NCBI GenBank assembly: GCA_020853025.1
Contig: JADYZP010000029.1
Location: 1-64,000 of the forward strand
Direction: 5' to 3'
Source: Burkholderiales bacterium
Lineage (GTDB): Bacteria; Pseudomonadota; Gammaproteobacteria; Burkholderiales; Casimicrobiaceae
DNA length: 64,000 nt
Positions within the stretch are counted from its first letter, which is position 1; each line of letters opens with the position of its first letter. The position numbers were made by a program, and so were the translations under genes. The notes under the pieces were generated by a model. The model made no database searches. It was given only the letters and a program-made list of their open reading frames with translations, and had not been told where the DNA came from. This document shows positions 1 through 64,000 of this stretch, piece after piece.

Positions 1-174
1 GACGACCGTCTGGCATCTTGTCTGCGACCACCTGAAACTCATCCTCGCCGGTATCCACTCACCCAATTCATCCCGACTCCTTGCCGATCGCGTTCATGGA
101 GCTGGCTAACTGCGGTTTTTAGGTTCATTGGACATGCCAACTTCAATGCACCCAATGAGGTTAGCGGTTACTGG

Positions 175-438
175 TTGAATCAGCGTTTTGCGACGATCAA
201 GTGGGTTGAACACCTTTCGGTGCTCCCGATCAGAATCGTTCACGACACGGTGGTCGACATGGCCAACGGCGAAGTACTAGTTGAGAACGTATCGGTGACG
301 TCGGGGTACGCAGTTCTTGGGTCAGGTGATGTTTGGAACACCTTGAAGTTCTGGATGGGTCGAAGAACATGTACTCATCCGTGGACTGGGTTCCGGACGA
401 TCGAGCGTGAGTACGAACTCCTCGCGGGGGGCAATTGA
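175..438 (+). CDS. small protein of unknown function, possibly 5'-truncated
   Basis: I do not recognise the family. The first start-like codon in frame is TTG at 175, with a GAGG about 14 nt upstream. The frame is open without a stop from base 1, so the gene may begin outside the window; an internal ATG at 259 is a third possibility. The protein has no membrane segment; the stretch from [13 protein letters not shown] to SGYAVLG looks like a globular beta-rich fold. Its TGA overlaps the ATG of the RTX gene (TGATG), so the two are probably translationally coupled. Local base composition looks visibly less GC-rich than most of the window. It could be an accessory or cognate partner of the RTX protein, but nothing in the sequence shows that. 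Confidence 0.5.
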
Positions 439-3400
439 TGGCGCAACCTCAGATTTCCTACTTTGACCTTGCTTCGTTGGCCGAAGCGAGCTATGCCCTG
501 TTCGATGGTTTGAGTGGAATCTATACGGATCAGAGAGTCAAGGGCCTACTCACCAATTCCACGTCGGAGGGGCGATTTACCCCATCTCAAGCTGCGAACG
601 TCGTTTCGCGCTGGCAGCTATTGAACCACCAACCCAACACCACATCCGGCTTCTCTTCCAGCCTGTTTCAGGACAAGGCGAATCCAGACACCTATGTCCT
701 CGCCTTTCGCGGTACCGAAGGTTTGAATTGGGACGACCTCGTCGTCGCCGACACGGCGATCGCGATCGATGGGCTGGCGCTCGGCCAGGTGCTGGACATG
801 TACAACAACTACAACTGGCTGAAAGCAGGCAAAGACGCGGTCTATCAAGCTGCCCGGCTCGAGAGCCTGCCGCTCGAGACCTCCGCCTACCGACAGGCGA
901 AGGCAGGTCAATTCGTGTCTGCGTTCGGCATGTCGGCCGCAGCATTTCTGACGTATTTGAGGGCGCTTCCGAACGTCGTCGTTGAAGGGGCAACGGCCGA
1001 AGTGTCGCGCGTCAAGTTCGGTGATTCGAACACGATATTTGCCGACGGCAGGTCACATGGTGCCGGGGCATTGCCGGCGACGGCGAATCTGACCGTCGCC
1101 GGTCACAGCCTGGGAGGACACCTCGCGGCTGCCTTCACCCGGCTGTTCCCGCAGTCCAACGCGCAAGCCCTGTCCGTGAACGGGGCGGGCTTCCCCACCG
1201 GATTGATTTCGGGGATTTCCGGAAACGCGGAATCGAACATCCGCAATGTCTTTGCCACACTCGGAGGGGCCAACGCGTTCGAACCATCGAGAATCACCAA
1301 TATCTATGGATCGGCAGGCATCGAGTTCGTCACGATGCACAATCAGCTCGGTTTAGTCCAGCAAGGCGCGCACCAGGAAATCTTCACCGAGACCGTGACG
1401 GGCAATACCCTCGGGCATGGCGTGGAGGCGATGACCGACTCCACCGCCATTCACGACCTGTTCCTGAGGCTCGACCAGTCGTTGGCTTCGCTCGACGGCA
1501 AGCGCTTCCTCGATGTCGTTCGCCCACTGTTCGACACTGCCGCGGCGGACAAGCCCAGCTCGTTCGAGCAACTGCTGAATTCGATGGGGCAGCTGCTGGA
1601 TTCGGCGTACCCGAACATTTCGACGACGGCAAACGTTCGAGATGCGCAGCTCTACACCGCGATCGAACATATCCGCAGCGTGGCTACAGGTGACCAGCGG
1701 ATCATCCCCTTCGTCGGTGCCAACGCCACCAGCGCCTATCAACTCGCCAAGCAGGACACGCCGGCGGGGCTGGCCGCCCGCGTTTCGCTAAGCAAGCTGA
1801 CCCCGTTTGCGATCGAGGGTTCCCACAATGATCGCTTCAATGCGAGTGGTGAACTCGACTTATATGATGCGACTGCCGACACGGGCGCGCTGACCAACGA
1901 GTGGCTCGCCGATCGCGCGGCGATGCTGGAGTTGAAAGGCAGATTCAACCTCACGGGCGGAGCGCGACTCAAGGCCGATCGAATCGAAACGGTTTCGTAC
2001 GTGGATCTTTCGAGCAGCACGCCCCTCGCATTGACGGTCTATGGACGCCAGGACAGCGCGTCGGCGAATCCGGCGAAAGTGACCTTCGGAAGCGAAAGCG
2101 GCGACAGCTTGGCCGGCAGCGACCTGGCTTTCGGCGATCGACTCTACGGCATGGACGGGGACGACACGATATCGGCGGGCGATGGAAATGACTACGTCGA
2201 AGGCAATGCAGGGTCGGATGAGCTCTATGGCGGCAGCGGCGATGACCGACTCGTCGGTGGCGCCGATGCAGACTTTCTATACGGAGAGGATGACGACGAC
2301 GAGATTTGGGGCGGCCGCGGTGCCGACCGTCTCGAAGGCGGCGACGGACGTGACGAGCTGCACGGAGGCTCGGGCAACGATATCCAGATCGGCGGCGACG
2401 GTGCCGATAAGTTGACAGGGGATGCCGGTGACGATGTCCTGACGGGTGGGCCCGGAGGCGACTGGCTTTTTGGCGGCAAAGGCTTCGATAGCTATGTCCT
2501 CGCCGCCGGCGTCGGCGACGACGTCATCGAGGATTCGGATGGGCTCGGCGAGCTGAGAATCGGCGCGACCAGGCTGACAGGAGGCGAAGTCGACGTTCAA
2601 GGAATCTGGCGCGAGACGGTCGACGACAAGGAAGTCGTCTACATGTTTTCGCCGGACGCACAGGGTCGAGGAGACCTTCTGATCCGTTCGGTCGCAGGGC
2701 TCACCACGGTCAAGAATTTCGCTTCCGGTGATCTGAACATCGTTTTGGGGGAGGAGAACCCCGACGCGATAACACCACCCACTACCTCGGACACCATCCT
2801 CGGCACCGCCCTCGACGACAACCGCAACTCCACCGGCGGTCGCCATCCTGTAGTCGGCACCGCTGCCAACGACCTGGCACAAGGTCTCGCCGGTCGCGAT
2901 GAGGTGAGCGGCAACGCCGGCGACGACATTGTCGAAGGCGGCGCGGGCGTCGATATCGTCAGCGGCGACGATGGCAACGACCAGGTTTTCGCCGACGCCA
3001 GGCTCACCGAAGCGCAGCTTCGTGACTACATCGCGGCTTCGGCCACGGCGCCCACGTCGGGCTCGATGCCCGCCAAGCTGTTCGTGACTTCGAGCGAATG
3101 GCTGCAGGGCGGTCTCGGCGCGGATACCGTAGTCGGCACGAATGGCAACGATATCGTCCTCGGCGGTGGCGGCAGCGATTTGCTGGTGGGTGGCGCCGGT
3201 CACGACGTCATCAACGGCGACGACGGCTACAAGCCGGGGGATATCACCACCGTCTACGTCGAGCCTGCGGTCGGGGCAGGCGCGCCGTTCAACAACTACT
3301 ACTCGTCGATCGTGTTCCAGGAGCCGGGGATGCTGGTCGGGGACGCCGACGAGATCCATGCGGGCTCGGGGGACGACGTCGTCAGCGCGCTCTTCGGCGA

Positions 3401-6400
3401 CGATACGGTCTGGGGAGACGACGGCAACGACACGATCTCCGGCGGCGACGGCGATGACGCAGTATTCGGCGGCAACGGCAACGATCGCATCACCGGAGAC
3501 ACCTACGGCGCGATGATCGGCGCTTCGACGTCCGTCTACGTCGGTAACGATTTCGTCGATGGCGGCGATGGCAATGACACGATCTACGGCGACGGCGGCG
3601 CCGACACCTTGCTCGGCGGTGCGGGGAACGACATGCTCCGCGGCAACAACAACATCGCGGACAACGGCGTCAGTCCGACCGCGGCCGAGGACGGCCAAGA
3701 CTATCTGAGCGGCGGCGACGGCGACGATACGCTGGTCGGCGACTCAGACGATGACACGCTGGTCGGCGGCGCCGGCAACGACACCTTGCTGGGCGATTCG
3801 GACGCCACACCGGTCGCGCTTCAGGGCGACGATGCGCTCGATGGCGGCGCCGGCAACGATGGACTCCGCGGCTACGGCGGCGCGGATACACTGACCGGCG
3901 GCGAAGGAGACGACCTGCTGCTGGGCGACGAAGGTGACGACATCCTGGAGGCAGGGGCGGGCAACGACCAAGGTTCCGGCGGCGATGGCATCGACGTCGT
4001 CGACGGCGGAGCGGGTGAAGACCTGCTGTTCGGCGGTCGTGAGGATGACTTTGTCGACGGCGGCGACGGCGACGACCATGTCATCGGCGAAGGTGGCAAC
4101 GATGCGCTGTTCGGCGGCGATGGCGACGATCAGCTCTTCGGCGACAGCGACGAAACGCCAGTGGCGCTGCACGGCGACGACACTCTCGACGGCGGCGCGG
4201 GCAACGACTATCTGCGCGGCTATGGCGGCGCCGACGAGATGCACGGCGGGGATGGTGATGATCAGTTCCTCGGCGACGCCGGTGATGACCGGATGTTCGG
4301 CGGCGCCGACAACGACGCCATCGATGGCGGCGACGGTGGCGATCGCCTGTGGGGTGACGCCGGTAACGACGGCTTGTGGGGTCAGGCAGGCAATGATCGC
4401 CTGGACGGTGGGCTCGGGCAGAACGTGCTCTACGGCGGCGACGGTGACGACACCTACGTGATCGACGACGTCGCCGTCAACTGGGTGAACGACGCCTCGG
4501 GAAACGATCGCGTCGAGATCAACACGGTGGACTCGGTCGACCAGATCATCGCGCAGCGCAACGCAGATACCGACGACCTGGTGCTGCGGGCGGCAGGTGG
4601 CACCACGGTCATCGTCGGCGGCATGGTGGGCAGCGGACCGCAGACGATTGCGACAGCAAGCGGTACGACGGTTTCGCTGGCCGAACTCATTGCCCGGGCC
4701 GAGGCGGGGCCCTCGGTTTCGGGTGGGCCGATCCTCGGTACTTCGGGCAACGATTACCTCACCGGGTCGGTCGACAATGACGTCGTCCTCGGACTCGAAG
4801 GCAACGACAACCTCCAGGGCGACGACGGCGAGGACGAGATTGACGGCGGTCCCGGCAATGACACGCTAGTCGGAGGCAATGGCAACGACCAGTTGCTGGG
4901 TGGGCCCGGTAACGATTGGCTGGTCGGAGTCGACGGCAACGACACGCTGGTGGGCGGCGATGGTGACGACACGCTGAGCGGTGGCGCAGGCGACGATAGC
5001 CTGACCGGAGGCCACGGCAACGACAGCCTCCAGGGCGGAGCCGGTTCGGACCGCTATTACTTCAACCTGGGCGATGGGCACGACCTTATTGGCGACGTCG
5101 CCGCCGGTGCGGGGACGGGTGAAGTCAACAAGCTCATCTTCGGTTCAGGCGTCGATCCCGCCGACATCGACCTTCGTACCGACGGCAACAACAACCTGAT
5201 CCTGGCGATTCGCGGTACCGACGACCAGGTTACCTGGGGAGGTGCGCTCGGCTTCGGACCGCCCGACAGCGCGGTCGACTCCTTCTCCGAGGTGCACTTC
5301 GCCGACGGTACCGTCTGGAACATGCGCGACCTGCTGAGCATGGTCGTGCGCGGCACCGATGGCGACGACGACATCACGGGCACCACCAGGAACGATGTGA
5401 TCGACGCCCTGGCCGGTAACGACATCGTCCACGGCTTCGGTGGCAACGACGTGATTCATGGCAGCGAAGGCAATGACCGCCTGTTTGCGAACCAATACAG
5501 CAGCGTCTTCGGCGATGCCGGCAATGATTACCTGGGCACCGATTCCGGCGCACTCTACGGCGGTGACGGCAACGATACGCTCGACAACTGGTACGTCTGC
5601 GCAGACGGCGGCAGCAGTCTGCTCGTCGGCGGCGCCGGCGATGACACATTGCTGGGCGGCGAAGGCAGCGTCATCCGCTTCGGTCCCGGCGATGGCCACG
5701 ACACGTTGCAGGCGCGCGGATTCGAGGGCCAGGAACTGTGGGGGCAAAATTCGAACAGCTTCTGGGGAGGGCCCAACGAAAGCCTGATGGAGATTCACTT
5801 CACGGGCAACGTGAACCCGAACAGCGTGACGGCGGTACGGCAAACCGATGACCTGGTGGTCAACCTGCCCGGCGATCAGGACAGCCTGCGCATCATCAAC
5901 TACTTCAAGCCGATGCCCGACAGCCCCAACCTCGATTCGGAGCGGTTTTTCTTCGACGACGGGACCGCGAAGTCGGCACGCTGGCTGCTCGACCGCGGTG
6001 CCGCGCCGGCAGGACAGAACCTCGCCGGGACCGCGGGCAACGACACGCTCACCGGCGGCAACGGCAGCGACACGATCGTCGGCGGCGCGGGACACGACAC
6101 CGTGACCGGCGGCGCCGGCGCGGACACCCTCGACGGAGGCACCGACGGCGATGGTCTACACGGTGGATTCGGCGACGATACGCTGCACGGCGGCGATGGC
6201 AGCGACTGGCTGACCGGGGATTCCGGAAACGACACGATGAGCGGCGACGCCGGCGACGACACGCTTTGGGGCGGGCACGGCAACAACCTGCTCTTCGGCG
6301 GCACCGGTAACGACACGCTCACCGCCGACGAAGGTGACGATCGCCTCGACGGCGGTGCCGGTGACGACTTGTTGTCCGGTGGTCGCGGCAGCAACACTTT

Positions 6401-9400
6401 CGTCTTCGACCGCGGCTACGGGACCGACACCATCGGTGTGCGCGGAACGCGCGACGCCTACGAAGTGGCAGACGGCATCGATACCGTCGAGTTCGGGCCC
6501 GGCATCGCGCCGTCCGACCTCAGGATGACGCTCGTCACGGATAGCTACCCCGAACTGCAGGTCAACCTGGCGGGCAGTACCGACCGCCTTCGCATACGCG
6601 ACTTCACCGGGCTTCGTTATGCGCCGGCAGCGATGCAGTTCCGGTTTGCCGACGGCACGGTGTGGGACAGCGCGGCGCTGCGCGCGAGGATCAAGGGCGG
6701 CACCGACGCCGCGGATGTCGTCGTGGGCTCGGACGCCGACGATGTACTTGCCGGATTCTCCGGCAACGACCAGTTGTCCGGGCTCGGCGGCCACGACGAC
6801 CTGCAGGGCGGCCTCGGCGACGATCTCCTCGACGGCGGTCCAGGCGTCGATGCGATGGACGGCGGCGGAGGCAACGACACGTTCATCGTCGACGACGTGG
6901 GCGACACAGTGGCCGATTTCTACGGTAATGACACCGTTCGCAGTTCCATCGACTTCACGCTGCCCGATGGCTTCGAGAACCTGACGCTGATCGGAAGCGC
7001 GATCCGCGCCACGGGCAACAATCTGAACAACGTGCTGATCGGCAATGACGCCGATAACGTTTTGGAAGCCGGGCCCGGCGCAGACACGCTCAGGGGTGGC
7101 GCCGGCAACGACACCTACATCGTCGATTTCATCGATACTATCGAGGAGGCGTCGAACGGCGGCATCGATACCGTGCAGGCGAGTGCCAGTTACGTCCTGC
7201 CTGCGCATGTCGAGAACCTGGCGCTCACCGGATCAACCGCTTTGAGCGCTACGGGCAACGCTGCTGACAACGTGCTCACCGGTAACGCCGCCGGCAACTC
7301 CATCGACGGCGGCGGCGGCGCCGACACCATGGCAGGCGGGGCCGGTGACGACGTCTACACGGTCGACGATGCCGGCGATACCGTCAACGAGCTCGTCAAT
7401 GAAGGTACAGACCGGATTCTGAGCACGATTTCGTATGTACTTGGCGCCAACGTCGAGAACCTGCTCCTGCTCGGCAGCGAATCGATCGACGGCACCGGCA
7501 ATGCGCTTGCCAACGCGCTGACGGGAAATGCGGGCGCCAACGTACTCGATGGCGGTACCGGCAGCGATACGATGATCGGCTATGCTGGCGACGATACCTA
7601 CGTCGTCGACAACGTTGGCGACGTCGTCACCGAGTACACGAGCGGCGGTATCGACACTGTGCGAAGCGCTGTGACCTTCGCACTTGGCAGCAACATCGAG
7701 AACCTGACGCTGACCGGCACCGCCGGCATCAATGGCACCGGCAATACGCTCGCCAACGTGCTCACCGGTAACGCCGGCAGCAATATCCTCAACGGCGGCA
7801 CCGGTGCCGACGTGCTGCGTGGCGGCGCCGGTGACGATACCTACGTCGTCGACAACGCGGCGGATGCCGTCACCGAGTCCGCGGGCGAGGGCACCGATAC
7901 CGTCCAGAGCAGTCTCGCCTGGACTCTGGGCGCCAACGTCGAAAACCTGATTCTGACCGGCAGCAGCGCGGTCAATGGGACTGGCAATGCTTCTGCCAAC
8001 GTCATTACCGGCAACAGCGGCGCCAACAAACTCGATGGTGGCGCCGGAGCGGACACGCTGGCTGGAGGCGCAGGCAACGACACCTATATCGTCGACCACA
8101 CGGGTGACCGCGTCACCGAGGCTGCTTCCGCCGGCACGGATACGGTACAGGCAAGCGTGTCCTTCGTGCTGGGCGCCAACGTCGAGAAACTGACGCTGAC
8201 CGGAACCGCTGCGATCGACGGCACCGGCAACGCGCAATCGAACACGCTCACTGGCAACACCGCGAACAATATCCTCGACGGAGCCGGGGGCGCCGACACG
8301 ATGGTCGGGGGCGCCGGCAACGACACCTACGTAGTCGATAGCGCTTCCGACGTCGTCACCGAAGGCTCGGGCGCAGGCACCGACACCGTGCGGTCAGCCA
8401 TCAGCTACACGCTCGGCAGCAACGTCGAGAACCTGACGCTGGCCGGCAGCGCGGCGATCAACGCCACCGGCAACACACTTGCCAACGTCCTCACCGGCAA
8501 TGCCGGTGCCAACACGCTCAACGGCGTCGGCGGCGCCGACAGCATGGCCGGAGGCGCCGGCAACGATACCTACGTCATCGACAATGCGGGCGACGTGGTG
8601 ACCGAGAACACCGGCGAAGGCACCGACCTCGTGCAGTCGTCGATCAGTTACGTGCTCGCCGCCAACATCGAAAGGCTTACCCTCACCGGCACGGCCGCCA
8701 TCAACGCCACCGGCAACTCACTCGCCAACGTCCTCACCGGCAACAGCGGCAACAACGTGCTCGACGGCGGCGCGGGGGCCGACACGCTGGTCGGTGGCGC
8801 CGGCAACGACACCTACGTCGTCGATACCGCTTCCGATATCGTCACCGAAGCCGCGAATGCGGGCACCGACCTCGTGAAGAGCTCGGTAACGCTCACGCTC
8901 GGCGCCAACGTCGAGAACCTGACGCTCACCGGCAGCTCGGCAGTCAACGGCACCGGCAATGCCCTTGCCAACACGCTGATCGGCAACAGCGGTGCCAACT
9001 TGCTTAATGGCGGCGCCGGCGGCGATACGATGAAGGGCGGCTTGGGCGACGACACCTACGTAGTCGATAGCGCTTCCGACGTCGTCACCGAAGCCGCGAA
9101 CGCGGGAACCGACCTCGTCAACGCCAGCCTCACGCATGCCCTCGCCGCCAACGTCGAGTACCTGACGCTGACCGGGGTCGCCGCGATCAACGGCACCGGA
9201 AACGTCCTCGCCAATTGGCTGCGCGGCAACACGGCGGGCAACACGCTGTCCGGAATGGATGGCCACGACACGTTGTGGGGCGATCTGGGCAACGACGTGC
9301 TGAACGGCAACAACGGCAACGATCTGCTGCAGGGAGGCGGCGGCAACGACGCGCTCACCGACACCGCCGGCAACAACCTCCTCGACGGCGGCGCTGGCAC

Positions 9401-10058
9401 CGACACGCTCACCGGTGGCGCGGGGCGCGAGATGCTGATCGGCGGCGCCGGCAACGACACACTGACCACCGGAGGCGGCGCCGACGTGATCGGCTTCAAC
9501 AAAGGCGATGGCGCGGACGTCGTCAACGCCAGCACCGGCAGCGACGACACGCTATCGCTCGGCGGCGCCATTGCCTACAGTGACCTCAAGCTGCGCAAAA
9601 CGGGGCTCGACCTCATTCTCGACGCCGGCGGCGGCGACCAGATCTCGCTGAAGAACTGGTACCAGACCGGCGTCAACAACAAGAGCGTGCTCAACCTGCA
9701 GGTGGTGGCGGATGCGATGGCTGCGTTCAATTCCGCCGGCAGCGATCCATTGCTGAACAAGAAGGTGGTGCGATTCAATTTCGCCAATATCGTCGGTGCG
9801 TTCGACGCCGCGCGTGTCGCCAATCCGACGCTCACGAGCTGGAATCTCAGTAATGCGCTCGCGGCGAATTACGTTGCGGGCAGCGACACCGCGGCGTTCG
9901 GTGGCGATTTCGCCTACGACTACGGACATCGCGCGAGCCTCGCGAGCATCGGCGCCGTGCCGGCACAGTCGGTGCTCGCAGGCGCGGCATTCGGCACTTC
10001 GGCGCAGACGCTGCAAGCCGCGGCAGTGCTCTATTCGGGGGCCGTTCGTCTGAATTAG
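438..10058 (+). CDS. giant RTX protein with N-terminal lipase-like domain
   Basis: A secreted calcium-binding protein of about 3206 residues. Residues 1-380 form a class 3 lipase-like alpha/beta hydrolase region with the nucleophile motif GHSLGG (Ser about residue 224). From about residue 560 there are dozens of RTX nonapeptides (GGxGxDxLx). They are interrupted by three segments resembling the haemolysin-type calcium-binding related domain near residues 1565, 1790 and 2015, each ending in a FADGT/FDDGT-type motif. Ten tandem units of about 80 residues follow, then a last such domain near residue 3050 and a C-terminal tail. There is no Sec signal, as expected for type I secretion, but no ABC exporter or TolC gene is in the window. 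The ATG at 438 is preferred over the TTG at 435 because of the GGGGGG tract about 7 nt upstream and the overlap with the previous stop. Hydrolase activity is inferred from the motif; the substrate is unknown. Confidence 0.9.
6876..9290 (+). repeat. ten tandem units of about 240 bp in the RTX gene
   Basis: Ten in-frame units, each 79-82 codons, begin with a variant of D-T-Y-V-V-D. They continue through a beta-rich part ending in ENLTLTG, then [12 protein letters not shown], then one or two RTX nonapeptides. The first unit (DTFIVD) starts at 6876 and the last at 9051. Middle units are most alike at the DNA level, which suggests recent duplication and makes the region prone to copy-number change and assembly error. 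Confidence 0.85.
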
Positions 10059-10156
10059 CGTGCGGAGCCTGCTTGCTCGCGTCAGCTCGGACGATCGATC
10101 GTTTCCCGGAGGCTGATCTCACGCGTGGATCGCCTTGGCCGCCGCCGCCTCCCTGT

Positions 10157-11998
10157 TCACTTACCGCATTCGAACATCTCGCGGTACGGCTGCAACGATT
10201 CCGATACCGCCGCGAGCAGGTCCTTCTTCATGTCGCCGCGGGTGAGCTTTTCCTCGGCGGCCAGCATCGCGATGTCGACGCCGGTGCCGATGGCGAGCCC
10301 GAGCAAAGCGCCGATCGCCGCGCCGGTCGCGGTGCCGGGTCCCGGAACCACCGATCCGGCGGCGGCACCCGCTGCCGAACCGGCCGCCGCGGCGCCGGCC
10401 TTGCCGAGCACCTTCTTGGCCGCGACTTTCGACAGCACCTTCGATGCCGATTTCATGCTCGCCTTGCCCATCGCCTTTGCGGTGGCCTTGGCGGCGAAGG
10501 CGCCGGCGACGAGGCCGGCACCCGAGCCGGCCAGCAGTCGCGTTCGAAAAGCGTCGGTCTGCTGCGGCAACGGGTTGACCGCGAATTCATTGACGACACG
10601 GCACTGCGACTCGTCCAGCACCAGTCGATTGCGCTCCAGCAACTCCCGCGCGGCTTCCTGGCCCGCGATCACCTGGCCCCAGAGCCGCTCGTAGTCGGCC
10701 TGCGCGCCGGCCAGGCGTCGCTCCAGTTCCGGATTGGCGAACACCATCTGGCTGAACCGGTACTGCAGCAGGAAATCGATATCGCCGGTGAGCATCGTGG
10801 CAAGCCGAAACCACTCGGCGCCAAGGCTGAAGTACCAGTCGAGGTAGCCGTCCACGCCTTTTTCAGCCAGCGTCTCGACGCCGGCCAGCTGCTCGCAGGC
10901 CGCCCGCTGGATCCCGCCCATCCGCTCCTTCAAGCCCTCCGAGTGGGATGTCAACGCCGCAAGGGTGTTCAGCTTGTAGACGGCTACTCCGATGCGCTCG
11001 CACTCGGGAATCCGTGCGACGGCAAGCGGACTGTCGCGGGGCGCGAGCCTCGTCTCGACGGCGCCCAGCATCTGGAAGATCGCCATCGCACAGACCGCGG
11101 CCACCGCGCCCCACACCGCAGCGCGCAACGCGCCGACCGGCGGCGGATCGTCGCCGGCGTCAAGACGCTCGCCGAAGACGCGACGCAGCTCGGACAGCGG
11201 CAACGACAACCCCGTCCAGGACAGCGCCGCGAAGCCGAATACCGAGACCGGTGCGAAGACCAGGGGCAGCAGCGAACGCCACAGGCGATCGTCCGGCCAG
11301 CGACCCAGCGCTTCGATGGACGCGGCGCCCCACGCGCCGGCGTCGAGCGCCCAGACGACGATTCCGGAGGGCGCTTGCGCCCATCCGGACTGCAGTTCGT
11401 GCACGCGCTCGACCAGCGGCAGCGATGGCGCATCGGAAAGCAGGTAGCGCGCGACCAGCCACGACACGGTGAGGACGGTGACGACCGTCACCTGCGCCAT
11501 CCAGAACACCCACCTGCGTGAATAAGCGCGTTGCGAAAATTGCGGCGCTGACCCGGTCTCGATCACCGCCTGCGCAACGAGGTAGATCGCGGGAGACAAT
11601 GCCAGCAACACCCACTCGACAGGGCCGAAGAACGCGCTCTGCAACAAGACGACGCCCGAGACGACGATCGCCAGCGCCGCGCGCAGCAGGATGGCCAGCG
11701 CGCGGCGGCTGCCCCAGCGGTAGAGGCCTCGACCAAGGCGGAACTGATGCAGTGCGGCGAGACGCCGTACCGTGACGTGATGCCAGAGCGCCAGCATCGC
11801 CGGCAGCGACAGCGCGAGCGTGGCGATGCCGAGCCACAGCGCATTCATCTGCGGCACGCGGACCGAGGCAAACGCAAACAGCGCGAGAAACGCGTAGCAA
11901 AGGCCGATGCAGCGCCAGCACACGCGGCGCGGAGCCGGATGTTCGGTGGCGTCGATCATGAACCAGGGGGTCAGCTTGCTTTGGCTGCCGGCGGCCAA
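10157..11998 (-). CDS. multi-pass membrane protein with glycine-zipper C-terminus
   Basis: Family not recognised. About 613 residues. The N-terminal third has four or five predicted membrane segments (around residues 30-50, 52-72, 105-150 and 170-190), another around 260-280, and a further one after a basic stretch. A long soluble helical part follows, and the C-terminus contains a Gly/Ala-rich zipper (AAGSAAGAAAG, then GAAIGALLGLAIG) that probably inserts in a membrane. The start is TTG with GAGGG about 10 nt upstream; an ATG 39 bases downstream (600 residues) lacks a good ribosome site. The gene is convergent with the RTX gene and stands alone. No enzymatic motif is visible; a structural or channel role is only a guess. 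Confidence 0.7.
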   Translation of the reverse strand: MAAGSQSKLTPWFMIDATEHPAPRRVCWRCIGLCYAFLALFAFASVRVPQMNALWLGIATLALSLPAMLALWHHVTVRRLAALHQFRLGRGLYRWGSRRALAILLRAALAIVVSGVVLLQSAFFGPVEWVLLALSPAIYLVAQAVIETGSAPQFSQRAYSRRWVFWMAQVTVVTVLTVSWLVARYLLSDAPSLPLVERVHELQSGWAQAPSGIVVWALDAGAWGAASIEALGRWPDDRLWRSLLPLVFAPVSVFGFAALSWTGLSLPLSELRRVFGERLDAGDDPPPVGALRAAVWGAVAAVCAMAIFQMLGAVETRLAPRDSPLAVARIPECERIGVAVYKLNTLAALTSHSEGLKERMGGIQRAACEQLAGVETLAEKGVDGYLDWYFSLGAEWFRLATMLTGDIDFLLQYRFSQMVFANPELERRLAGAQADYERLWGQVIAGQEAARELLERNRLVLDESQCRVVNEFAVNPLPQQTDAFRTRLLAGSGAGLVAGAFAAKATAKAMGKASMKSASKVLSKVAAKKVLGKAGAAAAGSAAGAAAGSVVPGPGTATGAAIGALLGLAIGTGVDIAMLAAEEKLTRGDMKKDLLAAVSESLQPYREMFECGK

Positions 11999-12030
11999 GT
12001 CAAGCCGACCCTCTTACTCCACCGGAGGCG

Positions 12031-13401
12031 CTACGCCGGCTCGGTCACCGAAGGCAGCCCGGCCAGCGCCATCGCGAGTTCCTTTTCGTCGTAGCCGCGG
12101 TCGGAGAGCTTGCCGCCGAAGTAGTCGATGTACGCCTGCATGTCGAAGTGCCCGTGTCCGCAGAGATTGAACAGGATCGCGCGCGAGACGCCTTCCTCCC
12201 GGCAGAGCAGCGCCTGGTCGATCGCGCCCTTGACCGCGTGGTTGGCCTCCGGCGCCGGCAGGATGCCCTCGGCGCGTGCGAACTGCACGCCGGCGTCGAA
12301 GACGCCGATCTGGTGATACGCAATCGCTTCGATGAGGCCGAGTTCCTTCAGATGCGAAACCAGCGGCGCCATTCCGTGGTAGCGCAGCCCGCCCGCGTGA
12401 AAGCCTGGCGGCGTGAAGGTCGAGCCCAGCGTGTGCATCTTGGTCAGTGGCGTCAGGTGTGCGGTGTCGCCGAAATCGTAGGCGTAGGTGCCGCGCGTCA
12501 GGCTCGGACACGCGGCGGGTTCGACGGCGACGATGCGGATCTTCTGTCCGCCGCGCAACGCCGCACCGAGGAAGGGAAACGCAATGCCGGCGAAATTGGA
12601 GCCGCCACCGGTGCAGCCGACGATGACGTCCGGGTAGTCGTCGGCCATTTCCATCTGCGCGATCGACTCCTGCCCGATCACCGTCTGGTGCAGCAGCACG
12701 TGATTGAGGACGCTGCCGAGCGCGTACTTCGCGTCGTCGTTTTGCGCGGCCACTTCGACCGCCTCGGAGATCGCGATGCCGAGACTTCCCGGATGATCGG
12801 CGCGCTGTGCGAGGATGGCGCGTCCGGATTGCGTCTCGTTCGACGGCGAGGCGATGCAGCGCGCGCCGTAGGTCTCCATCAATGCGCGCCGGTACGGTTT
12901 CTGGTCGTAGGATACGCGCACCATGTACACCTGGACGTCGAGACCGAACAGCGCACCGGCGAAGGCGAGCGAGCTGCCCCATTGTCCGGCACCGGTTTCG
13001 GTGATCAGCCTCTTGACGCCGGCCTCCTTGTTGTAGAACGCCTGCGCGACCGCAGTGTTGGGCTTGTGGCTGCCGGCCGGAGAGACGCCCTCGTACTTGT
13101 AGTAGATGCGCGCCGGTGTCTGCAACGCTTTCTCGAGCCGCCGCGCGCGATACAGCGGCGTCGGCCGCCATTGCCGATAGACGTCGCGGACAGGGCCGGG
13201 AATCTCGACCTCGCGCTCGGTCGTAACCTCCTGCATGATCAGCGCCATCGGAAACAGCGGCGCCAGGTCGTCGGGACCGATCGGCTTGCCCGTGCCGGGG
13301 TGCAGCACCGGCGGCAGAGGCTTCGGCAGATCGGCTTGCAGGTTGTACCAGAACTTTGGGATCCTCGTTTCGTCGAGGACGTACTTGACGGTATCGTTCA
13401 T
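12031..13401 (-). CDS. trpB2: TrpB2-type PLP-dependent tryptophan synthase beta-like enzyme
   Basis: A fold-type II PLP enzyme of 456 residues. The PLP lysine lies in GSHKPNTA, and the phosphate-binding glycine loop is GCTGGGSNF. Length and the long N-terminal extension fit the TrpB2 group rather than the ~400-residue TrpB1 that pairs with TrpA. No trpA is nearby, as is common for TrpB2. Known members make tryptophan from indole and serine, some preferring O-phosphoserine, and may salvage indole. The ATG at 13401 is chosen over upstream in-frame codons because GGGAGGA lies 8 nt before it. The divergent intergenic region upstream carries an FNR-type sequence. Confidence 0.88.
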
Positions 13402-13514
13402 CGTGTTCCTCCCGGAGGTGTTTCGGCGACTTCGAGGACGAAGCGCGGAAGCCAACGAGTCTAGCGCAATGACCTCGTCGTCGTGGCGGTGCCGGGCCAC
13501 TGCATTCGCAAGGC

Positions 13515-13528
13515 TTGACGGCGATCAA
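13515..13528. promoter_or_regulatory. FNR/Anr-type box TTGAC-GGCG-ATCAA
   Basis: Matches the FNR family consensus TTGAT-N4-ATCAA with one difference. It lies between the divergent trpB2-like gene (114 bp from its ATG) and the MscS-like gene (147 bp from its ATG). Similar sequences occur at 43250 and 60396. The function is inferred only from the motif. Confidence 0.4.
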
Positions 13529-13674
13529 GGGCTGCGGATGCGCGATGCCAGTGCATCCGGCGCCGGCATCGCTGGCCACGGGCCCCGCCAGCCGTTAAGC
13601 TCGCGGACACGGCAACGGCGTGCGGGCCCGTGCCCGCGAGTCCGACGAACCTTGATCGCAATGGGGCGGGCACG

Positions 13675-14511
13675 ATGAATCAGGATACTTCACTGACCTA
13701 CGAGCTGTCGCGCGCTGCGACCACGGTCATGGATCGCGTGATCGAGTACCTGCCGAGCATCATCGGCGCGGTGCTGCTGCTGTTCGCCGGCTGGATGCTG
13801 GCGATCCTGCTGCGTGCGGTCACGGCGCGCGCGCTGGCGCTGTTGGACGGCGTGATGCGGCGAATTCTCGGCGTGCAGGTGGCCGAGCGCGCGCGCGTCG
13901 CGCAGTCGGCCGGCGTGCTGGGCGGCATCGTGTACTGGGGCGTGTTGCTGTTCTTCGTCGCCGCCGCGTCGCAGACGCTGGGTCTCGATACTTTCACGCA
14001 GTGGCTGGCCAAGTTGCTCGACCACCTGCCGACGGTGATCGCTGGACTCTTGATCGTCGCCGCCGGCTACGTGCTCGCTCGCGTCGTCGCCGACCTGATC
14101 CTGCGCGCGACGCCGCAACTCGCCGAAAGCCAGCGCCTGGTGGTGGCCCGCGCCACGCAGGCGTCGATACTGGTCGCCGCCATCCTGGTCGGCGCCGACC
14201 AGATCGGGATTCGCGTGACCTTTCTCGCGATCTTCGTCGGCATCGGCGCCGGCGCGATCGCCGGTGGCGTCGTCATCGCGATCAGCCTGGGCGCGCGCGT
14301 GCACGTCGCGAACCTGATCGGCATTCGCGAAGTAGGGCGCACACACGAACTCGGTCAACGCATCCGGGTCGCCGGCTACGAGGGCCGCATACTTGAATTG
14401 ACCGGGCAGGCGGTCGTACTCGAAACCGACGACGGCCGCGTGTCGCTGCCCGGCCGAATCTTCAGCGAAGAGCCCGTTGTGCGGATCGCGACGAGTGGCC
14501 GCGATGGCTGA
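13675..14511 (+). CDS. MscS-like small-conductance channel with conserved TM helices
   Basis: A membrane protein of 278 residues. Four hydrophobic segments (around residues 22-45, 75-100, 118-140 and 160-200) belong to the conserved TM-helix type found in bacterial mechanosensitive channel homologues. A short beta-rich cytoplasmic part follows, with RVAGYEGRI and VSLPGRIF, resembling the start of the MscS beta domain. The pore-like segment is rich in Gly/Ala (GIGAGAIAGGVVIAISLGARV). It lacks the large MscS C-terminal domain. It probably forms an ion-permeable channel that senses membrane tension. The next gene starts 8 nt inside it, so co-translation with the two MgtE-related genes is likely. 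Confidence 0.72.
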   Translation: MNQDTSLTYELSRAATTVMDRVIEYLPSIIGAVLLLFAGWMLAILLRAVTARALALLDGVMRRILGVQVAERARVAQSAGVLGGIVYWGVLLFFVAAASQTLGLDTFTQWLAKLLDHLPTVIAGLLIVAAGYVLARVVADLILRATPQLAESQRLVVARATQASILVAAILVGADQIGIRVTFLAIFVGIGAGAIAGGVVIAISLGARVHVANLIGIREVGRTHELGQRIRVAGYEGRILELTGQAVVLETDDGRVSLPGRIFSEEPVVRIATSGRDG

Positions 14512-15340
14512 GCCCGACATCCTGTCCAACGCCTTTCTCGCGTCGCACCCGGACGCCGCGGCGCGCGTGCTCGAGCAATTGCCGCACGAGGACGCGGCGG
14601 CGCTGTTCGAACGGGTGCCGGCGCGGCTGGGTGCGGGCGTGCTGAATGCGATGCTGCCGTATACAGCCGCGCGCTGCTTGCAGCTGGTCGAGGCGCCGCG
14701 CGCAGCGATGCTGCTCGCGGCCATCAGCGTGCCGGCCGCGTCCGCCGTGCTGCGCAACGTGCCCGAAGCGCAGCGCACGCGTGTGCTCGATCTGCTGCCG
14801 ACGGCGACCGCGCTTGCCTGCCGCGCGCTGCTGGGCTACCCGGAAGATTCGGTAGGCGCCTGCGTCGATACCGAAATCATCGCGCTGCGTCCAGGCAGCC
14901 GCGCAAGCGAGGCACTGGACGCGTTGCGCACTGCGCGCAGCGTGCCCGCCGGTCCGGTCTATGTCGTCGACGCGCTGCGGCGTCCGCTGGGGCAGATCGG
15001 CCTTCCGGAACTCATGCGTGCCGATGCGCAGCAGCGGCTGGACGCGCTGATGGTCCCGGTTCCGGCGACGCTGCCGGCGGTGACTCCGCTCGCCGGGGCG
15101 CAGGGCCATCCGGCTTGGCGTGACGTGGACGTCGTACCCGTGGTCGAGCGCGGCGGCGGCCTGGTCGGCGTCGTGCTGCGGCACGCGCTGCGGCGCGCAC
15201 AGCGCAGCCGCAGTGCCAGCATCGCGCCGGCACCCGAGGCGCTGGCCGCGCTGCTCGCGTTGAGCTATTGGAACGCGGTGGTCGGACTGGTCGAGGCGAC
15301 ATTGTCGGTCGTGCTTCCGGCTCGGCGCGAACGGCCATGA
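14504..15340 (+). CDS. MgtE N-domain plus CBS protein lacking the transport domain
   Basis: 278 residues matching the cytosolic half of MgtE magnesium channels. An MgtE-N superhelical domain (about 1-120, with QLPHEDAAALFERVPA) is followed by the YPEDSVGACVD motif and a degenerate CBS pair (about 130-230). It then ends in a single hydrophobic stretch (ALLALSYWNAVVGLVEATLSV) instead of the five-helix membrane domain. It overlaps the channel gene upstream by 8 nt and the full-length MgtE gene downstream by 4 nt (ATGA). It may act as a regulatory subunit of the following MgtE, or be a decayed duplicate. No frameshift is visible. Confidence 0.75.
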   Translation: MAEPDILSNAFLASHPDAAARVLEQLPHEDAAALFERVPARLGAGVLNAMLPYTAARCLQLVEAPRAAMLLAAISVPAASAVLRNVPEAQRTRVLDLLPTATALACRALLGYPEDSVGACVDTEIIALRPGSRASEALDALRTARSVPAGPVYVVDALRRPLGQIGLPELMRADAQQRLDALMVPVPATLPAVTPLAGAQGHPAWRDVDVVPVVERGGGLVGVVLRHALRRAQRSRSASIAPAPEALAALLALSYWNAVVGLVEATLSVVLPARRERP

Positions 15341-16659
15341 GCGACGTCGTCCTGCCCGCCGTTGCCGCACTTTCCCGGCGTTTCCTGCTCGACTATCCGC
15401 GCGAGGCGGCACGCGAGATCGAAAAACTGGCGCCCGATGAAGCCGCGGCGCTGCTGGCGCCGCTGCCGGCGAATGCCGTGCTGCCGGTATGGCAGGCGCT
15501 GCTTCCGGACGCCGCCGCCGAGACGCTCAAGGCCGTGCCCGCAATCCATGCGCAGCGCTGGCTCCGCGACGCGGAACCTGCGATCGCCGCTGCGGCACTG
15601 TCGCGCCTGGACGCGGCGCAGCGCGACGGCCTCCTGGGCGGCCTCGACGCGCAGGTCGCCAAGGAACTGCGCGAGATGCTCGCCTATCCGGAGGACGTGG
15701 CGGGGCGCCTGATGGATCCGAACGTCACGCCGCTGCGCGCCGAGCTGTCCGTTGGCGACGCGCTGCAGCGCCTGAAGGGCATTCGCCGGCACGGCCTGCG
15801 CGAGCTCTTCGTCGTCGACGCCGACAACCGGCTGACCGGCCGGGTCGAGATTCAGGATCTGGCGATCACCGACGCCATGCTGCCGCTGCGCGACGTCACG
15901 CGCAGCCTGATCGCTGCCGTAGCCGAATTGGCGCCGCGCGAGGAAATCGTCGGCATTCTGCAGCGGCAGCCGATCACCGAGCTGCCGGTGGTCAACGTCG
16001 ACGGGCACTTTGTCGGCGTCATCCGGCAGTCCGCGCTGGTGTCCGCGATCGAGCAGGAATCGAGCGTCGACATCCAGACCATGGTCGGCGTCAGCCGCGA
16101 CGAGCGCGCGCTGTCCTCGCCGACGTTTGCCGTGGCCAAGCGCCTGCCGTGGCTGCAGATCAACCTGCTGACCGCGTTCCTGGCCGCCGCCGTCGTCGGC
16201 CTCTTCGAAGGCACGATCGCCAAGTTCACCGCGCTCGCGGTGCTGCTGCCGGTGGTCGCCGGTCAATCCGGCAATGCAGGCGCGCAGGCGCTGGCGGTGA
16301 CGATGCGCGGACTGGTGCTGCGCGAGTTCAGCGTACGGCAATGGCGCCGCGTCGTCGGCAAGGAAGCCGTGGTCGGCCTGGTCAACGGGATCGCCGTTGC
16401 GGCGACCACGGCGCTTGGCGTCTACGTGTGGAGCCGCTCGTTCGGGCTGGTGCTCGTCTGCGCGCTGGCGATGGTGATCTCGATGCTCGTCGCAGGGCTC
16501 GCCGGTGCGCTGACGCCGGTCCTGCTGCGCCGCTTCGGGCAGGATCCGGCGACTTCGTCGTCGATCATCCTCACCACGGTCACCGACGTGGTCGGTTTCT
16601 TCTCCTTCCTCGGCATCGCCACGCTGCTCGCCGACTTGCTGGTGTCGACGGCGCCCTGA
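15337..16659 (+). CDS. mgtE: magnesium transporter MgtE
   Basis: 440 residues with the complete family layout. An N-terminal helical domain (1-125) precedes two CBS domains (about 130-250) that sense cytosolic Mg2+, and a C-terminal membrane domain has five helices (about 275-440). The membrane domain carries the characteristic segments LLPVVAGQSGNAGAQALA and SSSIILTTVTDVVGFF. Family members conduct Mg2+ inward and close when the CBS/N domains bind Mg2+. It starts with ATGA overlap on the preceding partial MgtE gene, so the pair is co-translated. Confidence 0.93.
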   Translation: MSDVVLPAVAALSRRFLLDYPREAAREIEKLAPDEAAALLAPLPANAVLPVWQALLPDAAAETLKAVPAIHAQRWLRDAEPAIAAAALSRLDAAQRDGLLGGLDAQVAKELREMLAYPEDVAGRLMDPNVTPLRAELSVGDALQRLKGIRRHGLRELFVVDADNRLTGRVEIQDLAITDAMLPLRDVTRSLIAAVAELAPREEIVGILQRQPITELPVVNVDGHFVGVIRQSALVSAIEQESSVDIQTMVGVSRDERALSSPTFAVAKRLPWLQINLLTAFLAAAVVGLFEGTIAKFTALAVLLPVVAGQSGNAGAQALAVTMRGLVLREFSVRQWRRVVGKEAVVGLVNGIAVAATTALGVYVWSRSFGLVLVCALAMVISMLVAGLAGALTPVLLRRFGQDPATSSSIILTTVTDVVGFFSFLGIATLLADLLVSTAP

Positions 16660-16671
16660 CGCCGCAGGCCA

Positions 16672-17064
16672 ATGCCTATGCTCGGTCCGACGCTGTTGCC
16701 TGTCATCGCGCTGCTCGCCAGCCTCGTGCTGCTGGTGACCGAGAGCTGGGTCAACGGGCAGGCGACGGCGCAGACGCGCGGCGCATTACTCGCGACGTAC
16801 ATGGTGCTGTTCTTTCTCGCCACGATGGTCGTGCAGTGGCTGGTCGGATACCTGTTCGACCAGGTGCCACGCCGCACGGTGATCATCGGTGTATCCGTCA
16901 TCCCCGCGCACCGAATCCGCAGCTTGGCTTTTCACGCGGCCGCGGATTCGTCGCGCACCTTGCGTGCCGCGTCGAGAAAATCCATCAGCATCGGCCTGTC
17001 GTTGAAGCTTACGAGGTCGACCGGCCGGTGGAATTCGGGATGCCACTGCACGGCGGCGATGTAG
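16672..17064 (+). CDS. small membrane protein with run-on C-terminus
   Basis: The first 78 residues form two clear membrane segments (PTLLPVIALLASLVLLVT and ATYMVLFFLATMVVQWLVGYL) and a PRRTVIIG tail, a plausible small inner-membrane protein 12 bp after mgtE. From about position 16932 onward the frame runs antisense through the 3' end of the convergent amidotransferase gene, and the residues become Ser/Arg-rich with no fold-like pattern. The ancestral stop codon was probably lost near 16930, or the natural C-terminus really does overlap. Family not recognised. Confidence 0.45.
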   Translation: MPMLGPTLLPVIALLASLVLLVTESWVNGQATAQTRGALLATYMVLFFLATMVVQWLVGYLFDQVPRRTVIIGVSVIPAHRIRSLAFHAAADSSRTLRAASRKSISIGLSLKLTRSTGRWNSGCHCTAAM

Positions 17065-17738
17065 GGCCCTTCGCGCAGGCGTATCGCCTCGACGAGGCCG
17101 TCTTCCACGCATCGGGCTTCGACCTCGAAAGCGGGTGCGACATCCTTGATGCCCTGATGATGGATGCTGTTGACGAGCACGATCCGCAGCTTCGGGTAGA
17201 GCGACGCCAGCCGCGTCCCCGGGATCAGTTCCACGTCGTGCGACAGGTTGTGGTAGCGGACCCGGTCGACGTGCCTGCGCGCGTGGGGCAATTGCGTTGC
17301 AATGTCCTGGTACAAGGTGCCGCCGAACTTGACGTTGAGCAGCTGCAAGCCGCGACAGATGCCGAAGATCGGCTTGCCGGCGTCGATGAACGCCTGGACC
17401 AGCTCCATTTCGTAGCGGTCACGAACCTTGTCGCCTTCCCACGCCGGATCGAGCGCGCGTTCGCCGTAGGTCTCCGGGGCGACGTCGTTGCCGCCTTGCA
17501 GAACCAACCCGTGGAGACTGGTCGCATAGTAGTCGAGGTCGATGCCGCTGCGCAGGACGAGGCTTTCGCTGTCGACCGCCGGGATCATCACCGGCAGGCC
17601 GTCGCCGGCCAGGATCCAGTTCGCGACCGATTGCTCGAGGTAGTGCAGCGTGCGGGTCCAGACGCCACCCATGTCGAGCACGGGGCCGGATGGATAGTAG
17701 ATGCGCGCTGATACGCCGATGAGCAGAGGGTTCTTCAT
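16932..17738 (-). CDS. class I glutamine amidotransferase-like (peptidase C26) hydrolase
   Basis: 268 residues of the gamma-glutamyl hydrolase / PuuD family. The nucleophile cysteine sits in FGICRGLQLLN; the catalytic His and Glu are in AVQWHPEFH. The oxyanion/substrate loop is LVLQGGNDVAPETYG. PuuD cleaves gamma-glutamyl-GABA in putrescine breakdown, but no other puu gene is here, so the substrate is uncertain. It is a single gene, convergent with the small membrane protein and divergent from ppdK. Confidence 0.85.
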   Translation of the reverse strand: MKNPLLIGVSARIYYPSGPVLDMGGVWTRTLHYLEQSVANWILAGDGLPVMIPAVDSESLVLRSGIDLDYYATSLHGLVLQGGNDVAPETYGERALDPAWEGDKVRDRYEMELVQAFIDAGKPIFGICRGLQLLNVKFGGTLYQDIATQLPHARRHVDRVRYHNLSHDVELIPGTRLASLYPKLRIVLVNSIHHQGIKDVAPAFEVEARCVEDGLVEAIRLREGPYIAAVQWHPEFHRPVDLVSFNDRPMLMDFLDAARKVRDESAAA

Positions 17739-17984
17739 GAAGGCTCGTTCATTTTACCGGGAAGCGATCGCCTTTGCGCGTACCCCTCCCGCCGCGTCGT
17801 CGAGTTGAAAGACCGCAGCGACGTCGCGTTCCGAAGCTCCCTCGCACCAAGCTTGATGCCGGTCAGCATTCCGGCATCGGCTTGCGCGGACAATGGAATG
17901 AATGCGAATCGGCGGCATCGGTACTTGCGCGCACCGTAGCGCGCGGCGGTGCCGGTGACGGTTCGTGATCACGCGAGGATGGCC

Positions 17985-20783
<2,799 letters not shown>

Positions 20784-20918
20784 GCGCGCTGGACGCGATG
20801 AGCCTGATGGAGGCGATCGGCGACGCCGATCATCACCTCGAGCGCTGTGCAGCACCCGACCGAAGCGGAGGCAGGGCGGAAGGGTCGTCGCAGCGCACCA
20901 TGACGACCGGAAAGGCCG

Positions 20919-21818
20919 TCACATCGTGAGGCGTTCTTCCTTCTGCTGCAGCGCGAAGATCGACGTGTATCCGCGTGACCAGTCCGGTGGAATCAGGCAG
21001 GGCCGCGGATCGTGGTGCGCCCATTGTGCGCGGTGGCCGCGGATGATCGACTGATCGCGGCTGGAGTGGATCGGGTTGACCGTGTACGGGAACGCGTCCG
21101 CCGACGACAGCGCGTAGAGCAGCAGCGGCCGGCCCAAGTCCGACAGGTTCTTCGCCGAGTAGTGCAGCGTGCGGCAGTTGTGCAGCGTCAGCGAGCCCGC
21201 CGGGCCGGGCAGCGGCACCGCCTTCGTCAAGTCGAGTTTGGCCGCGTCCGCATCGCGCAGGCAGCCTATCCAACGTCCCTGTTCGTCGTACTGGGTCAGC
21301 ATCGGCTCGAGCTGGTGGCTCTTCGGCAGCACCTGCAGCGGACCCTGATCCATCCCGCAGTCGTAGAGATAAGTGCCGATGGTGAGCGGCGAGTAGTTGG
21401 TGTGCGGCCAGAACGAAATGTCGTAATGCCACTTCACTTCTTCGCCACCGCGCGCCCACTTGAAGTTGAGCTTGGAATGATGATACTTGACGTCGGGGCC
21501 GACGAGGTCGGCGACGATGTCACCGACCAGCGACTGCGCGATGTAGTCCCAGTACGCGGGGTGCTGGTCCACCGGCGCCGACACGCGGCGCAGGCGCGGC
21601 GCCGTGGCGCTGTGGCCGGGCTCGAGGTCCCAGACGGCGTCCGCTTGTGTGATCTTGCGGCTGCGCTCGATCAGCTCGTCGGTGGCGGCGCGCAGGCGCT
21701 CGATCCACTCGGTCGGGAGGACCTTCGGCAGCAGCAGGTAACCTTCGCTGAAATAGAACTCGCGCTGCACCTGCGTCAGCACGCGCGGCGGATGAGAAAG
21801 AACTTGCTCCGGAGTCAT
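20919..21818 (-). CDS. phytanoyl-CoA dioxygenase (PhyH) family enzyme, copy 1
   Basis: 299 residues of the Fe(II)/2-oxoglutarate oxygenase superfamily. The metal ligands are visible as KWHYDISFW (His-X-Asp) and the distal His in GSLTLHNCRTLH. The double-stranded beta-helix core lies between about residues 100 and 250. The ATG at 21818 has AGGAGG 8 nt upstream, so the longer frame is rejected. It is the last gene of the leftward corrinoid operon, 115 bp after the DUF1638 gene. It may hydroxylate the methylated substrate or its demethylated product. It is clearly distinct in sequence from the second PhyH gene at 34700. Confidence 0.85.
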   Translation of the reverse strand: MTPEQVLSHPPRVLTQVQREFYFSEGYLLLPKVLPTEWIERLRAATDELIERSRKITQADAVWDLEPGHSATAPRLRRVSAPVDQHPAYWDYIAQSLVGDIVADLVGPDVKYHHSKLNFKWARGGEEVKWHYDISFWPHTNYSPLTIGTYLYDCGMDQGPLQVLPKSHQLEPMLTQYDEQGRWIGCLRDADAAKLDLTKAVPLPGPAGSLTLHNCRTLHYSAKNLSDLGRPLLLYALSSADAFPYTVNPIHSSRDQSIIRGHRAQWAHHDPRPCLIPPDWSRGYTSIFALQQKEERLTM

Positions 21819-21933
21819 CGGTGGCCTCCTGGCGGGTTGCGATGTTGACGAATGATAGCGGCGATCCGGCGCCGCTGTATGTGCAACGGCAGCATGCTGT
21901 GGCGATTGCACGGCAGTGTCGGCGGCGCGGACA

Positions 21934-22683
21934 TCAGGCGCACCGCTCGCTGCGCCCCATCGGTTGGGGCGCCGCCTCGCCGCTGCGCAGGAAGAGCTCC
22001 TGCGTGATCTCGGCGCCCGGCTTCACCACGACGAACTCTTCACCGGCATTCGCAGGATGCACACCCTTCTCGATCAGCGTCTCGATGAGCCCGGTGGAGC
22101 CTAGCGTCTCCTCGTAGACGACGTTACCGAAGCGCTGATCCATGAACTCGGCCACCGCCCGCGCCTGCGCGCGATAGGCGACGAGTTCCTCCGGCGTGAA
22201 ACCGACCATGCAGATCCGCCGATAGTGCTTGTATTTCATCTCGAACAGGTAGTCCGCGGTCTCCTCGTCGAACTCCGCGACATAGTCGTGGTAGTCCGAT
22301 AGCGGCTCGTCGCGCGCGTCGATCCAGCCCTTGGTGAGATAATAGGTGCCCGGATTGGCGAAAAACCGCTGCACGTAGCGCTGGTGCGAGCCGAGGAAGA
22401 TCGCCACGCAATCGTGCGTGCGCGGCACGATCAGCGTGTGCACGCCGGCCTTGACACCGACCAGCCCGTTGCCGCACAACCCGTAGCCGATGATGATGAA
22501 CGACGGTTCGGTGATGGCGTCGATCTGCTCCTGCAACGCCACGCCGAGTTTCTTCGGCGAGTTGTGAAGCATGACGTCGAGCCAGACGGCCGGCGTTCCC
22601 GCAGGCAGGCGGCTGCCGAGCAGGTTCTCCAGCACCTTGCAGGAGATCACCACGGTGGGACGCACAGGCGCGATAGTAGTCAT
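21934..22683 (-). CDS. DUF1638 family protein
   Basis: 249 residues of the DUF1638 family. Visible features are VVISCKVLENLL at the N-terminus, IIIGYGLCGNGLVGV, a histidine/aspartate motif (VPRTHDCVAIFLG), and a conserved TYYLTKGW segment. From memory, DUF1638 genes in methanogens and clostridia often sit beside corrinoid methyltransferases, and this context agrees. The biochemical role is unknown. Its ATG overlaps the stop of the MetV-MetF gene (ATGA), showing tight coupling. Confidence 0.8.
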   Translation of the reverse strand: MTTIAPVRPTVVISCKVLENLLGSRLPAGTPAVWLDVMLHNSPKKLGVALQEQIDAITEPSFIIIGYGLCGNGLVGVKAGVHTLIVPRTHDCVAIFLGSHQRYVQRFFANPGTYYLTKGWIDARDEPLSDYHDYVAEFDEETADYLFEMKYKHYRRICMVGFTPEELVAYRAQARAVAEFMDQRFGNVVYEETLGSTGLIETLIEKGVHPANAGEEFVVVKPGAEITQELFLRSGEAAPQPMGRSERCA

Positions 22684-24161
22684 GGTTGGCCTCGATGGTC
22701 AGGGATGGGGGATGTCGCGGAGAAAAGCGGTGTCCGTCCGGCGAGCACGTCCGAGTCGGCGATGATCGACGGCAGCAGGTGCTCCATACGGTACGCCATC
22801 ACGTGAATGCCGGCGATACCGGGGATCGCGCGGATGCCGCGGATCAGCTCGATGCAGATGCGCCGTCCTTCCTCGCGCGGGTCGCGCGCCTGCTCCAGCC
22901 GCGCGACCATTGCCGCGGGGATGTGAACGCCCGGAATGTTTTCCTGCAGCCAGCGCGCGGTCTTGGCCGACGCAATCGGCCCGACACCGATCACCAGCGC
23001 CGCCCGCTGGTGCAATCCTTCGGCGCGCACTCGTCGCATGTACTCGTCGAGCCGTTCGAGGTCGAAGCAGTACTGCGTCTGCACGAACTGCGCGCCGGCG
23101 GCGATCTTCCGCCGCAGCCGGCCGATCTCGACGTCGAGCGGAAGTGCCGACGGGTTCGCGGCGGCGCCAAGGAGCAGGCGCGGCGCCGCCGACAGCTTGC
23201 GCCCCGACAGGAACCGGCCGGCGTCGCGCATCTGCCGCGCGGTCGCGAGTAGGGTGTGGCTGTCGAGGTCGCCGACATGCCGTGCGCCAGGGTGATCGCC
23301 CTTGCCGACGTGATCGCCGGTGAGGCAGAGCACGTTGCGGATGCCGATGGCAGCGGCGCCGAGAAGGTCGCCCTGGATGGCGATGCGGTTGCGGTCGCGG
23401 CAGGTGACCTGCATCACCGGCTCGCAGCCGGCCTGCGCCAGCAGCACGGCGACGCCGAGGCTCGACATGTGGCAGTTCGCACCCGAGCCGTCGGTGACGT
23501 TGAGCGCGTCGACGTTGCCGCGGAACGGGTCGAGCCGGATGAAGACGTCGGCCGGATCTGCCGAATCGGGCGGCGAGAATTCGGCGGTGACGACGAAAGT
23601 ACCGCTGGCGAACAGCGCCTCCAGCCTGCTGCCGGAGGGCCGTACCGGGACGTCGGATTCAGCGGCGGCGTCGGGCTCGTCGCCGACCATCAGCGGCAGC
23701 CACGTCGAGTTGCCTGCACGCTCGTGCCGCGGCGGCGGCGTTGGCGCCAATGCCAGCTGGCCCGCGCGCATGCGCGCCGCGCCGCGCCAGGCTTCGAGGT
23801 GGACGCAGCGCAGTGCCGGGTCGACTTCGCACGTGCCGTCGTGGCGGATGCCGCCGCACGGCCCGTTGCGCAGTTGCTTCGGACAGTTCATCGGGCAGGC
23901 CATGCCGTTCGCCGACAGCGCGCAACTGCCGCACATCCGGCAGTCGAAGAGGAAGCCCTTGACCGCCCGCTCGACACCTGTGACCGGCTTCCGCAGGTGC
24001 GTTGGGCCGATGGCGCGCGCCAGCGGGCCCATCGCGCGCAGCACCGCATACAGCGCGCCGTAGGCACGCTCCACCAGACCCGCATGCCGCACTACCCAGT
24101 GTCGCACCGCCTGCATCGCGTCGACCTCAGCGATACCGTAGGGAACGGCGTTGGCGCGCAT
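22680..24161 (-). CDS. metF: MetV-MetF fusion: methylenetetrahydrofolate reductase with Cys-rich N-terminal domain
   Basis: 493 residues. Residues 60-125 carry eight cysteines (C74, C77, C80, C89, C93, C102, C111, C119) in the pattern of the MetV / 'MTHFR C-terminal' domain. Residues about 180-490 are the MetF TIM barrel (TAEFSPPDS, NVTDGSGANCHMS, CLTGDHVG, QTQYCFDLERLDEYM). In acetogens MetV and MetF are separate subunits that move electrons between methyl- and methylene-THF; here they are one chain. In this locus the likely direction is oxidation of methyl-THF made by the pterin-binding methyltransferase two genes upstream. The electron acceptor is not evident. It lies 8 bp after the RACE gene and overlaps DUF1638 by 4 nt. 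Confidence 0.9.
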   Translation of the reverse strand: MRANAVPYGIAEVDAMQAVRHWVVRHAGLVERAYGALYAVLRAMGPLARAIGPTHLRKPVTGVERAVKGFLFDCRMCGSCALSANGMACPMNCPKQLRNGPCGGIRHDGTCEVDPALRCVHLEAWRGAARMRAGQLALAPTPPPRHERAGNSTWLPLMVGDEPDAAAESDVPVRPSGSRLEALFASGTFVVTAEFSPPDSADPADVFIRLDPFRGNVDALNVTDGSGANCHMSSLGVAVLLAQAGCEPVMQVTCRDRNRIAIQGDLLGAAAIGIRNVLCLTGDHVGKGDHPGARHVGDLDSHTLLATARQMRDAGRFLSGRKLSAAPRLLLGAAANPSALPLDVEIGRLRRKIAAGAQFVQTQYCFDLERLDEYMRRVRAEGLHQRAALVIGVGPIASAKTARWLQENIPGVHIPAAMVARLEQARDPREEGRRICIELIRGIRAIPGIAGIHVMAYRMEHLLPSIIADSDVLAGRTPLFSATSPIPDHRGQP

Positions 24162-24169
24162 CGCGCATC

Positions 24170-26053
24170 TCAGACCGACTCCAGCGCCTGTGCTTCGGGC
24201 GCCAGCACGGTGTGGGCGACGAACAGATCCTGGAAGTCGGCCCGCAGCGACAGCTCCAGCACCCGCACCCGGCGCGCCAGCGCTCCGGCGCGCCGCCGAT
24301 GGTTGCGGTTGAACAGCGCCATCCGCGCGCCGTCGCCAGCCGCGTTGCCAATGGAGCGGACGCGCTCGACCGGCACCGGCGGCACCAGCCCGATCTTGAG
24401 GATGTCGTCGGGCTCGAGGTGGTTGCCGAAGGTGCCGGCGAGAAGGATGCGATCGGCCTTGTCGATGCCACAGTCGGCGAGCAGGATCTCGATCCCGGCA
24501 CGCAGCGCCGATTTACCGAGCTGCACGCTGCGCACGTCGTGCTGGGTCAGGACGATGTCGCGCCCGGTGCGTGAGTAGGCGCCGGCGACCAGCGTGACTT
24601 CCTCGGCCCTTCCGTGGGCGCTGCCGGAGAGCGCCGGATGCGACTGTGGCGGCGCGAGTCCGCCGTCCTCGCCGATGAGCCCGCCACCGACCAGCGCCGC
24701 GACGCTTGAAATCACACCCGAGCCGCAAAGTCCGATCGGGCGCCGATCGGTCCCTTGCTCCCCGTCCTTGATCGCCGCGCAGCGGATCTTTCCCTTGGGG
24801 TCGATCCACACGCGCTCGATAGCGCCGGGCACCGCGCGCATGCCGCAGCGGATATGTGCGCCCTCGTAAACCGGGCCGGTGGCGCAGGACGTCGCCACCA
24901 GCGCGCCGTCGTGGACGAGCACGACTTCGCCGTTGGTGCCGACGTCGATCAGCAACTGGGTGCCGCGGTAGAACTCGGGCCCGCGCGTGAGCAGCGCAGC
25001 GAGGGTATCGCCGCCGATGTAGCCGGCGATCGACGGAAACACGAATACCCGCGAGCGGGGCAACGCATGCAGCGACAGCTCTGCCGCGCTGAGTTCGACA
25101 CCGTCCGCCCACACCGGCATGTACGGCCCGCGGCCAAGCGGCTCCGGGTTGATGCCGAGCAGGATATGCTGCATGGTCGGGTTGCCGACCACCACCGTGT
25201 CGACGATGTCGCCCAGCGCGATGCCCGCCTCGGCCGCCGCTTCGTCGATCAGCCGGTTGAGCTCGTCGACCAGTCGCTGTCGCATGTCCGCCAGTGCGGC
25301 GCCGTCCTGTTGAATGTGTGTCATCCGCGAGATGACATCCTCGCCGTAGATCGCCTGCGGATTGCCGGCGGTGCGCATGCCGACGATGCGGCCGTGCACC
25401 AGGTCGCACAGGAATGCGACTACCGACGTGGTGCCGATGTCGATGGCGAGGCCGTACAGCGCCGACGCGCGCCCCGGCTGCAGCGACAGCACCGTGCGCT
25501 CCGAGTAGAGCGTGGCCGTCACTTCGCTGGCGCCGTCGAACCCGGGCAACGTGGAGTAATCGGCGACGACGCCGACCGGCAGTTCCACCGCCTTGCGCCC
25601 GAGCGCCTGCGAAAACGCTGTGCGCAGGCGCTCCGCCAGCGGCCGCATCGGCTCCTCGTAGGCCCCGGCGACCGGTGCGCAGACCCGGGTGACGATCGGC
25701 CGCGGCGTCACGTCGGTGACCGTGTAGGGCTTGCGCGGAGAATTGCGGACGGCCTGGCTCTCCGGCGGTATCGACAGCGCCAGATCGCCGTGCACATCGC
25801 ACAGGCATGCGAGGCGGTAGCCGCGCGCACCGTATTCCGGCGGCAGCAGCTCGATCTCCGCCGCAGTCGGTGGCAACAGCGCGTCGGCGGCGCTTGCCGC
25901 AGCATCCACCTCGACCAGGCAGCTGCCGCACTTGCCGTGTCCACCGCACACCGACTTGATGCCCACACCCGCCTTCCACGCGGCGGCCAGCAGCCGCTCG
26001 CCGTCGCGCACGTCGATGCTGCGCAGGTCGGGGTGAAAAGTTATCTGAGGCAT
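24170..26053 (-). CDS. RACE: ATP-dependent reductive activator of corrinoid protein
   Basis: 627 residues. The N-terminus is a plant-type [2Fe-2S] ferredoxin domain with ligands C36, C42, C45 (VCGGHGKCGSC) and C83. A linker of about 100 residues follows, then a DUF4445/ASKHA ATPase domain from about residue 190 with LAIDIGTTSV, LLIDVGTNGEV and LAGTFGNH. Family members restore inactive Co(II) corrinoid to Co(I) after accidental oxidation. The presence of one with a [2Fe-2S] rather than a C-terminal 8Fe ferredoxin domain fits the bacterial O-demethylase/CO dehydrogenase type. It lies in one operon with the corrinoid protein it would activate. Confidence 0.9.
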   Translation of the reverse strand: MPQITFHPDLRSIDVRDGERLLAAAWKAGVGIKSVCGGHGKCGSCLVEVDAAASAADALLPPTAAEIELLPPEYGARGYRLACLCDVHGDLALSIPPESQAVRNSPRKPYTVTDVTPRPIVTRVCAPVAGAYEEPMRPLAERLRTAFSQALGRKAVELPVGVVADYSTLPGFDGASEVTATLYSERTVLSLQPGRASALYGLAIDIGTTSVVAFLCDLVHGRIVGMRTAGNPQAIYGEDVISRMTHIQQDGAALADMRQRLVDELNRLIDEAAAEAGIALGDIVDTVVVGNPTMQHILLGINPEPLGRGPYMPVWADGVELSAAELSLHALPRSRVFVFPSIAGYIGGDTLAALLTRGPEFYRGTQLLIDVGTNGEVVLVHDGALVATSCATGPVYEGAHIRCGMRAVPGAIERVWIDPKGKIRCAAIKDGEQGTDRRPIGLCGSGVISSVAALVGGGLIGEDGGLAPPQSHPALSGSAHGRAEEVTLVAGAYSRTGRDIVLTQHDVRSVQLGKSALRAGIEILLADCGIDKADRILLAGTFGNHLEPDDILKIGLVPPVPVERVRSIGNAAGDGARMALFNRNHRRRAGALARRVRVLELSLRADFQDLFVAHTVLAPEAQALESV

Positions 26054-26102
26054 GGGTGTCGCACGCGGTCGTGCCGTGCCGGGCTCAGGTAGGCGAACCG
26101 GT

Positions 26103-26903
26103 TCAGGCAGTGATGGTGCCGTCGCGGAACGCCTCGATCAGTTCCATACAGTACTCGTCGTGGCCGTACACGGCGCGCGCCGCGTAGAGCGCCGACATCA
26201 GGTCGCGGTCGGTGGGGTCGAGGATCGCCGCGTCCATGCCGGCGCTCATCGCGCCGACCAGGAAAGTGCGGTTGACCAGCCGGCGCAGCGGCAGCCCATG
26301 CGAGACATTGGTGAGCCCGCAAATGGTGTGCACGCCGGGAAAGCGCGCCATGATGCCACCGATCGCCGCGATCGTCGCCTGCGCCGACTGGTGGTCGGTG
26401 CCGAGCGGGAAGACCAGCGGATCGACGTAGATGTCGTCGAGCGGGATGCCGGCGCCGGTGAGACGTTCGATCAGCCCGGCGGCGAGGTCGATCTTCTGCG
26501 CCGCAGTCGACGCCAGCGCACCCTCACCCTGGCACAGCGCGATCAGCTTGGTGCGATGCTCGAGCGCCAGCGGCAGGATGCGGGCGTAGCGATCAGCCTC
26601 GAGATTGATCGAGTTGATCATCGGCGACGATGTCTTCACCCTCGGCAGCGCCGCCGCGATGGCGTCCGGATCGGACGAGTCGAGGCACAAGGGTCGGCTG
26701 GTGACCGCCTGCACGATATCGACCAGCCAGCACAGCAGTTCGGCCTCGCGTCCGGGAAAGGTGCCGCCGTTGACGTCGATGTAGGTCGCGCCGGCGGCGT
26801 CCTGCGCGCGCGCCTCCTCCTCGATGGGCGCGGGATCCATGCGCTCGAGTGCTGCGCGGATGGCCTTGCGCGAGGCATTGATGCGCTCGGCGACGATCAG
26901 CAT
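26103..26903 (-). CDS. pterin-binding methyltransferase (corrinoid:THF methyl transfer)
   Basis: 266 residues, a TIM barrel of the DHPS-like pterin-binding family (AcsE/MeTr, MtvA, CmuB type). Visible elements are the N-terminal IVAERINASRKA, the YIDVNGGTFPG strand, CLDSSDPDAI, MINSINLE, and the GLTNVSHGLP segment that binds pterin in AcsE. The expected reaction is methyl-Co(III) corrinoid + THF to methyl-THF + Co(I) corrinoid. The start is ATG with GGAGGG 8 nt upstream; an upstream in-frame codon is less likely. It lies between the UroD-type methyltransferase and RACE. Confidence 0.88.
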   Translation of the reverse strand: MLIVAERINASRKAIRAALERMDPAPIEEEARAQDAAGATYIDVNGGTFPGREAELLCWLVDIVQAVTSRPLCLDSSDPDAIAAALPRVKTSSPMINSINLEADRYARILPLALEHRTKLIALCQGEGALASTAAQKIDLAAGLIERLTGAGIPLDDIYVDPLVFPLGTDHQSAQATIAAIGGIMARFPGVHTICGLTNVSHGLPLRRLVNRTFLVGAMSAGMDAAILDPTDRDLMSALYAARAVYGHDEYCMELIEAFRDGTITA

Positions 26904-26946
26904 GACGTCCCTCCGCAAGCTGCGCGCCGTGGTGACAGCGGCACGC

Positions 26947-28035
26947 TCACGCGTATTTTCCGTACTTCTTCAGCGCGCGCGACATCGCCTGGACGTTTTC
27001 GACCTTGCAGTAGTCGGTAATGCTGTTGGCGCTGGAGATCATGTAGCCGCCGCCCTTGCCCACTTTCTCGATGCGGTCCTTCACCTCGGCCTCGGTTTCC
27101 TCGGGTGTGCCCCGCGTCAGCGTGTAGTCGAGGTCGATGTTGCCGACGATGCACACGCGGTCGCCGTACTCCGCCTTCAGCCGGTTGATGTCCATTGCCG
27201 AAGGCTGCACCGGATGCACGGCGTTCATCCCCAGCGTCACCAGTCCGTCGAGTATGGGGAACAGGTTGCCGTCGCTGTGGAAGATCCATGGCTTGCGGAT
27301 CTCCTTCGCCACGATCATCTGGCTGGGTTTCATGAACTCCTCGTACATCTCCATGTTCACCCAGGGCGCCTTGTTGTCGGCATGGTCGTCGTTGGCCCAG
27401 ATGAAGTCGAAGTCCATCTTGTTCAAATGCTGCACCACGCGCGCCGACCACTCGGAGAAGCGGTGGTGGACCTCCTTCACGAGGTCGGGGTCGTCGAACA
27501 TCATCAGCGAGAAGACGTCGAGGCCCATGCTCTCGAACGTGCTCGCGCTGCCGAGCCGGATGCGCGCGAACACGGCGAAGTCCTCGCGGTACTTCTCCAG
27601 CCACTCGGCGACCTTCTCGTAGCGCGCCGGGTGGTCGGGATCGGGCAGGAACTCGTCGAAGAGTTTCAGCGAGTCGCGGCTCGTGAGCAGGCCCTGCTTG
27701 ACGAACGTGCGGCCGGTCTTGCTGTCGACGCCCATTTCGGCGATCCACGGCGGCACGAAGTCGAACGTGACATGCGTCGGGTGGTACCACGCCTCCTTGG
27801 CGCTTGCCGTACCGCTCGTTTGCATCGCCTGCCCGGCGGTCGCCTTCTGGCCGAGCGGAAAGTGGTAGCCGAAGCCATCCATGCCGAGCGTGCGGCAGAA
27901 CTCGCCCGGCGTGAAGTCGGTGCGGCCACCCATCAGCTTGACCTGGATCTCTTCCTCTACGTCGTTCTCTATCCACGGCACGCGGTCCGGCTGCTCGCGC
28001 TTTAATGCCGTCAGTACGCGTTCTCGTGGTGTCAT
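26947..28035 (-). CDS. UroD-type corrinoid methyltransferase (MtaA/MtbA/CmuC-like)
   Basis: 362 residues of the uroporphyrinogen decarboxylase fold used by methyltransferases. It starts with TPRERVLTALKREQPDRVPW. The region where MtaA/MtbA have a zinc-binding His-X-Cys reads WIFHSDGN, so Asp replaces Cys; a later cysteine is in RVCIVGNIDLDYTL. No haem-pathway genes are near, and the corrinoid protein gene is directly upstream (34 bp), so methyl transfer is much more likely than uroporphyrinogen decarboxylation. Whether it takes the methyl from the substrate (MT-I) or hands it on cannot be decided, but the neighbouring pterin-type enzyme suggests it is MT-I. Confidence 0.85.
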   Translation of the reverse strand: MTPRERVLTALKREQPDRVPWIENDVEEEIQVKLMGGRTDFTPGEFCRTLGMDGFGYHFPLGQKATAGQAMQTSGTASAKEAWYHPTHVTFDFVPPWIAEMGVDSKTGRTFVKQGLLTSRDSLKLFDEFLPDPDHPARYEKVAEWLEKYREDFAVFARIRLGSASTFESMGLDVFSLMMFDDPDLVKEVHHRFSEWSARVVQHLNKMDFDFIWANDDHADNKAPWVNMEMYEEFMKPSQMIVAKEIRKPWIFHSDGNLFPILDGLVTLGMNAVHPVQPSAMDINRLKAEYGDRVCIVGNIDLDYTLTRGTPEETEAEVKDRIEKVGKGGGYMISSANSITDYCKVENVQAMSRALKKYGKYA

Positions 28036-28069
28036 GTTCGTCCTCGCTCGATTGCGGTGTGTGGCGGTC

Positions 28070-28705
28070 TCAATGCACGAGGCGGTTGCAAGCCTGCACG
28101 CATTCGTAGGCGTCGGCTCCGTAGAAGTCGGCGCCGATCTCGTCGGCGAACTTCTGCGTCAGCGGCGCGCCGCCGACGCCGACCTTGACTTTCTCGCGCA
28201 GACCCGCCGATCGAAGCGCCTCGATCGTCCGGCGCGCGCTTTCCATGGTCAGCGTGATCAGCGCGCTCATCAGTACGAAGTCGGGTGATTCTGCCTTCAC
28301 GGCGGTGATGAACTTGTCAGGGTCGACGTCGACACCGAGATCGATGACCTCGTAGCCGCCGCCCTCGAGCATCATCTTCACGATGTTCTTGCCGATGTCG
28401 TGGAAATCGCCGGCGACGGTGCCGATCACCGCCTTTCCTTTTTTCTCGGCCGCTTCGCCGACGAGCAGCGGCTTGATCACCTCGACCACCTCGGTCATCG
28501 CGCGCGCGGCAATCATCATGTGCGGCAGGAAGAACTCGCCGCTGGAGAACTTCTGGCCGACGACCGACATGGCCGCGATCAGGCCGTCCTTCATGATCAC
28601 GCTGGGATCGACGCCGGCGGCGAGCGCCTTGCGCGTCTCCTCGACCGATTCCTTGCGCTTGCCCCTGATGACCAGGTCCTTGATGGTGTCGATTTCGCTC
28701 GCCAT
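28070..28705 (-). CDS. corrinoid methyl-carrier protein (MtbC/MttC type)
   Basis: 211 residues. An N-terminal four-helix cap (about 1-88) precedes a Rossmann B12-binding domain. The cobalt-ligating histidine is H102 in AGDFHDIGKNIV (D-x-H-x-x-G motif), followed by the VDVDPDKF and GVGGAPLTQKFADEIGAD elements. It carries the methyl group between the UroD-type and pterin-type methyltransferases. The ATG at 28705 has GAGG 8 nt upstream; the frame extends further but without a better start. First gene of the leftward corrinoid operon; a conserved 23-bp operator candidate lies 56 bp upstream. Confidence 0.93.
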   Translation of the reverse strand: MASEIDTIKDLVIRGKRKESVEETRKALAAGVDPSVIMKDGLIAAMSVVGQKFSSGEFFLPHMMIAARAMTEVVEVIKPLLVGEAAEKKGKAVIGTVAGDFHDIGKNIVKMMLEGGGYEVIDLGVDVDPDKFITAVKAESPDFVLMSALITLTMESARRTIEALRSAGLREKVKVGVGGAPLTQKFADEIGADFYGADAYECVQACNRLVH

Positions 28706-28760
28706 GTTCGCCTCGCTCCGGGTTGTCCCGCGCGCACCGCTGACCGGCGGCGCCAGGCAT

Positions 28761-28783
28761 CTGATATTCAGGTGATATGTTAG
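28761..28783. promoter_or_regulatory. putative GntR operator, site A
   Basis: Read on the minus strand: CTAACATAT, seven bases, ATATCAG. Both half-sites are identical to site D and highly similar to sites B and C. It is 56 bp upstream of the corrinoid-protein ATG, in the 129-bp gap behind the end of operon II. This is inferred as the operator of the regulator encoded at 43342. Confidence 0.6.
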
Positions 28784-28834
28784 AAGACCCAAAGCCCGAC
28801 CGTCAACTGCTATCACGCAGGAAGTTAATCCGCG

Positions 28835-30715
28835 TCAAGAAATTGGCAATGGGCCGGCGCCAGCGCTGCCGGCCAGCCGCGTCGCCGCCGCCGCCCGGTC
28901 CGGCGGCGGCGATCCCGATCCGCCCCAGCGTTCCCATTCGTTGCACGCCATCGCCGCGGCCGGGTGAAACAGGAGATCGTCGCCAAGCCGCAGACGGCCG
29001 CTCATCGCCAGCCGCTGCACCGCGGCGAATGCGGGGTCGCGCACGCCGACGTCGATCAGCCAGGCCAGGGGTACGCCGTCGTCGGCGAGCGTAGCTTGGA
29101 ACTGCCGCAGCAGCTCCGGCGTACCGTGGACTGCACGCGGCGAACACCTCTGCTCCAGCGTAAACGCGGCCAGCGCACCGGCCGCCTCGCCGATGTTCCA
29201 CTCGACCGGATGCAGCCGGTAACAGCCGTTGGTGATGTGCGTCGTTCCGATGTTCTTGCCGGCGGCGATCAGGTTGTCGATGCGCGCCGGCAGCAGCGCG
29301 CCGAGAGGAATCTGGAATGGGTGGGTGCGTGTGCTGACGCCGACGTCCTCCGCCCCGGCGCGGTGGATGTCGATCGGATACCAGCCGACGCCCACCGAAT
29401 CGTCGAAATGTCGCGCCCGCGGACCGGGCTGGCTGTGCATCGATACGTCCTGCTCGCGCACCGTCGTCAGTGCGCGAATCCTGCGCCCCTCGCGGATGTA
29501 CGGATGTTTCGATAGCCCGTCGGCGCTGCCCATGATCGACGGTACCAGCCGCAGTTCCGGCGCGCCAAGGCGGGTGCCGGTCGCCGGTGCTGCGGTCTGC
29601 AGCCAGTGCAGAAAGCCGAGGCTGGCCCGCTTGGCCTGCTGCAGCGCAGCCGCGACCTCGTGTGCCGGGCGGTCGACGAGGCCGCTGTCGCCGTAGTCAT
29701 TGCCGGGCCAGTTGATCATCGACAGGTCGCAGGGATAGCGCCCGCCGAACTGCGCGCTGTCGATCAGCCGCCGGTAGGTCCACAGCGAGCCCTTGGTGCC
29801 CGGCAGCGTGTCGAAGACGCTGAACGCGAGCCAGCCGCTGTCCTCGCCGTAGATCTCGCCGCCGTGAACCTCGATGCGCAGGCTGTAGCGGTTGGCCGCG
29901 TGCCACGCCGCATAGCCGGGCGGTGCGGGAACGACGTGCGACTCGCCTTCGGGGCGGCGTTCGAGTCCGAAGGTGTAGGTGAAGCTCTGCACGCAATGCG
30001 GCTTCGGCGCGTGTGGTTGCGCGTTCGGCTCGCCGGTCTCCTCGGCGGTCTCGGCGCCGATGCGGTACTCGGCACCGACGAGCGGAAGCAGATCGCCGAG
30101 TTCGGTGGCGTCGAGTACGACCTGCGGGTGGAAGCGGATTGACTCGCCGCGCTCGAGATCGACCGCGCACACCGATGCGATGCGCTCGCCTGCCACCGTC
30201 GCCCCGGTCGCCTTGGTGCGCAGATGCACCTGCAGCCGTCCGGCCGCGACCTGCGGTTGCAGCAGTGTGTTCAGCACGGCGACCGCCACCGCCGGCTCGA
30301 AGGCGAGCCGAGTCACCCAGCAGTTGCCAGGGTTGAACTCAGGCTCTCCGGCGCCGTTCGCCGCCAGCGCGCGGTAGTGCTCGCGCAGCGCTGCGCGCAG
30401 CGCCGTGTAGCTGGCGGTGCCGCCGAAGGCCTCGATGTGCTCGTGCTCGTCCAGCGCCGAGACACCCTGCGCGGTGAACTGGCCCCCAAGCCAGTCGGTT
30501 TCTTCGAGCAGGCAGACGTTGCGGCCGCGGCGCGCGGCCGCGAGCGCGGCGGCAACTCCGCCGGTACCGCCGCCAACGACCAGCACCTCGCAGTCGATAT
30601 CACGCACCGGCTTTTGCTGCGCGACGCGGACCACCGCGAGCGCGGGATCACCGGCCAGCGGAACGCGCATCACGTCGACGATGGCGTCGGCGTGCCGGTC
30701 GCCGGGCAGCATCAT
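28835..30715 (-). CDS. FAD-dependent oxidoreductase (FAD_oxidored family), 626 aa
   Basis: 626 residues. The dinucleotide-binding motif VLVVGGGTGGVAAALAAARRG lies near residue 45, followed by LLEETDWLGGQFT, the hallmark of the FAD-dependent oxidoreductase family PF12831. A late FAD-contact motif is DNLIAAGKNIGTTHI. The mature part has no signal peptide. The start ATG overlaps the stop of dctM (ATGA), so it is co-translated with the TRAP genes and is the last gene of operon II. Substrate unknown; it probably oxidises the imported compound or its demethylation product. The last 30 residues are Pro/Ala-rich and unstructured. Confidence 0.82.
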   Translation of the reverse strand: MMLPGDRHADAIVDVMRVPLAGDPALAVVRVAQQKPVRDIDCEVLVVGGGTGGVAAALAAARRGRNVCLLEETDWLGGQFTAQGVSALDEHEHIEAFGGTASYTALRAALREHYRALAANGAGEPEFNPGNCWVTRLAFEPAVAVAVLNTLLQPQVAAGRLQVHLRTKATGATVAGERIASVCAVDLERGESIRFHPQVVLDATELGDLLPLVGAEYRIGAETAEETGEPNAQPHAPKPHCVQSFTYTFGLERRPEGESHVVPAPPGYAAWHAANRYSLRIEVHGGEIYGEDSGWLAFSVFDTLPGTKGSLWTYRRLIDSAQFGGRYPCDLSMINWPGNDYGDSGLVDRPAHEVAAALQQAKRASLGFLHWLQTAAPATGTRLGAPELRLVPSIMGSADGLSKHPYIREGRRIRALTTVREQDVSMHSQPGPRARHFDDSVGVGWYPIDIHRAGAEDVGVSTRTHPFQIPLGALLPARIDNLIAAGKNIGTTHITNGCYRLHPVEWNIGEAAGALAAFTLEQRCSPRAVHGTPELLRQFQATLADDGVPLAWLIDVGVRDPAFAAVQRLAMSGRLRLGDDLLFHPAAAMACNEWERWGGSGSPPPDRAAAATRLAGSAGAGPLPIS

Positions 30716-32028
30716 CTCGACATCGTCCCGGGTAGCCACATGGCGATCGCCGGAAAGCCGATCACGAGACCCAGTGTCAGCAGCTGCAGGATGATGTAGG
30801 GCCACACCGACGCGAAGATGTCGCCGAGCGTGATGTCCGCAGGCGTCACCCCCTTCAGGTAGAACGCGGCCGGCCCGAACGGCGGCGTGATGTAGGAGAT
30901 CTGCATGTTGAGACAGAAAAGGATGCCGAGCCAGACCGGGTCGAAGCCCAGTTTCTCCGCCACCGGCACGAAGATCGGCGCGGTGAGCAGCAGGATCCCG
31001 ATCCAGTCGATGAAGCAGCCGAGCACGATCCAGATCAGCATGATCATCAGCAGCACGCCGGTCGCCCCGAAGGGCAGCCCGGTCATCCAGTCCTGGATGA
31101 GCTTGGTGCCGCCGGCGAGCGTGTAGACCCCGATCAGCGCCGATGAGCCGAAGAACAGCCAGTAGAGCATTACCGTAACCTTGGTCGTGTCCTGCAGCGC
31201 GGACATCACCGCGCGCCAGCTGAAGCGGCGATTGACGATCATCGCCAGGAACGCGGCGACGACGCCGACGCCGGCCGCCTCGGTGGGCGTCGCCCAGCCG
31301 AGGTAGAGCGAGCCGACCACCGACAGCGCGACGAGGCCGGGGACCACCAGCTCGCGCAGCAGCGCCAGCCGTTCGGAGAGCGGCATCCCGAGCTCCTCGG
31401 CGCTCGCCGGCGGCGCCAGCTCGGGACGCAGCCGGGTGCGCAGCATGATGAAGGCGATGTAGAGGCCGGCGAGCAACAGGCCGGGGCCGATCCCGGCGAC
31501 GTACAGTTCGCCGATCGACACCCCGGCGGTCAGCCCGTACATGATCAGCACGACGCTCGGCGGAATCAGCGTGGCGAGCCCACCACCAGCGCAGATGCAG
31601 CCCAGCGCGAGGCCCTTGTCGTACCGGCGCGCGAGCATCGCCGGCAGCGCGACGACGCCCATGGTCACGATCTCGGCGCCGATGACGCCGACCATCGCCG
31701 CCATCAGCGCGCAGGAGATGATCACCGCCACGGCGAGACCCCCGGGCAGGCGCCCGGACCAGACGTGCACGGCGTGGAAGATCGACTCGGCGACCCCCGC
31801 GCGTTCGAGGATGCACGCCATCAGTATGAACAGCGGCACGGAGACCAGCACGTAGTTGCCCATCAGCGTGAACACGCGGCTCACCACCAGCGTGAGCCCG
31901 GAAACACCGAACAGCGAATAGGCGAACACCACCGCCACCGCGCCGGTGGCGAACGCCAACGGCACCCCCATCAGCAGGATGACGATGAAGACGACGACGA
32001 ACAGCAGGCTGAGCCAGGCGATGCTCAT
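30712..32028 (-). CDS. dctM: TRAP transporter large permease DctM, system 1
   Basis: 438 residues with about twelve membrane segments. It has the DctM signatures VSVPLFILMACILERAG, CAGGGLATLIPPSVVLIMYG and ATPTEAAGVG. It forms the Na+-coupled translocation subunit with DctQ. The ATG overlaps the dctQ stop (TGATG) and the 3' end overlaps the FAD oxidoreductase, so expression is tightly linked. Confidence 0.93.
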   Translation of the reverse strand: MSIAWLSLLFVVVFIVILLMGVPLAFATGAVAVVFAYSLFGVSGLTLVVSRVFTLMGNYVLVSVPLFILMACILERAGVAESIFHAVHVWSGRLPGGLAVAVIISCALMAAMVGVIGAEIVTMGVVALPAMLARRYDKGLALGCICAGGGLATLIPPSVVLIMYGLTAGVSIGELYVAGIGPGLLLAGLYIAFIMLRTRLRPELAPPASAEELGMPLSERLALLRELVVPGLVALSVVGSLYLGWATPTEAAGVGVVAAFLAMIVNRRFSWRAVMSALQDTTKVTVMLYWLFFGSSALIGVYTLAGGTKLIQDWMTGLPFGATGVLLMIMLIWIVLGCFIDWIGILLLTAPIFVPVAEKLGFDPVWLGILFCLNMQISYITPPFGPAAFYLKGVTPADITLGDIFASVWPYIILQLLTLGLVIGFPAIAMWLPGTMSR

Positions 32029-32672
32029 CACAACCGCGCGCGCGCGCCTCCGATTCCCCGCTCGCGGAGCAGGTCGGCGGTCCCCTGCAGCAGGAGCAGC
32101 ACGGCCGCGATCGGGATCGCCATCTTGACCGGCCAGATCCGCGGATTCCACGGTGTGCCGGTGCCTTCACTCTGCTGGAGCGACGTCCAGGCCATGTCCG
32201 TGCCCACCCACACCAGCGCACCGACGTAGCCGGCGAAGAAGACGAACGCGACAAGGTCGAGGCGCTTTCTCGCCGCCGGCGAGAACAGCTGGTAGACGAC
32301 GTCGATGCGTACGTGCCGCCGATACCGCAGCGCGTAGCCGCCGCAGATCAGGTAGGCCATCGCCGACAGGTAGATGGTGGTCTCGTTCGCCCAGGTCGTT
32401 GCGTGCGCGAAAAAGGTTCTGGCGACGACCTCGTAGACGACCGCGAACGTGACCACGAGAATGGCGGTGCCCCAGATGCGACCCATCCACTCGTTGAGCC
32501 CGTCGACGGCATCGCAGAAGCGTTCGACCGGCGAGCGCCCCCCGGGCGGGCGCACGGCGGCCTCCGCTGCCCCTGAAAGGGGCGGCGGAAGCTCGGATGG
32601 CGCGATGTCCCCTTCGGCCGTCTGACCGGAAGCGGCGCCGAGCCGCTTCCCGTCATTCCCCGTGCTCGTCAC
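32028..32672 (-). CDS. dctQ: TRAP transporter small permease DctQ, system 1
   Basis: 214 residues. An N-terminal hydrophilic stretch of about 60 residues precedes four membrane helices (about 65-85, 105-125, 145-170 and 185-205) with the family arginine-rich loop ALRYRRHVRIDVVYQ. I choose the GTG at 32672 because it overlaps the dctP stop (GTGA); the longer frame would run into dctP. The unusually long N-terminus leaves a downstream start possible. Confidence 0.82.
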   Translation of the reverse strand: MTSTGNDGKRLGAASGQTAEGDIAPSELPPPLSGAAEAAVRPPGGRSPVERFCDAVDGLNEWMGRIWGTAILVVTFAVVYEVVARTFFAHATTWANETTIYLSAMAYLICGGYALRYRRHVRIDVVYQLFSPAARKRLDLVAFVFFAGYVGALVWVGTDMAWTSLQQSEGTGTPWNPRIWPVKMAIPIAAVLLLLQGTADLLRERGIGGARARL

Positions 32673-33712
32673 GCAACGAGCCCGATTTCCTTCAGCCAGG
32701 CGATCTGGGAGTCGTAGGCCTGCTTGGCGAGAGGCGTCTTCTTCGACCACTCCTCCCAGGTCTTCTGCGCGAGCGCCCGGATCTTATGCATCTCGGCATC
32801 TCCCCAGACCTCCTGCTTGATGCCCTTCGCGGCGAGTTCCTTAAACACCCGCACGTCGTCGACGTAGACGCGCTGCACCTGGTCCCAGGTCCATTCGTTG
32901 GTGGTGGTGGTGACGATGGCCTTGATCTCGTCGGGCAGCTTCTTCCACTCGGCCATGTTGACGGTGAATTCCTGCACCGGCATCGAATGGAACAGCTTGG
33001 TCGGGTACTTCGCCACGTCATGGAAGCCCATCCGCTGGTTCATGGAGAGGGTCGCCCAGTCGGCGGCGTCGACCACACCCTTGTCGAGCGCCGAGAACAC
33101 CTCGCCACCGGGAAGCACCACGATCGACGCGCCGAGCTTGGTGAGAATCTCCGCGGTCATGCCCTGCGGCGAACGGATTTTCACGCCCTTGAAGTCATCC
33201 ATCGACTTGATCGGTTTCTTCGAGACGAGGCTCTCCACGCCCCACCAGCTCACACCCACCGGGTAGGCGTTGTAGCGGGCGTAGGCATTGCGCAACATAT
33301 CGAGGCCGCCGCGATAGGCGAACCACGCCTGCGCCTGGTACGGATGCTGGTAGCCGAACACGAAGTCGCTGATCACCGCCAGCCCGGCGTCCTTGCCGGA
33401 GAAATACCCAGGCCACGTCGACTGCGCCTGCAGCACGCCGGCGGTCACCGCGTCGAGGGTCTCGAAGACGCCGGTGACCGACCCGGCGGCGAACGGCTCG
33501 ATGATCAGCCGTCCGCCGGTATTCACCTTGACGCGCTCGCAGAAATCCTGGAACACCTTGTAGGTGAGTTCGGCAGCGCTCCACATCGACTGGCAGCGCC
33601 ATCGCGTCACCGTCTGCGCATGGACAATCGCCGGGGCGCCGATCGCCGCCGCTGCACCCGCTACAGCAACCGTGCCGGACTTGAGAAATTTCCGCCTGCT
33701 CGAAGCTTTCAT
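32669..33712 (-). CDS. dctP: TRAP substrate-binding protein DctP, system 1
   Basis: 347 residues. A Tat-type signal peptide is visible (SSRRKFLKSG, hydrophobic core, AIVHAQ cleavage site at about residue 32). The mature part has the TRAP ligand-binding features GVESLVSKKPIKSMDDFKGVK and a KIRSPQG stretch with the conserved carboxylate-binding arginine. The AELTYKVFQDFCERVK and ALDKGVVDAADW segments resemble the 2-oxoacid-binding TakP subgroup, which is only a hint about the ligand. ATG at 33712 with GGGAGG 7 nt upstream. It lies downstream of the PanB homologue by 67 bp. Confidence 0.9.
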   Translation of the reverse strand: MKASSRRKFLKSGTVAVAGAAAAIGAPAIVHAQTVTRWRCQSMWSAAELTYKVFQDFCERVKVNTGGRLIIEPFAAGSVTGVFETLDAVTAGVLQAQSTWPGYFSGKDAGLAVISDFVFGYQHPYQAQAWFAYRGGLDMLRNAYARYNAYPVGVSWWGVESLVSKKPIKSMDDFKGVKIRSPQGMTAEILTKLGASIVVLPGGEVFSALDKGVVDAADWATLSMNQRMGFHDVAKYPTKLFHSMPVQEFTVNMAEWKKLPDEIKAIVTTTTNEWTWDQVQRVYVDDVRVFKELAAKGIKQEVWGDAEMHKIRALAQKTWEEWSKKTPLAKQAYDSQIAWLKEIGLVA

Positions 33713-33779
33713 GCGTACCTCCCTGGGTGATGTGAACGACAAAACCTGCAGGCGTAACCGGGTCCGCCTGCTGACCTGG

Positions 33780-34676
33780 TTAGCGCTTGATCGTTGCCTC
33801 TGCTTGCGATTTCTGCCTGCTCCTTTTCTCGATCTCTTCGGCGAGCTTGCGCTGTTCCTCCGGCTTCATCGCGTAGGAATGCTCGGCGTCGGGGAACACG
33901 CCGGCGCGCACCTCGGTCGCGAACGCGGAGAGCGCGGCGACGGCGACGTCGGCAATCTGGGCATAGCGCTTGGTGAACTTGGGCTTGAACTGGTCGAATA
34001 CCCCCAGCAGGTCGAATGCCAGCAGCAGCTGCCCGCAGCTCGCCGGTCCGGCGCCAATGCCGAAAGTGAAGATCTGCACCGCATCGTCGACGGCCTTGGC
34101 GACCGGTGCGGGGACCGCCTCGATCTCGAAGCCGACCGCACCCGCATCCTCGATGGCGATGCCGTCTTCGATGATCTTCAGTGCGCCGGCCGCCGTGCCG
34201 CCCTGGAGTTTGAAGCCGCCGTACTGGTGCATGAAGTGCGGGCACATGCCGACATGGCTCATCACCGGCACACCGGCATCGGCGATGGCGCGGATGATCG
34301 ACGCCTTCTCCCGGCCTCCCTGCATCTTGACCACGTCGGCGCCGCCCTCTTTCATCAGGCGCACGGCGTTCGTCACGCCAACTTCGGCGCTCGCGTAGCT
34401 GCCGTAGGGCATCGACACCATGATCATGCAATTCGGCGCCCCGCGCCGCACCGCCTGCGCATGCTGAATCATCATGTCGACGGTGACCGGCAGCGTGTTC
34501 GGATGGCCGTAGCTCACCATCCCGAGCGAGTCGCCGACGGCCGCGATGTCGATCCCCGCGCGCTCGGCCCAGATCGCGGACGGATAGTCGGGGATCGACG
34601 CCATGACCACTTTCGCGCCGGCCTTCTTGCGTGCCCGCAGGTCCGGGACACTAAGCTTCGTGCGTTGCTCAGGCAT
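33780..34676 (-). CDS. divergent PanB (ketopantoate hydroxymethyltransferase) homologue, copy 1
   Basis: 298 residues of the PEP mutase/KPHMT TIM-barrel family. Compared with E. coli PanB, the first metal ligand is kept (VGDSLGM, D49) and so is the catalytic Glu (E186 in EAVP). The second metal ligand Asp of the ADLPF motif is Ser (VSMPY, S88), and the VKIEGG glutamate is Gln (VKMQGG, Q119). It is therefore probably not a normal pantothenate enzyme. It may still use methylene-THF, which the locus would produce. The ATG at 34676 aligns with the start of copy 2; an upstream ATG at 34700 overlaps the PhyH stop and is the alternative. C-terminal Lys/Arg-rich tail. Confidence 0.82.
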   Translation of the reverse strand: MPEQRTKLSVPDLRARKKAGAKVVMASIPDYPSAIWAERAGIDIAAVGDSLGMVSYGHPNTLPVTVDMMIQHAQAVRRGAPNCMIMVSMPYGSYASAEVGVTNAVRLMKEGGADVVKMQGGREKASIIRAIADAGVPVMSHVGMCPHFMHQYGGFKLQGGTAAGALKIIEDGIAIEDAGAVGFEIEAVPAPVAKAVDDAVQIFTFGIGAGPASCGQLLLAFDLLGVFDQFKPKFTKRYAQIADVAVAALSAFATEVRAGVFPDAEHSYAMKPEEQRKLAEEIEKRSRQKSQAEATIKR

Positions 34677-34699
34677 GGTTGGCCCCGTACGGTCGCGCA

Positions 34700-35533
34700 T
34701 CAGGCGCGGAACGCCTTCTTGTCGGTGCCCTGGTAAAGCGCGGCCACTTGCCGATCGATCGCGTCCTTGTGCGCAGCGAGGGCGGCGGTGTCGAGGTCGT
34801 GCGCCGGCCGCGGCTCGAGGTCGAAGTTGTGGTGCCGGTCGACGCCGCGCACCATCGTCGCCGAGTCGCGCAGCTTGGTCTGCCGCACACGGGTCGGAAT
34901 GTAGCGGATGGCGAACCCGATCCGGCGGTCGTCCGAGCGGTTGGCGTCGGAGCCGTGGACGAGCTTGATGTGATGCAGCGAAATCTCGCCGGGCTCGAGC
35001 ACGACGTCCACCGCTTTCGCCACGTCGACCTCCACCGCAATTTCCTGGCCGCGCGAGAGCAGATTGTCCTTGTGGAAGGTGTCGACGTGCGGGATCTGCG
35101 ACACCGTGTGCGTCCCCGGGATCACTTTCATGCATCCGGAGAGGAGATTGCTGTCGGTCAGCGCGACCCAGGCCGTAATCACGTCGTCGGGATCGAGTCC
35201 CCAGTAGGTCGAATCCTGGTGCCATGAGACGAACCCCGGGCTGTTGGATTCCTTGATGAAAAAGTTGGTCGTCCAGCACAGGATGTCGGGGCCGATCACG
35301 TCCTCGACCGCGTCGACGATCGCCGGATGGTGGACCAATTCGTCGGCCCAGGTGAACAGCAGGTGCGTCTTGTGCCGCCAGTTGCCCTGCAGCGGCTCGC
35401 CGGCCTTGGCCTCGTGCGCTTCGAGCCGGCGACGAAAGTCGGTTGCGTCGCTCTTGGCCATCACCCGCAGCGGGAAATAGTAGCCGTCGCGCGCGTAAGC
35501 GGCGACCGCGTCGTCGGAAAGCACTTTCGGCAT
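34700..35533 (-). CDS. phytanoyl-CoA dioxygenase (PhyH) family enzyme, copy 2
   Basis: 277 residues, Fe(II)/2-oxoglutarate oxygenase. The iron ligands are visible as SWHQDSTYW (His-X-Asp) and KLVHGSDANRS (distal His). The 2-oxoglutarate arginine is in RRIGFAIRYIP. Closest in layout to ectoine-hydroxylase-like and uncharacterised PhyH proteins. The ATG has AAGGAGGAG 7 nt upstream. Downstream, TGATG touches an alternative start of the PanB homologue, so the two are probably co-translated. Being in operon II with an FAD enzyme and a di-iron hydroxylase suggests an oxygen-dependent branch of the pathway. Confidence 0.88.
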   Translation of the reverse strand: MPKVLSDDAVAAYARDGYYFPLRVMAKSDATDFRRRLEAHEAKAGEPLQGNWRHKTHLLFTWADELVHHPAIVDAVEDVIGPDILCWTTNFFIKESNSPGFVSWHQDSTYWGLDPDDVITAWVALTDSNLLSGCMKVIPGTHTVSQIPHVDTFHKDNLLSRGQEIAVEVDVAKAVDVVLEPGEISLHHIKLVHGSDANRSDDRRIGFAIRYIPTRVRQTKLRDSATMVRGVDRHHNFDLEPRPAHDLDTAALAAHKDAIDRQVAALYQGTDKKAFRA

Positions 35534-35585
35534 CAGTCTCCTCCTTGTGGTCGATGGAGTGCCATCATGGCAGCGAGGGGATGGG

Positions 35586-37001
35586 TTAGGGCGAGTCGGC
35601 GGCCGCATGGCAATCGCCGCCGTCGGGTCCGGCTGGCACCATTGCCGCAGCGTACGCGAGCCCGGCGCTCGCGCCAAGCCGAGCCCCGTCACGGTCGACG
35701 CGCCGGCGAACGTCTTCGCCGCGCAGCATGCGCGGCTCGCAGCCGGCGTCGATGCACATCGCCGCGGCGTGGCCGATGGCGTGGCCGTAGGAGAAGCACT
35801 GCGCGGTGACCCGAGCCGACGCCACTGCCTCGTGCTGCGCCGACAGGCAGCGCCCGGCGATGAGCAGGCCGTCGCCGTGCTGAGGCACGAAGCAGCCGTA
35901 CGGCACCTCGTAGCAGTCGTCGAGCAACCACTCGACCCGCGGTCGCGCGCCGGCGTGCAGTTCGATGGGCCACGGCGAGCGGGCAATCCCGTCGGCGAAC
36001 TTGGCGCCGCGGACGACATCGTCGTTGCGAAGCAGCGAGACTCCTCGCACCTGTCGCGTCTGGCGCACTCCGACCTGCACGCCGGTGTCGTTGACGAAGC
36101 AGGCCTCACAGCCGGCGAGGTGGTCGCGGAAGAAGCGTGCGTATTCGCGGACCTGGCGCCGGCCTTCGATTTCGGCATCGGTGAAATCCGCTGCCAGCAG
36201 CGTGTTGAGCTCGCGCCCATCCGCTCCGATCACCCGCGTGCAGTTGCATAGCAGCTCACCGGGGCGGGTAGTCGTGAACAGCCAGATCTTAGCGCGCGGC
36301 AGATCGTAGCCGGCACCGTGATGGCGGCGCAACAGCTCCGAAACCGGCTCCGGCATGATGGTGTCGCCGCCGTACGCGGCGAGGAAGCGCGCGGTGTCTA
36401 CGCCACCGAGCCGGAAGATCATCGTCGGGTTCTGTAGCCGGCCGTCGTCGCCGACAAACGTGGGCCACCCCGCCATCGCCACCAGGTCGGCGTCCCCGCT
36501 GGCGTCGATGGTGATCCTGGCGCGGACCGCGAGCTCACCCTGCTTGGTATACGCAACGAGCCCCGCGGCACGATCGCCGTCCAGCAGGACGCCGGTGACG
36601 GTGCTATGGAAGAGCACCCGCACGCCGACGTCGCGCAGCAACGCGTCGGCTGCCTCCCGCCAGACCAGCGGGTCGTGCACGCGCGTCCAGGTCTTGCCGT
36701 AGCGGACCGGCGGGGTGAGTCCGCCGCGCGAGGCGAGCAGCCGGACGAACTCGTCGGCGAAGCCGTAGACAACCTGCTCCGGCGGCGCTGCCGGGTCTGC
36801 ACTGGCCGCGTACAGGCCGCACACGGTGCCCGACATGCCGGCCACCGCGCCGCCCCCGCAAAAGCCATAGCGTTCGACCAGCGTTACCGAGAGCCCCTGG
36901 CGGGCGGCGGTGACGGCGGCCGCCACGCCTGCCGCGCCGCCGCCGGCAACCACGACGTCGGTCGCGATCGTCGACTGCGGACGGTGGTCGACGCGGGTCA
37001 C
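35586..37001 (-). CDS. FAD-dependent oxidoreductase (FAD_oxidored family), 471 aa
   Basis: 471 residues. The N-terminal VVVAGGGAAGVAAAVTAARQG FAD motif is near residue 16, then LVERYGFCGGGAVAGMSG and the late GDGLLIAGRCLSAQHEAVAS segment with a flavin-contact GRC. Same PF12831-type family as the 626-residue enzyme at 28835 but only distantly similar. The start is GTG with no strong ribosome site, 24 bp after the hydroxylase gene. Substrate unknown; redox work on the TRAP-imported compound is the likely role. Confidence 0.8.
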   Translation of the reverse strand: MTRVDHRPQSTIATDVVVAGGGAAGVAAAVTAARQGLSVTLVERYGFCGGGAVAGMSGTVCGLYAASADPAAPPEQVVYGFADEFVRLLASRGGLTPPVRYGKTWTRVHDPLVWREAADALLRDVGVRVLFHSTVTGVLLDGDRAAGLVAYTKQGELAVRARITIDASGDADLVAMAGWPTFVGDDGRLQNPTMIFRLGGVDTARFLAAYGGDTIMPEPVSELLRRHHGAGYDLPRAKIWLFTTTRPGELLCNCTRVIGADGRELNTLLAADFTDAEIEGRRQVREYARFFRDHLAGCEACFVNDTGVQVGVRQTRQVRGVSLLRNDDVVRGAKFADGIARSPWPIELHAGARPRVEWLLDDCYEVPYGCFVPQHGDGLLIAGRCLSAQHEAVASARVTAQCFSYGHAIGHAAAMCIDAGCEPRMLRGEDVRRRVDRDGARLGASAGLAYAAAMVPAGPDGGDCHAAADSP

Positions 37002-37025
37002 GTCGGCAGCGCCGGCATCCGGGCT

Positions 37026-37847
37026 TTAGGTGCTCTGCCCGAATGCGTCCCCGATACCCGCCTCCGGTTCGCCGGCGAGATACTTCTCCACCTTGGCGCG
37101 GACCGCGGGTTTGACGTGCTTCATGCTGTAGCCGTTGAACAGGTGCCCGATCAGGCCGCGGTCGAGGTCGCTGGTCCCCATGATCCAGTCGGCGATCGGA
37201 AACGTCAGGTTCATGTCGAGGTCCATCATGATGCCCTTGTTGTGGTGCATCGTATGGTGCCGGCGGATGGTGTTGATGAACGGCGTGTAACGGACGAACC
37301 AGTTGTCGTACACGTGGCAGCAGTAGTGAAACGTCTCGTAGATCAGGTACTGGCCGACGATCGTCACCATCAGGATGTAGCCGGCGTTCGGGTTGATGAG
37401 CCACGATAGCGCCAGCGCGAACGGCACGCCCAGCGCCATGAAGGTGAACAGCGCCCGCCACGGGAAGAAGATGATGCGCCACTCGCGGTTCGAGTCGACG
37501 GTCATCTCGTTGTCGGTGAAATACTGATGGTGCTGCCGCGTGTGGCGATCATAGATCGCGCGCAGTGCCCAGACGTCGATGAGCCGGTGCATGACGTTCT
37601 TGTGGATCCACCACTCGAAGAGGTTCGACAGCACGAACACCGGGATGACCAGCAGCCACTCCCAGCGCGCATCCTGCAGCCGGCCGACGCACCACCAGAT
37701 CACCACGATCCCGACGACGTAGATGACGCCGATGTGCAGGATGCCGTTGTACAGCGGGGAGATTTCCGACTTGTAGCTGTCGCGAAACCGCTGCTGTCGC
37801 GCACCCATCGCGTGACGCTCGACCAGGTTGTCGCCCAGTTGTGCCAT
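37026..37847 (-). CDS. sterol desaturase / fatty acid hydroxylase superfamily membrane protein
   Basis: 273 residues with four membrane helices and the di-iron histidine clusters of the superfamily: HKNVMH, HTRQHHQYF, FHYCCHVYDN and RRHHTMHHNKG. Members hydroxylate or desaturate hydrophobic substrates using O2. The ATG at 37847 has GGGAG 7-8 nt upstream; upstream in-frame codons are less likely. First gene of operon II, with operator candidate B 57 bp upstream, the same spacing as site A to its gene. An oxygenase of this type in a corrinoid locus is unusual. Confidence 0.87.
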   Translation of the reverse strand: MAQLGDNLVERHAMGARQQRFRDSYKSEISPLYNGILHIGVIYVVGIVVIWWCVGRLQDARWEWLLVIPVFVLSNLFEWWIHKNVMHRLIDVWALRAIYDRHTRQHHQYFTDNEMTVDSNREWRIIFFPWRALFTFMALGVPFALALSWLINPNAGYILMVTIVGQYLIYETFHYCCHVYDNWFVRYTPFINTIRRHHTMHHNKGIMMDLDMNLTFPIADWIMGTSDLDRGLIGHLFNGYSMKHVKPAVRAKVEKYLAGEPEAGIGDAFGQST

Positions 37848-37903
37848 ACCCGCTCCCGGCATTCGATGTTGAGGATCGCCACGCTTCCCGGTGGCTGCCG
37901 CGC

Positions 37904-37926
37904 CTGACATATCAGACGTATATTCG
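37904..37926. promoter_or_regulatory. putative GntR operator, site B
   Basis: CTGACATAT, seven bases, ATATTCG. It matches the shared consensus in the left half-site and four of seven in the right, and lies 57 bp upstream of the hydroxylase ATG in the 130-bp gap before the upstream dctM gene. Confidence 0.55.
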
Positions 37927-37977
37927 ACGCGGAATTGTCGCTCGTTTCGGTGTTCGTGGCAAGAAGCAGGTCGCAGG

Positions 37978-39297
37978 CTATCGAGCCTGCAGCATGACCG
38001 TCGGCAGCCAGGTGACGAGCACGGGGAACGCCATCACGATAGCCAGCGTCAGAACCTGTAAGACGATGAACGGCACGACCCCCGCGTACATGTGGGCGAT
38101 GGTGATCGACTCGGGCGCCACCGCCCGCAGGTAGAAAATCGCCGGCGCCATCGGCGGCGTCAGATAGCTGGTCTGGATCATGACCAGGAACAGCACGCAG
38201 AACCAGACCGGGTCGAAGCCCGCGGTCCGGATCAGCGGGGTGAAGATCGGCACGAAGATCAGCACGATCGAGATCCAGTCGAGAAACACGCCGGCAAGGA
38301 AGATGATCGCCATCAGCAGCGACAGCAGCATCCACGGCGTCAGGTGCAGCGCCGCGATCAGTTGGTTGGCGGTGTTGATCCCGCCGGCGCCGATGAACAC
38401 GCCGGTGAACATCGTTCCGGCAAGCAGCACGGTCATGATCATCGCGGTGATCTTGACGGTCTTCACGATGGCCTGGAACAGGCCGGACCAGGTGAAGGTG
38501 CGGTAGAGCACGGTCAGACCCACCGAGCACAGCGCGCCGATCGCCGCCGCCTCGGTCGGCGAGGCCCAGCCGAGCAGGATCGAGCCCAGCACGGCGAAGA
38601 TCATGAACACCGGCGGTACCAGGTTGCGCAGCGAGATCCACAGCTTCTCCGCCAGCCCGGGTCCGCCGATCTCCGCCGGAATACGCGGGCCCGCCGATGG
38701 CCGCACGATGCAGAGCGTCAAGATGTAGACGATGTACATGCCGGCCATCAACAGGCCCGGGAGTGCCATCCCGTACATGATGTCCCCGACCGAGACATCG
38801 GCCATCGGCCCCATCACCACCGCCACCACCGACGGCGGAATGATGGTGCCCAGCGAACCACCGGCGCAGATCGTCCCCGACACCAGCGCCTTGTCGTAGC
38901 CGTAGCGCAGCATGATCGGGATGGTCAGCAGTCCGACCACCGACTCGGTGGCGCCGATCACGCCGGACGATGCGGCGAAAACGATGCACATGATCACCGT
39001 TGCGAGCGCCAGTCCGCCCGGCAGTCGCCGCGTCCAGATGTGGATCGCCTCGAACAGCCGGTCGGCGATGCCGGAGCGCTCGAGCATAGAACCCATGAAC
39101 ACGAACAGCGGCACCGCGGCCAGCACGAAGTTCGACGCCATGTCCTCGATCTTGTCGACGAACTGGAAGATGACGTTGTCGCCGAACACGATGACGCCGA
39201 ACAGCACGGCGGTGATCATCATACAAAAGGCGACCGGGAAGCCGACAAATATCAGTACGAAGGCCACCGGCAGCATGAAGAACGGCAGGTAATCCAT
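37978..39297 (-). CDS. dctM: TRAP transporter large permease DctM, system 2
   Basis: 439 residues, about twelve membrane helices. The conserved segments are AAVPLFVFMGSMLERSG, CAGGSLGTIIPPSVVAVVMG and ASPTEAAAIGAL. The ATG overlaps the dctQ stop (TGATG); a GTG one codon earlier is equally possible. It ends operon III. It is clearly homologous to, but much diverged from, system 1 at 30712, so the two transporters probably take different ligands. Confidence 0.93.
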   Translation of the reverse strand: MDYLPFFMLPVAFVLIFVGFPVAFCMMITAVLFGVIVFGDNVIFQFVDKIEDMASNFVLAAVPLFVFMGSMLERSGIADRLFEAIHIWTRRLPGGLALATVIMCIVFAASSGVIGATESVVGLLTIPIMLRYGYDKALVSGTICAGGSLGTIIPPSVVAVVMGPMADVSVGDIMYGMALPGLLMAGMYIVYILTLCIVRPSAGPRIPAEIGGPGLAEKLWISLRNLVPPVFMIFAVLGSILLGWASPTEAAAIGALCSVGLTVLYRTFTWSGLFQAIVKTVKITAMIMTVLLAGTMFTGVFIGAGGINTANQLIAALHLTPWMLLSLLMAIIFLAGVFLDWISIVLIFVPIFTPLIRTAGFDPVWFCVLFLVMIQTSYLTPPMAPAIFYLRAVAPESITIAHMYAGVVPFIVLQVLTLAIVMAFPVLVTWLPTVMLQAR

Positions 39298-39830
39298 CAC
39301 GCCGCTCCCGAGTCATCCGCGCCGCGGCCCCTGGCCCGCCCTGCGCGCAGTTGCTGCGCGAGCTTCATCATCTCGGCGGCCACCTGCAGCACGAGCAGGG
39401 CAAATGCGATGGAGAACACCAGCCGGAACGGCCATACCGGCAGGTTGAGCGCCGATTGCCCGCTGTGCTCGTCGGTCTCGTAGGCAATGTACATGTGCCG
39501 GACCAGCGCCAGCGTCAGCCACACCGTCAGCGGCAGCAGCACCGAAAACAGCGCAAGATCGACGATCGCCCGCGTGCGCGGCGAGAACTTGCCGCTGAAG
39601 ACGTCGATGCGGATGTGCTGGCCTTCACGCAGCGCAAAGGCCATCGCCAGCAGGAAGTGCGAACCGGTCAGCATGTAGCCGATCTCGTACGCCCACACGG
39701 TCGGCGCGTTGAACGCGTAGCGCGACAGGACTTCGTAGGAGGTGGCGAGAATCAGCGGAACGATGAGCAGCGCCGCAAACACGCCGACGCTGCCCGTCAG
39801 CCGCTCGATCGTGCGGACGAACCAATTCAT
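39297..39830 (-). CDS. dctQ: TRAP transporter small permease DctQ, system 2
   Basis: 177 residues with four membrane helices and the family motif FALREGQHIRIDVFSG in the second loop. ATG with GAGGTG close upstream. It overlaps dctM by one base in TGATG, and is separated from dctP by 169 bp that contain a strong inverted repeat. Confidence 0.9.
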   Translation of the reverse strand: MNWFVRTIERLTGSVGVFAALLIVPLILATSYEVLSRYAFNAPTVWAYEIGYMLTGSHFLLAMAFALREGQHIRIDVFSGKFSPRTRAIVDLALFSVLLPLTVWLTLALVRHMYIAYETDEHSGQSALNLPVWPFRLVFSIAFALLVLQVAAEMMKLAQQLRAGRARGRGADDSGAA

Positions 39831-39900
39831 GGCACCTCGCTGGAACGAAGGAATCCCGCGCACACGCCGGATGGCCCGGCGCGTGGCGGGAGGGTCGCTG

Positions 39901-39954
39901 GAGCGGGCAGCGGGTACGCGTGCGGCGCTATGCCGTCCGCCGCCGCACCCGCTC
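39901..39954 (-). other. intercistronic stem-loop between dctP and dctQ
   Basis: The arms GAGCGGG...GTGCGGCG and CGCCGCCGCACCCGCTC can pair with one internal bulge. In the direction of transcription it lies about 46 nt after the dctP stop and before dctQM. No T-run follows, so it is more likely an RNA-stabilising or attenuating hairpin than a full terminator, as is common between binding-protein and permease genes. Confidence 0.4.
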
Positions 39955-39999
39955 CGGCTTCACCGATGCGCGCTTGCGCGGTGCGCGCTCACGACCTCA

Positions 40000-41070
40000 C
40001 TACCCCTTGACCTTCACCTTGCGCCAGTGGTCGGCGTCCTTCCAGAGGACCTCGAATTCCTGCTGGCTCTTGAAGACCTTGGCGAACCAGGGGTTGCCGG
40101 CGGCCGTCTTGGCCGCCCACGCGAGGCCAATCCTGCGCGCCTCGTATTGCACCTCGGGGTCGAGTTCGATGATGACGTTGCCGGCCTTGCGGTAGAAATC
40201 GAGCGCCTTGGCGTCCTCCTCGCCGATCTTGAGCCAGCTCTCGAAAGTAACCAGCTGGGCGATCAGGTCCAGCATCGATTGGTCGGCCGGAGTGAGCTTG
40301 CCCCAGACTTCCTTGTTGATGCACAGCTCGAATGGTGCCGTCGGCTGGTGAACGCCCGGGTAGATGAGGTACTTCGCCACCTTGTAGAAGCCGGGACTGA
40401 TGTTCTCCCACAGCGTGCCCCATTCGGTGGCATCGATGGCGCCGCGCTCGAGCATCGGGTAGACGTCGCCACCGGCGGTGGTCACCGGCGCCGCCCCGAG
40501 TTCCTTCGCCATTTCCAGCCATGATCCGGCGGTGCGGAGCTTGAGGCCCTTGAGGTCAGCGAGAGTCTTCACCGGCTTGCGCGAGTGCAGGAACACCTCC
40601 GCAGTGCGGATGAACAGCACCGTCGAGATGATTCCGGCTTCCTGTTCGCGGAACTGACGCTGCAACTGGACGCCACCGGCTTCGTAGAGCCAGTGCAACA
40701 TCCGCTCGGTGTCGAACGACCCGGCGTAGCCGCCGAACAGCACGGTGGTCGGGTCCTTGCCCCAGTCGTAGCCCATCCAGGTGTGCCCGAGTTCGGCGAT
40801 GCCGTTCTTCACCGTTTCCGGCACCTTCAGCGCGTTGCCGAGCGCGCCGCCGGGGAAGGTCTGGATCTTGATCCGCCCACCCGTGAACTGCTCGACGCGC
40901 TGCGCGTAGAGCTTGGCGCCGATCTCCATCAGCGGCCCGCCCGGCCAGGCGGTCGCCATTTTCCAACTGTAGCTCTGCGCGCCTTGCGCGCGCGCAGCCG
41001 TCGTGGCCATCGCGGTAGCCGCGGTCGCCGCCGCCATCGCACCTGCCTTCAAGAAATCACGCTTTCTCAT
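40000..41070 (-). CDS. dctP: TRAP substrate-binding protein DctP, system 2
   Basis: 356 residues. The N-terminus RKRDFLKAGAMAAAT is a Tat-like signal with cleavage near AARAQ (about residue 29). The mature protein has the DctP features WKMATAWPGG, ADLKGLKLRTAGSW with the ligand-binding arginine, and AIDATEWGT. ATG with GGAGG 5-6 nt upstream. Low similarity to DctP of system 1. It precedes dctQM of the same system in operon III and follows the fused methyltransferase, which suggests the transporter brings in the substrate of that enzyme. Confidence 0.9.
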   Translation of the reverse strand: MRKRDFLKAGAMAAATAATAMATTAARAQGAQSYSWKMATAWPGGPLMEIGAKLYAQRVEQFTGGRIKIQTFPGGALGNALKVPETVKNGIAELGHTWMGYDWGKDPTTVLFGGYAGSFDTERMLHWLYEAGGVQLQRQFREQEAGIISTVLFIRTAEVFLHSRKPVKTLADLKGLKLRTAGSWLEMAKELGAAPVTTAGGDVYPMLERGAIDATEWGTLWENISPGFYKVAKYLIYPGVHQPTAPFELCINKEVWGKLTPADQSMLDLIAQLVTFESWLKIGEEDAKALDFYRKAGNVIIELDPEVQYEARRIGLAWAAKTAAGNPWFAKVFKSQQEFEVLWKDADHWRKVKVKG

Positions 41071-41155
41071 GCTTCCTCCGTTGAACTGATTGACTGTCGG
41101 TTGCCGTCACGCCGATGCGGCGCCCGCAGGCGCCGGCTCGATGCCCGTTGACTCC

Positions 41156-41178
41156 CCGGCCGCCGGCTGCGCGGCCGG
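41156..41178 (-). terminator. GC-rich stem-loop after the fused methyltransferase gene
   Basis: Perfect 8-bp stem CCGGCCGC / GCGGCCGG with a 7-nt loop, about 31 nt past the stop of the upstream (leftward) gene and before dctP. There is no T-run, so it may attenuate or stabilise rather than terminate. Confidence 0.35.
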
Positions 41179-41208
41179 CCCCTCCCCACGACGCGGGTCG
41201 CGCGCCAT

Positions 41209-43137
41209 TCACGCCGTCGCCGTCTCCCGGTCGGCAATCAGCCGCTTCACCAGCCGCACTGCCTCGACGGCATTCGGTGCGAAGCCGTCGGCGCCGATCT
41301 GGGCGGCGAATTGCGCGCTGACCGGTGCACCACCGACGATCACCATGCATTGCGTGTCGAGGCCGCGCTCCTTGACGCCGGCGACGAGCGCGCGCATCTC
41401 GCCCATCGTCGTCGTCAGCAGCGACGACAGGCCGAGGACGTTCGGCTCGAAATCGGCGATCTCCGTGTAGAACTTCTCGCGCGACACGTTGATGCCGAGG
41501 TCGCGGACTTCGAAGCCGACGCCGCGCAGCATGGTGGCGACGAGATTCTTGCCGACGTCGTGCATGTCGCCGGCGACGGTGCCGATCAGCACCTTGCCTC
41601 GCTGCTGCTCGCCGGTCGCCGCGAGTCGCGGCGCGAGCACGTCCACGGCCGTCGCCATCGCCCGCGCCGCGAGCAGCACCTCGGGGATGAAGGCGGCGCC
41701 GGAGGCCATCCGCTCGCCGACCACGCTGATGGCGGCGATGAGCCCGCGCTCCAGGATCTCGCCGGGAGCCAGTCCGCGGTCGAGCAACTCCTGGACATGC
41801 GCCACGATGTCGCGATGCCGGCCCTTGAAAACATCCTGTCGGACCTGGTCGTATTCGTCGGCGGGCGTCGCGATGGCGGCCGGTTTCTCGGGTGCCGCGG
41901 CGGCGAAGGTCGGAGCGGGCCGGAAGGCCCCGGCGGCGAGCGGCAGCCTCCCTTCCTTTTCGATCCGTTCGCCGATGCGCTGCAGCCGCGAGAATACGGC
42001 GGAGGGTGGGACCTCGTCGGCGATTCCGATGACGATGCGCTTGCCCGGCGCAACGGCACGGAACAATTCATCCATGTACGCTTCGAACTCGGCCTCGCTC
42101 GTGCCGGGCATCACGACTGTCGACGGAATCCCGCCGAACAGCGTGAGGTTGCCGCTCCAGTGCCGGTAGTACTCGGCGAGCGTCACCTTGGTCATCGGCG
42201 CCGGGCAGAACGACTCGGCGACGTGCATCCCCGAATCGCGGACCAGGTCCATCAGCCCGCGGTTCTCGCCGTCGGTGTGACACAGCACCAGCTTGCCGAC
42301 CGCCCCCAGCCGGTCCGCGGCCTTGCGGATCCACGGCTGGATCTCCTGCGCGAAATACGGCGGGAAAGTCAGCATATCGTCGAAGTTGGCGCCCCACCAT
42401 ACCACTTCTGCCGGCGATGCCGCGAGGATGTCGAGTTGTTTCTCCATCAGCGGCGCGATCCGCTCGGCGAGCCCGCACATCTCGCGGTAGTGATCCTTGT
42501 AATGGATGAAAAACTGCGTGGCGTCGGAGAGGTCGCGCTGGATGGTGTGAAACGGCGACGCATCGAACGAGCCGATGGCGACCGGCTGTCCGTTGTCGCC
42601 CATGTCGTCCGCCGCCCAGCGACGGAAGCGATCGAAGTTGGGGACCACGTCCATGTGCTCGAACAGGTAGCCCGCCGGCGCGTAGTCCTGCGGCGTCTTG
42701 ATCAAATGCTCGACCAGCGCCGGAATGGTGATTCCGTGTCGCTGCGAATCGACATCGTAATGGGTGGTCGTGCTGACCATGCCCACGGGTGTGTGGTATT
42801 CGACGCGCGTGCGCGGCCCGTCGCGATGTACCCGCACCTCGACGTCCTTCGGCAGCACCACGTCGAACACCGTGTCCCGGCTGTAGAAGATGTTGATGCC
42901 TCGGTGCAGGTACAGCGGCTGGTACTCCGGTGCCAACTGGTCGTCGCAGAAGCGGTGATGGAAAGCCCAGCCTTCGGCGCGTGCAATGTCGTTCATCGCC
43001 ACGCCGGCGTACTGACGCGGCAGCGTGCCGGAGGTCGAATTGGCGAGATACCACAGGTCGAGCCGCGGCACGTACGGCAGCCGATCCACCGTCTCGCCGC
43101 GAAGCGCTGCGAGCACACGGGTTCTGTGTGTGTACAT
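41209..43137 (-). CDS. UroD-type methyltransferase fused to corrinoid-binding domain (CmuA-like architecture)
   Basis: 642 residues in one chain. Residues 1-400 are a UroD-fold methyltransferase (HRTRVLAALRGETVDRLPY start; LCHTDGENRGLM, again His-X-Asp where MtaA has His-X-Cys). A Pro/Ala-rich linker follows (about 405-440), then a helical cap and a B12-binding Rossmann domain with AGDMHDVGKNLV (His about 526) and IVGGAPVSAQFAAQIGAD. The same order is known from chloromethane methyltransferase CmuA. The ATG at 43137 has AAGGAGGAAACC directly upstream, so the longer frame is rejected. It probably demethylates the ligand of TRAP system 2, with transfer to THF by the pterin enzyme of operon I. 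Chloromethane as the substrate is not supported, because a gas needs no TRAP transporter. Confidence 0.9.
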   Translation of the reverse strand: MYTHRTRVLAALRGETVDRLPYVPRLDLWYLANSTSGTLPRQYAGVAMNDIARAEGWAFHHRFCDDQLAPEYQPLYLHRGINIFYSRDTVFDVVLPKDVEVRVHRDGPRTRVEYHTPVGMVSTTTHYDVDSQRHGITIPALVEHLIKTPQDYAPAGYLFEHMDVVPNFDRFRRWAADDMGDNGQPVAIGSFDASPFHTIQRDLSDATQFFIHYKDHYREMCGLAERIAPLMEKQLDILAASPAEVVWWGANFDDMLTFPPYFAQEIQPWIRKAADRLGAVGKLVLCHTDGENRGLMDLVRDSGMHVAESFCPAPMTKVTLAEYYRHWSGNLTLFGGIPSTVVMPGTSEAEFEAYMDELFRAVAPGKRIVIGIADEVPPSAVFSRLQRIGERIEKEGRLPLAAGAFRPAPTFAAAAPEKPAAIATPADEYDQVRQDVFKGRHRDIVAHVQELLDRGLAPGEILERGLIAAISVVGERMASGAAFIPEVLLAARAMATAVDVLAPRLAATGEQQRGKVLIGTVAGDMHDVGKNLVATMLRGVGFEVRDLGINVSREKFYTEIADFEPNVLGLSSLLTTTMGEMRALVAGVKERGLDTQCMVIVGGAPVSAQFAAQIGADGFAPNAVEAVRLVKRLIADRETATA

Positions 43138-43167
43138 GGTTTCCTCCTTACCGACAGCGATCGAAGA

Positions 43168-43197
43168 GCCACCCGTCGGGTGGCGCGGTGCGCACCG
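43168..43197 (-). other. two adjacent inverted repeats in a 5' leader
   Basis: GCCACCC-GTC-GGGTGGC, followed after one base by CGGTGCGCACCG. They lie 31-60 nt upstream of the fused methyltransferase ATG and about 145 nt past the GntR stop. They could end the regulator transcript or act in the leader; no U-run is seen. Confidence 0.35.
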
Positions 43198-43249
43198 CCG
43201 GAATATTCGACGCAGCGCTGCCGCTTGTCCAGAACGCAGCGACATGCGC

Positions 43250-43263
43250 TTGATGCAGATCAA
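43250..43263. promoter_or_regulatory. FNR/Anr box TTGAT-GCAG-ATCAA
   Basis: Perfect match to the FNR-family consensus TTGAT-N4-ATCAA, 113 bp upstream of the fused methyltransferase ATG in a 204-bp intergenic gap. It suggests that this gene and the TRAP genes behind it have a second, oxygen-responsive promoter independent of the one before the PanB homologue. Confidence 0.55.
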
Positions 43264-43341
43264 GCGGCATCGGCGTGCCGCGGCGCGCAGGTTCGCGCTC
43301 GCGACCCGTGCCGGCGACTCCGTTGGCGGTGGTGTTGTGCA

Positions 43342-44031
43342 TCATCGAAAGTCGTTGCTGACGGTGGCGCGCGTGAACGCCTCGATCTTGTCGATCAGCC
43401 GGTCGGTGCCCGTTGCGGCGCCATCCTCGTCGCCGGCGGCGATCGCGCGTGCGATATCTGCGTGCAGCTTGGCGGTCTCGGGCATGTCGGGTGTCTGCTG
43501 GTAGTGGTGGTACCAGAAGCGCCGCGACAGCGACTGCGTAAGCCGCATTGCGCTGACCGTGAATTCGTTGCCGGCGGCAACGAGGCAGAGCTCGTTGAAG
43601 GCGCGGTCCACGCGCATGAAGGCGATGCCGTCGTTGCGCCGTGCGCTCTTCTCGAACTTGTCGGCGATCTCGTCGAAGCGTGCGCGCACGTCCGCAGTCG
43701 CCCGCCGCGCAGCGCTGCGCGCCAGCAGCCGCTCGACTTCGCGGCGCAGCTCGAGCAGGCGCAGCTGGCCACTGACGTTGATGTCGGAGACGATCACTCC
43801 GCGGCGCGGCAGGATAATGACCAGGCGCTCGCGGGCAAGGCGCTGCAGCGCCTCGCGGATCGGCGTGCGACCGATGTCGAGCCGCTGCGAGAGCTCGCCC
43901 TCGGACACCGCCGTGCCCGGGGGCAGCTGCAGCGTGACAATCAGCTCCTCGATCTCCGTGTACGCCTTCTCGGTCAGCGTCTGCGGCCCTCGTGGGCTCG
44001 CCGCAGCTGCGCGAGGCGGTCGCGGCGTCAG
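43342..44031 (-). CDS. GntR family regulator, FCD subfamily
   Basis: 229 residues. The N-terminal winged helix-turn-helix is at about residues 25-90 (AYTEIEELIVTLQLPPG, LSQRLDIGRTPIREALQRLARERLV), followed by an all-helical FCD ligand-binding domain with the metal-type motif DRAFNELCLVAAG and HADIARAI. No ATG, GTG or TTG exists in frame near the conserved N-terminus. The best start is CTG at 44031, overlapping the PanB-homologue stop as CTGA. FCD regulators usually repress degradation operons and respond to an organic acid. The shared 23-bp sites A-D are its likely operators. A site sits in front of its own operon, giving autoregulation. Confidence 0.85.
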   Translation of the reverse strand: MTPRPPRAAAASPRGPQTLTEKAYTEIEELIVTLQLPPGTAVSEGELSQRLDIGRTPIREALQRLARERLVIILPRRGVIVSDINVSGQLRLLELRREVERLLARSAARRATADVRARFDEIADKFEKSARRNDGIAFMRVDRAFNELCLVAAGNEFTVSAMRLTQSLSRRFWYHHYQQTPDMPETAKLHADIARAIAAGDEDGAATGTDRLIDKIEAFTRATVSNDFR

Positions 44032-44897
44032 AGTTGTCGTCTTTTTTGCATCATGCCGAGGAATCGTTCGTACTCCTTGTCGTCGACGCCATAGCTGTGG
44101 TCGTCGTCGGGGAAGCTGCCCGACTTGACGTCCGCAACGTACTCCTCGATGCCGCGCACGGCGACCTCGGTCAGGTTCGCGTAGCGCTTGGTGAACTTCG
44201 GCTTGAAATCGGTAAACACGCCCAGCAGGTCGTGGCAGAGCAGAATCTGGCCGTCGGTGCCCACGCCGGCGCCGATGCCGATGGTCGGTATCTCCAGCTC
44301 TGCGCTGATGACGCGGGCGATCTTCGCCGGCACCGCCTCGAACTCGAGCATGAAGCAGCCAGCGTCCTGGATGGCGAGCGCATCTTCGAGGATCTTCATC
44401 GCGGCGTCCGCGGTACGGCCCTGGATCCGGAAGCCTCCGAACATGGCGATGGTGTGCGGCGTCAGCCCGATGTGCGACGCTGTCGGAATACCGGCGTCGA
44501 CCAGCGCCTTCAGGATGTGCGCCTGCGCTTTGCCGCCCTGCGGCTTTACCGCATCGCACAGCGCTTCCTGCATGAAACGCGTGGCGTTGGCGAGCGCCCG
44601 GTCGACGCTGTTGTAGCTCTGATAGGGCATGCAGCCCAGCACGAACGTATTCGGCGCGCCCCGGCGCACCGCGCGCGCGTGCATCACCATCATTTCCATC
44701 GTCGCCGGAATCGTGTTCGGATGTCCGTGCGCGATCATCGCCAGGCTGTCGCCGACCACCGCGACGTCGATTCCGGCCATCTCGGCCCACCGGGCGGATG
44801 TGTAGTCGGGCACCGACATGTAGACCATCTTCTCGCCGGTCCGCTTCGAGTCGCGGATGTCGCCGATCGTGCGCTTCTTTCGCTCCTGCTCGGCCAC
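44028..44897 (-). CDS. divergent PanB (ketopantoate hydroxymethyltransferase) homologue, copy 2
   Basis: 289 residues of the KPHMT family. D50 (VGDSLAM) and the catalytic Glu (FEAVP) are kept. The second metal ligand is Cys (LGCMPY, C89) and the VKIEGG glutamate is Gln (VKPQGG, Q120), the same two positions that are changed in copy 1. The start is GTG with AAGGAGG about 9 nt upstream, and it aligns with copy 1 from its MPEQ start. First gene of operon III, translationally coupled to the GntR gene (CTGA overlap). The two copies are clearly paralogous, but not recent duplicates. A folate-C1 transfer role is inferred. Confidence 0.82.
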   Translation of the reverse strand: MAEQERKKRTIGDIRDSKRTGEKMVYMSVPDYTSARWAEMAGIDVAVVGDSLAMIAHGHPNTIPATMEMMVMHARAVRRGAPNTFVLGCMPYQSYNSVDRALANATRFMQEALCDAVKPQGGKAQAHILKALVDAGIPTASHIGLTPHTIAMFGGFRIQGRTADAAMKILEDALAIQDAGCFMLEFEAVPAKIARVISAELEIPTIGIGAGVGTDGQILLCHDLLGVFTDFKPKFTKRYANLTEVAVRGIEEYVADVKSGSFPDDDHSYGVDDKEYERFLGMMQKRRQL

Positions 44898-44910
44898 TGC
44901 CGCCTCCTCC

Positions 44911-44933
44911 TTGACATGCGACTCATATATCAG
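44911..44933. promoter_or_regulatory. putative GntR operator, site C
   Basis: TTGACATGC, seven bases, ATATCAG. The right half-site is identical to sites A and D and the left keeps TnACAT. It sits only 14 bp before the PanB-homologue GTG and overlaps its ribosome site, and is 165 bp upstream of the rightward homocysteine methyltransferase gene, so it may control both directions. Confidence 0.5.
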
Positions 44934-45097
44934 CATTGTGCCACGGGACGCCAACTTGCGCACCGCGTCCCCGTGCGGCTCTGCTCGGGTCGCGATGTGC
45001 CACGGCATCGCCGAAACTTGTCCCGCGTCAACGCGGTGGGTGCCGTTCGCTGCACAATGGACAGGGAGCGCGTTGGCGTCGCACTCTGGAGACTTCG

Positions 45098-46078
45098 ATG
45101 AGCAACCTGCTGAGCCGGCTGCTGGAGCACAAGGACGTCGTGGTTGCCGACGGCGCGATGGGGACAAACCTCTTTCTGGTCGGCCTGGGCAAGGGCGACA
45201 ACGGCACCGCGTGGAACACCGAGCGGCCCGACGCGGTAAAGGGGATTCACCAAGGCTTCGTCGATGCGGGAGCCGACATCCTGCTGACGAACACGTTCGG
45301 TGCGAGCCGCATCCGCCTTGCGCTGCACCACCTGGAAGATCGCGCGCAGGAGTTCAACATCGCCGGGGCGCGCATCGCGCGGGAAGTCGCCGAGCGGGCC
45401 GGCCGTCCGATCGTCGTCGCAGGCGACATGGGGCCGATCGGTGACGTACTGGAGCCGTTGGGCTCGCGCAGCGCGGCCGAGGCCGAAGAGGCGTTCTACC
45501 AGCAGGCTGTCGCGCTGAAGGAGGGCGGCGTCGATATCGCGTGGATCGAGACGATGTTCGCCGACAACGAGCTCGACGCGGCGGTTCGCGCCGTCCATCG
45601 CGCCGGCCTCGACTACGTAGCGACGATGACCTTCGATACCGGCGGGCGGACCATGATGGGCGTGCGGCCCGAAGACGCAATGCGCCGCAGCCGCAGTTTT
45701 TCGTGGCGGCCAATCGCCTTCGGTGCGAACTGCGGCGTGGGACCGTCGCAGTTGATGGATTCGGTCATCGGGCTCGTGCGGGGCGCCGACGGAAGCTCGA
45801 TTGTCGTCGCCAAGAGCAACTGCGGCATTCCCGTGCTCGACAATGACATGCGCGTTCGCTACAACGGCACGCCGGAGGTGCTCGCGACCTACGCCTGCAT
45901 GGCGCGCGACGCCGGCGCGCGTATCATCGGCGGCTGTTGCGGAACGACCGCAGAGCACATCAGGTGCATGGTCGCGGCGCTCGCGAGCCGGCGCAAGGGG
46001 CCGCCGCCGTCGTACGAGCAAATCGAGCGCGCGCTGGGTCCGTTGCAGTCGACCGGTGCGCCGGAGACCGTCCGATGA
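45098..46078 (+). CDS. homocysteine S-methyltransferase family protein (BHMT/MetH N-domain-like)
   Basis: 326 residues, a zinc TIM barrel of PF02574. Visible motifs are VVADGAMGTNLF, LTNTFGAS, the first zinc cysteine in FGANCGVGP, and the double zinc cysteine in IIGGCCGTTAEHI. Members move a methyl from betaine, S-methylmethionine, dimethylsulfoniopropionate-type or corrinoid donors to homocysteine. Here it may use methyl groups from the locus or serve as another demethylase. ATG with CTGGAG about 8 nt upstream. Divergent from operon III across site C; downstream are the toxin-antitoxin genes (40 bp). Confidence 0.85.
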   Translation: MSNLLSRLLEHKDVVVADGAMGTNLFLVGLGKGDNGTAWNTERPDAVKGIHQGFVDAGADILLTNTFGASRIRLALHHLEDRAQEFNIAGARIAREVAERAGRPIVVAGDMGPIGDVLEPLGSRSAAEAEEAFYQQAVALKEGGVDIAWIETMFADNELDAAVRAVHRAGLDYVATMTFDTGGRTMMGVRPEDAMRRSRSFSWRPIAFGANCGVGPSQLMDSVIGLVRGADGSSIVVAKSNCGIPVLDNDMRVRYNGTPEVLATYACMARDAGARIIGGCCGTTAEHIRCMVAALASRRKGPPPSYEQIERALGPLQSTGAPETVR

Positions 46079-46118
46079 GCAGGTCCGACGCAGGCTTGGT
46101 ACGCCGGCAGGAGCATCG

Positions 46119-46373
46119 ATGAACCTGTCGCTGCCGCGCGATCTCGCCGAGGCGATCACAGCGAAGGTCGCGTCCGGTCACTACGATTCCTGGGCACAAG
46201 TCGTGCGAGAGGCGCTGATCCTGCTCGACGAGCGCGATCAGATTCGCGTGCTGCGCCGCGAGCGGCTGCTGCGCGAGCTCGCGATCGGAATCGACCAGGC
46301 GAACGATCGCCAACTGGTCGACGGTCTCGACGTGTTCCGGCGCCTGCGCAACAAGCTGAGCGAGCCCGTCTGA
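46119..46373 (+). CDS. ParD-type antitoxin (ribbon-helix-helix)
   Basis: 84 residues. The N-terminus MNLSLPRDLAEAITAKVAS gives the ribbon and first helix of a CopG/ParD fold, followed by YDSWAQVVREALILL. Expected to neutralise the toxin encoded next and repress the pair. AGGAG is 7 nt before the ATG. Coupled to the toxin by TGATG. Confidence 0.8.
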   Translation: MNLSLPRDLAEAITAKVASGHYDSWAQVVREALILLDERDQIRVLRRERLLRELAIGIDQANDRQLVDGLDVFRRLRNKLSEPV

Positions 46374-46699
46374 TGGAGGCGACGAGCCGCATGCAGTTCA
46401 CGTTCCAGGCGTGCGCCGACCTCAACAACATCTGGGAGTCGATCGCGATGCCGAGCGACCTCTGGGGGTCGACCAATGCCGAGCACCTGGCCGCCGCGCG
46501 TAACTTCGCCGAAAGCTTCGAGCAGCTCTGCCAGCTCATCACGCTGCACCCGGAGATGGGTCCCCCACGCGACACGCTGCAGGACGGCATCCGCAGCCTG
46601 CTGTTCCAGCGCTACGTGATCTTCTACCGTATCCGCGGCAACTGCGTCGAGGTGATGCGGGTGCTGCGCGCTTCACGCGACCTCGACGCCGTCGTCTGA
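46373..46699 (+). CDS. ParE/RelE-type toxin
   Basis: 108 residues of the ParE/RelE superfamily. The typical layout is present: a helical hairpin with ADLNNIWESIA, then the central AARNFAESFEQLCQLITLHPEMG segment, then the beta-sheet with RSLLFQRYVIFYRI and a C-terminal VEVMRVLRASRDLD. ParE members poison gyrase and RelE members cleave mRNA; the sequence does not decide. Starts in the TGATG overlap with the antitoxin gene. Confidence 0.82.
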   Translation: MEATSRMQFTFQACADLNNIWESIAMPSDLWGSTNAEHLAAARNFAESFEQLCQLITLHPEMGPPRDTLQDGIRSLLFQRYVIFYRIRGNCVEVMRVLRASRDLDAVV

Positions 46700-46866
46700 G
46701 CGAGGGAGTGATGGCGCGAAGGTCGCCGCGCTGCAGGCGATCTTCCTCGGTGTCTGATCGCGTCGCCGCACGCCCGCGGCGCGCCCGATGCCGCCTCCGT
46801 CGTTTGGCCACAGGCGGGCATCCCGGCGGAACTTGATCCAGGTCTTCGAGCTGCGGCCGCCAGCAA

Positions 46867-46889
46867 CTAACATATAATCGGTATATCAG
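46867..46889. promoter_or_regulatory. putative GntR operator, site D
   Basis: CTAACATAT, seven bases, ATATCAG, with both half-sites identical to site A read on the other strand. It lies 46 bp upstream of the fhs ATG. A TATAAT sequence is contained in the site (46873-46878), so a bound regulator would cover a -10 element. Confidence 0.6.
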
Positions 46890-46914
46890 AAGCAGCGCGA
46901 ACGACCGACACGTC

Positions 46915-46931
46915 TTTTTTTTGGGGGGGGG
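46915..46931 (+). other. T8-G9 homopolymer tract in the fhs leader
   Basis: Eight T followed by nine G, ending 4 nt before the fhs ATG. The G-run takes the place of the Shine-Dalgarno sequence. Such tracts slip during replication, so the length may vary between cells and tune translation; it is also a common place for sequencing errors. Confidence 0.6.
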
Positions 46932-46935
46932 AATT

Positions 46936-48609
<1,674 letters not shown>

Positions 48610-48623
48610 TCGTAGCCAGTCAT

Positions 48624-49250
48624 TTGGAACGCGACGCCGCTCCATCCTCGGCCATCGCCGGAGCGAAGGCGGCGCTCAGGGCGCGCGTGCTGGCCAAGCG
48701 TGACAAGCTTTCGCAAGCTGCACGCTCGGCGGCTTCGCGGCGCATCGCCGCGCGCATCGCCGCCCTTCCCGCGTTCGAAGCGGCGCGAGTGGTGATGGCC
48801 TATGCAAGCTTCGGCAACGAGGTCGATACCTGGACGCTCATCGCCGAGACATTGGCGCGAGGCAAGAGGCTCGTGCTGCCGCTCATCGACCGCCATCGCG
48901 ACGCCCTCGCGCTGCATTTCGTTTGCGATCCCGACCGCGAGCTGATGGCCAACGCATGGGGCATTCGCGAGCCCCGGCCGGACATCTGTCCGCCAGCGAT
49001 GCTGGCGGAGCTCGATTTCATCGTCGTTCCCGGCCTCGCCTTCGACCAACGTGGCGGGCGCCTCGGATACGGCAAGGCGTACTACGACCGGTTGTTCCAT
49101 TCGTTGGCAGGCGACGGCGCGATGCCGTTTCGCATCGCCGGCGCATTCGACCTGCAGATCGTGGATCGTGTTCCGATGGACGCTCACGACGTCGCCGTGC
49201 CGCACATCGTCACCGAAGCGCGCGTGATCGAATCGGCGGCGAGCGTCTGA
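48624..49250 (+). CDS. 5-formyltetrahydrofolate cyclo-ligase
   Basis: 208 residues. Family features are the N-terminal KAALRARVLAKRDKLS, the substrate loop LDFIVVPGLAFDQRGGRLGYGKAYYDR (in two halves) and the C-terminal DRVPMDAHDVAVPHIVTE. It converts 5-formyl-THF to methenyl-THF, rescuing folate that accumulates when formyl-THF is abundant. No ATG is in frame before the conserved part; TTG at 48624 is the best start, 14 bp after the fhs stop. Probably one transcript with fhs. Confidence 0.85.
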   Translation: MERDAAPSSAIAGAKAALRARVLAKRDKLSQAARSAASRRIAARIAALPAFEAARVVMAYASFGNEVDTWTLIAETLARGKRLVLPLIDRHRDALALHFVCDPDRELMANAWGIREPRPDICPPAMLAELDFIVVPGLAFDQRGGRLGYGKAYYDRLFHSLAGDGAMPFRIAGAFDLQIVDRVPMDAHDVAVPHIVTEARVIESAASV

Positions 49251-49337
49251 TACGAACCGACCGCGAGTGCCTCGATTCCGGCCAGCAGAAATCGATCCGG
49301 GTTCTCGTGCCGAAGGGCGACTGCCTGTAGGAGCGGT

Positions 49338-49535
49338 TCAGGCCACTTCGAACAATCTTGCTGCGCCCATGCCGCCGTCGACGCACATCGTGGCCACGAC
49401 GTGCTTGACGCCGCGCCGGCGTCCTTCGATCAGCGCGTGGCCGCCCAGCGTCGCGCCGTGCGTCATGTTGAAGGCGTCGCGCCAGCTCCTGGCCAGTCCC
49501 GTGCGTGCGGTGGATACGACAACGGCTTGTTTCAT
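49338..49535 (-). pseudogene. thiolase remnant with large internal deletion
   Basis: A 65-codon frame whose N-terminal half reads as the start of an acetyl-CoA acetyltransferase ([19 protein letters not shown], then [12 protein letters not shown]). Its C-terminal half reads as the very end of the same family ([14 protein letters not shown], then [15 protein letters not shown]). The roughly 320 residues between, with the active-site cysteine and histidine, are missing. The junction falls at Gly-His-Ala, a tripeptide present at both ends of intact thiolases, which suggests recombination across short homology. It directly follows the beta-oxidation gene upstream, the usual place of its thiolase partner. 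CGGAG precedes the ATG. Confidence 0.75.
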
Positions 49536-49566
49536 GGTCGAACACTCCGGGGCGACGACGCGCCCG

Positions 49567-51702
49567 TCAATTGAAGGTCCTGCCTTCGGCCACCAGCCGC
49601 TCCAGCAATGGCGCCGGTGTCCAGAAGACGCGGTCTGCATCGGGAGCCGCGGCAAATTCGCGCATCCGGCGCGCCACGTTGAACAGGCCCTGCATGTCGG
49701 CGTAGAGCATCGGCCCGCCGCGGAACAGCGGGAAGCCGTAGCCGGTCAGGTAGACGATGTCGATGTCCGACGCACGTTGCGCGATTCCCTCGTCGAGGAT
49801 GCGCGCGGCCTCGTTGACGAGTGCGAGCACGCAGCGGTCGACGATCTCGACGGCGCCGATCTTCCGCGGCGTCGCGCCGATCTCGCGGCGGTAGGCGTCG
49901 ACGATCGCGTCGACCGCGGGGTCGGGCAGCGCATCGCGGCGTCCCGCCTCGTAGCGGTACCAGCCAGCTCCCGTCTTCTGCCCGAAGCGGCCCTGATCGC
50001 ACAGCCGGTCGGCGACGCGCGAATAGGTGACGTCCGGTTTGTCGACGTAACGGCGCTGCCGGATGCGCCAGCTGACGTCGTTGCCGGCGAGATCGCTCAC
50101 GCGAAACGGACCCATCGCCATCCCGAACTCCTCGAGCGCACGGTCGACCTGGCCCGGCGACGCGCCTTCCTCGAGCAGGAACATCGCCTGCCGCATGTAC
50201 TGCTCCAGCATCCGGTTGCCGATGAAGCCGTCGCAGACGCCGGAAACCACGGCGATCTTGCCGATGCGCTTCGCCAGCTGCATCACCGTCGCCAGCACGT
50301 CGACGCCGGTGGCCTTGCCGCGCACGACCTCGAGCAGCTTCATCACGTTGGCGGGGCTGAAGAAGTGCATGCCGACGACGTCCTGCGCACGGCGCGTGCC
50401 GGCCGCGATGCGGTCGACGTCGAGCGTCGACGTATTGGTCGCGAGGATCGTTCCGGCTTTGGCGACGGCGTCGAGCTTGGCGAACACCTCTTCCTTGATC
50501 GCCATGTCCTCGAATACGGCCTCGATGACGAGGTCGGCGTCGCCAAGGTCGCCGTAGGCGAGCGTGGGCTTCAGCAGCGCCATGTTGGCGTCGACCCGCG
50601 CGGACGTGATCCGCCCCTTTTTGGCTGAGTTCTCGTAGTTGCGGCGCAGCGTCGCAACGCCTCGCTCGAGTGCGGCGGCGTCGGCTTCGAGCAGCACGAC
50701 CGGAATTCCGGCGGAGAGGAAATTCATCGCGATGCCGCAGCCCATCGTCCCGGCGCCGAGGATGCCGACACGCTCAATCTTGCGCACCGGCGTCGTAGCG
50801 GACACGCCGGCAACGCGCGCCGCCGCCCGCTCGGCGAAAAACGCGTGCCGCAGCGCGCGTGATTCGGGGGACGCCAGCAATTCGAGGAACAGCCGTCGCT
50901 CCTGCTTCAAGCCCTCGTCGAAGGACAGCGCGACCGCGCCAGCCACCGCATCGACGCACTTGCGCGGCGCCGGAAACCTGGGGGCGGCGGCGGCGGCCGC
51001 ATCGCGCGCGATCTGGAAAAAGGCTTCGGCGTCAGGATCGTCGATAACGATGTCGCGCAGGCGTTTGCGCGGAAGTCCGTCGGCGACGACTCTGCGTGCC
51101 AGCGCCAGCGCCGCTTCGAGCGCATCGCCGTCGACGACGGCGTCGAGTAGCGCGGTGTCGGCGAGCTTTCCCGCCGGCACCGATTTGCCGGACACGATCA
51201 TGTCCAGCGCCGCTTCGACGCCTATCGCGCGCGGCAGCCGCTGCGTGCCGCCCGCACCGGGCAGCAGCCCAAGCTTGACCTCGGGCAGCGCCAGCGTGGC
51301 CTTGGCGGTCGCGACACGGTAGTGGCAAGCCATCGACATTTCCAGGCCGCCGCCCATGCAGGTACCGTTGATGGCGACGATCACCGGCCGGGCACTGGCT
51401 TCGGCGACGCGGATCACCGTATGCAGCGTCGGCTCGGCGGTCGCCTTCGGCGTGTTGAACTCGCGGATGTCGGCGCCGCCGCAGAACACACGGCCGCTGC
51501 CGGTGATGATGACGGCATCGCAGCCGGGATCGGCGTTGGCACGGTCGATACCGGCGACGATGTCGCTGCGCGTCGCATGACCCAGGCCGTTGACCGGTGG
51601 GTTGGCGAGCGTGATGACCGCGATGCGGTCGTTCAATTCGTAATGGGCGCTGATGATTGCCTCCGGTTCGCGATAGCAGCGGCAGCCGACATTCTCGCTC
51701 AT
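49567..51702 (-). CDS. bifunctional enoyl-CoA hydratase / 3-hydroxyacyl-CoA dehydrogenase
   Basis: 711 residues. The hydratase/crotonase domain covers about 20-210 (oxyanion loops [10 protein letters not shown] and [14 protein letters not shown], then [19 protein letters not shown]). The NAD-binding dehydrogenase domain starts at about 305 ([14 protein letters not shown]) with the catalytic region [12 protein letters not shown], followed by two C-terminal dimerisation domains ([23 protein letters not shown]). It catalyses two successive beta-oxidation steps. Its thiolase partner downstream is reduced to a remnant, so the last step must be served by another gene. The region before the ATG has no strong ribosome site. 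Confidence 0.92.
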
Positions 51703-51734
51703 AGGCGCCGTCGCGGGATCGCGACGGCGCGATC

Positions 51735-51743
51735 TGCTATAAT
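51735..51743 (+). promoter_or_regulatory. extended -10 promoter element
   Basis: TG-C-TATAAT, a perfect extended -10, 31 bp before the GTG of the small winged-helix gene. No good -35 is seen at the normal distance, which extended -10 promoters tolerate. Confidence 0.5.
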
Positions 51744-51773
51744 GACTGCCAACCTTCGCCGAGAGTACACGCC

Positions 51774-52019
51774 GTGGTCGAGATCATGCAGTGTCTGAAG
51801 AAATACGGTCAGCGACTCGATTCCGAGATCGCCAAGGAGATCGGCGTGCCGCTGGCGACCGTCCGCGCGCACGTGGCCGGGCTGGCCGCTACCGGCGCCG
51901 TCATCACCTGCAACCTGTCGCGCTTCGAAAACGGCAAGCGCACCGACTCGTGGGTGTGCCGCGTCTCCGGTTACGTTCCGCCGCTGGCGCCGGGCCGCAA
52001 GGCGAAGCCGGCGGCGTAG
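51774..52019 (+). CDS. small winged-helix DNA-binding-like protein
   Basis: 81 residues. The middle forms a helix-turn-helix (LDSEIAKEIGVPLATVRAHVAGLAATG) followed by a wing-like hairpin (AVITCNLSRFENGKRTDSWVCRVSGY) and a basic Pro-rich tail. Start GTG with GAGAG about 10 nt upstream. It looks like a one-domain transcription regulator, or a plasmid/phage-style accessory factor. No effector domain. Family assignment not firm. Confidence 0.6.
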   Translation: MVEIMQCLKKYGQRLDSEIAKEIGVPLATVRAHVAGLAATGAVITCNLSRFENGKRTDSWVCRVSGYVPPLAPGRKAKPAA

Positions 52020-52174
52020 TCACCGAGCGGCAACGCCTCGACGCGGTATCTGGGGCGGCAACTGCCGCAGAAGCGCGCGAACGAGAGGGACGTTGCCGCG
52101 CCGCACGGCCCGAGCGAGACGATCAAGAAGCGGGCATCGCCACGCGAACCGCGTGCAGCGCGCTGTTTCGCGGG

Positions 52175-52209
52175 TGATCCACAGAGTTGTCAACCGCATT
52201 TGTGGATAA
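52175..52209. other. pair of inverted DnaA-box-like sequences
   Basis: TGATCCACA (one mismatch to TTATCCACA) and TGTGGATAA (perfect, opposite strand), 17 bp apart, in the 266-bp gap before the polytopic membrane protein. Too few for an origin; possibly chance. Confidence 0.25.
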
Positions 52210-52285
52210 CATGGCGATCGGCGCCGCGGCCCATCGCATTGCGGCGGAACGCGGGCGAGCCGCGGCAATGCGTGGAGAATATTCG

Positions 52286-53887
52286 ATGCGAGTCGTTGAC
52301 GGCGTTCGCGCTGCGGCGCGACCCCTGCTCGGTCTGGCCGTCTCGATCGCGCTGGCCGGTGTCGCGTCGATCGCATTGCGTCAGGACTCGAACTGGGACC
52401 TGCAGAACTACCACCTCTACAACGTCTGGGCGTTCGTCCACGGTCGTTACGGCATCGACTGGGCGCCGGCACAGCTGCAGTCGTTTCACAGCCCCTTCCT
52501 CGACCTGCCTTTCTATGCGCTGCTGACGCTCGGCACGCCGCCGCGGATCATCAGCTTCGCACTGGCGATTCCCACCGGGATCGCGTGGTACTTCTTCGCA
52601 CGCATCGTCGTCCACCTGCTCGCAGGCGTGCCCGATAGCCGAAAGCTGCCGGCGATCACCACGGCGATCGCCATCGGCATCACCGCGCCGATGTCGGTAA
52701 GCCTGATCGGGCTGACGATGAATGACTGGTATACGGCGGCCTTCGTGATGCCTGCGGTCTGGCTCGTCGTGCGCCGCGCCGACTGCGATGGGCCGAAACG
52801 CGGCGAACTGCTGGCGGCGGGCGCTCTGGTCGGCGCGGGGGCCGGACTCAAGCTGACCGGGACGATCTACGGCGTCGGACTGATTGGCGGGCTGCTGCTT
52901 TGCGCGCTTGCCTGGCGCGCTCGCCTGCGCGCCGCGCTGCTGGCGGGTCTCGGCATGGCGGCCGCGTTTGCCGCCACGGCGGGAGCGTGGATGTGGCTGA
53001 TGTTCGAGCGCTACGGCAATCCATTTTTCCCGTACTTCAACGATGTGTTTCGCTCGCCGTGGAGTGATTCGGTGTCCTTTGCGGCGACACGGTTCGGGCC
53101 GTCGTCGGCACTCGAGTGGCTTGCCTTCCCCTTCGTGCTGCTCTGGAAGCTCGAAGGCTACGTTTCGGAGCCGGAATTTCGCGACGCGCGTCCGGCGCTG
53201 CTCTATGCGCTGGCGCTCGTGGCACTCGTGCTGGCGCTGCGGCGCCGGCTGATCGCGAAGCGGCCAGCCGAAGCCAATGCGATCGGCGCGTCGGCCGCAT
53301 GGCGATTCGTCGGCGCATTCTTCGTCGTATCGTTGCTTGCGTGGGCTGTCGTCTACCGCGTCTACCGCTACCTGGTGCCCCTCGAAATGCTCGGGGGCGT
53401 GCTGATCGTCTACTTCGTGCTCCGGCTCGCACCGGCGCGGCGCATGGGCGTCGCACTGGCGGCCGTGCTGCTGCTGGTGGTCGTCACGGCCAAGTTTCCG
53501 ACCTGGTGGCGGCAGAAGTTCGGCGAGCACTTCCTCGCCGTGCAGATGCCGAAGGTGAAACCCGATGCATTGGTGCTTCTGGTTTCGGCGGACCCGATGT
53601 CCTACGTGCTGCCGTCCTTTCCTTCGGATGCGCGCTTCGCGGGCTTGGTCAGCAACTTCAACGATCCGGACCGAAGGAACCTGTTGCAGCAGTCGATCGC
53701 CGCGGTGATCCGCGAGCACCGCGGCCCGCTGTACGCGCTTGCCGTACCGCCGGGTCGCGATGCCGGGCGCGACGCGCTGGCGAAAATGGGACTGGCCCGC
53801 GACCGATGCCTGGAAATCCGCACCAACCTGCGGGTGAGCCCGCTCGAGCTGTGCGAGCTGCGCCGCGTCCGGAGGGCGGATTCGTGA
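52286..53887 (+). CDS. polytopic membrane protein, GT-C glycosyltransferase-like
   Basis: About 533 residues with ten or more membrane helices and a soluble C-terminal part of about 120 residues. After the first helix comes RQDSNWDLQNYHLYNVW, an acidic loop like that of GT-C (PMT/ArnT-type) glycosyltransferases. A second loop contains FERYGNPFFPYFNDVF. It may use a lipid-linked sugar donor on the periplasmic side, but no family was identified with certainty. ATG at 52286 has GGAG 9 nt upstream; a start 18 nt earlier is possible. Confidence 0.65.
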   Translation: MRVVDGVRAAARPLLGLAVSIALAGVASIALRQDSNWDLQNYHLYNVWAFVHGRYGIDWAPAQLQSFHSPFLDLPFYALLTLGTPPRIISFALAIPTGIAWYFFARIVVHLLAGVPDSRKLPAITTAIAIGITAPMSVSLIGLTMNDWYTAAFVMPAVWLVVRRADCDGPKRGELLAAGALVGAGAGLKLTGTIYGVGLIGGLLLCALAWRARLRAALLAGLGMAAAFAATAGAWMWLMFERYGNPFFPYFNDVFRSPWSDSVSFAATRFGPSSALEWLAFPFVLLWKLEGYVSEPEFRDARPALLYALALVALVLALRRRLIAKRPAEANAIGASAAWRFVGAFFVVSLLAWAVVYRVYRYLVPLEMLGGVLIVYFVLRLAPARRMGVALAAVLLLVVVTAKFPTWWRQKFGEHFLAVQMPKVKPDALVLLVSADPMSYVLPSFPSDARFAGLVSNFNDPDRRNLLQQSIAAVIREHRGPLYALAVPPGRDAGRDALAKMGLARDRCLEIRTNLRVSPLELCELRRVRRADS

Positions 53888-54007
53888 TGCGGGTCAAGTT
53901 CGCTGATCGGGCGTGCGCTATCGTAGAGGCGCGGGTGGCGAACCGAGGATTGTCGAGGGTCGCCGCCTGCGGTACGCGGAAACGCTGCCGGGATTGCGTC
54001 ATCGCGC

Positions 54008-55423
54008 ATGACTGAAAAACTCTTCGATACCGTCGTGGTCGGTGCCGGAATCTCCGGGCTCACGGTTGCCCACTCGCTGCAAAAGCGAGGTCGCTCGGTC
54101 GTCGTGCTGGAGTCGACGCCGCGGGCCGGAGGCGTGATCGCGACGGTTCGTCGCGACGGCTCGCTCTACGAGCGGGGCCCGAACAGCACGCTCGACACGT
54201 CGCCCCGCATCGGCGAATTGCTGGGCGAACTCGCCATCGGTGCCGAGCGCGCGGATGCCGACGCTATCGCCGCGCGGCGCTTTATCGTGCGTGGCGGCAG
54301 ACTGCGCGAATTGCCGGCGTCGCCGTCGGCGTTCGCGACCACCGGCACGTTCACGCCGGCTGCGAAGCTGCGGCTGCTGCGCGAACCCTTCATCGCACCG
54401 GCTCCCGAGGGGGCCGAGGAGTCGATCGCCACCTTTGTACGGCGGCGGCTCGGCGGCGAGTTTCTCGACTACGCGATCGATCCCTTTGTTGCGGGCATCT
54501 ACGCTGGCGACCCCGAGCGCATTTCGGTCGCCGCGGCGTTTCCCAAACTGCTGGCGCTCGAGCAGAAGTACGGAAGCCTGATCAAGGGACAGGTACGCGG
54601 TGCACGTGAGCGCCGCAAGGGTCGCGAGACGGCCAAGAACACGGCAAAGAGCTTTTCGTTTCGGCAGGGCATGCAGACGCTGACCGACGCGCTCGCCGCA
54701 CGCTTGCCGGGTCTCGAATGCGAGGTTCGGGTCGGCAGCCTTGCGCGTGACGCGACGGCGTTCGTCGTTGCCGGCAAGCGGGATGGCGACGCGATCGTTC
54801 GGCGAGCGCGCAGCGTGGTACTGGCCGCGCCGGCACCCGCGGCGGGCGCCATCGTCGTTGCCGTCGCACCGGACGCCGCGCGTGCTCTGGCCGGCATCGC
54901 CTACGCGCCGATAGCGATCGTCGTCAGCGTGTACCGGCGCGAAGACGTCGGACATCCGCTGGCGGGCTTCGGCTTTCTGGTCCCGAAAAAGGAATCACGA
55001 TCGATCCTGGGCACGCTGTTCTCGTCCAGCATGTTCGAAGGCAGGGCGCCGGAGGACACGGTGCTGTTGACGACTTTTGCCGGAGGGCGCCGGAACGCGG
55101 AAGTGCTGGATCTTCCGGACGAAAGTCTTGCCGCCACGGTGCGCGGCGAACTCGCCGACCTGGTCGGCGCCCGAGGCATGCCGGTCTGGCAGGAAATCGT
55201 GCGCTGGCCGCAAGCGATCCCGCAGTACGATCTCGGTCACCTCGACCGCCTGCGCCACGTCGCTGCGGCAGAGGCCGCGGTTCCCGGACTGTTCTTCTGC
55301 GCCAACTACCGGGAAGGCGTGTCGGTGGGTGATCGCATCGAACGCGGCGACGCCATGGCCGCGCGGGTCGACGACCACCTGTCGCGTCACACGCCAGCGC
55401 CCACCGTCACGCCGGCTTCTTGA
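54008..55423 (+). CDS. hemY: protoporphyrinogen oxidase, HemY type
   Basis: 471 residues. The FAD motif VVVGAGISGLTVAHSLQKRG is at the N-terminus, followed by VVLESTPRAGGVIAT and YERGPNSTLD, the signature of the oxygen-dependent HemY family. The middle KNTAKSFSFRQGMQTLTDAL and the late GLFFCANYREGVSVGDRIERG segments agree. It oxidises protoporphyrinogen IX to protoporphyrin IX. The window also has oxygen-independent hemN, consistent with a facultative lifestyle. Its 3' end overlaps the convergent cytochrome gene by 17 bp. Confidence 0.9.
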   Translation: MTEKLFDTVVVGAGISGLTVAHSLQKRGRSVVVLESTPRAGGVIATVRRDGSLYERGPNSTLDTSPRIGELLGELAIGAERADADAIAARRFIVRGGRLRELPASPSAFATTGTFTPAAKLRLLREPFIAPAPEGAEESIATFVRRRLGGEFLDYAIDPFVAGIYAGDPERISVAAAFPKLLALEQKYGSLIKGQVRGARERRKGRETAKNTAKSFSFRQGMQTLTDALAARLPGLECEVRVGSLARDATAFVVAGKRDGDAIVRRARSVVLAAPAPAAGAIVVAVAPDAARALAGIAYAPIAIVVSVYRREDVGHPLAGFGFLVPKKESRSILGTLFSSSMFEGRAPEDTVLLTTFAGGRRNAEVLDLPDESLAATVRGELADLVGARGMPVWQEIVRWPQAIPQYDLGHLDRLRHVAAAEAAVPGLFFCANYREGVSVGDRIERGDAMAARVDDHLSRHTPAPTVTPAS

Positions 55424-55967
55424 TCGTCATCGCGCCGCGGATCTGCCCCGGCGTGTATCCCGTTCCCTTGTCGTCCGGATACCGCTTCAGAAGTTCCGCC
55501 TTCACGGCCGGCGACAGGCGATTGGCGGGGCCGTGGCAGGAGACGCACAGCTCCTGCACGGGCAGCGCCTTCATATAGCGATAGACGTCGCGGCCGTTCT
55601 CCTGAACGACCGCGAACTTCTCTAGCGTTGCCGGGGACTCGCCCGCGGCGGCGCGGCGGTCGAACTCCTCGAGCGCAGCGCGCTCCCAAGCATCCGGCAC
55701 CGCCTTCGGGTTGCGGTTCCTGAGGCTCACCCGACGGATATTCCAACCGGTCGCTTCCGACGCGGCCTTCGCCATCGCAGGAGCTTTTTCGCTGCATACT
55801 GCGATGGCGCCTTCGGGACCGCTCTTGCCGATTTCTTCGGTGAGGACGGCCAGGAGCCGGGGCGGAACCGAGCTTGCCACCTGTCGGGCGTCGGGGATCC
55901 ATGCGGGGTCGGCGGCGTAGGCGGGGATGGCGGCGGCGAACAGCGTGACTATTGCGTACTTGCGCAT
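55407..55967 (-). CDS. periplasmic DUF3365 monoheme cytochrome-like protein
   Basis: 186 residues. Signal peptide about 1-18 (cleavage after AYA). A DUF3365 (Tll0287-like) sensor/haem domain follows, with IAVCSEKAPAMAKAASE and IRRVSLRNRNPKAVPDAWE. A single c-type haem site CVSCH lies near residue 144. The expected location is the periplasm. Function unknown; proteins of this family sense redox or carry electrons. GAGGAG precedes the ATG. First of a leftward-reading pair of unlinked genes, convergent with hemY. Confidence 0.8.
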   Translation of the reverse strand: MRKYAIVTLFAAAIPAYAADPAWIPDARQVASSVPPRLLAVLTEEIGKSGPEGAIAVCSEKAPAMAKAASEATGWNIRRVSLRNRNPKAVPDAWERAALEEFDRRAAAGESPATLEKFAVVQENGRDVYRYMKALPVQELCVSCHGPANRLSPAVKAELLKRYPDDKGTGYTPGQIRGAMTIKKPA

Positions 55968-55998
55968 GGTGTCTCCTCGTTTGAATGCGATGGTGGAA

Positions 55999-57588
55999 TC
56001 ATCGGATGGTGCTCGACTCCGAGCCAGCACCGGACTCGGCGAGGCGTGCCGCAACGCCGACTGCCAGCGCCTCTACGTCGATATCGCCGCTTGTGTCGAT
56101 CCGTACTGTAGCAGCGTTTTCGTCGGCGTCCAGAGCCTGCGCGAATTCGAGTTGGCGCTCAAGCACCGCGACCGTCGCCTCCGATGTGTCGGCACCGCGT
56201 GCAGCGCGGGTTTGCACCCGCTCGCGCATCAGCTCCACCGGCACCTGCGGCGCCAGGATCGCGAAGCCGATGCCGAGCGAGGCGGCAAGTTTACGAAACG
56301 CGCAGCGCTGTTTTCGCTCCAGGAACGTCGCATCGATGATGACCGGATAGCCGGCTTCGACGACGGTGGCTGCCAGCTCGGCAAGCCGGGCGTAGGTGCG
56401 CTCGTTCATCGTCGTCGCATAGAGACCGGCGCCGGGTGCCGAAGCGGAGCGCTCGCCGGCTGCAAGACCCGACAATCGCTTGCGCTCGACGTCCGAGCGC
56501 ACTCGAATCCACTCGCCGGTGCCGGCCAGCAGTGCCGCAAGGTAACTCTTGCCCGAGCCGGAGGGACCGCAGGTGATGAGCATTGCCGGCGGGTCGGCGC
56601 GCGTGAATTCGACGGCGAGGTCAAGGTGCGCGCGGAAGTCCGCATGGTCGCGCGCGGATGTCGCCGCGTCGTTCGACTGCGTGGCGCGGATGGCGGCGAT
56701 TTTCGCGCGCACCATCGCGCGATAGACCAGGTAGAAGCGCAGCACGCCAAGCCCCGCATAGTCGCCGGTGGCCTCCAGGTAGCCATTGAGAAAGCGCTGC
56801 GCGAGATCGGGCCTTGCGCGGTGATTGAGGTCCATCACGGTGAACGCGATCTCCGCCATCACGTCGATCCAGCGCATCGCGGGATTGAATTCGATGCAGT
56901 CGAAGACGACGACCGCTCCCTCGTGCAGCACGATGTTGGCCAAGTGCAGGTCGCCGTGGCATTCACGGACGAAGCCCTCGCGTTGCCGCAGCCTCATCAG
57001 TGGCGCGATGCGCAGCTGCGTGTCGAGCGTCCATTGCCGTAGCGCTGCGAGGCGCGCGGCGATGTCCGGTGCGTGCGCGAGCGCGAGCACGTGCGCGAAA
57101 TTGTCGTTCGCGTTGGCGAGCGCCATCTCCGGCGTGCCGCACGCATCCGACGGCGCCGCAGCCGGTACGGTTGCATGAAAGCGCGCGACCAGCCGCGACA
57201 GTTCGTCGATGTGTTCGGGCAGGAGCTTGTCCGCGAGCAGCAGGCGGTCGAATTCCAGCGCCCGGTCGAAGCGCCGCATGCGCACCGCATAGTCTAGCAC
57301 CGGACCGTCGCCGCCGATCCGCGGCTCCTCCTGCGTTCCGGTGATTGCCACGACGTCGAGATAGAGCTCGGGCGCGGTCCGGCGATTGAGTCGCAGCTCG
57401 TCCTCGCAGGCAGCGCGACGCTTCTCAAGCGTCGAGAAATCGAGAAATCCGAGGTCGAGCGGCTTCTTCAACTTGTACGCGTAGTCGCCGGCGAGGACGA
57501 CCCACGAAATGTGCGTCTCGACCCGCTCGATGTCGTGCACCGGATGTGGAAAGCATCGGGGCTCGCGCAGGCGGGCTGCGAGAGGCAA
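55999..57588 (-). CDS. aminoglycoside-phosphotransferase-like domain fused to P-loop kinase
   Basis: 529 residues. The N-terminal half (about 1-330) is a kinase-like fold with YKLKKPLDLGFLDFSTLEKR and the catalytic loop ECHGDLHLANIVL, then FDCIEFNPAMRWIDVMAE. The C-terminal half is a P-loop kinase (CGPSGSGKSYLAA, then VIIDATFLERKQR). This domain pair is a known but uncharacterised family in proteobacteria. Start TTG is chosen because the conserved region begins within 10-15 residues; AAGGG lies about 13 nt upstream. 15 bp after the TPR-cytochrome gene, so possibly co-transcribed with the haem genes. Confidence 0.78.
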   Translation of the reverse strand: MPLAARLREPRCFPHPVHDIERVETHISWVVLAGDYAYKLKKPLDLGFLDFSTLEKRRAACEDELRLNRRTAPELYLDVVAITGTQEEPRIGGDGPVLDYAVRMRRFDRALEFDRLLLADKLLPEHIDELSRLVARFHATVPAAAPSDACGTPEMALANANDNFAHVLALAHAPDIAARLAALRQWTLDTQLRIAPLMRLRQREGFVRECHGDLHLANIVLHEGAVVVFDCIEFNPAMRWIDVMAEIAFTVMDLNHRARPDLAQRFLNGYLEATGDYAGLGVLRFYLVYRAMVRAKIAAIRATQSNDAATSARDHADFRAHLDLAVEFTRADPPAMLITCGPSGSGKSYLAALLAGTGEWIRVRSDVERKRLSGLAAGERSASAPGAGLYATTMNERTYARLAELAATVVEAGYPVIIDATFLERKQRCAFRKLAASLGIGFAILAPQVPVELMRERVQTRAARGADTSEATVAVLERQLEFAQALDADENAATVRIDTSGDIDVEALAVGVAARLAESGAGSESSTIR

Positions 57589-57602
57589 TGGCGAATCCAG
57601 GG

Positions 57603-58583
57603 TCAGCCCTTCTGTATGCGCGCCTGGTCCGGGTACCGATAGATCGTCGTGTTGAGGTAGCGGACGACCTCGTCGATGGTCGCGTCCGGCCAGCGCAGTC
57701 CGACGTTGGCCTGCCAGCGACGCACCTGCGCCTCAAGGCTCGTCCAGTCCTTCGCGAGCTTGCCGTCGCGCCAGTGAACCTGCTTGTCATGACAGGCGAT
57801 GCAATGCGTGTCGTACAACAGCGCACCGCGCGAAGTCGCAGGCGCCCCTGAAGATTGCGCAAGCAGGTCGGCGCGCGTCGCGGCAGCGCTGAGTTCGCGA
57901 CGTGCCGGCGCTTCCTCCGGCATCGCATCGGCCAGCGTCCGCCAGTACTTCGCGGCCACCGTGTACTCCCGTGCCTCGAACGCCGCGCTGCCGGCCATCT
58001 CCAGCGCTTTCGGGAAATCCGGATTGCGCGCGAGTGCTTGCTGCACGAATTCGCGCGGCCTGCCGACGAGCGAGCCGCCCTGCGCCATGCCGAGCGCATC
58101 GGCGTACTCGCACCAGATCGCCGGATCGGCGTCGACCTTGCGGTTCGCGTCGATCGCGCGGCGGTAGGCTTCGGCGGCTTCGGCGTAGCGATCCTGCTCG
58201 AACTCGAGTCTCGCCAGCATGATCCATCCGCGCGCGTCGCGCTTGTTGCGCACGAGGTGGGCGGTCAGTTCCTCGCGCATGGCCGTCGCCGGCAGCGCGT
58301 CGAATGCCGCCTGCGCATCGAGTTCGTTCCCGTCCGATATCGCCGCCGGCTCGCCCAGCAGCAAATACAGGCCGCCCGCCAGCAGCGGCAGCGCGATGGA
58401 GGCCGCAATGCCGGTACCGCGGCCGCGACGGATTCGTCTCTCGCCGCGACCGGCAGGGGTTCCATTATCCACACGCCGCGCACGCGTCGCCGATGCACGC
58501 CTCGCCAGCAACGGGCGCAGCACCCAGGCGGCGACCAGCACGGTCATCGCCGCGACAATCGCCAGGAACAGCGGAAATGACAT
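57603..58583 (-). CDS. CcmI/NrfG-like TPR protein fused to cytochrome c domain
   Basis: 326 residues. An N-terminal membrane helix (1-20) and a second one (about 62-82) match CcmI/CycH. TPR repeats follow at about 110-235 (RGWIMLARLEFEQDRYAEAAEAYRRA; IWCEYADAL; ALARNPDFPKALEMAG; YTVAAKYWRTLADA). The last 66 residues hold a class I cytochrome c site, CIACH at about residue 261, and a YLNTTIYRYP tail; no Met is left to serve as distal ligand. CcmI and NrfG present apocytochromes to the haem lyase, NrfG specifically for the CxxCK site. Ten bp downstream of the CxxCK-containing octaheme gene, so a dedicated maturation role is a strong inference. Confidence 0.82.
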   Translation of the reverse strand: MSFPLFLAIVAAMTVLVAAWVLRPLLARRASATRARRVDNGTPAGRGERRIRRGRGTGIAASIALPLLAGGLYLLLGEPAAISDGNELDAQAAFDALPATAMREELTAHLVRNKRDARGWIMLARLEFEQDRYAEAAEAYRRAIDANRKVDADPAIWCEYADALGMAQGGSLVGRPREFVQQALARNPDFPKALEMAGSAAFEAREYTVAAKYWRTLADAMPEEAPARRELSAAATRADLLAQSSGAPATSRGALLYDTHCIACHDKQVHWRDGKLAKDWTSLEAQVRRWQANVGLRWPDATIDEVVRYLNTTIYRYPDQARIQKG

Positions 58584-58593
58584 CGGGCCCCGG

Positions 58594-60306
58594 TTACTTC
58601 GGTGCGCTCGCCGGCGCTGTAGCCGGAGCCACCGCCGTCTGCTTCGTCTTGATCGCGTCGTCGAGGATCTTGATGCCGTCCTGCGACGCCTTGACCGATT
58701 TCGCGAGCGACTCCTTCGCGAGGTCGAGATTGTGGAACGACGCGCCGTTGGCCGCGGTCCACCACTCCCAGTGCGCGTGCGCCTCGCCGTGTTTGGCGCG
58801 GGCAGCCTTCAGGGCTTCATCGGAAATGCCCACCCGCTGCGCCGGTGCGAACTTGTTGATGAACTGCGCCAGCCAGAACTCGGCGTGACGGACCTTGCCC
58901 TGGTAGTGCGAAGCCATCGACTCGATCACGTAGCGCGCCTGCTTCTCGTCCCACTGGTTGTGGCAGCGCAGACAGGTTTCCTTCAGGTAGTTCTTCGGGT
59001 TGGTCTGCCAGTGCGACGTGTAGAACTTGCCGGTCTTGTCATCCTTGACGCGCGGCATGTGGCAGGCGGCGCAGTCGATGCCGAGCTTCTCGTGCTTCGA
59101 GTTGTAGTAGGTCTCGACGTCCGGATGCTGCGCCTTCCACAGCGCCGCCCCTGTGAACTGGTTGCGGAAGTCGCGGAACTGGATGCCGTCGTAGGCCTTC
59201 AGGATATTGCTGACGTCGACGAAGGGGAAGTAATTGGTGCGCCTGTCCGCCATCGTGATCGGTTCACCGGTGCTCGGATTGAAACCGGGATTGCAGTTGT
59301 ACTCGACGTGGCACTGTCCGCACTGCAGCCGACCGTCGTAGCGTTCGAGCATGCCGATCTTGCGCGTGAACCCGCGCACGCCCATGTCCTTGACCTCGAC
59401 CTTGGTCTTGCGCGGATCCTGCGAATACAGGGTCGGCGCATCGGTGCGGGTCACGGCGTCGATCAGCGCGTCACGGACGATGCGCGGCTTCGCGGCGTGC
59501 GGGTCGTGGCAGAAGATGCAGTTGAGCGAGTGGTTGACTGCCTTCGCCGCCTCCACCACCTTCGATGTGCGGCTCCATTTGGCCTCGGGGACCGGATCAC
59601 CCATGTACGCCCATTCCAGGATGTGGTCCTGCGTCTTGCACGACAGGCAGACCGGATTGGCGGCTGCGGCAGTGCCCGGCTTGAACACCTTCTGGTCGCT
59701 GTTTTCCGGGTAGAGATCGTAGGCGACGTCCCAGACCTTGAAATCACCGGTGAGTCCGAGATAGCGCCAGGTGTCCCTGGGCGCGAAGCGGCCACCGAAG
59801 GCGCGATCGACGACGTATTGATCGAGCAATGCGAAGGTATGGCCGCGCGGCAGATTGTGTTCCTTGGTGAAGCCGTGCGGTGTCATCAAGAGGTCGTAGG
59901 CCGGATTCGGCGCCGGCCCGGTCATCTGCTTTTTCTCGAAGCGCGCATTGCGGTGCCAGTCCATCTGCGCGTAGGACTTGTACTGGTTCTGGTGGCAGCC
60001 GCCGCAGGTCGCAAGGTCGGTCTTGGTCGCCGGGCGTTTCGACGCGTCGGCCAGGTGACTGGCGGTGCCGTCGTGGCACGCATTGCAGCCGACCGTCTTG
60101 TGCTTGCCTGAGACGTAGAACGCGCGCACCGGCGCGTGACAGCCGAGGCACGTGGAGGCGTCGAAGGCTGCCGATTTCGTGGCTGCCTTCGGTGCCGCCT
60201 GCTTCGCCTGCGCAAAGGCGGACGCGCCCCACGCTGCCATCGCCGCGAGTCCCACGGTCAATGCTGCGCGCGCCAGCGCGCGCGCAGCGTTTCGGTTGCC
60301 GTTCAT
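58594..60306 (-). CDS. octaheme cytochrome c nitrite reductase-like protein
   Basis: 570 residues with a signal peptide (about 1-32). Eight haem sites are visible: CLGCH (53), CNACH (74), CGGCH (101), CLSCK (220), CIFCH (263), CGQCH (329), CAACH (412) and CLRCH (445). The fourth has Lys in place of His, the mark of the catalytic haem in NrfA and octaheme nitrite reductases. After the sixth site comes VEYNC: Tyr336-X-Cys338 is the spacing of the Tyr-Cys cross-link reported for the Thioalkalivibrio enzyme. An active-site Arg (WHRNAR, R119 or R122) and His (AQHPD, H394) are also in place. It would reduce nitrite to ammonium in the periplasm. GGAGAG precedes the ATG. FNR-type box 90 bp upstream. 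Confidence 0.88.
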   Translation of the reverse strand: MNGNRNAARALARAALTVGLAAMAAWGASAFAQAKQAAPKAATKSAAFDASTCLGCHAPVRAFYVSGKHKTVGCNACHDGTASHLADASKRPATKTDLATCGGCHQNQYKSYAQMDWHRNARFEKKQMTGPAPNPAYDLLMTPHGFTKEHNLPRGHTFALLDQYVVDRAFGGRFAPRDTWRYLGLTGDFKVWDVAYDLYPENSDQKVFKPGTAAAANPVCLSCKTQDHILEWAYMGDPVPEAKWSRTSKVVEAAKAVNHSLNCIFCHDPHAAKPRIVRDALIDAVTRTDAPTLYSQDPRKTKVEVKDMGVRGFTRKIGMLERYDGRLQCGQCHVEYNCNPGFNPSTGEPITMADRRTNYFPFVDVSNILKAYDGIQFRDFRNQFTGAALWKAQHPDVETYYNSKHEKLGIDCAACHMPRVKDDKTGKFYTSHWQTNPKNYLKETCLRCHNQWDEKQARYVIESMASHYQGKVRHAEFWLAQFINKFAPAQRVGISDEALKAARAKHGEAHAHWEWWTAANGASFHNLDLAKESLAKSVKASQDGIKILDDAIKTKQTAVAPATAPASAPK

Positions 60307-60395
60307 GCGCTTCTCTCCGTTCGGCGACGAAGCCCTCGCTGCTCGCGCGAGTCTAGCTGTGGATGCCGGCGCGTGGCCAAGCAGCAGCCGTACTG

Positions 60396-60409
60396 TTGAC
60401 CAAGATCAA
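60396..60409. promoter_or_regulatory. FNR/Anr-type box TTGAC-CAAG-ATCAA
   Basis: One mismatch to TTGAT-N4-ATCAA, 90 bp upstream of the octaheme cytochrome ATG. The position would suit activation at about -41 with a 50-nt leader. It fits a nitrite reductase induced at low oxygen. Confidence 0.55.
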
Positions 60410-60465
60410 ACTGGCCGACGCGATGTCACACCTGTTGTTGGACGCGGCGCCGTGGCGTCCCCGCG

Positions 60466-60972
60466 CTATTCGAGTTCGATGGCGTCCGCGATCGCCGCGA
60501 TGCCCGCTTTCGCGCAGCCATCGTCGGCTTCGCCGTTCGGCGCGCCCGAGACACCGATGCCACCGACCAGCGACCCCTTGGCGCGAATCATCATGCCGCC
60601 GCCGACGATCACCACGTCGGGCAGAGCTCGAATGCCGCTCGACGGCTTGCCCGCCTGCGTCGATGCTGCGAGTTCGGTCGTATCGGTCCGAAAACTCACG
60701 GCTGTCGCTGCCTTGCCGATGGCGGTCCGGCTCGTATGCGCACCGGCGAGGTTATCGCGCAGCAGCGCCAACGGCTGGCCTGCGCGGTCGACCACGGCCA
60801 CGGACACCGTGTAACCGTCCTTCTGGCAACGGGCGAGTGCTGCCTGCACAGCCGACTGGGCGGCTGTCGTGGTAAGCGACGGAGTGTTCGCCAGCAGTTT
60901 TTGTGCGGCGGCCGGTATCGTGCATGCGATTCCGGCGCCGAGTGCGGCGATCATCAGCATTTTTCGTTTCAT
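60466..60972 (-). CDS. GlcG/HbpS family periplasmic protein
   Basis: 168 residues. Signal peptide about 1-23 (PAAAQ). The PF03928 core follows: YTVSVAVVDRAGQPLALLRDNLAG, then HTSRTAIGKAATAVSF, and GGGMMIRAKGSLVGGIGVSGA. Members bind haem or small molecules; HbpS is a redox-linked haem-binding protein. The function here is uncertain, but its position between the octaheme cytochrome and hemN is suggestive. GGGGGC precedes the ATG at 60972. Confidence 0.8.
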   Translation of the reverse strand: MKRKMLMIAALGAGIACTIPAAAQKLLANTPSLTTTAAQSAVQAALARCQKDGYTVSVAVVDRAGQPLALLRDNLAGAHTSRTAIGKAATAVSFRTDTTELAASTQAGKPSSGIRALPDVVIVGGGMMIRAKGSLVGGIGVSGAPNGEADDGCAKAGIAAIADAIELE

Positions 60973-61037
60973 CGGTTGCCCCCGTTTCGTCGATTCAGAA
61001 TTGCCATCATGATCGGAGATCGATAGCGCTCCACGCA

Positions 61038-62480
61038 TCAAATCACACGTGAATACTGCGGGCCCTCTCGCTTTTCACGCAAATAGCGGTCGAAGTTCAT
61101 CGCGATCGTCCGGACCAGCAGGCGTCCGCGCGGCGTGACCTGCAGCTTGTCGTCCATCATGTCGACCAGGCCGTCGGCTGCCAGTGGCGCCAATGCCTCG
61201 AGCTCCGGCGCGAAACGACTACCGAAGCGGATACCGTGCGCCCGCTCGATTTCCGCGAAATCGAGGTCGAAGTTGCACATCAGCTTTTGAATCACGTCGC
61301 GGCGCAGCAGGTCGTCAGCGTCGAGCTCGACCCCGCGCAGCACCGGCAATACGCCGGCGTCGAGCTTCTCGTAGTAGAGGTCGAGCGTCTTCACGTTCTG
61401 CACGTACGCGGCGCCGATCTTGCCGATCGCCGAGATGCCGAAGGCCACGAGGTCGCGGTCCGGCTGCGTCGAGTAGCCCTGGAAATTGCGGTGCAGCTTG
61501 CGTTCGCGCTGCGCGGCGGCCAGTTCGTCGCCCGGCTTCGCGAAGTGGTCCATGCCGATGTAGACGTAACCGGCATCGGCGAGCTTGGTGATGGCGAGCG
61601 CCAGGATCGCGAGCTTGTCGTCGGGCGACGGCAGTTCGGCTACCTCGATGCGCCGCTGCGGCTTGAACAGATGCGGCACGTGCGCATAGCTGTACAGCGC
61701 GATGCGGTCGGGTGCGGCGTCGACGACGCGGTCGAGCGTGGTCGAGAAGCCCGCGACCGTCTGCCGCGGCAGTCCGTAGATCAGGTCGGCGTTGACGGAG
61801 ACGAACCCCGAGCGGCGCGCTGCGTCGATGACGGTGCGCGTTTCCTCTTCGCTCTGGATGCGGTTGACCGCCCGCTGCACGTCGGGATCGAAATCCTGGA
61901 TGCCGACCGAGATCCGGTTGAAGCCCTGGTCGCCGAGGAAGGCGACGGTGTCGGCGGCTACCCTTCGCGGATCGACCTCGATGGAGACCTCGGCGTCGGC
62001 GGCGAAGCGGAAGCGCGAACGCAGCGCGGTCATCAGCGTGGCCATTTCGTCGCGCGCGAGAAAGGTCGGCGTTCCGCCGCCCCAGTGCAATTGCGTGACC
62101 GGCGGCGCGCCATCGATGCGCGCGCCGACCATGCCGATCTCGCGCTCGAGGTAGCGGATGTACTTGGCCGAACGACCGTGATCCTTGGTCAGGACCTTGT
62201 TGCACGCGCAGTAGTAGCAGATGGTGCTGCAGAACGGCAGGTGCACGTACAGCGACAGCGGATGTCCGGCACGCTCAAGATTGCGTTGCGCCAGCGCCTG
62301 CGCATAGTGCGTCGCGGTGAAAGCGTCGTGGAAACGGTCTGCCGTGGGGTACGACGTATAGCGTGGGCCGTAGCCGTCGTACTTGGCGACCAGCGCTGCG
62401 TCGAAGGCGAGATCCGGCCCCGGCCGGGTTGCATGCGCGTCCACGGGCTCGATTATGCCTTGTGCCGCTGCGGTTGCCAT
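61038..62480 (-). CDS. hemN: oxygen-independent coproporphyrinogen III oxidase
   Basis: 480 residues, radical SAM enzyme. The cluster motif is [16 protein letters not shown] (CxxxCxxC plus the extra HemN cysteine). The SAM-binding [10 protein letters not shown] and [14 protein letters not shown] follow, and the C-terminal HemN domain has [16 protein letters not shown]-type residues. It converts coproporphyrinogen III to protoporphyrinogen IX without O2. With hemY in the same window, haem can be made in both oxygen regimes, and haem demand is high given the octaheme cytochrome. Confidence 0.95.
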
Positions 62481-62652
62481 TGCGGCAGGTCAACGGGTAA
62501 CGGGTGTCGGTCCGGGCGGCACACCGCCGTCATCGCCAATAGCCATGCTCACGGTGGGGGCGCGGCAATCGCAGCCTTGGCACCCCGCCTTTGCACGCCT
62601 CGGGGTCCTGTGCAACAATCGTGGCAACTATTTTTGCATCAGGGTGACACCG

Positions 62653-63204
62653 ATGCTGGACCGTGACGGCTATCGCCCGAACGTCGCCATCGTCATCGTC
62701 AACGGCAGGAACCAGGTCTTCTGGGGCAAAAGGATCCGCGAACACTCGTGGCAATTTCCGCAAGGCGGCATCAATCCCGCTGAAACGCCCGAAAAGGCGA
62801 TGTACCGGGAATTGCGCGAGGAGGTTGGACTCGAACCCCAGCATGTAAAGGTTCTCGGCCGGACGCGCGAATGGCTGAGGTACGACGTCCCGCAGCACTG
62901 GATCAAGCGCGAGTGGCGAGGCAGTTATCGCGGCCAGAAGCAGATCTGGTACCTGCTGCGGCTGGTGGGGCGCGACAACGACGTCTCCTTGCGCGCCTCC
63001 GACCATCCGGAGTTCGACGCCTGGCGCTGGCACGACTACTGGGTTCCGCTGGAGACAGTGATCGAATTCAAGCGCGAATCGTACCGGCGTGCGTTGCTCG
63101 AACTCGAGCGCTTCCTGTACGCGCGACCACAGACGCGACGGCAGCGGCTCTATGGCGTGCAGCATCCGCAGATGCCGGAGTCCTACTCGGATCCCACAGG
63201 CTAG
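62653..63204 (+). CDS. rppH: RNA pyrophosphohydrolase
   Basis: 183 residues of the Nudix family. The start [17 protein letters not shown] is typical of RppH. The Nudix box is [23 protein letters not shown] (split here: [14 protein letters not shown] then RELREEVGL). It removes pyrophosphate from mRNA 5' ends and starts RNA decay. AGGGTG precedes the ATG. Convergent with proB, overlapping by 4 nt, an arrangement common in betaproteobacteria. Confidence 0.93.
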
Positions 63205-64000
63205 CCGAGCAGCACGAGGTTGTCGCGATGGATGAGTTCCGCCTCGTCGACGTAGCCTAAGACCGCCTCGATCTCCGCCGACGGCCGGCGCAGAATCCTT
63301 GCGGCGTCCGCCGCGCCGTAGTTGACGAGGCCACGTGCGATCTCGCGTCCATCGGGCGCCAGGCAGCCGACGACCTCGCCGCGCTCGAACGTGCCCTCGA
63401 CCGCGACAACACCGATCGGCAGCAGGCTCTTGCCGTCGCGCGCGAGCGCGCGCACCGCCCCGTCGTCGAGGCGCAGCCGGCCCGCGAGTTGGACGTGGTC
63501 GGCCAGCCACTGCTTGCGCGCAGCGAGCGATACCGGGGGCGCTATCAGCGCGGTGCCGATTGCTTCTCCTGCCGCCAGCCGGGTCAGCACGCCGTCCTCG
63601 CGTCCGCAGGCGATGATCGTCGACGCGCCCGAGCGCGCCGCGCGCTTCGCGGCCAGCACCTTGGTCAGCATGCCGCCGCGCGCGAGCGCGCTACCGGCAC
63701 CGCCGGCCATGGCTTCGAGCGCGGGGTCCCCGGCGCGCGCCTCATGGATGAAGGTCGCGCGTGGATCACGGCGTGGATCGGCGGTGTAGAGCCCCTGCTG
63801 ATCGGTAAGCAGGATCAGCACGTCCGCTTCGATCAGGTTCGCCACCAGCGCGCCGAGCGTGTCGTTGTCGCCAACGCGGATCTCGTCGGTTGTCACCGTA
63901 TCGTTTTCGTTGACGACCGGGATCACCGACAGGCCGAGCAGCGTGCGCAGCGTGGTGCGCGCGTTCAGGTAACGCCTGCGGTCGGCCAGGTCCTCGTGCG
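63201..64000 (-). CDS. proB: glutamate 5-kinase, C-terminal part (runs off window)
   Basis: The 3' three-quarters of the gene; the 5' end lies beyond base 64000. Visible are the amino acid kinase segments [42 protein letters not shown] and [13 protein letters not shown], then the [13 protein letters not shown] segment. The C-terminal PUA domain starts about residue 150 from the window-visible ATG-like codon and ends in [11 protein letters not shown]. First enzyme of proline synthesis. The codon at 63926 seen as a start is internal. Confidence 0.93.

What the first reader, a model, noticed from the sequence alone, without database searches (positions are those of the whole stretch)
28761..46889. 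A conserved 23-bp operator ties four promoters of the methyl-transfer locus into one regulon
Four intergenic sites, 28761-28783, 37904-37926, 44911-44933 and 46867-46889, share the pattern CTrACATAT-N7-ATATCAG with fixed spacing. Sites A and D have identical half-sites although their cores differ, so they are not copied DNA. Each precedes a separate transcription unit (corrinoid operon, hydroxylase/TRAP operon, PanB/GntR operon, fhs). A and B both sit 56-57 bp before the first ATG. The GntR/FCD gene inside the locus is the natural candidate to bind them. This would make fhs and both TRAP/methyltransferase operons co-regulated by one pathway intermediate.
Basis: partly seen in the sequence, partly recalled or inferred. 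Interest (0 to 1): 0.85.

Follow-up and report, generated by a model that had tools for sequence, protein, structure and literature searches.

The report
Shared operator of a methyl-harvest regulon
Four promoters of a methyl-group-harvesting gene cluster carry the same regulator-binding sequence, which also occurs beside the same regulator gene in many related bacteria, and the promoters of the oxygen-sensitive genes often carry a second, oxygen-sensor-type site as well.

Summary
Four 23-bp sites lie where stated; one other, weak, match exists in the 3.65-Mb assembly. They form a palindrome, CTRAYATAY-nAnTn-RTATRTYAG. A matrix from these four sites alone puts the best 23-mer before a cluster gene in 70 of 80 loci found through the FCD-type GntR protein. 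In the genus, the pattern occurs in 5 of 5 genomes with that GntR and 0 of 17 without; a matrix later found sites in two of the 17, on short contigs where the GntR may be unassembled. A complete relative with the hydroxylase gene but no GntR match has no site. The GntR assignment is well supported, without binding data.

(1) At 10 of 13 corrinoid-protein promoters a -35/-10 pair has its -10 inside the operator (2% with shuffled flanks), suggesting repression. (2) FNR-type boxes (up to 1 mismatch) accompany the operator at 21 of 26 corrinoid/fhs promoters and at 0 of 42 hydroxylase promoters. The genome encodes Fnr. Proposed logic: substrate derepresses all arms; the corrinoid arm also needs low oxygen. 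Effector unknown. New variant of a known kind.

The parts
28761..28783 (-). Operator A, before the corrinoid-protein operon
   Evidence: its left arm contains the predicted -10 TAACAT
37904..37926 (-). Operator B, before the FA-hydroxylase/FADox/PhyH/PanB/TRAP operon (pattern orientation is plus; the motif is a palindrome)
   Evidence: hydroxylase operators in relatives
44911..44933 (-). Operator C, 13 bp before the PanB-GntR operon start codon
   Evidence: sites before PanB in G025, G009, G069, G004
46867..46889 (+). Operator D, before fhs; contains TATAAT
   Evidence: fhs operator also in G018
28825..28838 (-). FNR-type box (TTGACGCGGATTAA, 1 mismatch), centre 59.5 bp from the centre of operator A, about -61.5 from the predicted start of transcription
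28777..28806 (-). Predicted sigma-70 promoter of the corrinoid operon: TTGACG-18-TAACAT; the -10 lies in operator A
43250..43263 (.). Perfect FNR-type box TTGATGCAGATCAA, about 113 bp before the UroD-corrinoid fusion gene
   Evidence: boxes at up to 1 mismatch before 13 of 17 copies of this gene in relatives
45018..45031 (.). FNR-type box (1 mismatch) between homocysteine S-methyltransferase and PanB
46833..46846 (+). Degenerate FNR-type box (2 mismatches) before fhs; the G018 counterpart is perfect
43342..44027 (-). GntR/FCD regulator gene (wHTH+FCD at 43345-43977; no ATG/GTG/TTG start in frame nearby)
44028..44897 (-). PanB-family hydroxymethyltransferase, GTG start
41209..43137 (-). UroD-type methyltransferase (Pfam match below its cut-off) fused to a corrinoid domain
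37978..41070 (-). TRAP transporter DctP-DctQ-DctM of the C operon
37026..37847 (-). Membrane hydroxylase (PF04116), frequent companion of the GntR gene
28835..37001 (-). FADox1, PhyH, PanB, TRAP DctPQM, FADox2 of the B operon
28070..28705 (-). Corrinoid protein (B12-binding)
20919..28035 (-). UroD methyltransferase, pterin-binding methyltransferase, RACo activator, MetF, DUF1638, PhyH
45098..46078 (+). Homocysteine S-methyltransferase, divergent from PanB
46936..48609 (+). fhs, formate-tetrahydrofolate ligase, the only copy found in this assembly

Best explanation
The four sites are operators of the GntR/FCD protein encoded in the cluster. Without its effector, probably a small acid from the pathway, a GntR dimer sits on CTRAYATAY-N5-RTATRTYAG. 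In most corrinoid promoters that sequence overlaps the -10 box, so polymerase is shut out. Effector binding releases all four units at once: TRAP uptake, hydroxylase/PhyH/PanB, the corrinoid demethylase with MetF, and fhs, which passes the resulting one-carbon units on through tetrahydrofolate. At corrinoid and (in some genomes) fhs promoters, an FNR-type box about 60 bp (class I) or 42 bp (class II) before the predicted transcription start adds an oxygen input, so these promoters would fire only with substrate present AND little oxygen, while the hydroxylase promoter needs substrate only. Shown by sequence: the sites, their conservation, co-occurrence with the GntR gene, the -10 overlap, the FNR-type boxes and their class specificity, and a genome-encoded Fnr. 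Inferred: binding, repression, activation by Fnr, and the effector.
For: Confinement: 4 of 5 genome-wide places. Matrix of the 4 sites alone: best 23-mer of the locus lies within 300 bp before (or 20 bp into) a cluster gene in 70 of 80 loci; these zones are 6.7% of the DNA; 200 column-permuted matrices gave mean 14.5, maximum 59. Co-occurrence by pattern: genus, 5 of 5 GntR-plus versus 0 of 17 GntR-minus genomes (Fisher 3.8e-5); 50 genomes, 10 of 11 versus 6 of 39; all 17 places in GntR-plus genomes lie at cluster genes. Natural absence: G097 (100% complete) has the hydroxylase (77% identity) but no GntR match at 1e-30, no pattern match in the genome, and a best matrix score of 3.0 at the hydroxylase. 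Pattern-first, 399 genomes, 1 mismatch: 3 places; one is site D and one (G149) lies between GntR and the hydroxylase. A -35/-10 pair with the -10 in the operator: 10 of 13 corrinoid-protein and 7 of 11 UroD-fusion promoters, against 2-3% with shuffled flanks. FNR-type box at up to 1 mismatch, operator present: corrinoid protein 10 of 13, UroD fusion 10 of 11, fhs 1 of 2, hydroxylase 0 of 42 (0 of 73 with or without operator); p 3.5e-13. Fnr above the NCBIfam cut-off, with an N-terminal cysteine cluster.
Against: No binding, expression or effector data. The operator lacks the usual GT-N3-AC core of FadR-subfamily sites (passages of PMC4494728), although exceptions are named there. G003 and G020 have sites by the matrix (22.9 and 24.1 bits) but no GntR orthologue match; both lie on contigs under 5 kb. 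8 of 80 loci have no site at 15 bits and 10 of 80 have their top hit elsewhere; 23 of 154 sites lie near none of the queried genes. The 80 loci were found by their GntR gene, so nearness to it is partly built in. The 32-site matrix was trained on sites from these same clusters. Shared ancestry of loci is not corrected in the Fisher tests. The -35/-10 overlap is not enriched at PanB (3 of 29; control 5%), gntR (2 of 36; 7%) or fhs (0 of 2) promoters. The fhs operator was found in 2 genomes only (G000, G018) and not in G004 and G069. FNR-type boxes are missing in 5 of 22 loci with corrinoid genes (L032, L055, L076, L100, L105); 7 of 30 DctP_C genes, all without operator, have a 1-mismatch box; the window's boxes at A and D have 1 and 2 mismatches. 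The O2-dependent PhyH at the end of operon A weakens a clean 'anaerobic arm' reading. No -35/-10 pair was found for C or D, and B's lies outside the operator.
Confidence: 0.82

Rival explanations
1. The operators are bound by a different regulator, and the GntR gene is only a passenger of the cluster.
For: The site lacks the GT-N3-AC core usual for FadR-subfamily GntR proteins. The genome has 7 FCD-domain matches, one of them 40% identical to this GntR. Two drafts without a GntR orthologue match (G003, G020) have sites by the matrix.
Against: Sites by pattern follow this GntR gene across genomes and are absent in G097, where it is not found although the hydroxylase remains. The two exceptions lie on contigs of 4.2 and 4.8 kb. 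Sites occur before gntR or its operon, as expected for autoregulation. Within 3.6 kb around the 40% paralogue the best score is 9.0 bits.
Confidence: 0.07
2. GntR is an activator at these sites, not a repressor.
For: The distance from operator to start codon varies (13-56 bp in the window), promoter positions are predicted, and no -10 overlap is enriched at PanB, gntR or fhs promoters.
Against: A -35/-10 pair has its -10 inside the operator at 10 of 13 corrinoid-protein, 7 of 11 UroD-fusion and 13 of 42 hydroxylase promoters, against 2-4% in controls; a site there blocks polymerase in known systems (recalled).
Confidence: 0.1
3. The FNR-type boxes are read by another member of the Crp/Fnr superfamily (for example a nitric-oxide sensor), or do not report oxygen.
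For: The box TTGAYNNNNRTCAA is shared by several family members (recalled). G000 has four matches to the Crp HTH model.
Against: Two of the four proteins carry clustered N-terminal cysteines like those of oxygen-sensing Fnr; one passes the NCBIfam Fnr cut-off.
Confidence: 0.25
4. The similarity of the four sites is chance among AT-rich promoter stretches.
For: The arms resemble -10 boxes, so part of the likeness may come from promoter function.
Against: 0.07 expected in shuffles, one further place in the genome, and sites in relatives including records titled as Alphaproteobacteria lineages.
Confidence: 0.01

Closest known systems
FadR-subfamily (FCD) GntR local repressors
   Same: wHTH plus FCD domains; palindromic operators at its own and neighbouring catabolic promoters.
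   Different: Operator is ATAY-N5-RTAT based, without the usual GT-N3-AC core (PMC4494728, passages). Best NCBIfam matches, phnR_burk and NanR, are far below their cut-offs.
Fnr/Anr class I and class II promoters
   Same: TTGATNNNNATCAA box (PMC4505428, passages); class II site centred at -42 over the -35 (PMC5934665, passages). Here 14 of 20 boxes lie at about -60 and 3 of 20 at -42.5 from the predicted start.
   Different: Combined with a GntR operator that contains the -10; seen at corrinoid and some fhs promoters and not at hydroxylase promoters.
Marine MtgBCD glycine-betaine demethylation
   Same: Corrinoid methyl transfer to tetrahydrofolate in aerobic bacteria, with a MetF homologue, a RamA-type activator and DUF1638 (PMC12478193, passages).
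   Different: Methyltransferase I here is of the UroD type, not the pfam06253 MtgB family; PanB, membrane hydroxylase and TRAP genes are joined to it; the word GntR does not occur in that text.
Four-component O-demethylases and CdmBCA of acetogens
   Same: UroD-type methyltransferase with a CdmB hit in the PDB (9rui, E 1e-6), corrinoid protein, pterin methyltransferase and RACo activator together.
   Different: Here in Burkholderiales with O2-dependent hydroxylase genes and a GntR operator; substrate unknown. Acetogen systems are recalled or seen as a search listing with the start of the abstract (PMC13222342).

Membership tests
GntR family, FadR (FCD) subfamily | N-terminal GntR wHTH (PF00392) | tested here: met
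   57.8 bits, cut-off 27
GntR family, FadR (FCD) subfamily | C-terminal FCD domain (PF07729) | tested here: met
   74.1 bits, cut-off 24.3
GntR family, FadR (FCD) subfamily | Usual (not defining) GT-N3-AC operator core; exceptions such as NanR, NagQ and BioR are known | tested here: not met
   Symmetrised motif has A at 11, T at 13 and Y/R at 9/15 instead; norm and exceptions from PMC4494728 passages. Membership rests on the two domains.
GntR family, FadR (FCD) subfamily | Operator at its own promoter (autoregulation) | tested here: met
   of 154 sites, 26 lie nearest to gntR and 21 before PanB, which often heads its operon
GntR family, FadR (FCD) subfamily | Sequence-specific binding, released by an effector | not testable with these tools
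   needs protein
Fnr-controlled promoters | TTGATNNNNATCAA-type box at about -41.5 or -61.5 (second value recalled) | tested here: met
   17 of 20 boxes in relatives and window, by predicted starts only; window boxes imperfect at A and D, perfect before the UroD fusion
Fnr-controlled promoters | Genome encodes an Fnr with cluster cysteines | tested here: met
Fnr-controlled promoters | Expression rises at low oxygen | not testable with these tools
   needs expression data
Corrinoid four-component demethylase | Methyltransferase I, corrinoid protein, methyltransferase II and reductive activator in one operon | tested here: met
   UroD, B12-binding, Pterin_bind and RACo models above cut-off in adjacent genes on one strand
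Corrinoid four-component demethylase | Demethylates a defined methyl donor | not testable with these tools
   substrate unknown

The most novel reading that the evidence does not exclude
One effector-sensing GntR opens two chemically opposite routes for the same methylated substrate class: an oxygen-requiring hydroxylase/PanB route, and an oxygen-labile corrinoid demethylase route whose promoters are additionally gated by Fnr. The cluster would thus be a substrate-by-oxygen switch for harvesting one-carbon units into tetrahydrofolate, with fhs as its outlet in some lineages.
Probability: 0.4. Interest if true: 0.78.

Novelty: new variant of a known kind. Interest (0 to 1): 0.6.

Why it matters
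It gives a defined operator, a candidate regulator and a predicted oxygen input for a corrinoid methyl-transfer system in Burkholderiales that also carry O2-dependent hydroxylase genes, where such enzymes are not expected. The hydroxylase-GntR-operator unit also occurs in cultured Cupriavidus and Paraburkholderia, so the regulator, its effector and possibly the pathway's substrate can be sought in laboratory strains.

Tried and rejected
Rejected: chance similarity. No Rfam family at gathering threshold in 17000-52000, so no support for an RNA reading. The order-wide pattern search at 1 mismatch was too strict to be informative beyond one cluster hit. Programmed frameshifting between PanB and GntR (the A6 run at the end of PanB) was considered and dropped: several relatives show a TGATG or ATGA stop-start overlap in the same relative frame, and here the ATG reads ACG. 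The second UroD copy of G009 (C370) has no operator. The weak fifth genome place (C60:69120) lies beside reading frames that were not identified and was not pursued. Literature searches for the combination gave nothing that I saw describing this operator or regulon (listings of open-licence PMC papers only). PMC10418091 (outline with abstract, and a term search) has none of the words GntR, TRAP, hydroxymethyltransferase or phytanoyl. The substrate could not be named. A tree of 81 GntR proteins shows corrinoid genes in 17 rows with about 7 label changes (at least 3 forced), i.e. repeated gain or loss; flanks were limited to 10 kb, so absences are soft.
Full report
Observation. The four sites are present at the given coordinates. 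With up to three mismatches the pattern finds 4 places in the window against 0.07 expected in shuffles, and those four plus one weak place in the whole 3.65-Mb assembly. Only A and D fit the stated pattern exactly; B and C differ by two and three bases. Counted by eye, the operators lie 55, 56, 13 and 46 bp before the start codons for A, B, C and D.

Layout. Pfam and NCBIfam give the units. A: corrinoid protein, UroD methyltransferase, pterin methyltransferase, RACo, MetF, DUF1638, PhyH. B: membrane hydroxylase (PF04116), FAD oxidoreductase, PhyH, PanB, TRAP DctPQM, second FAD oxidoreductase. C: PanB, GntR/FCD, UroD-corrinoid fusion (its UroD part is below the Pfam cut-off), second TRAP set. 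D: fhs. A homocysteine S-methyltransferase and a ParDE pair lie between C and D.

Conservation. Orthologues of the GntR protein (62-79% identity) were found in 10 of the other 99 genomes searched (weaker matches of 38-56% were not counted as orthologues). In those clusters and the window a matrix search gives a symmetric motif, CTRAYATAY-nAnTn-RTATRTYAG, from 32 sites. With a matrix from the window's four sites only, the best 23-mer of the locus lies before a cluster gene in 70 of 80, against mean 14.5 and maximum 59 for 200 column-permuted matrices. 72 of 80 have at least one site of 15 bits, 154 sites in all, 23 of them near none of the queried genes. Eight loci have none: L067, L081, L091, L100, L101, L111, L114, L123.

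The regulator. The 80 loci were found through GntR, so nearness to it is built in. Four tests avoid this. (i) Pattern-first in 50 of the 100 genomes, chosen by me to include all 22 of the genus and all 11 GntR-plus genomes: 10 of 11 GntR-plus genomes have sites, 17 places, 16 on the GntR contig and one before the corrinoid protein on another contig of G004; 6 of 39 GntR-minus genomes have 8 places, about the rate of the reversed-pattern control (10 places in 50 genomes). Within the genus it is 5 of 5 against 0 of 17 (p 3.8e-5). The pattern is stricter than the matrix: it misses the site of G053 (GntR-plus) and also sites that the matrix finds in two of the 17, G003 and G020. (ii) Hydroxylase-first: 15 of 100 genomes have it at 1e-40. 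All 11 GntR-plus genomes carry a site before it by the 32-site matrix, which was trained on those clusters. The other four were not in the training set: G003 and G020, on contigs of 4.2 and 4.8 kb where the GntR may be missing from the assembly, have a site (22.9 and 24.1 bits); G097 (3.0) and G077 (8.9) do not. (iii) UroD-first: 5 of 100 genomes at 1e-60, all GntR-plus; the second copy in G009 has no site. (iv) Order-wide, 1 mismatch, 399 genomes: 3 places, one being D and one lying between GntR and the hydroxylase of G149.

fhs. 6 of 22 genomes of the genus have an fhs above the Pfam cut-off. The operator is before fhs in G000 and G018, and not in G004, G008, G011 or G016, nor in G069 outside the genus. 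Control of fhs is therefore a local recruitment.

Promoter anatomy. At corrinoid promoters a TTGACA-like hexamer stands 16-18 bp before a hexamer such as TAACAT or TAATAT that is part of the operator: 10 of 13 corrinoid-protein and 7 of 11 UroD-fusion promoters reach 9 of 12 matches, against 2-3% when the flank is shuffled; hydroxylase promoters 13 of 42 against 4%. PanB (3 of 29, 5%), gntR (2 of 36, 7%) and fhs (0 of 2) promoters show no such excess (all). In the window the tested pair was found at A, outside the operator at B, and not at C or D. This may explain why the left arm often reads CTAACATAT, and it points to repression by occlusion at the corrinoid promoters.

Oxygen input. Perfect TTGAYNNNNRTCAA boxes within 130 bp of operators are 12 against 0.77 expected (165 operators). 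By class, at up to one mismatch within 300 bp and with an operator present: corrinoid protein 10 of 13, UroD fusion 10 of 11, fhs 1 of 2; hydroxylase 0 of 42; PanB 2 of 29; gntR 2 of 36 (the eight duplicate contigs removed). By this measure only 42 of 73 hydroxylase genes have an operator, probably in part because starts were extrapolated from alignments; the box count is 0 of 73 either way. With or without operator: 25 of 33 corrinoid/fhs against 12 of 174 for hydroxylase, PanB, DctP and PhyH genes, 7 of the 12 being DctP_C genes with a one-mismatch box. Shared ancestry is not corrected. The centre-to-centre spacing to the operator repeats in different loci (57.5, 47.5 and 26.5 bp). Converted by the predicted -10, 14 of the 20 corrinoid boxes fall at -59.5 to -62.5, 3 at -42.5 (where the -35 is poor), and 3 elsewhere (L165 -28.5; the UroD fusions of L052 and L066 -31.5). 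-42 matches a mapped class II Fnr promoter (PMC5934665, passages); -61.5 as the class I position is recalled. In the window the boxes are perfect before the UroD fusion (43250), 1 mismatch at A (28825) and at 45018, and 2 mismatches at D (46833); 17853 is the only other place at up to 1 mismatch in 17-52 kb. fhs genes without the operator in G004, G008, G011 and G016 have no box; that of G069 has a perfect box without an operator. G000 has two Fnr-type proteins with clustered N-terminal cysteines; one is above the NCBIfam cut-off (245 bits, cut-off 228) and one just below (221.8).

Mechanism. See Best explanation. Binding, repression, activation and effector are inferred. The PhyH dioxygenase at the end of operon A needs oxygen, so a strictly anaerobic reading is unlikely; low oxygen fits better.

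Compared with the known. It is a local FCD-type GntR regulon by domains, with an operator that lacks the usual GT-N3-AC core (PMC4494728, passages). Corrinoid demethylation in aerobes is known from MtgBCD (PMC12478193, passages), but with another methyltransferase family. I found no description of this operator, or of joint GntR and Fnr control of a corrinoid demethylase, in the searches named under Tried and rejected.

Noticed in passing
43978-44054: The gntR gene has no ATG/GTG/TTG start in frame nearby; several relatives have a TGATG or ATGA stop-start overlap with panB where this sequence reads TGACG, suggesting an ACG or CTG start.
   Followed up: partly
45801-46699: A ParDE-type toxin-antitoxin pair sits between the homocysteine S-methyltransferase and fhs; the same order recurs in G018, and ParDE beside the methyltransferase in G009.
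   Followed up: no
46915-46931: A run of eight T followed by nine G lies between operator D and the fhs start; possible assembly artefact or phase-variable tract.
   Followed up: no
L073 5281-10636: In Cupriavidus necator the same GntR and hydroxylase stand with an acid-type MFS transporter, an iron alcohol dehydrogenase and an alpha/beta hydrolase: perhaps a simpler version of the pathway in cultured strains.
   Followed up: partly
L041 7238-8114: A 46%-identical GntR paralogue beside a B-type TRAP operon has a variant site, CTGCCATGTCACTACCATGGCAG, suggesting shifted specificity.
   Followed up: no
L164 940-7843: A second UroD set in G009 has a perfect FNR-type box before the UroD fusion but no GntR operator.
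   Followed up: no
435-10058: A reading frame of 3207 aa opens the window; not examined.
   Followed up: no
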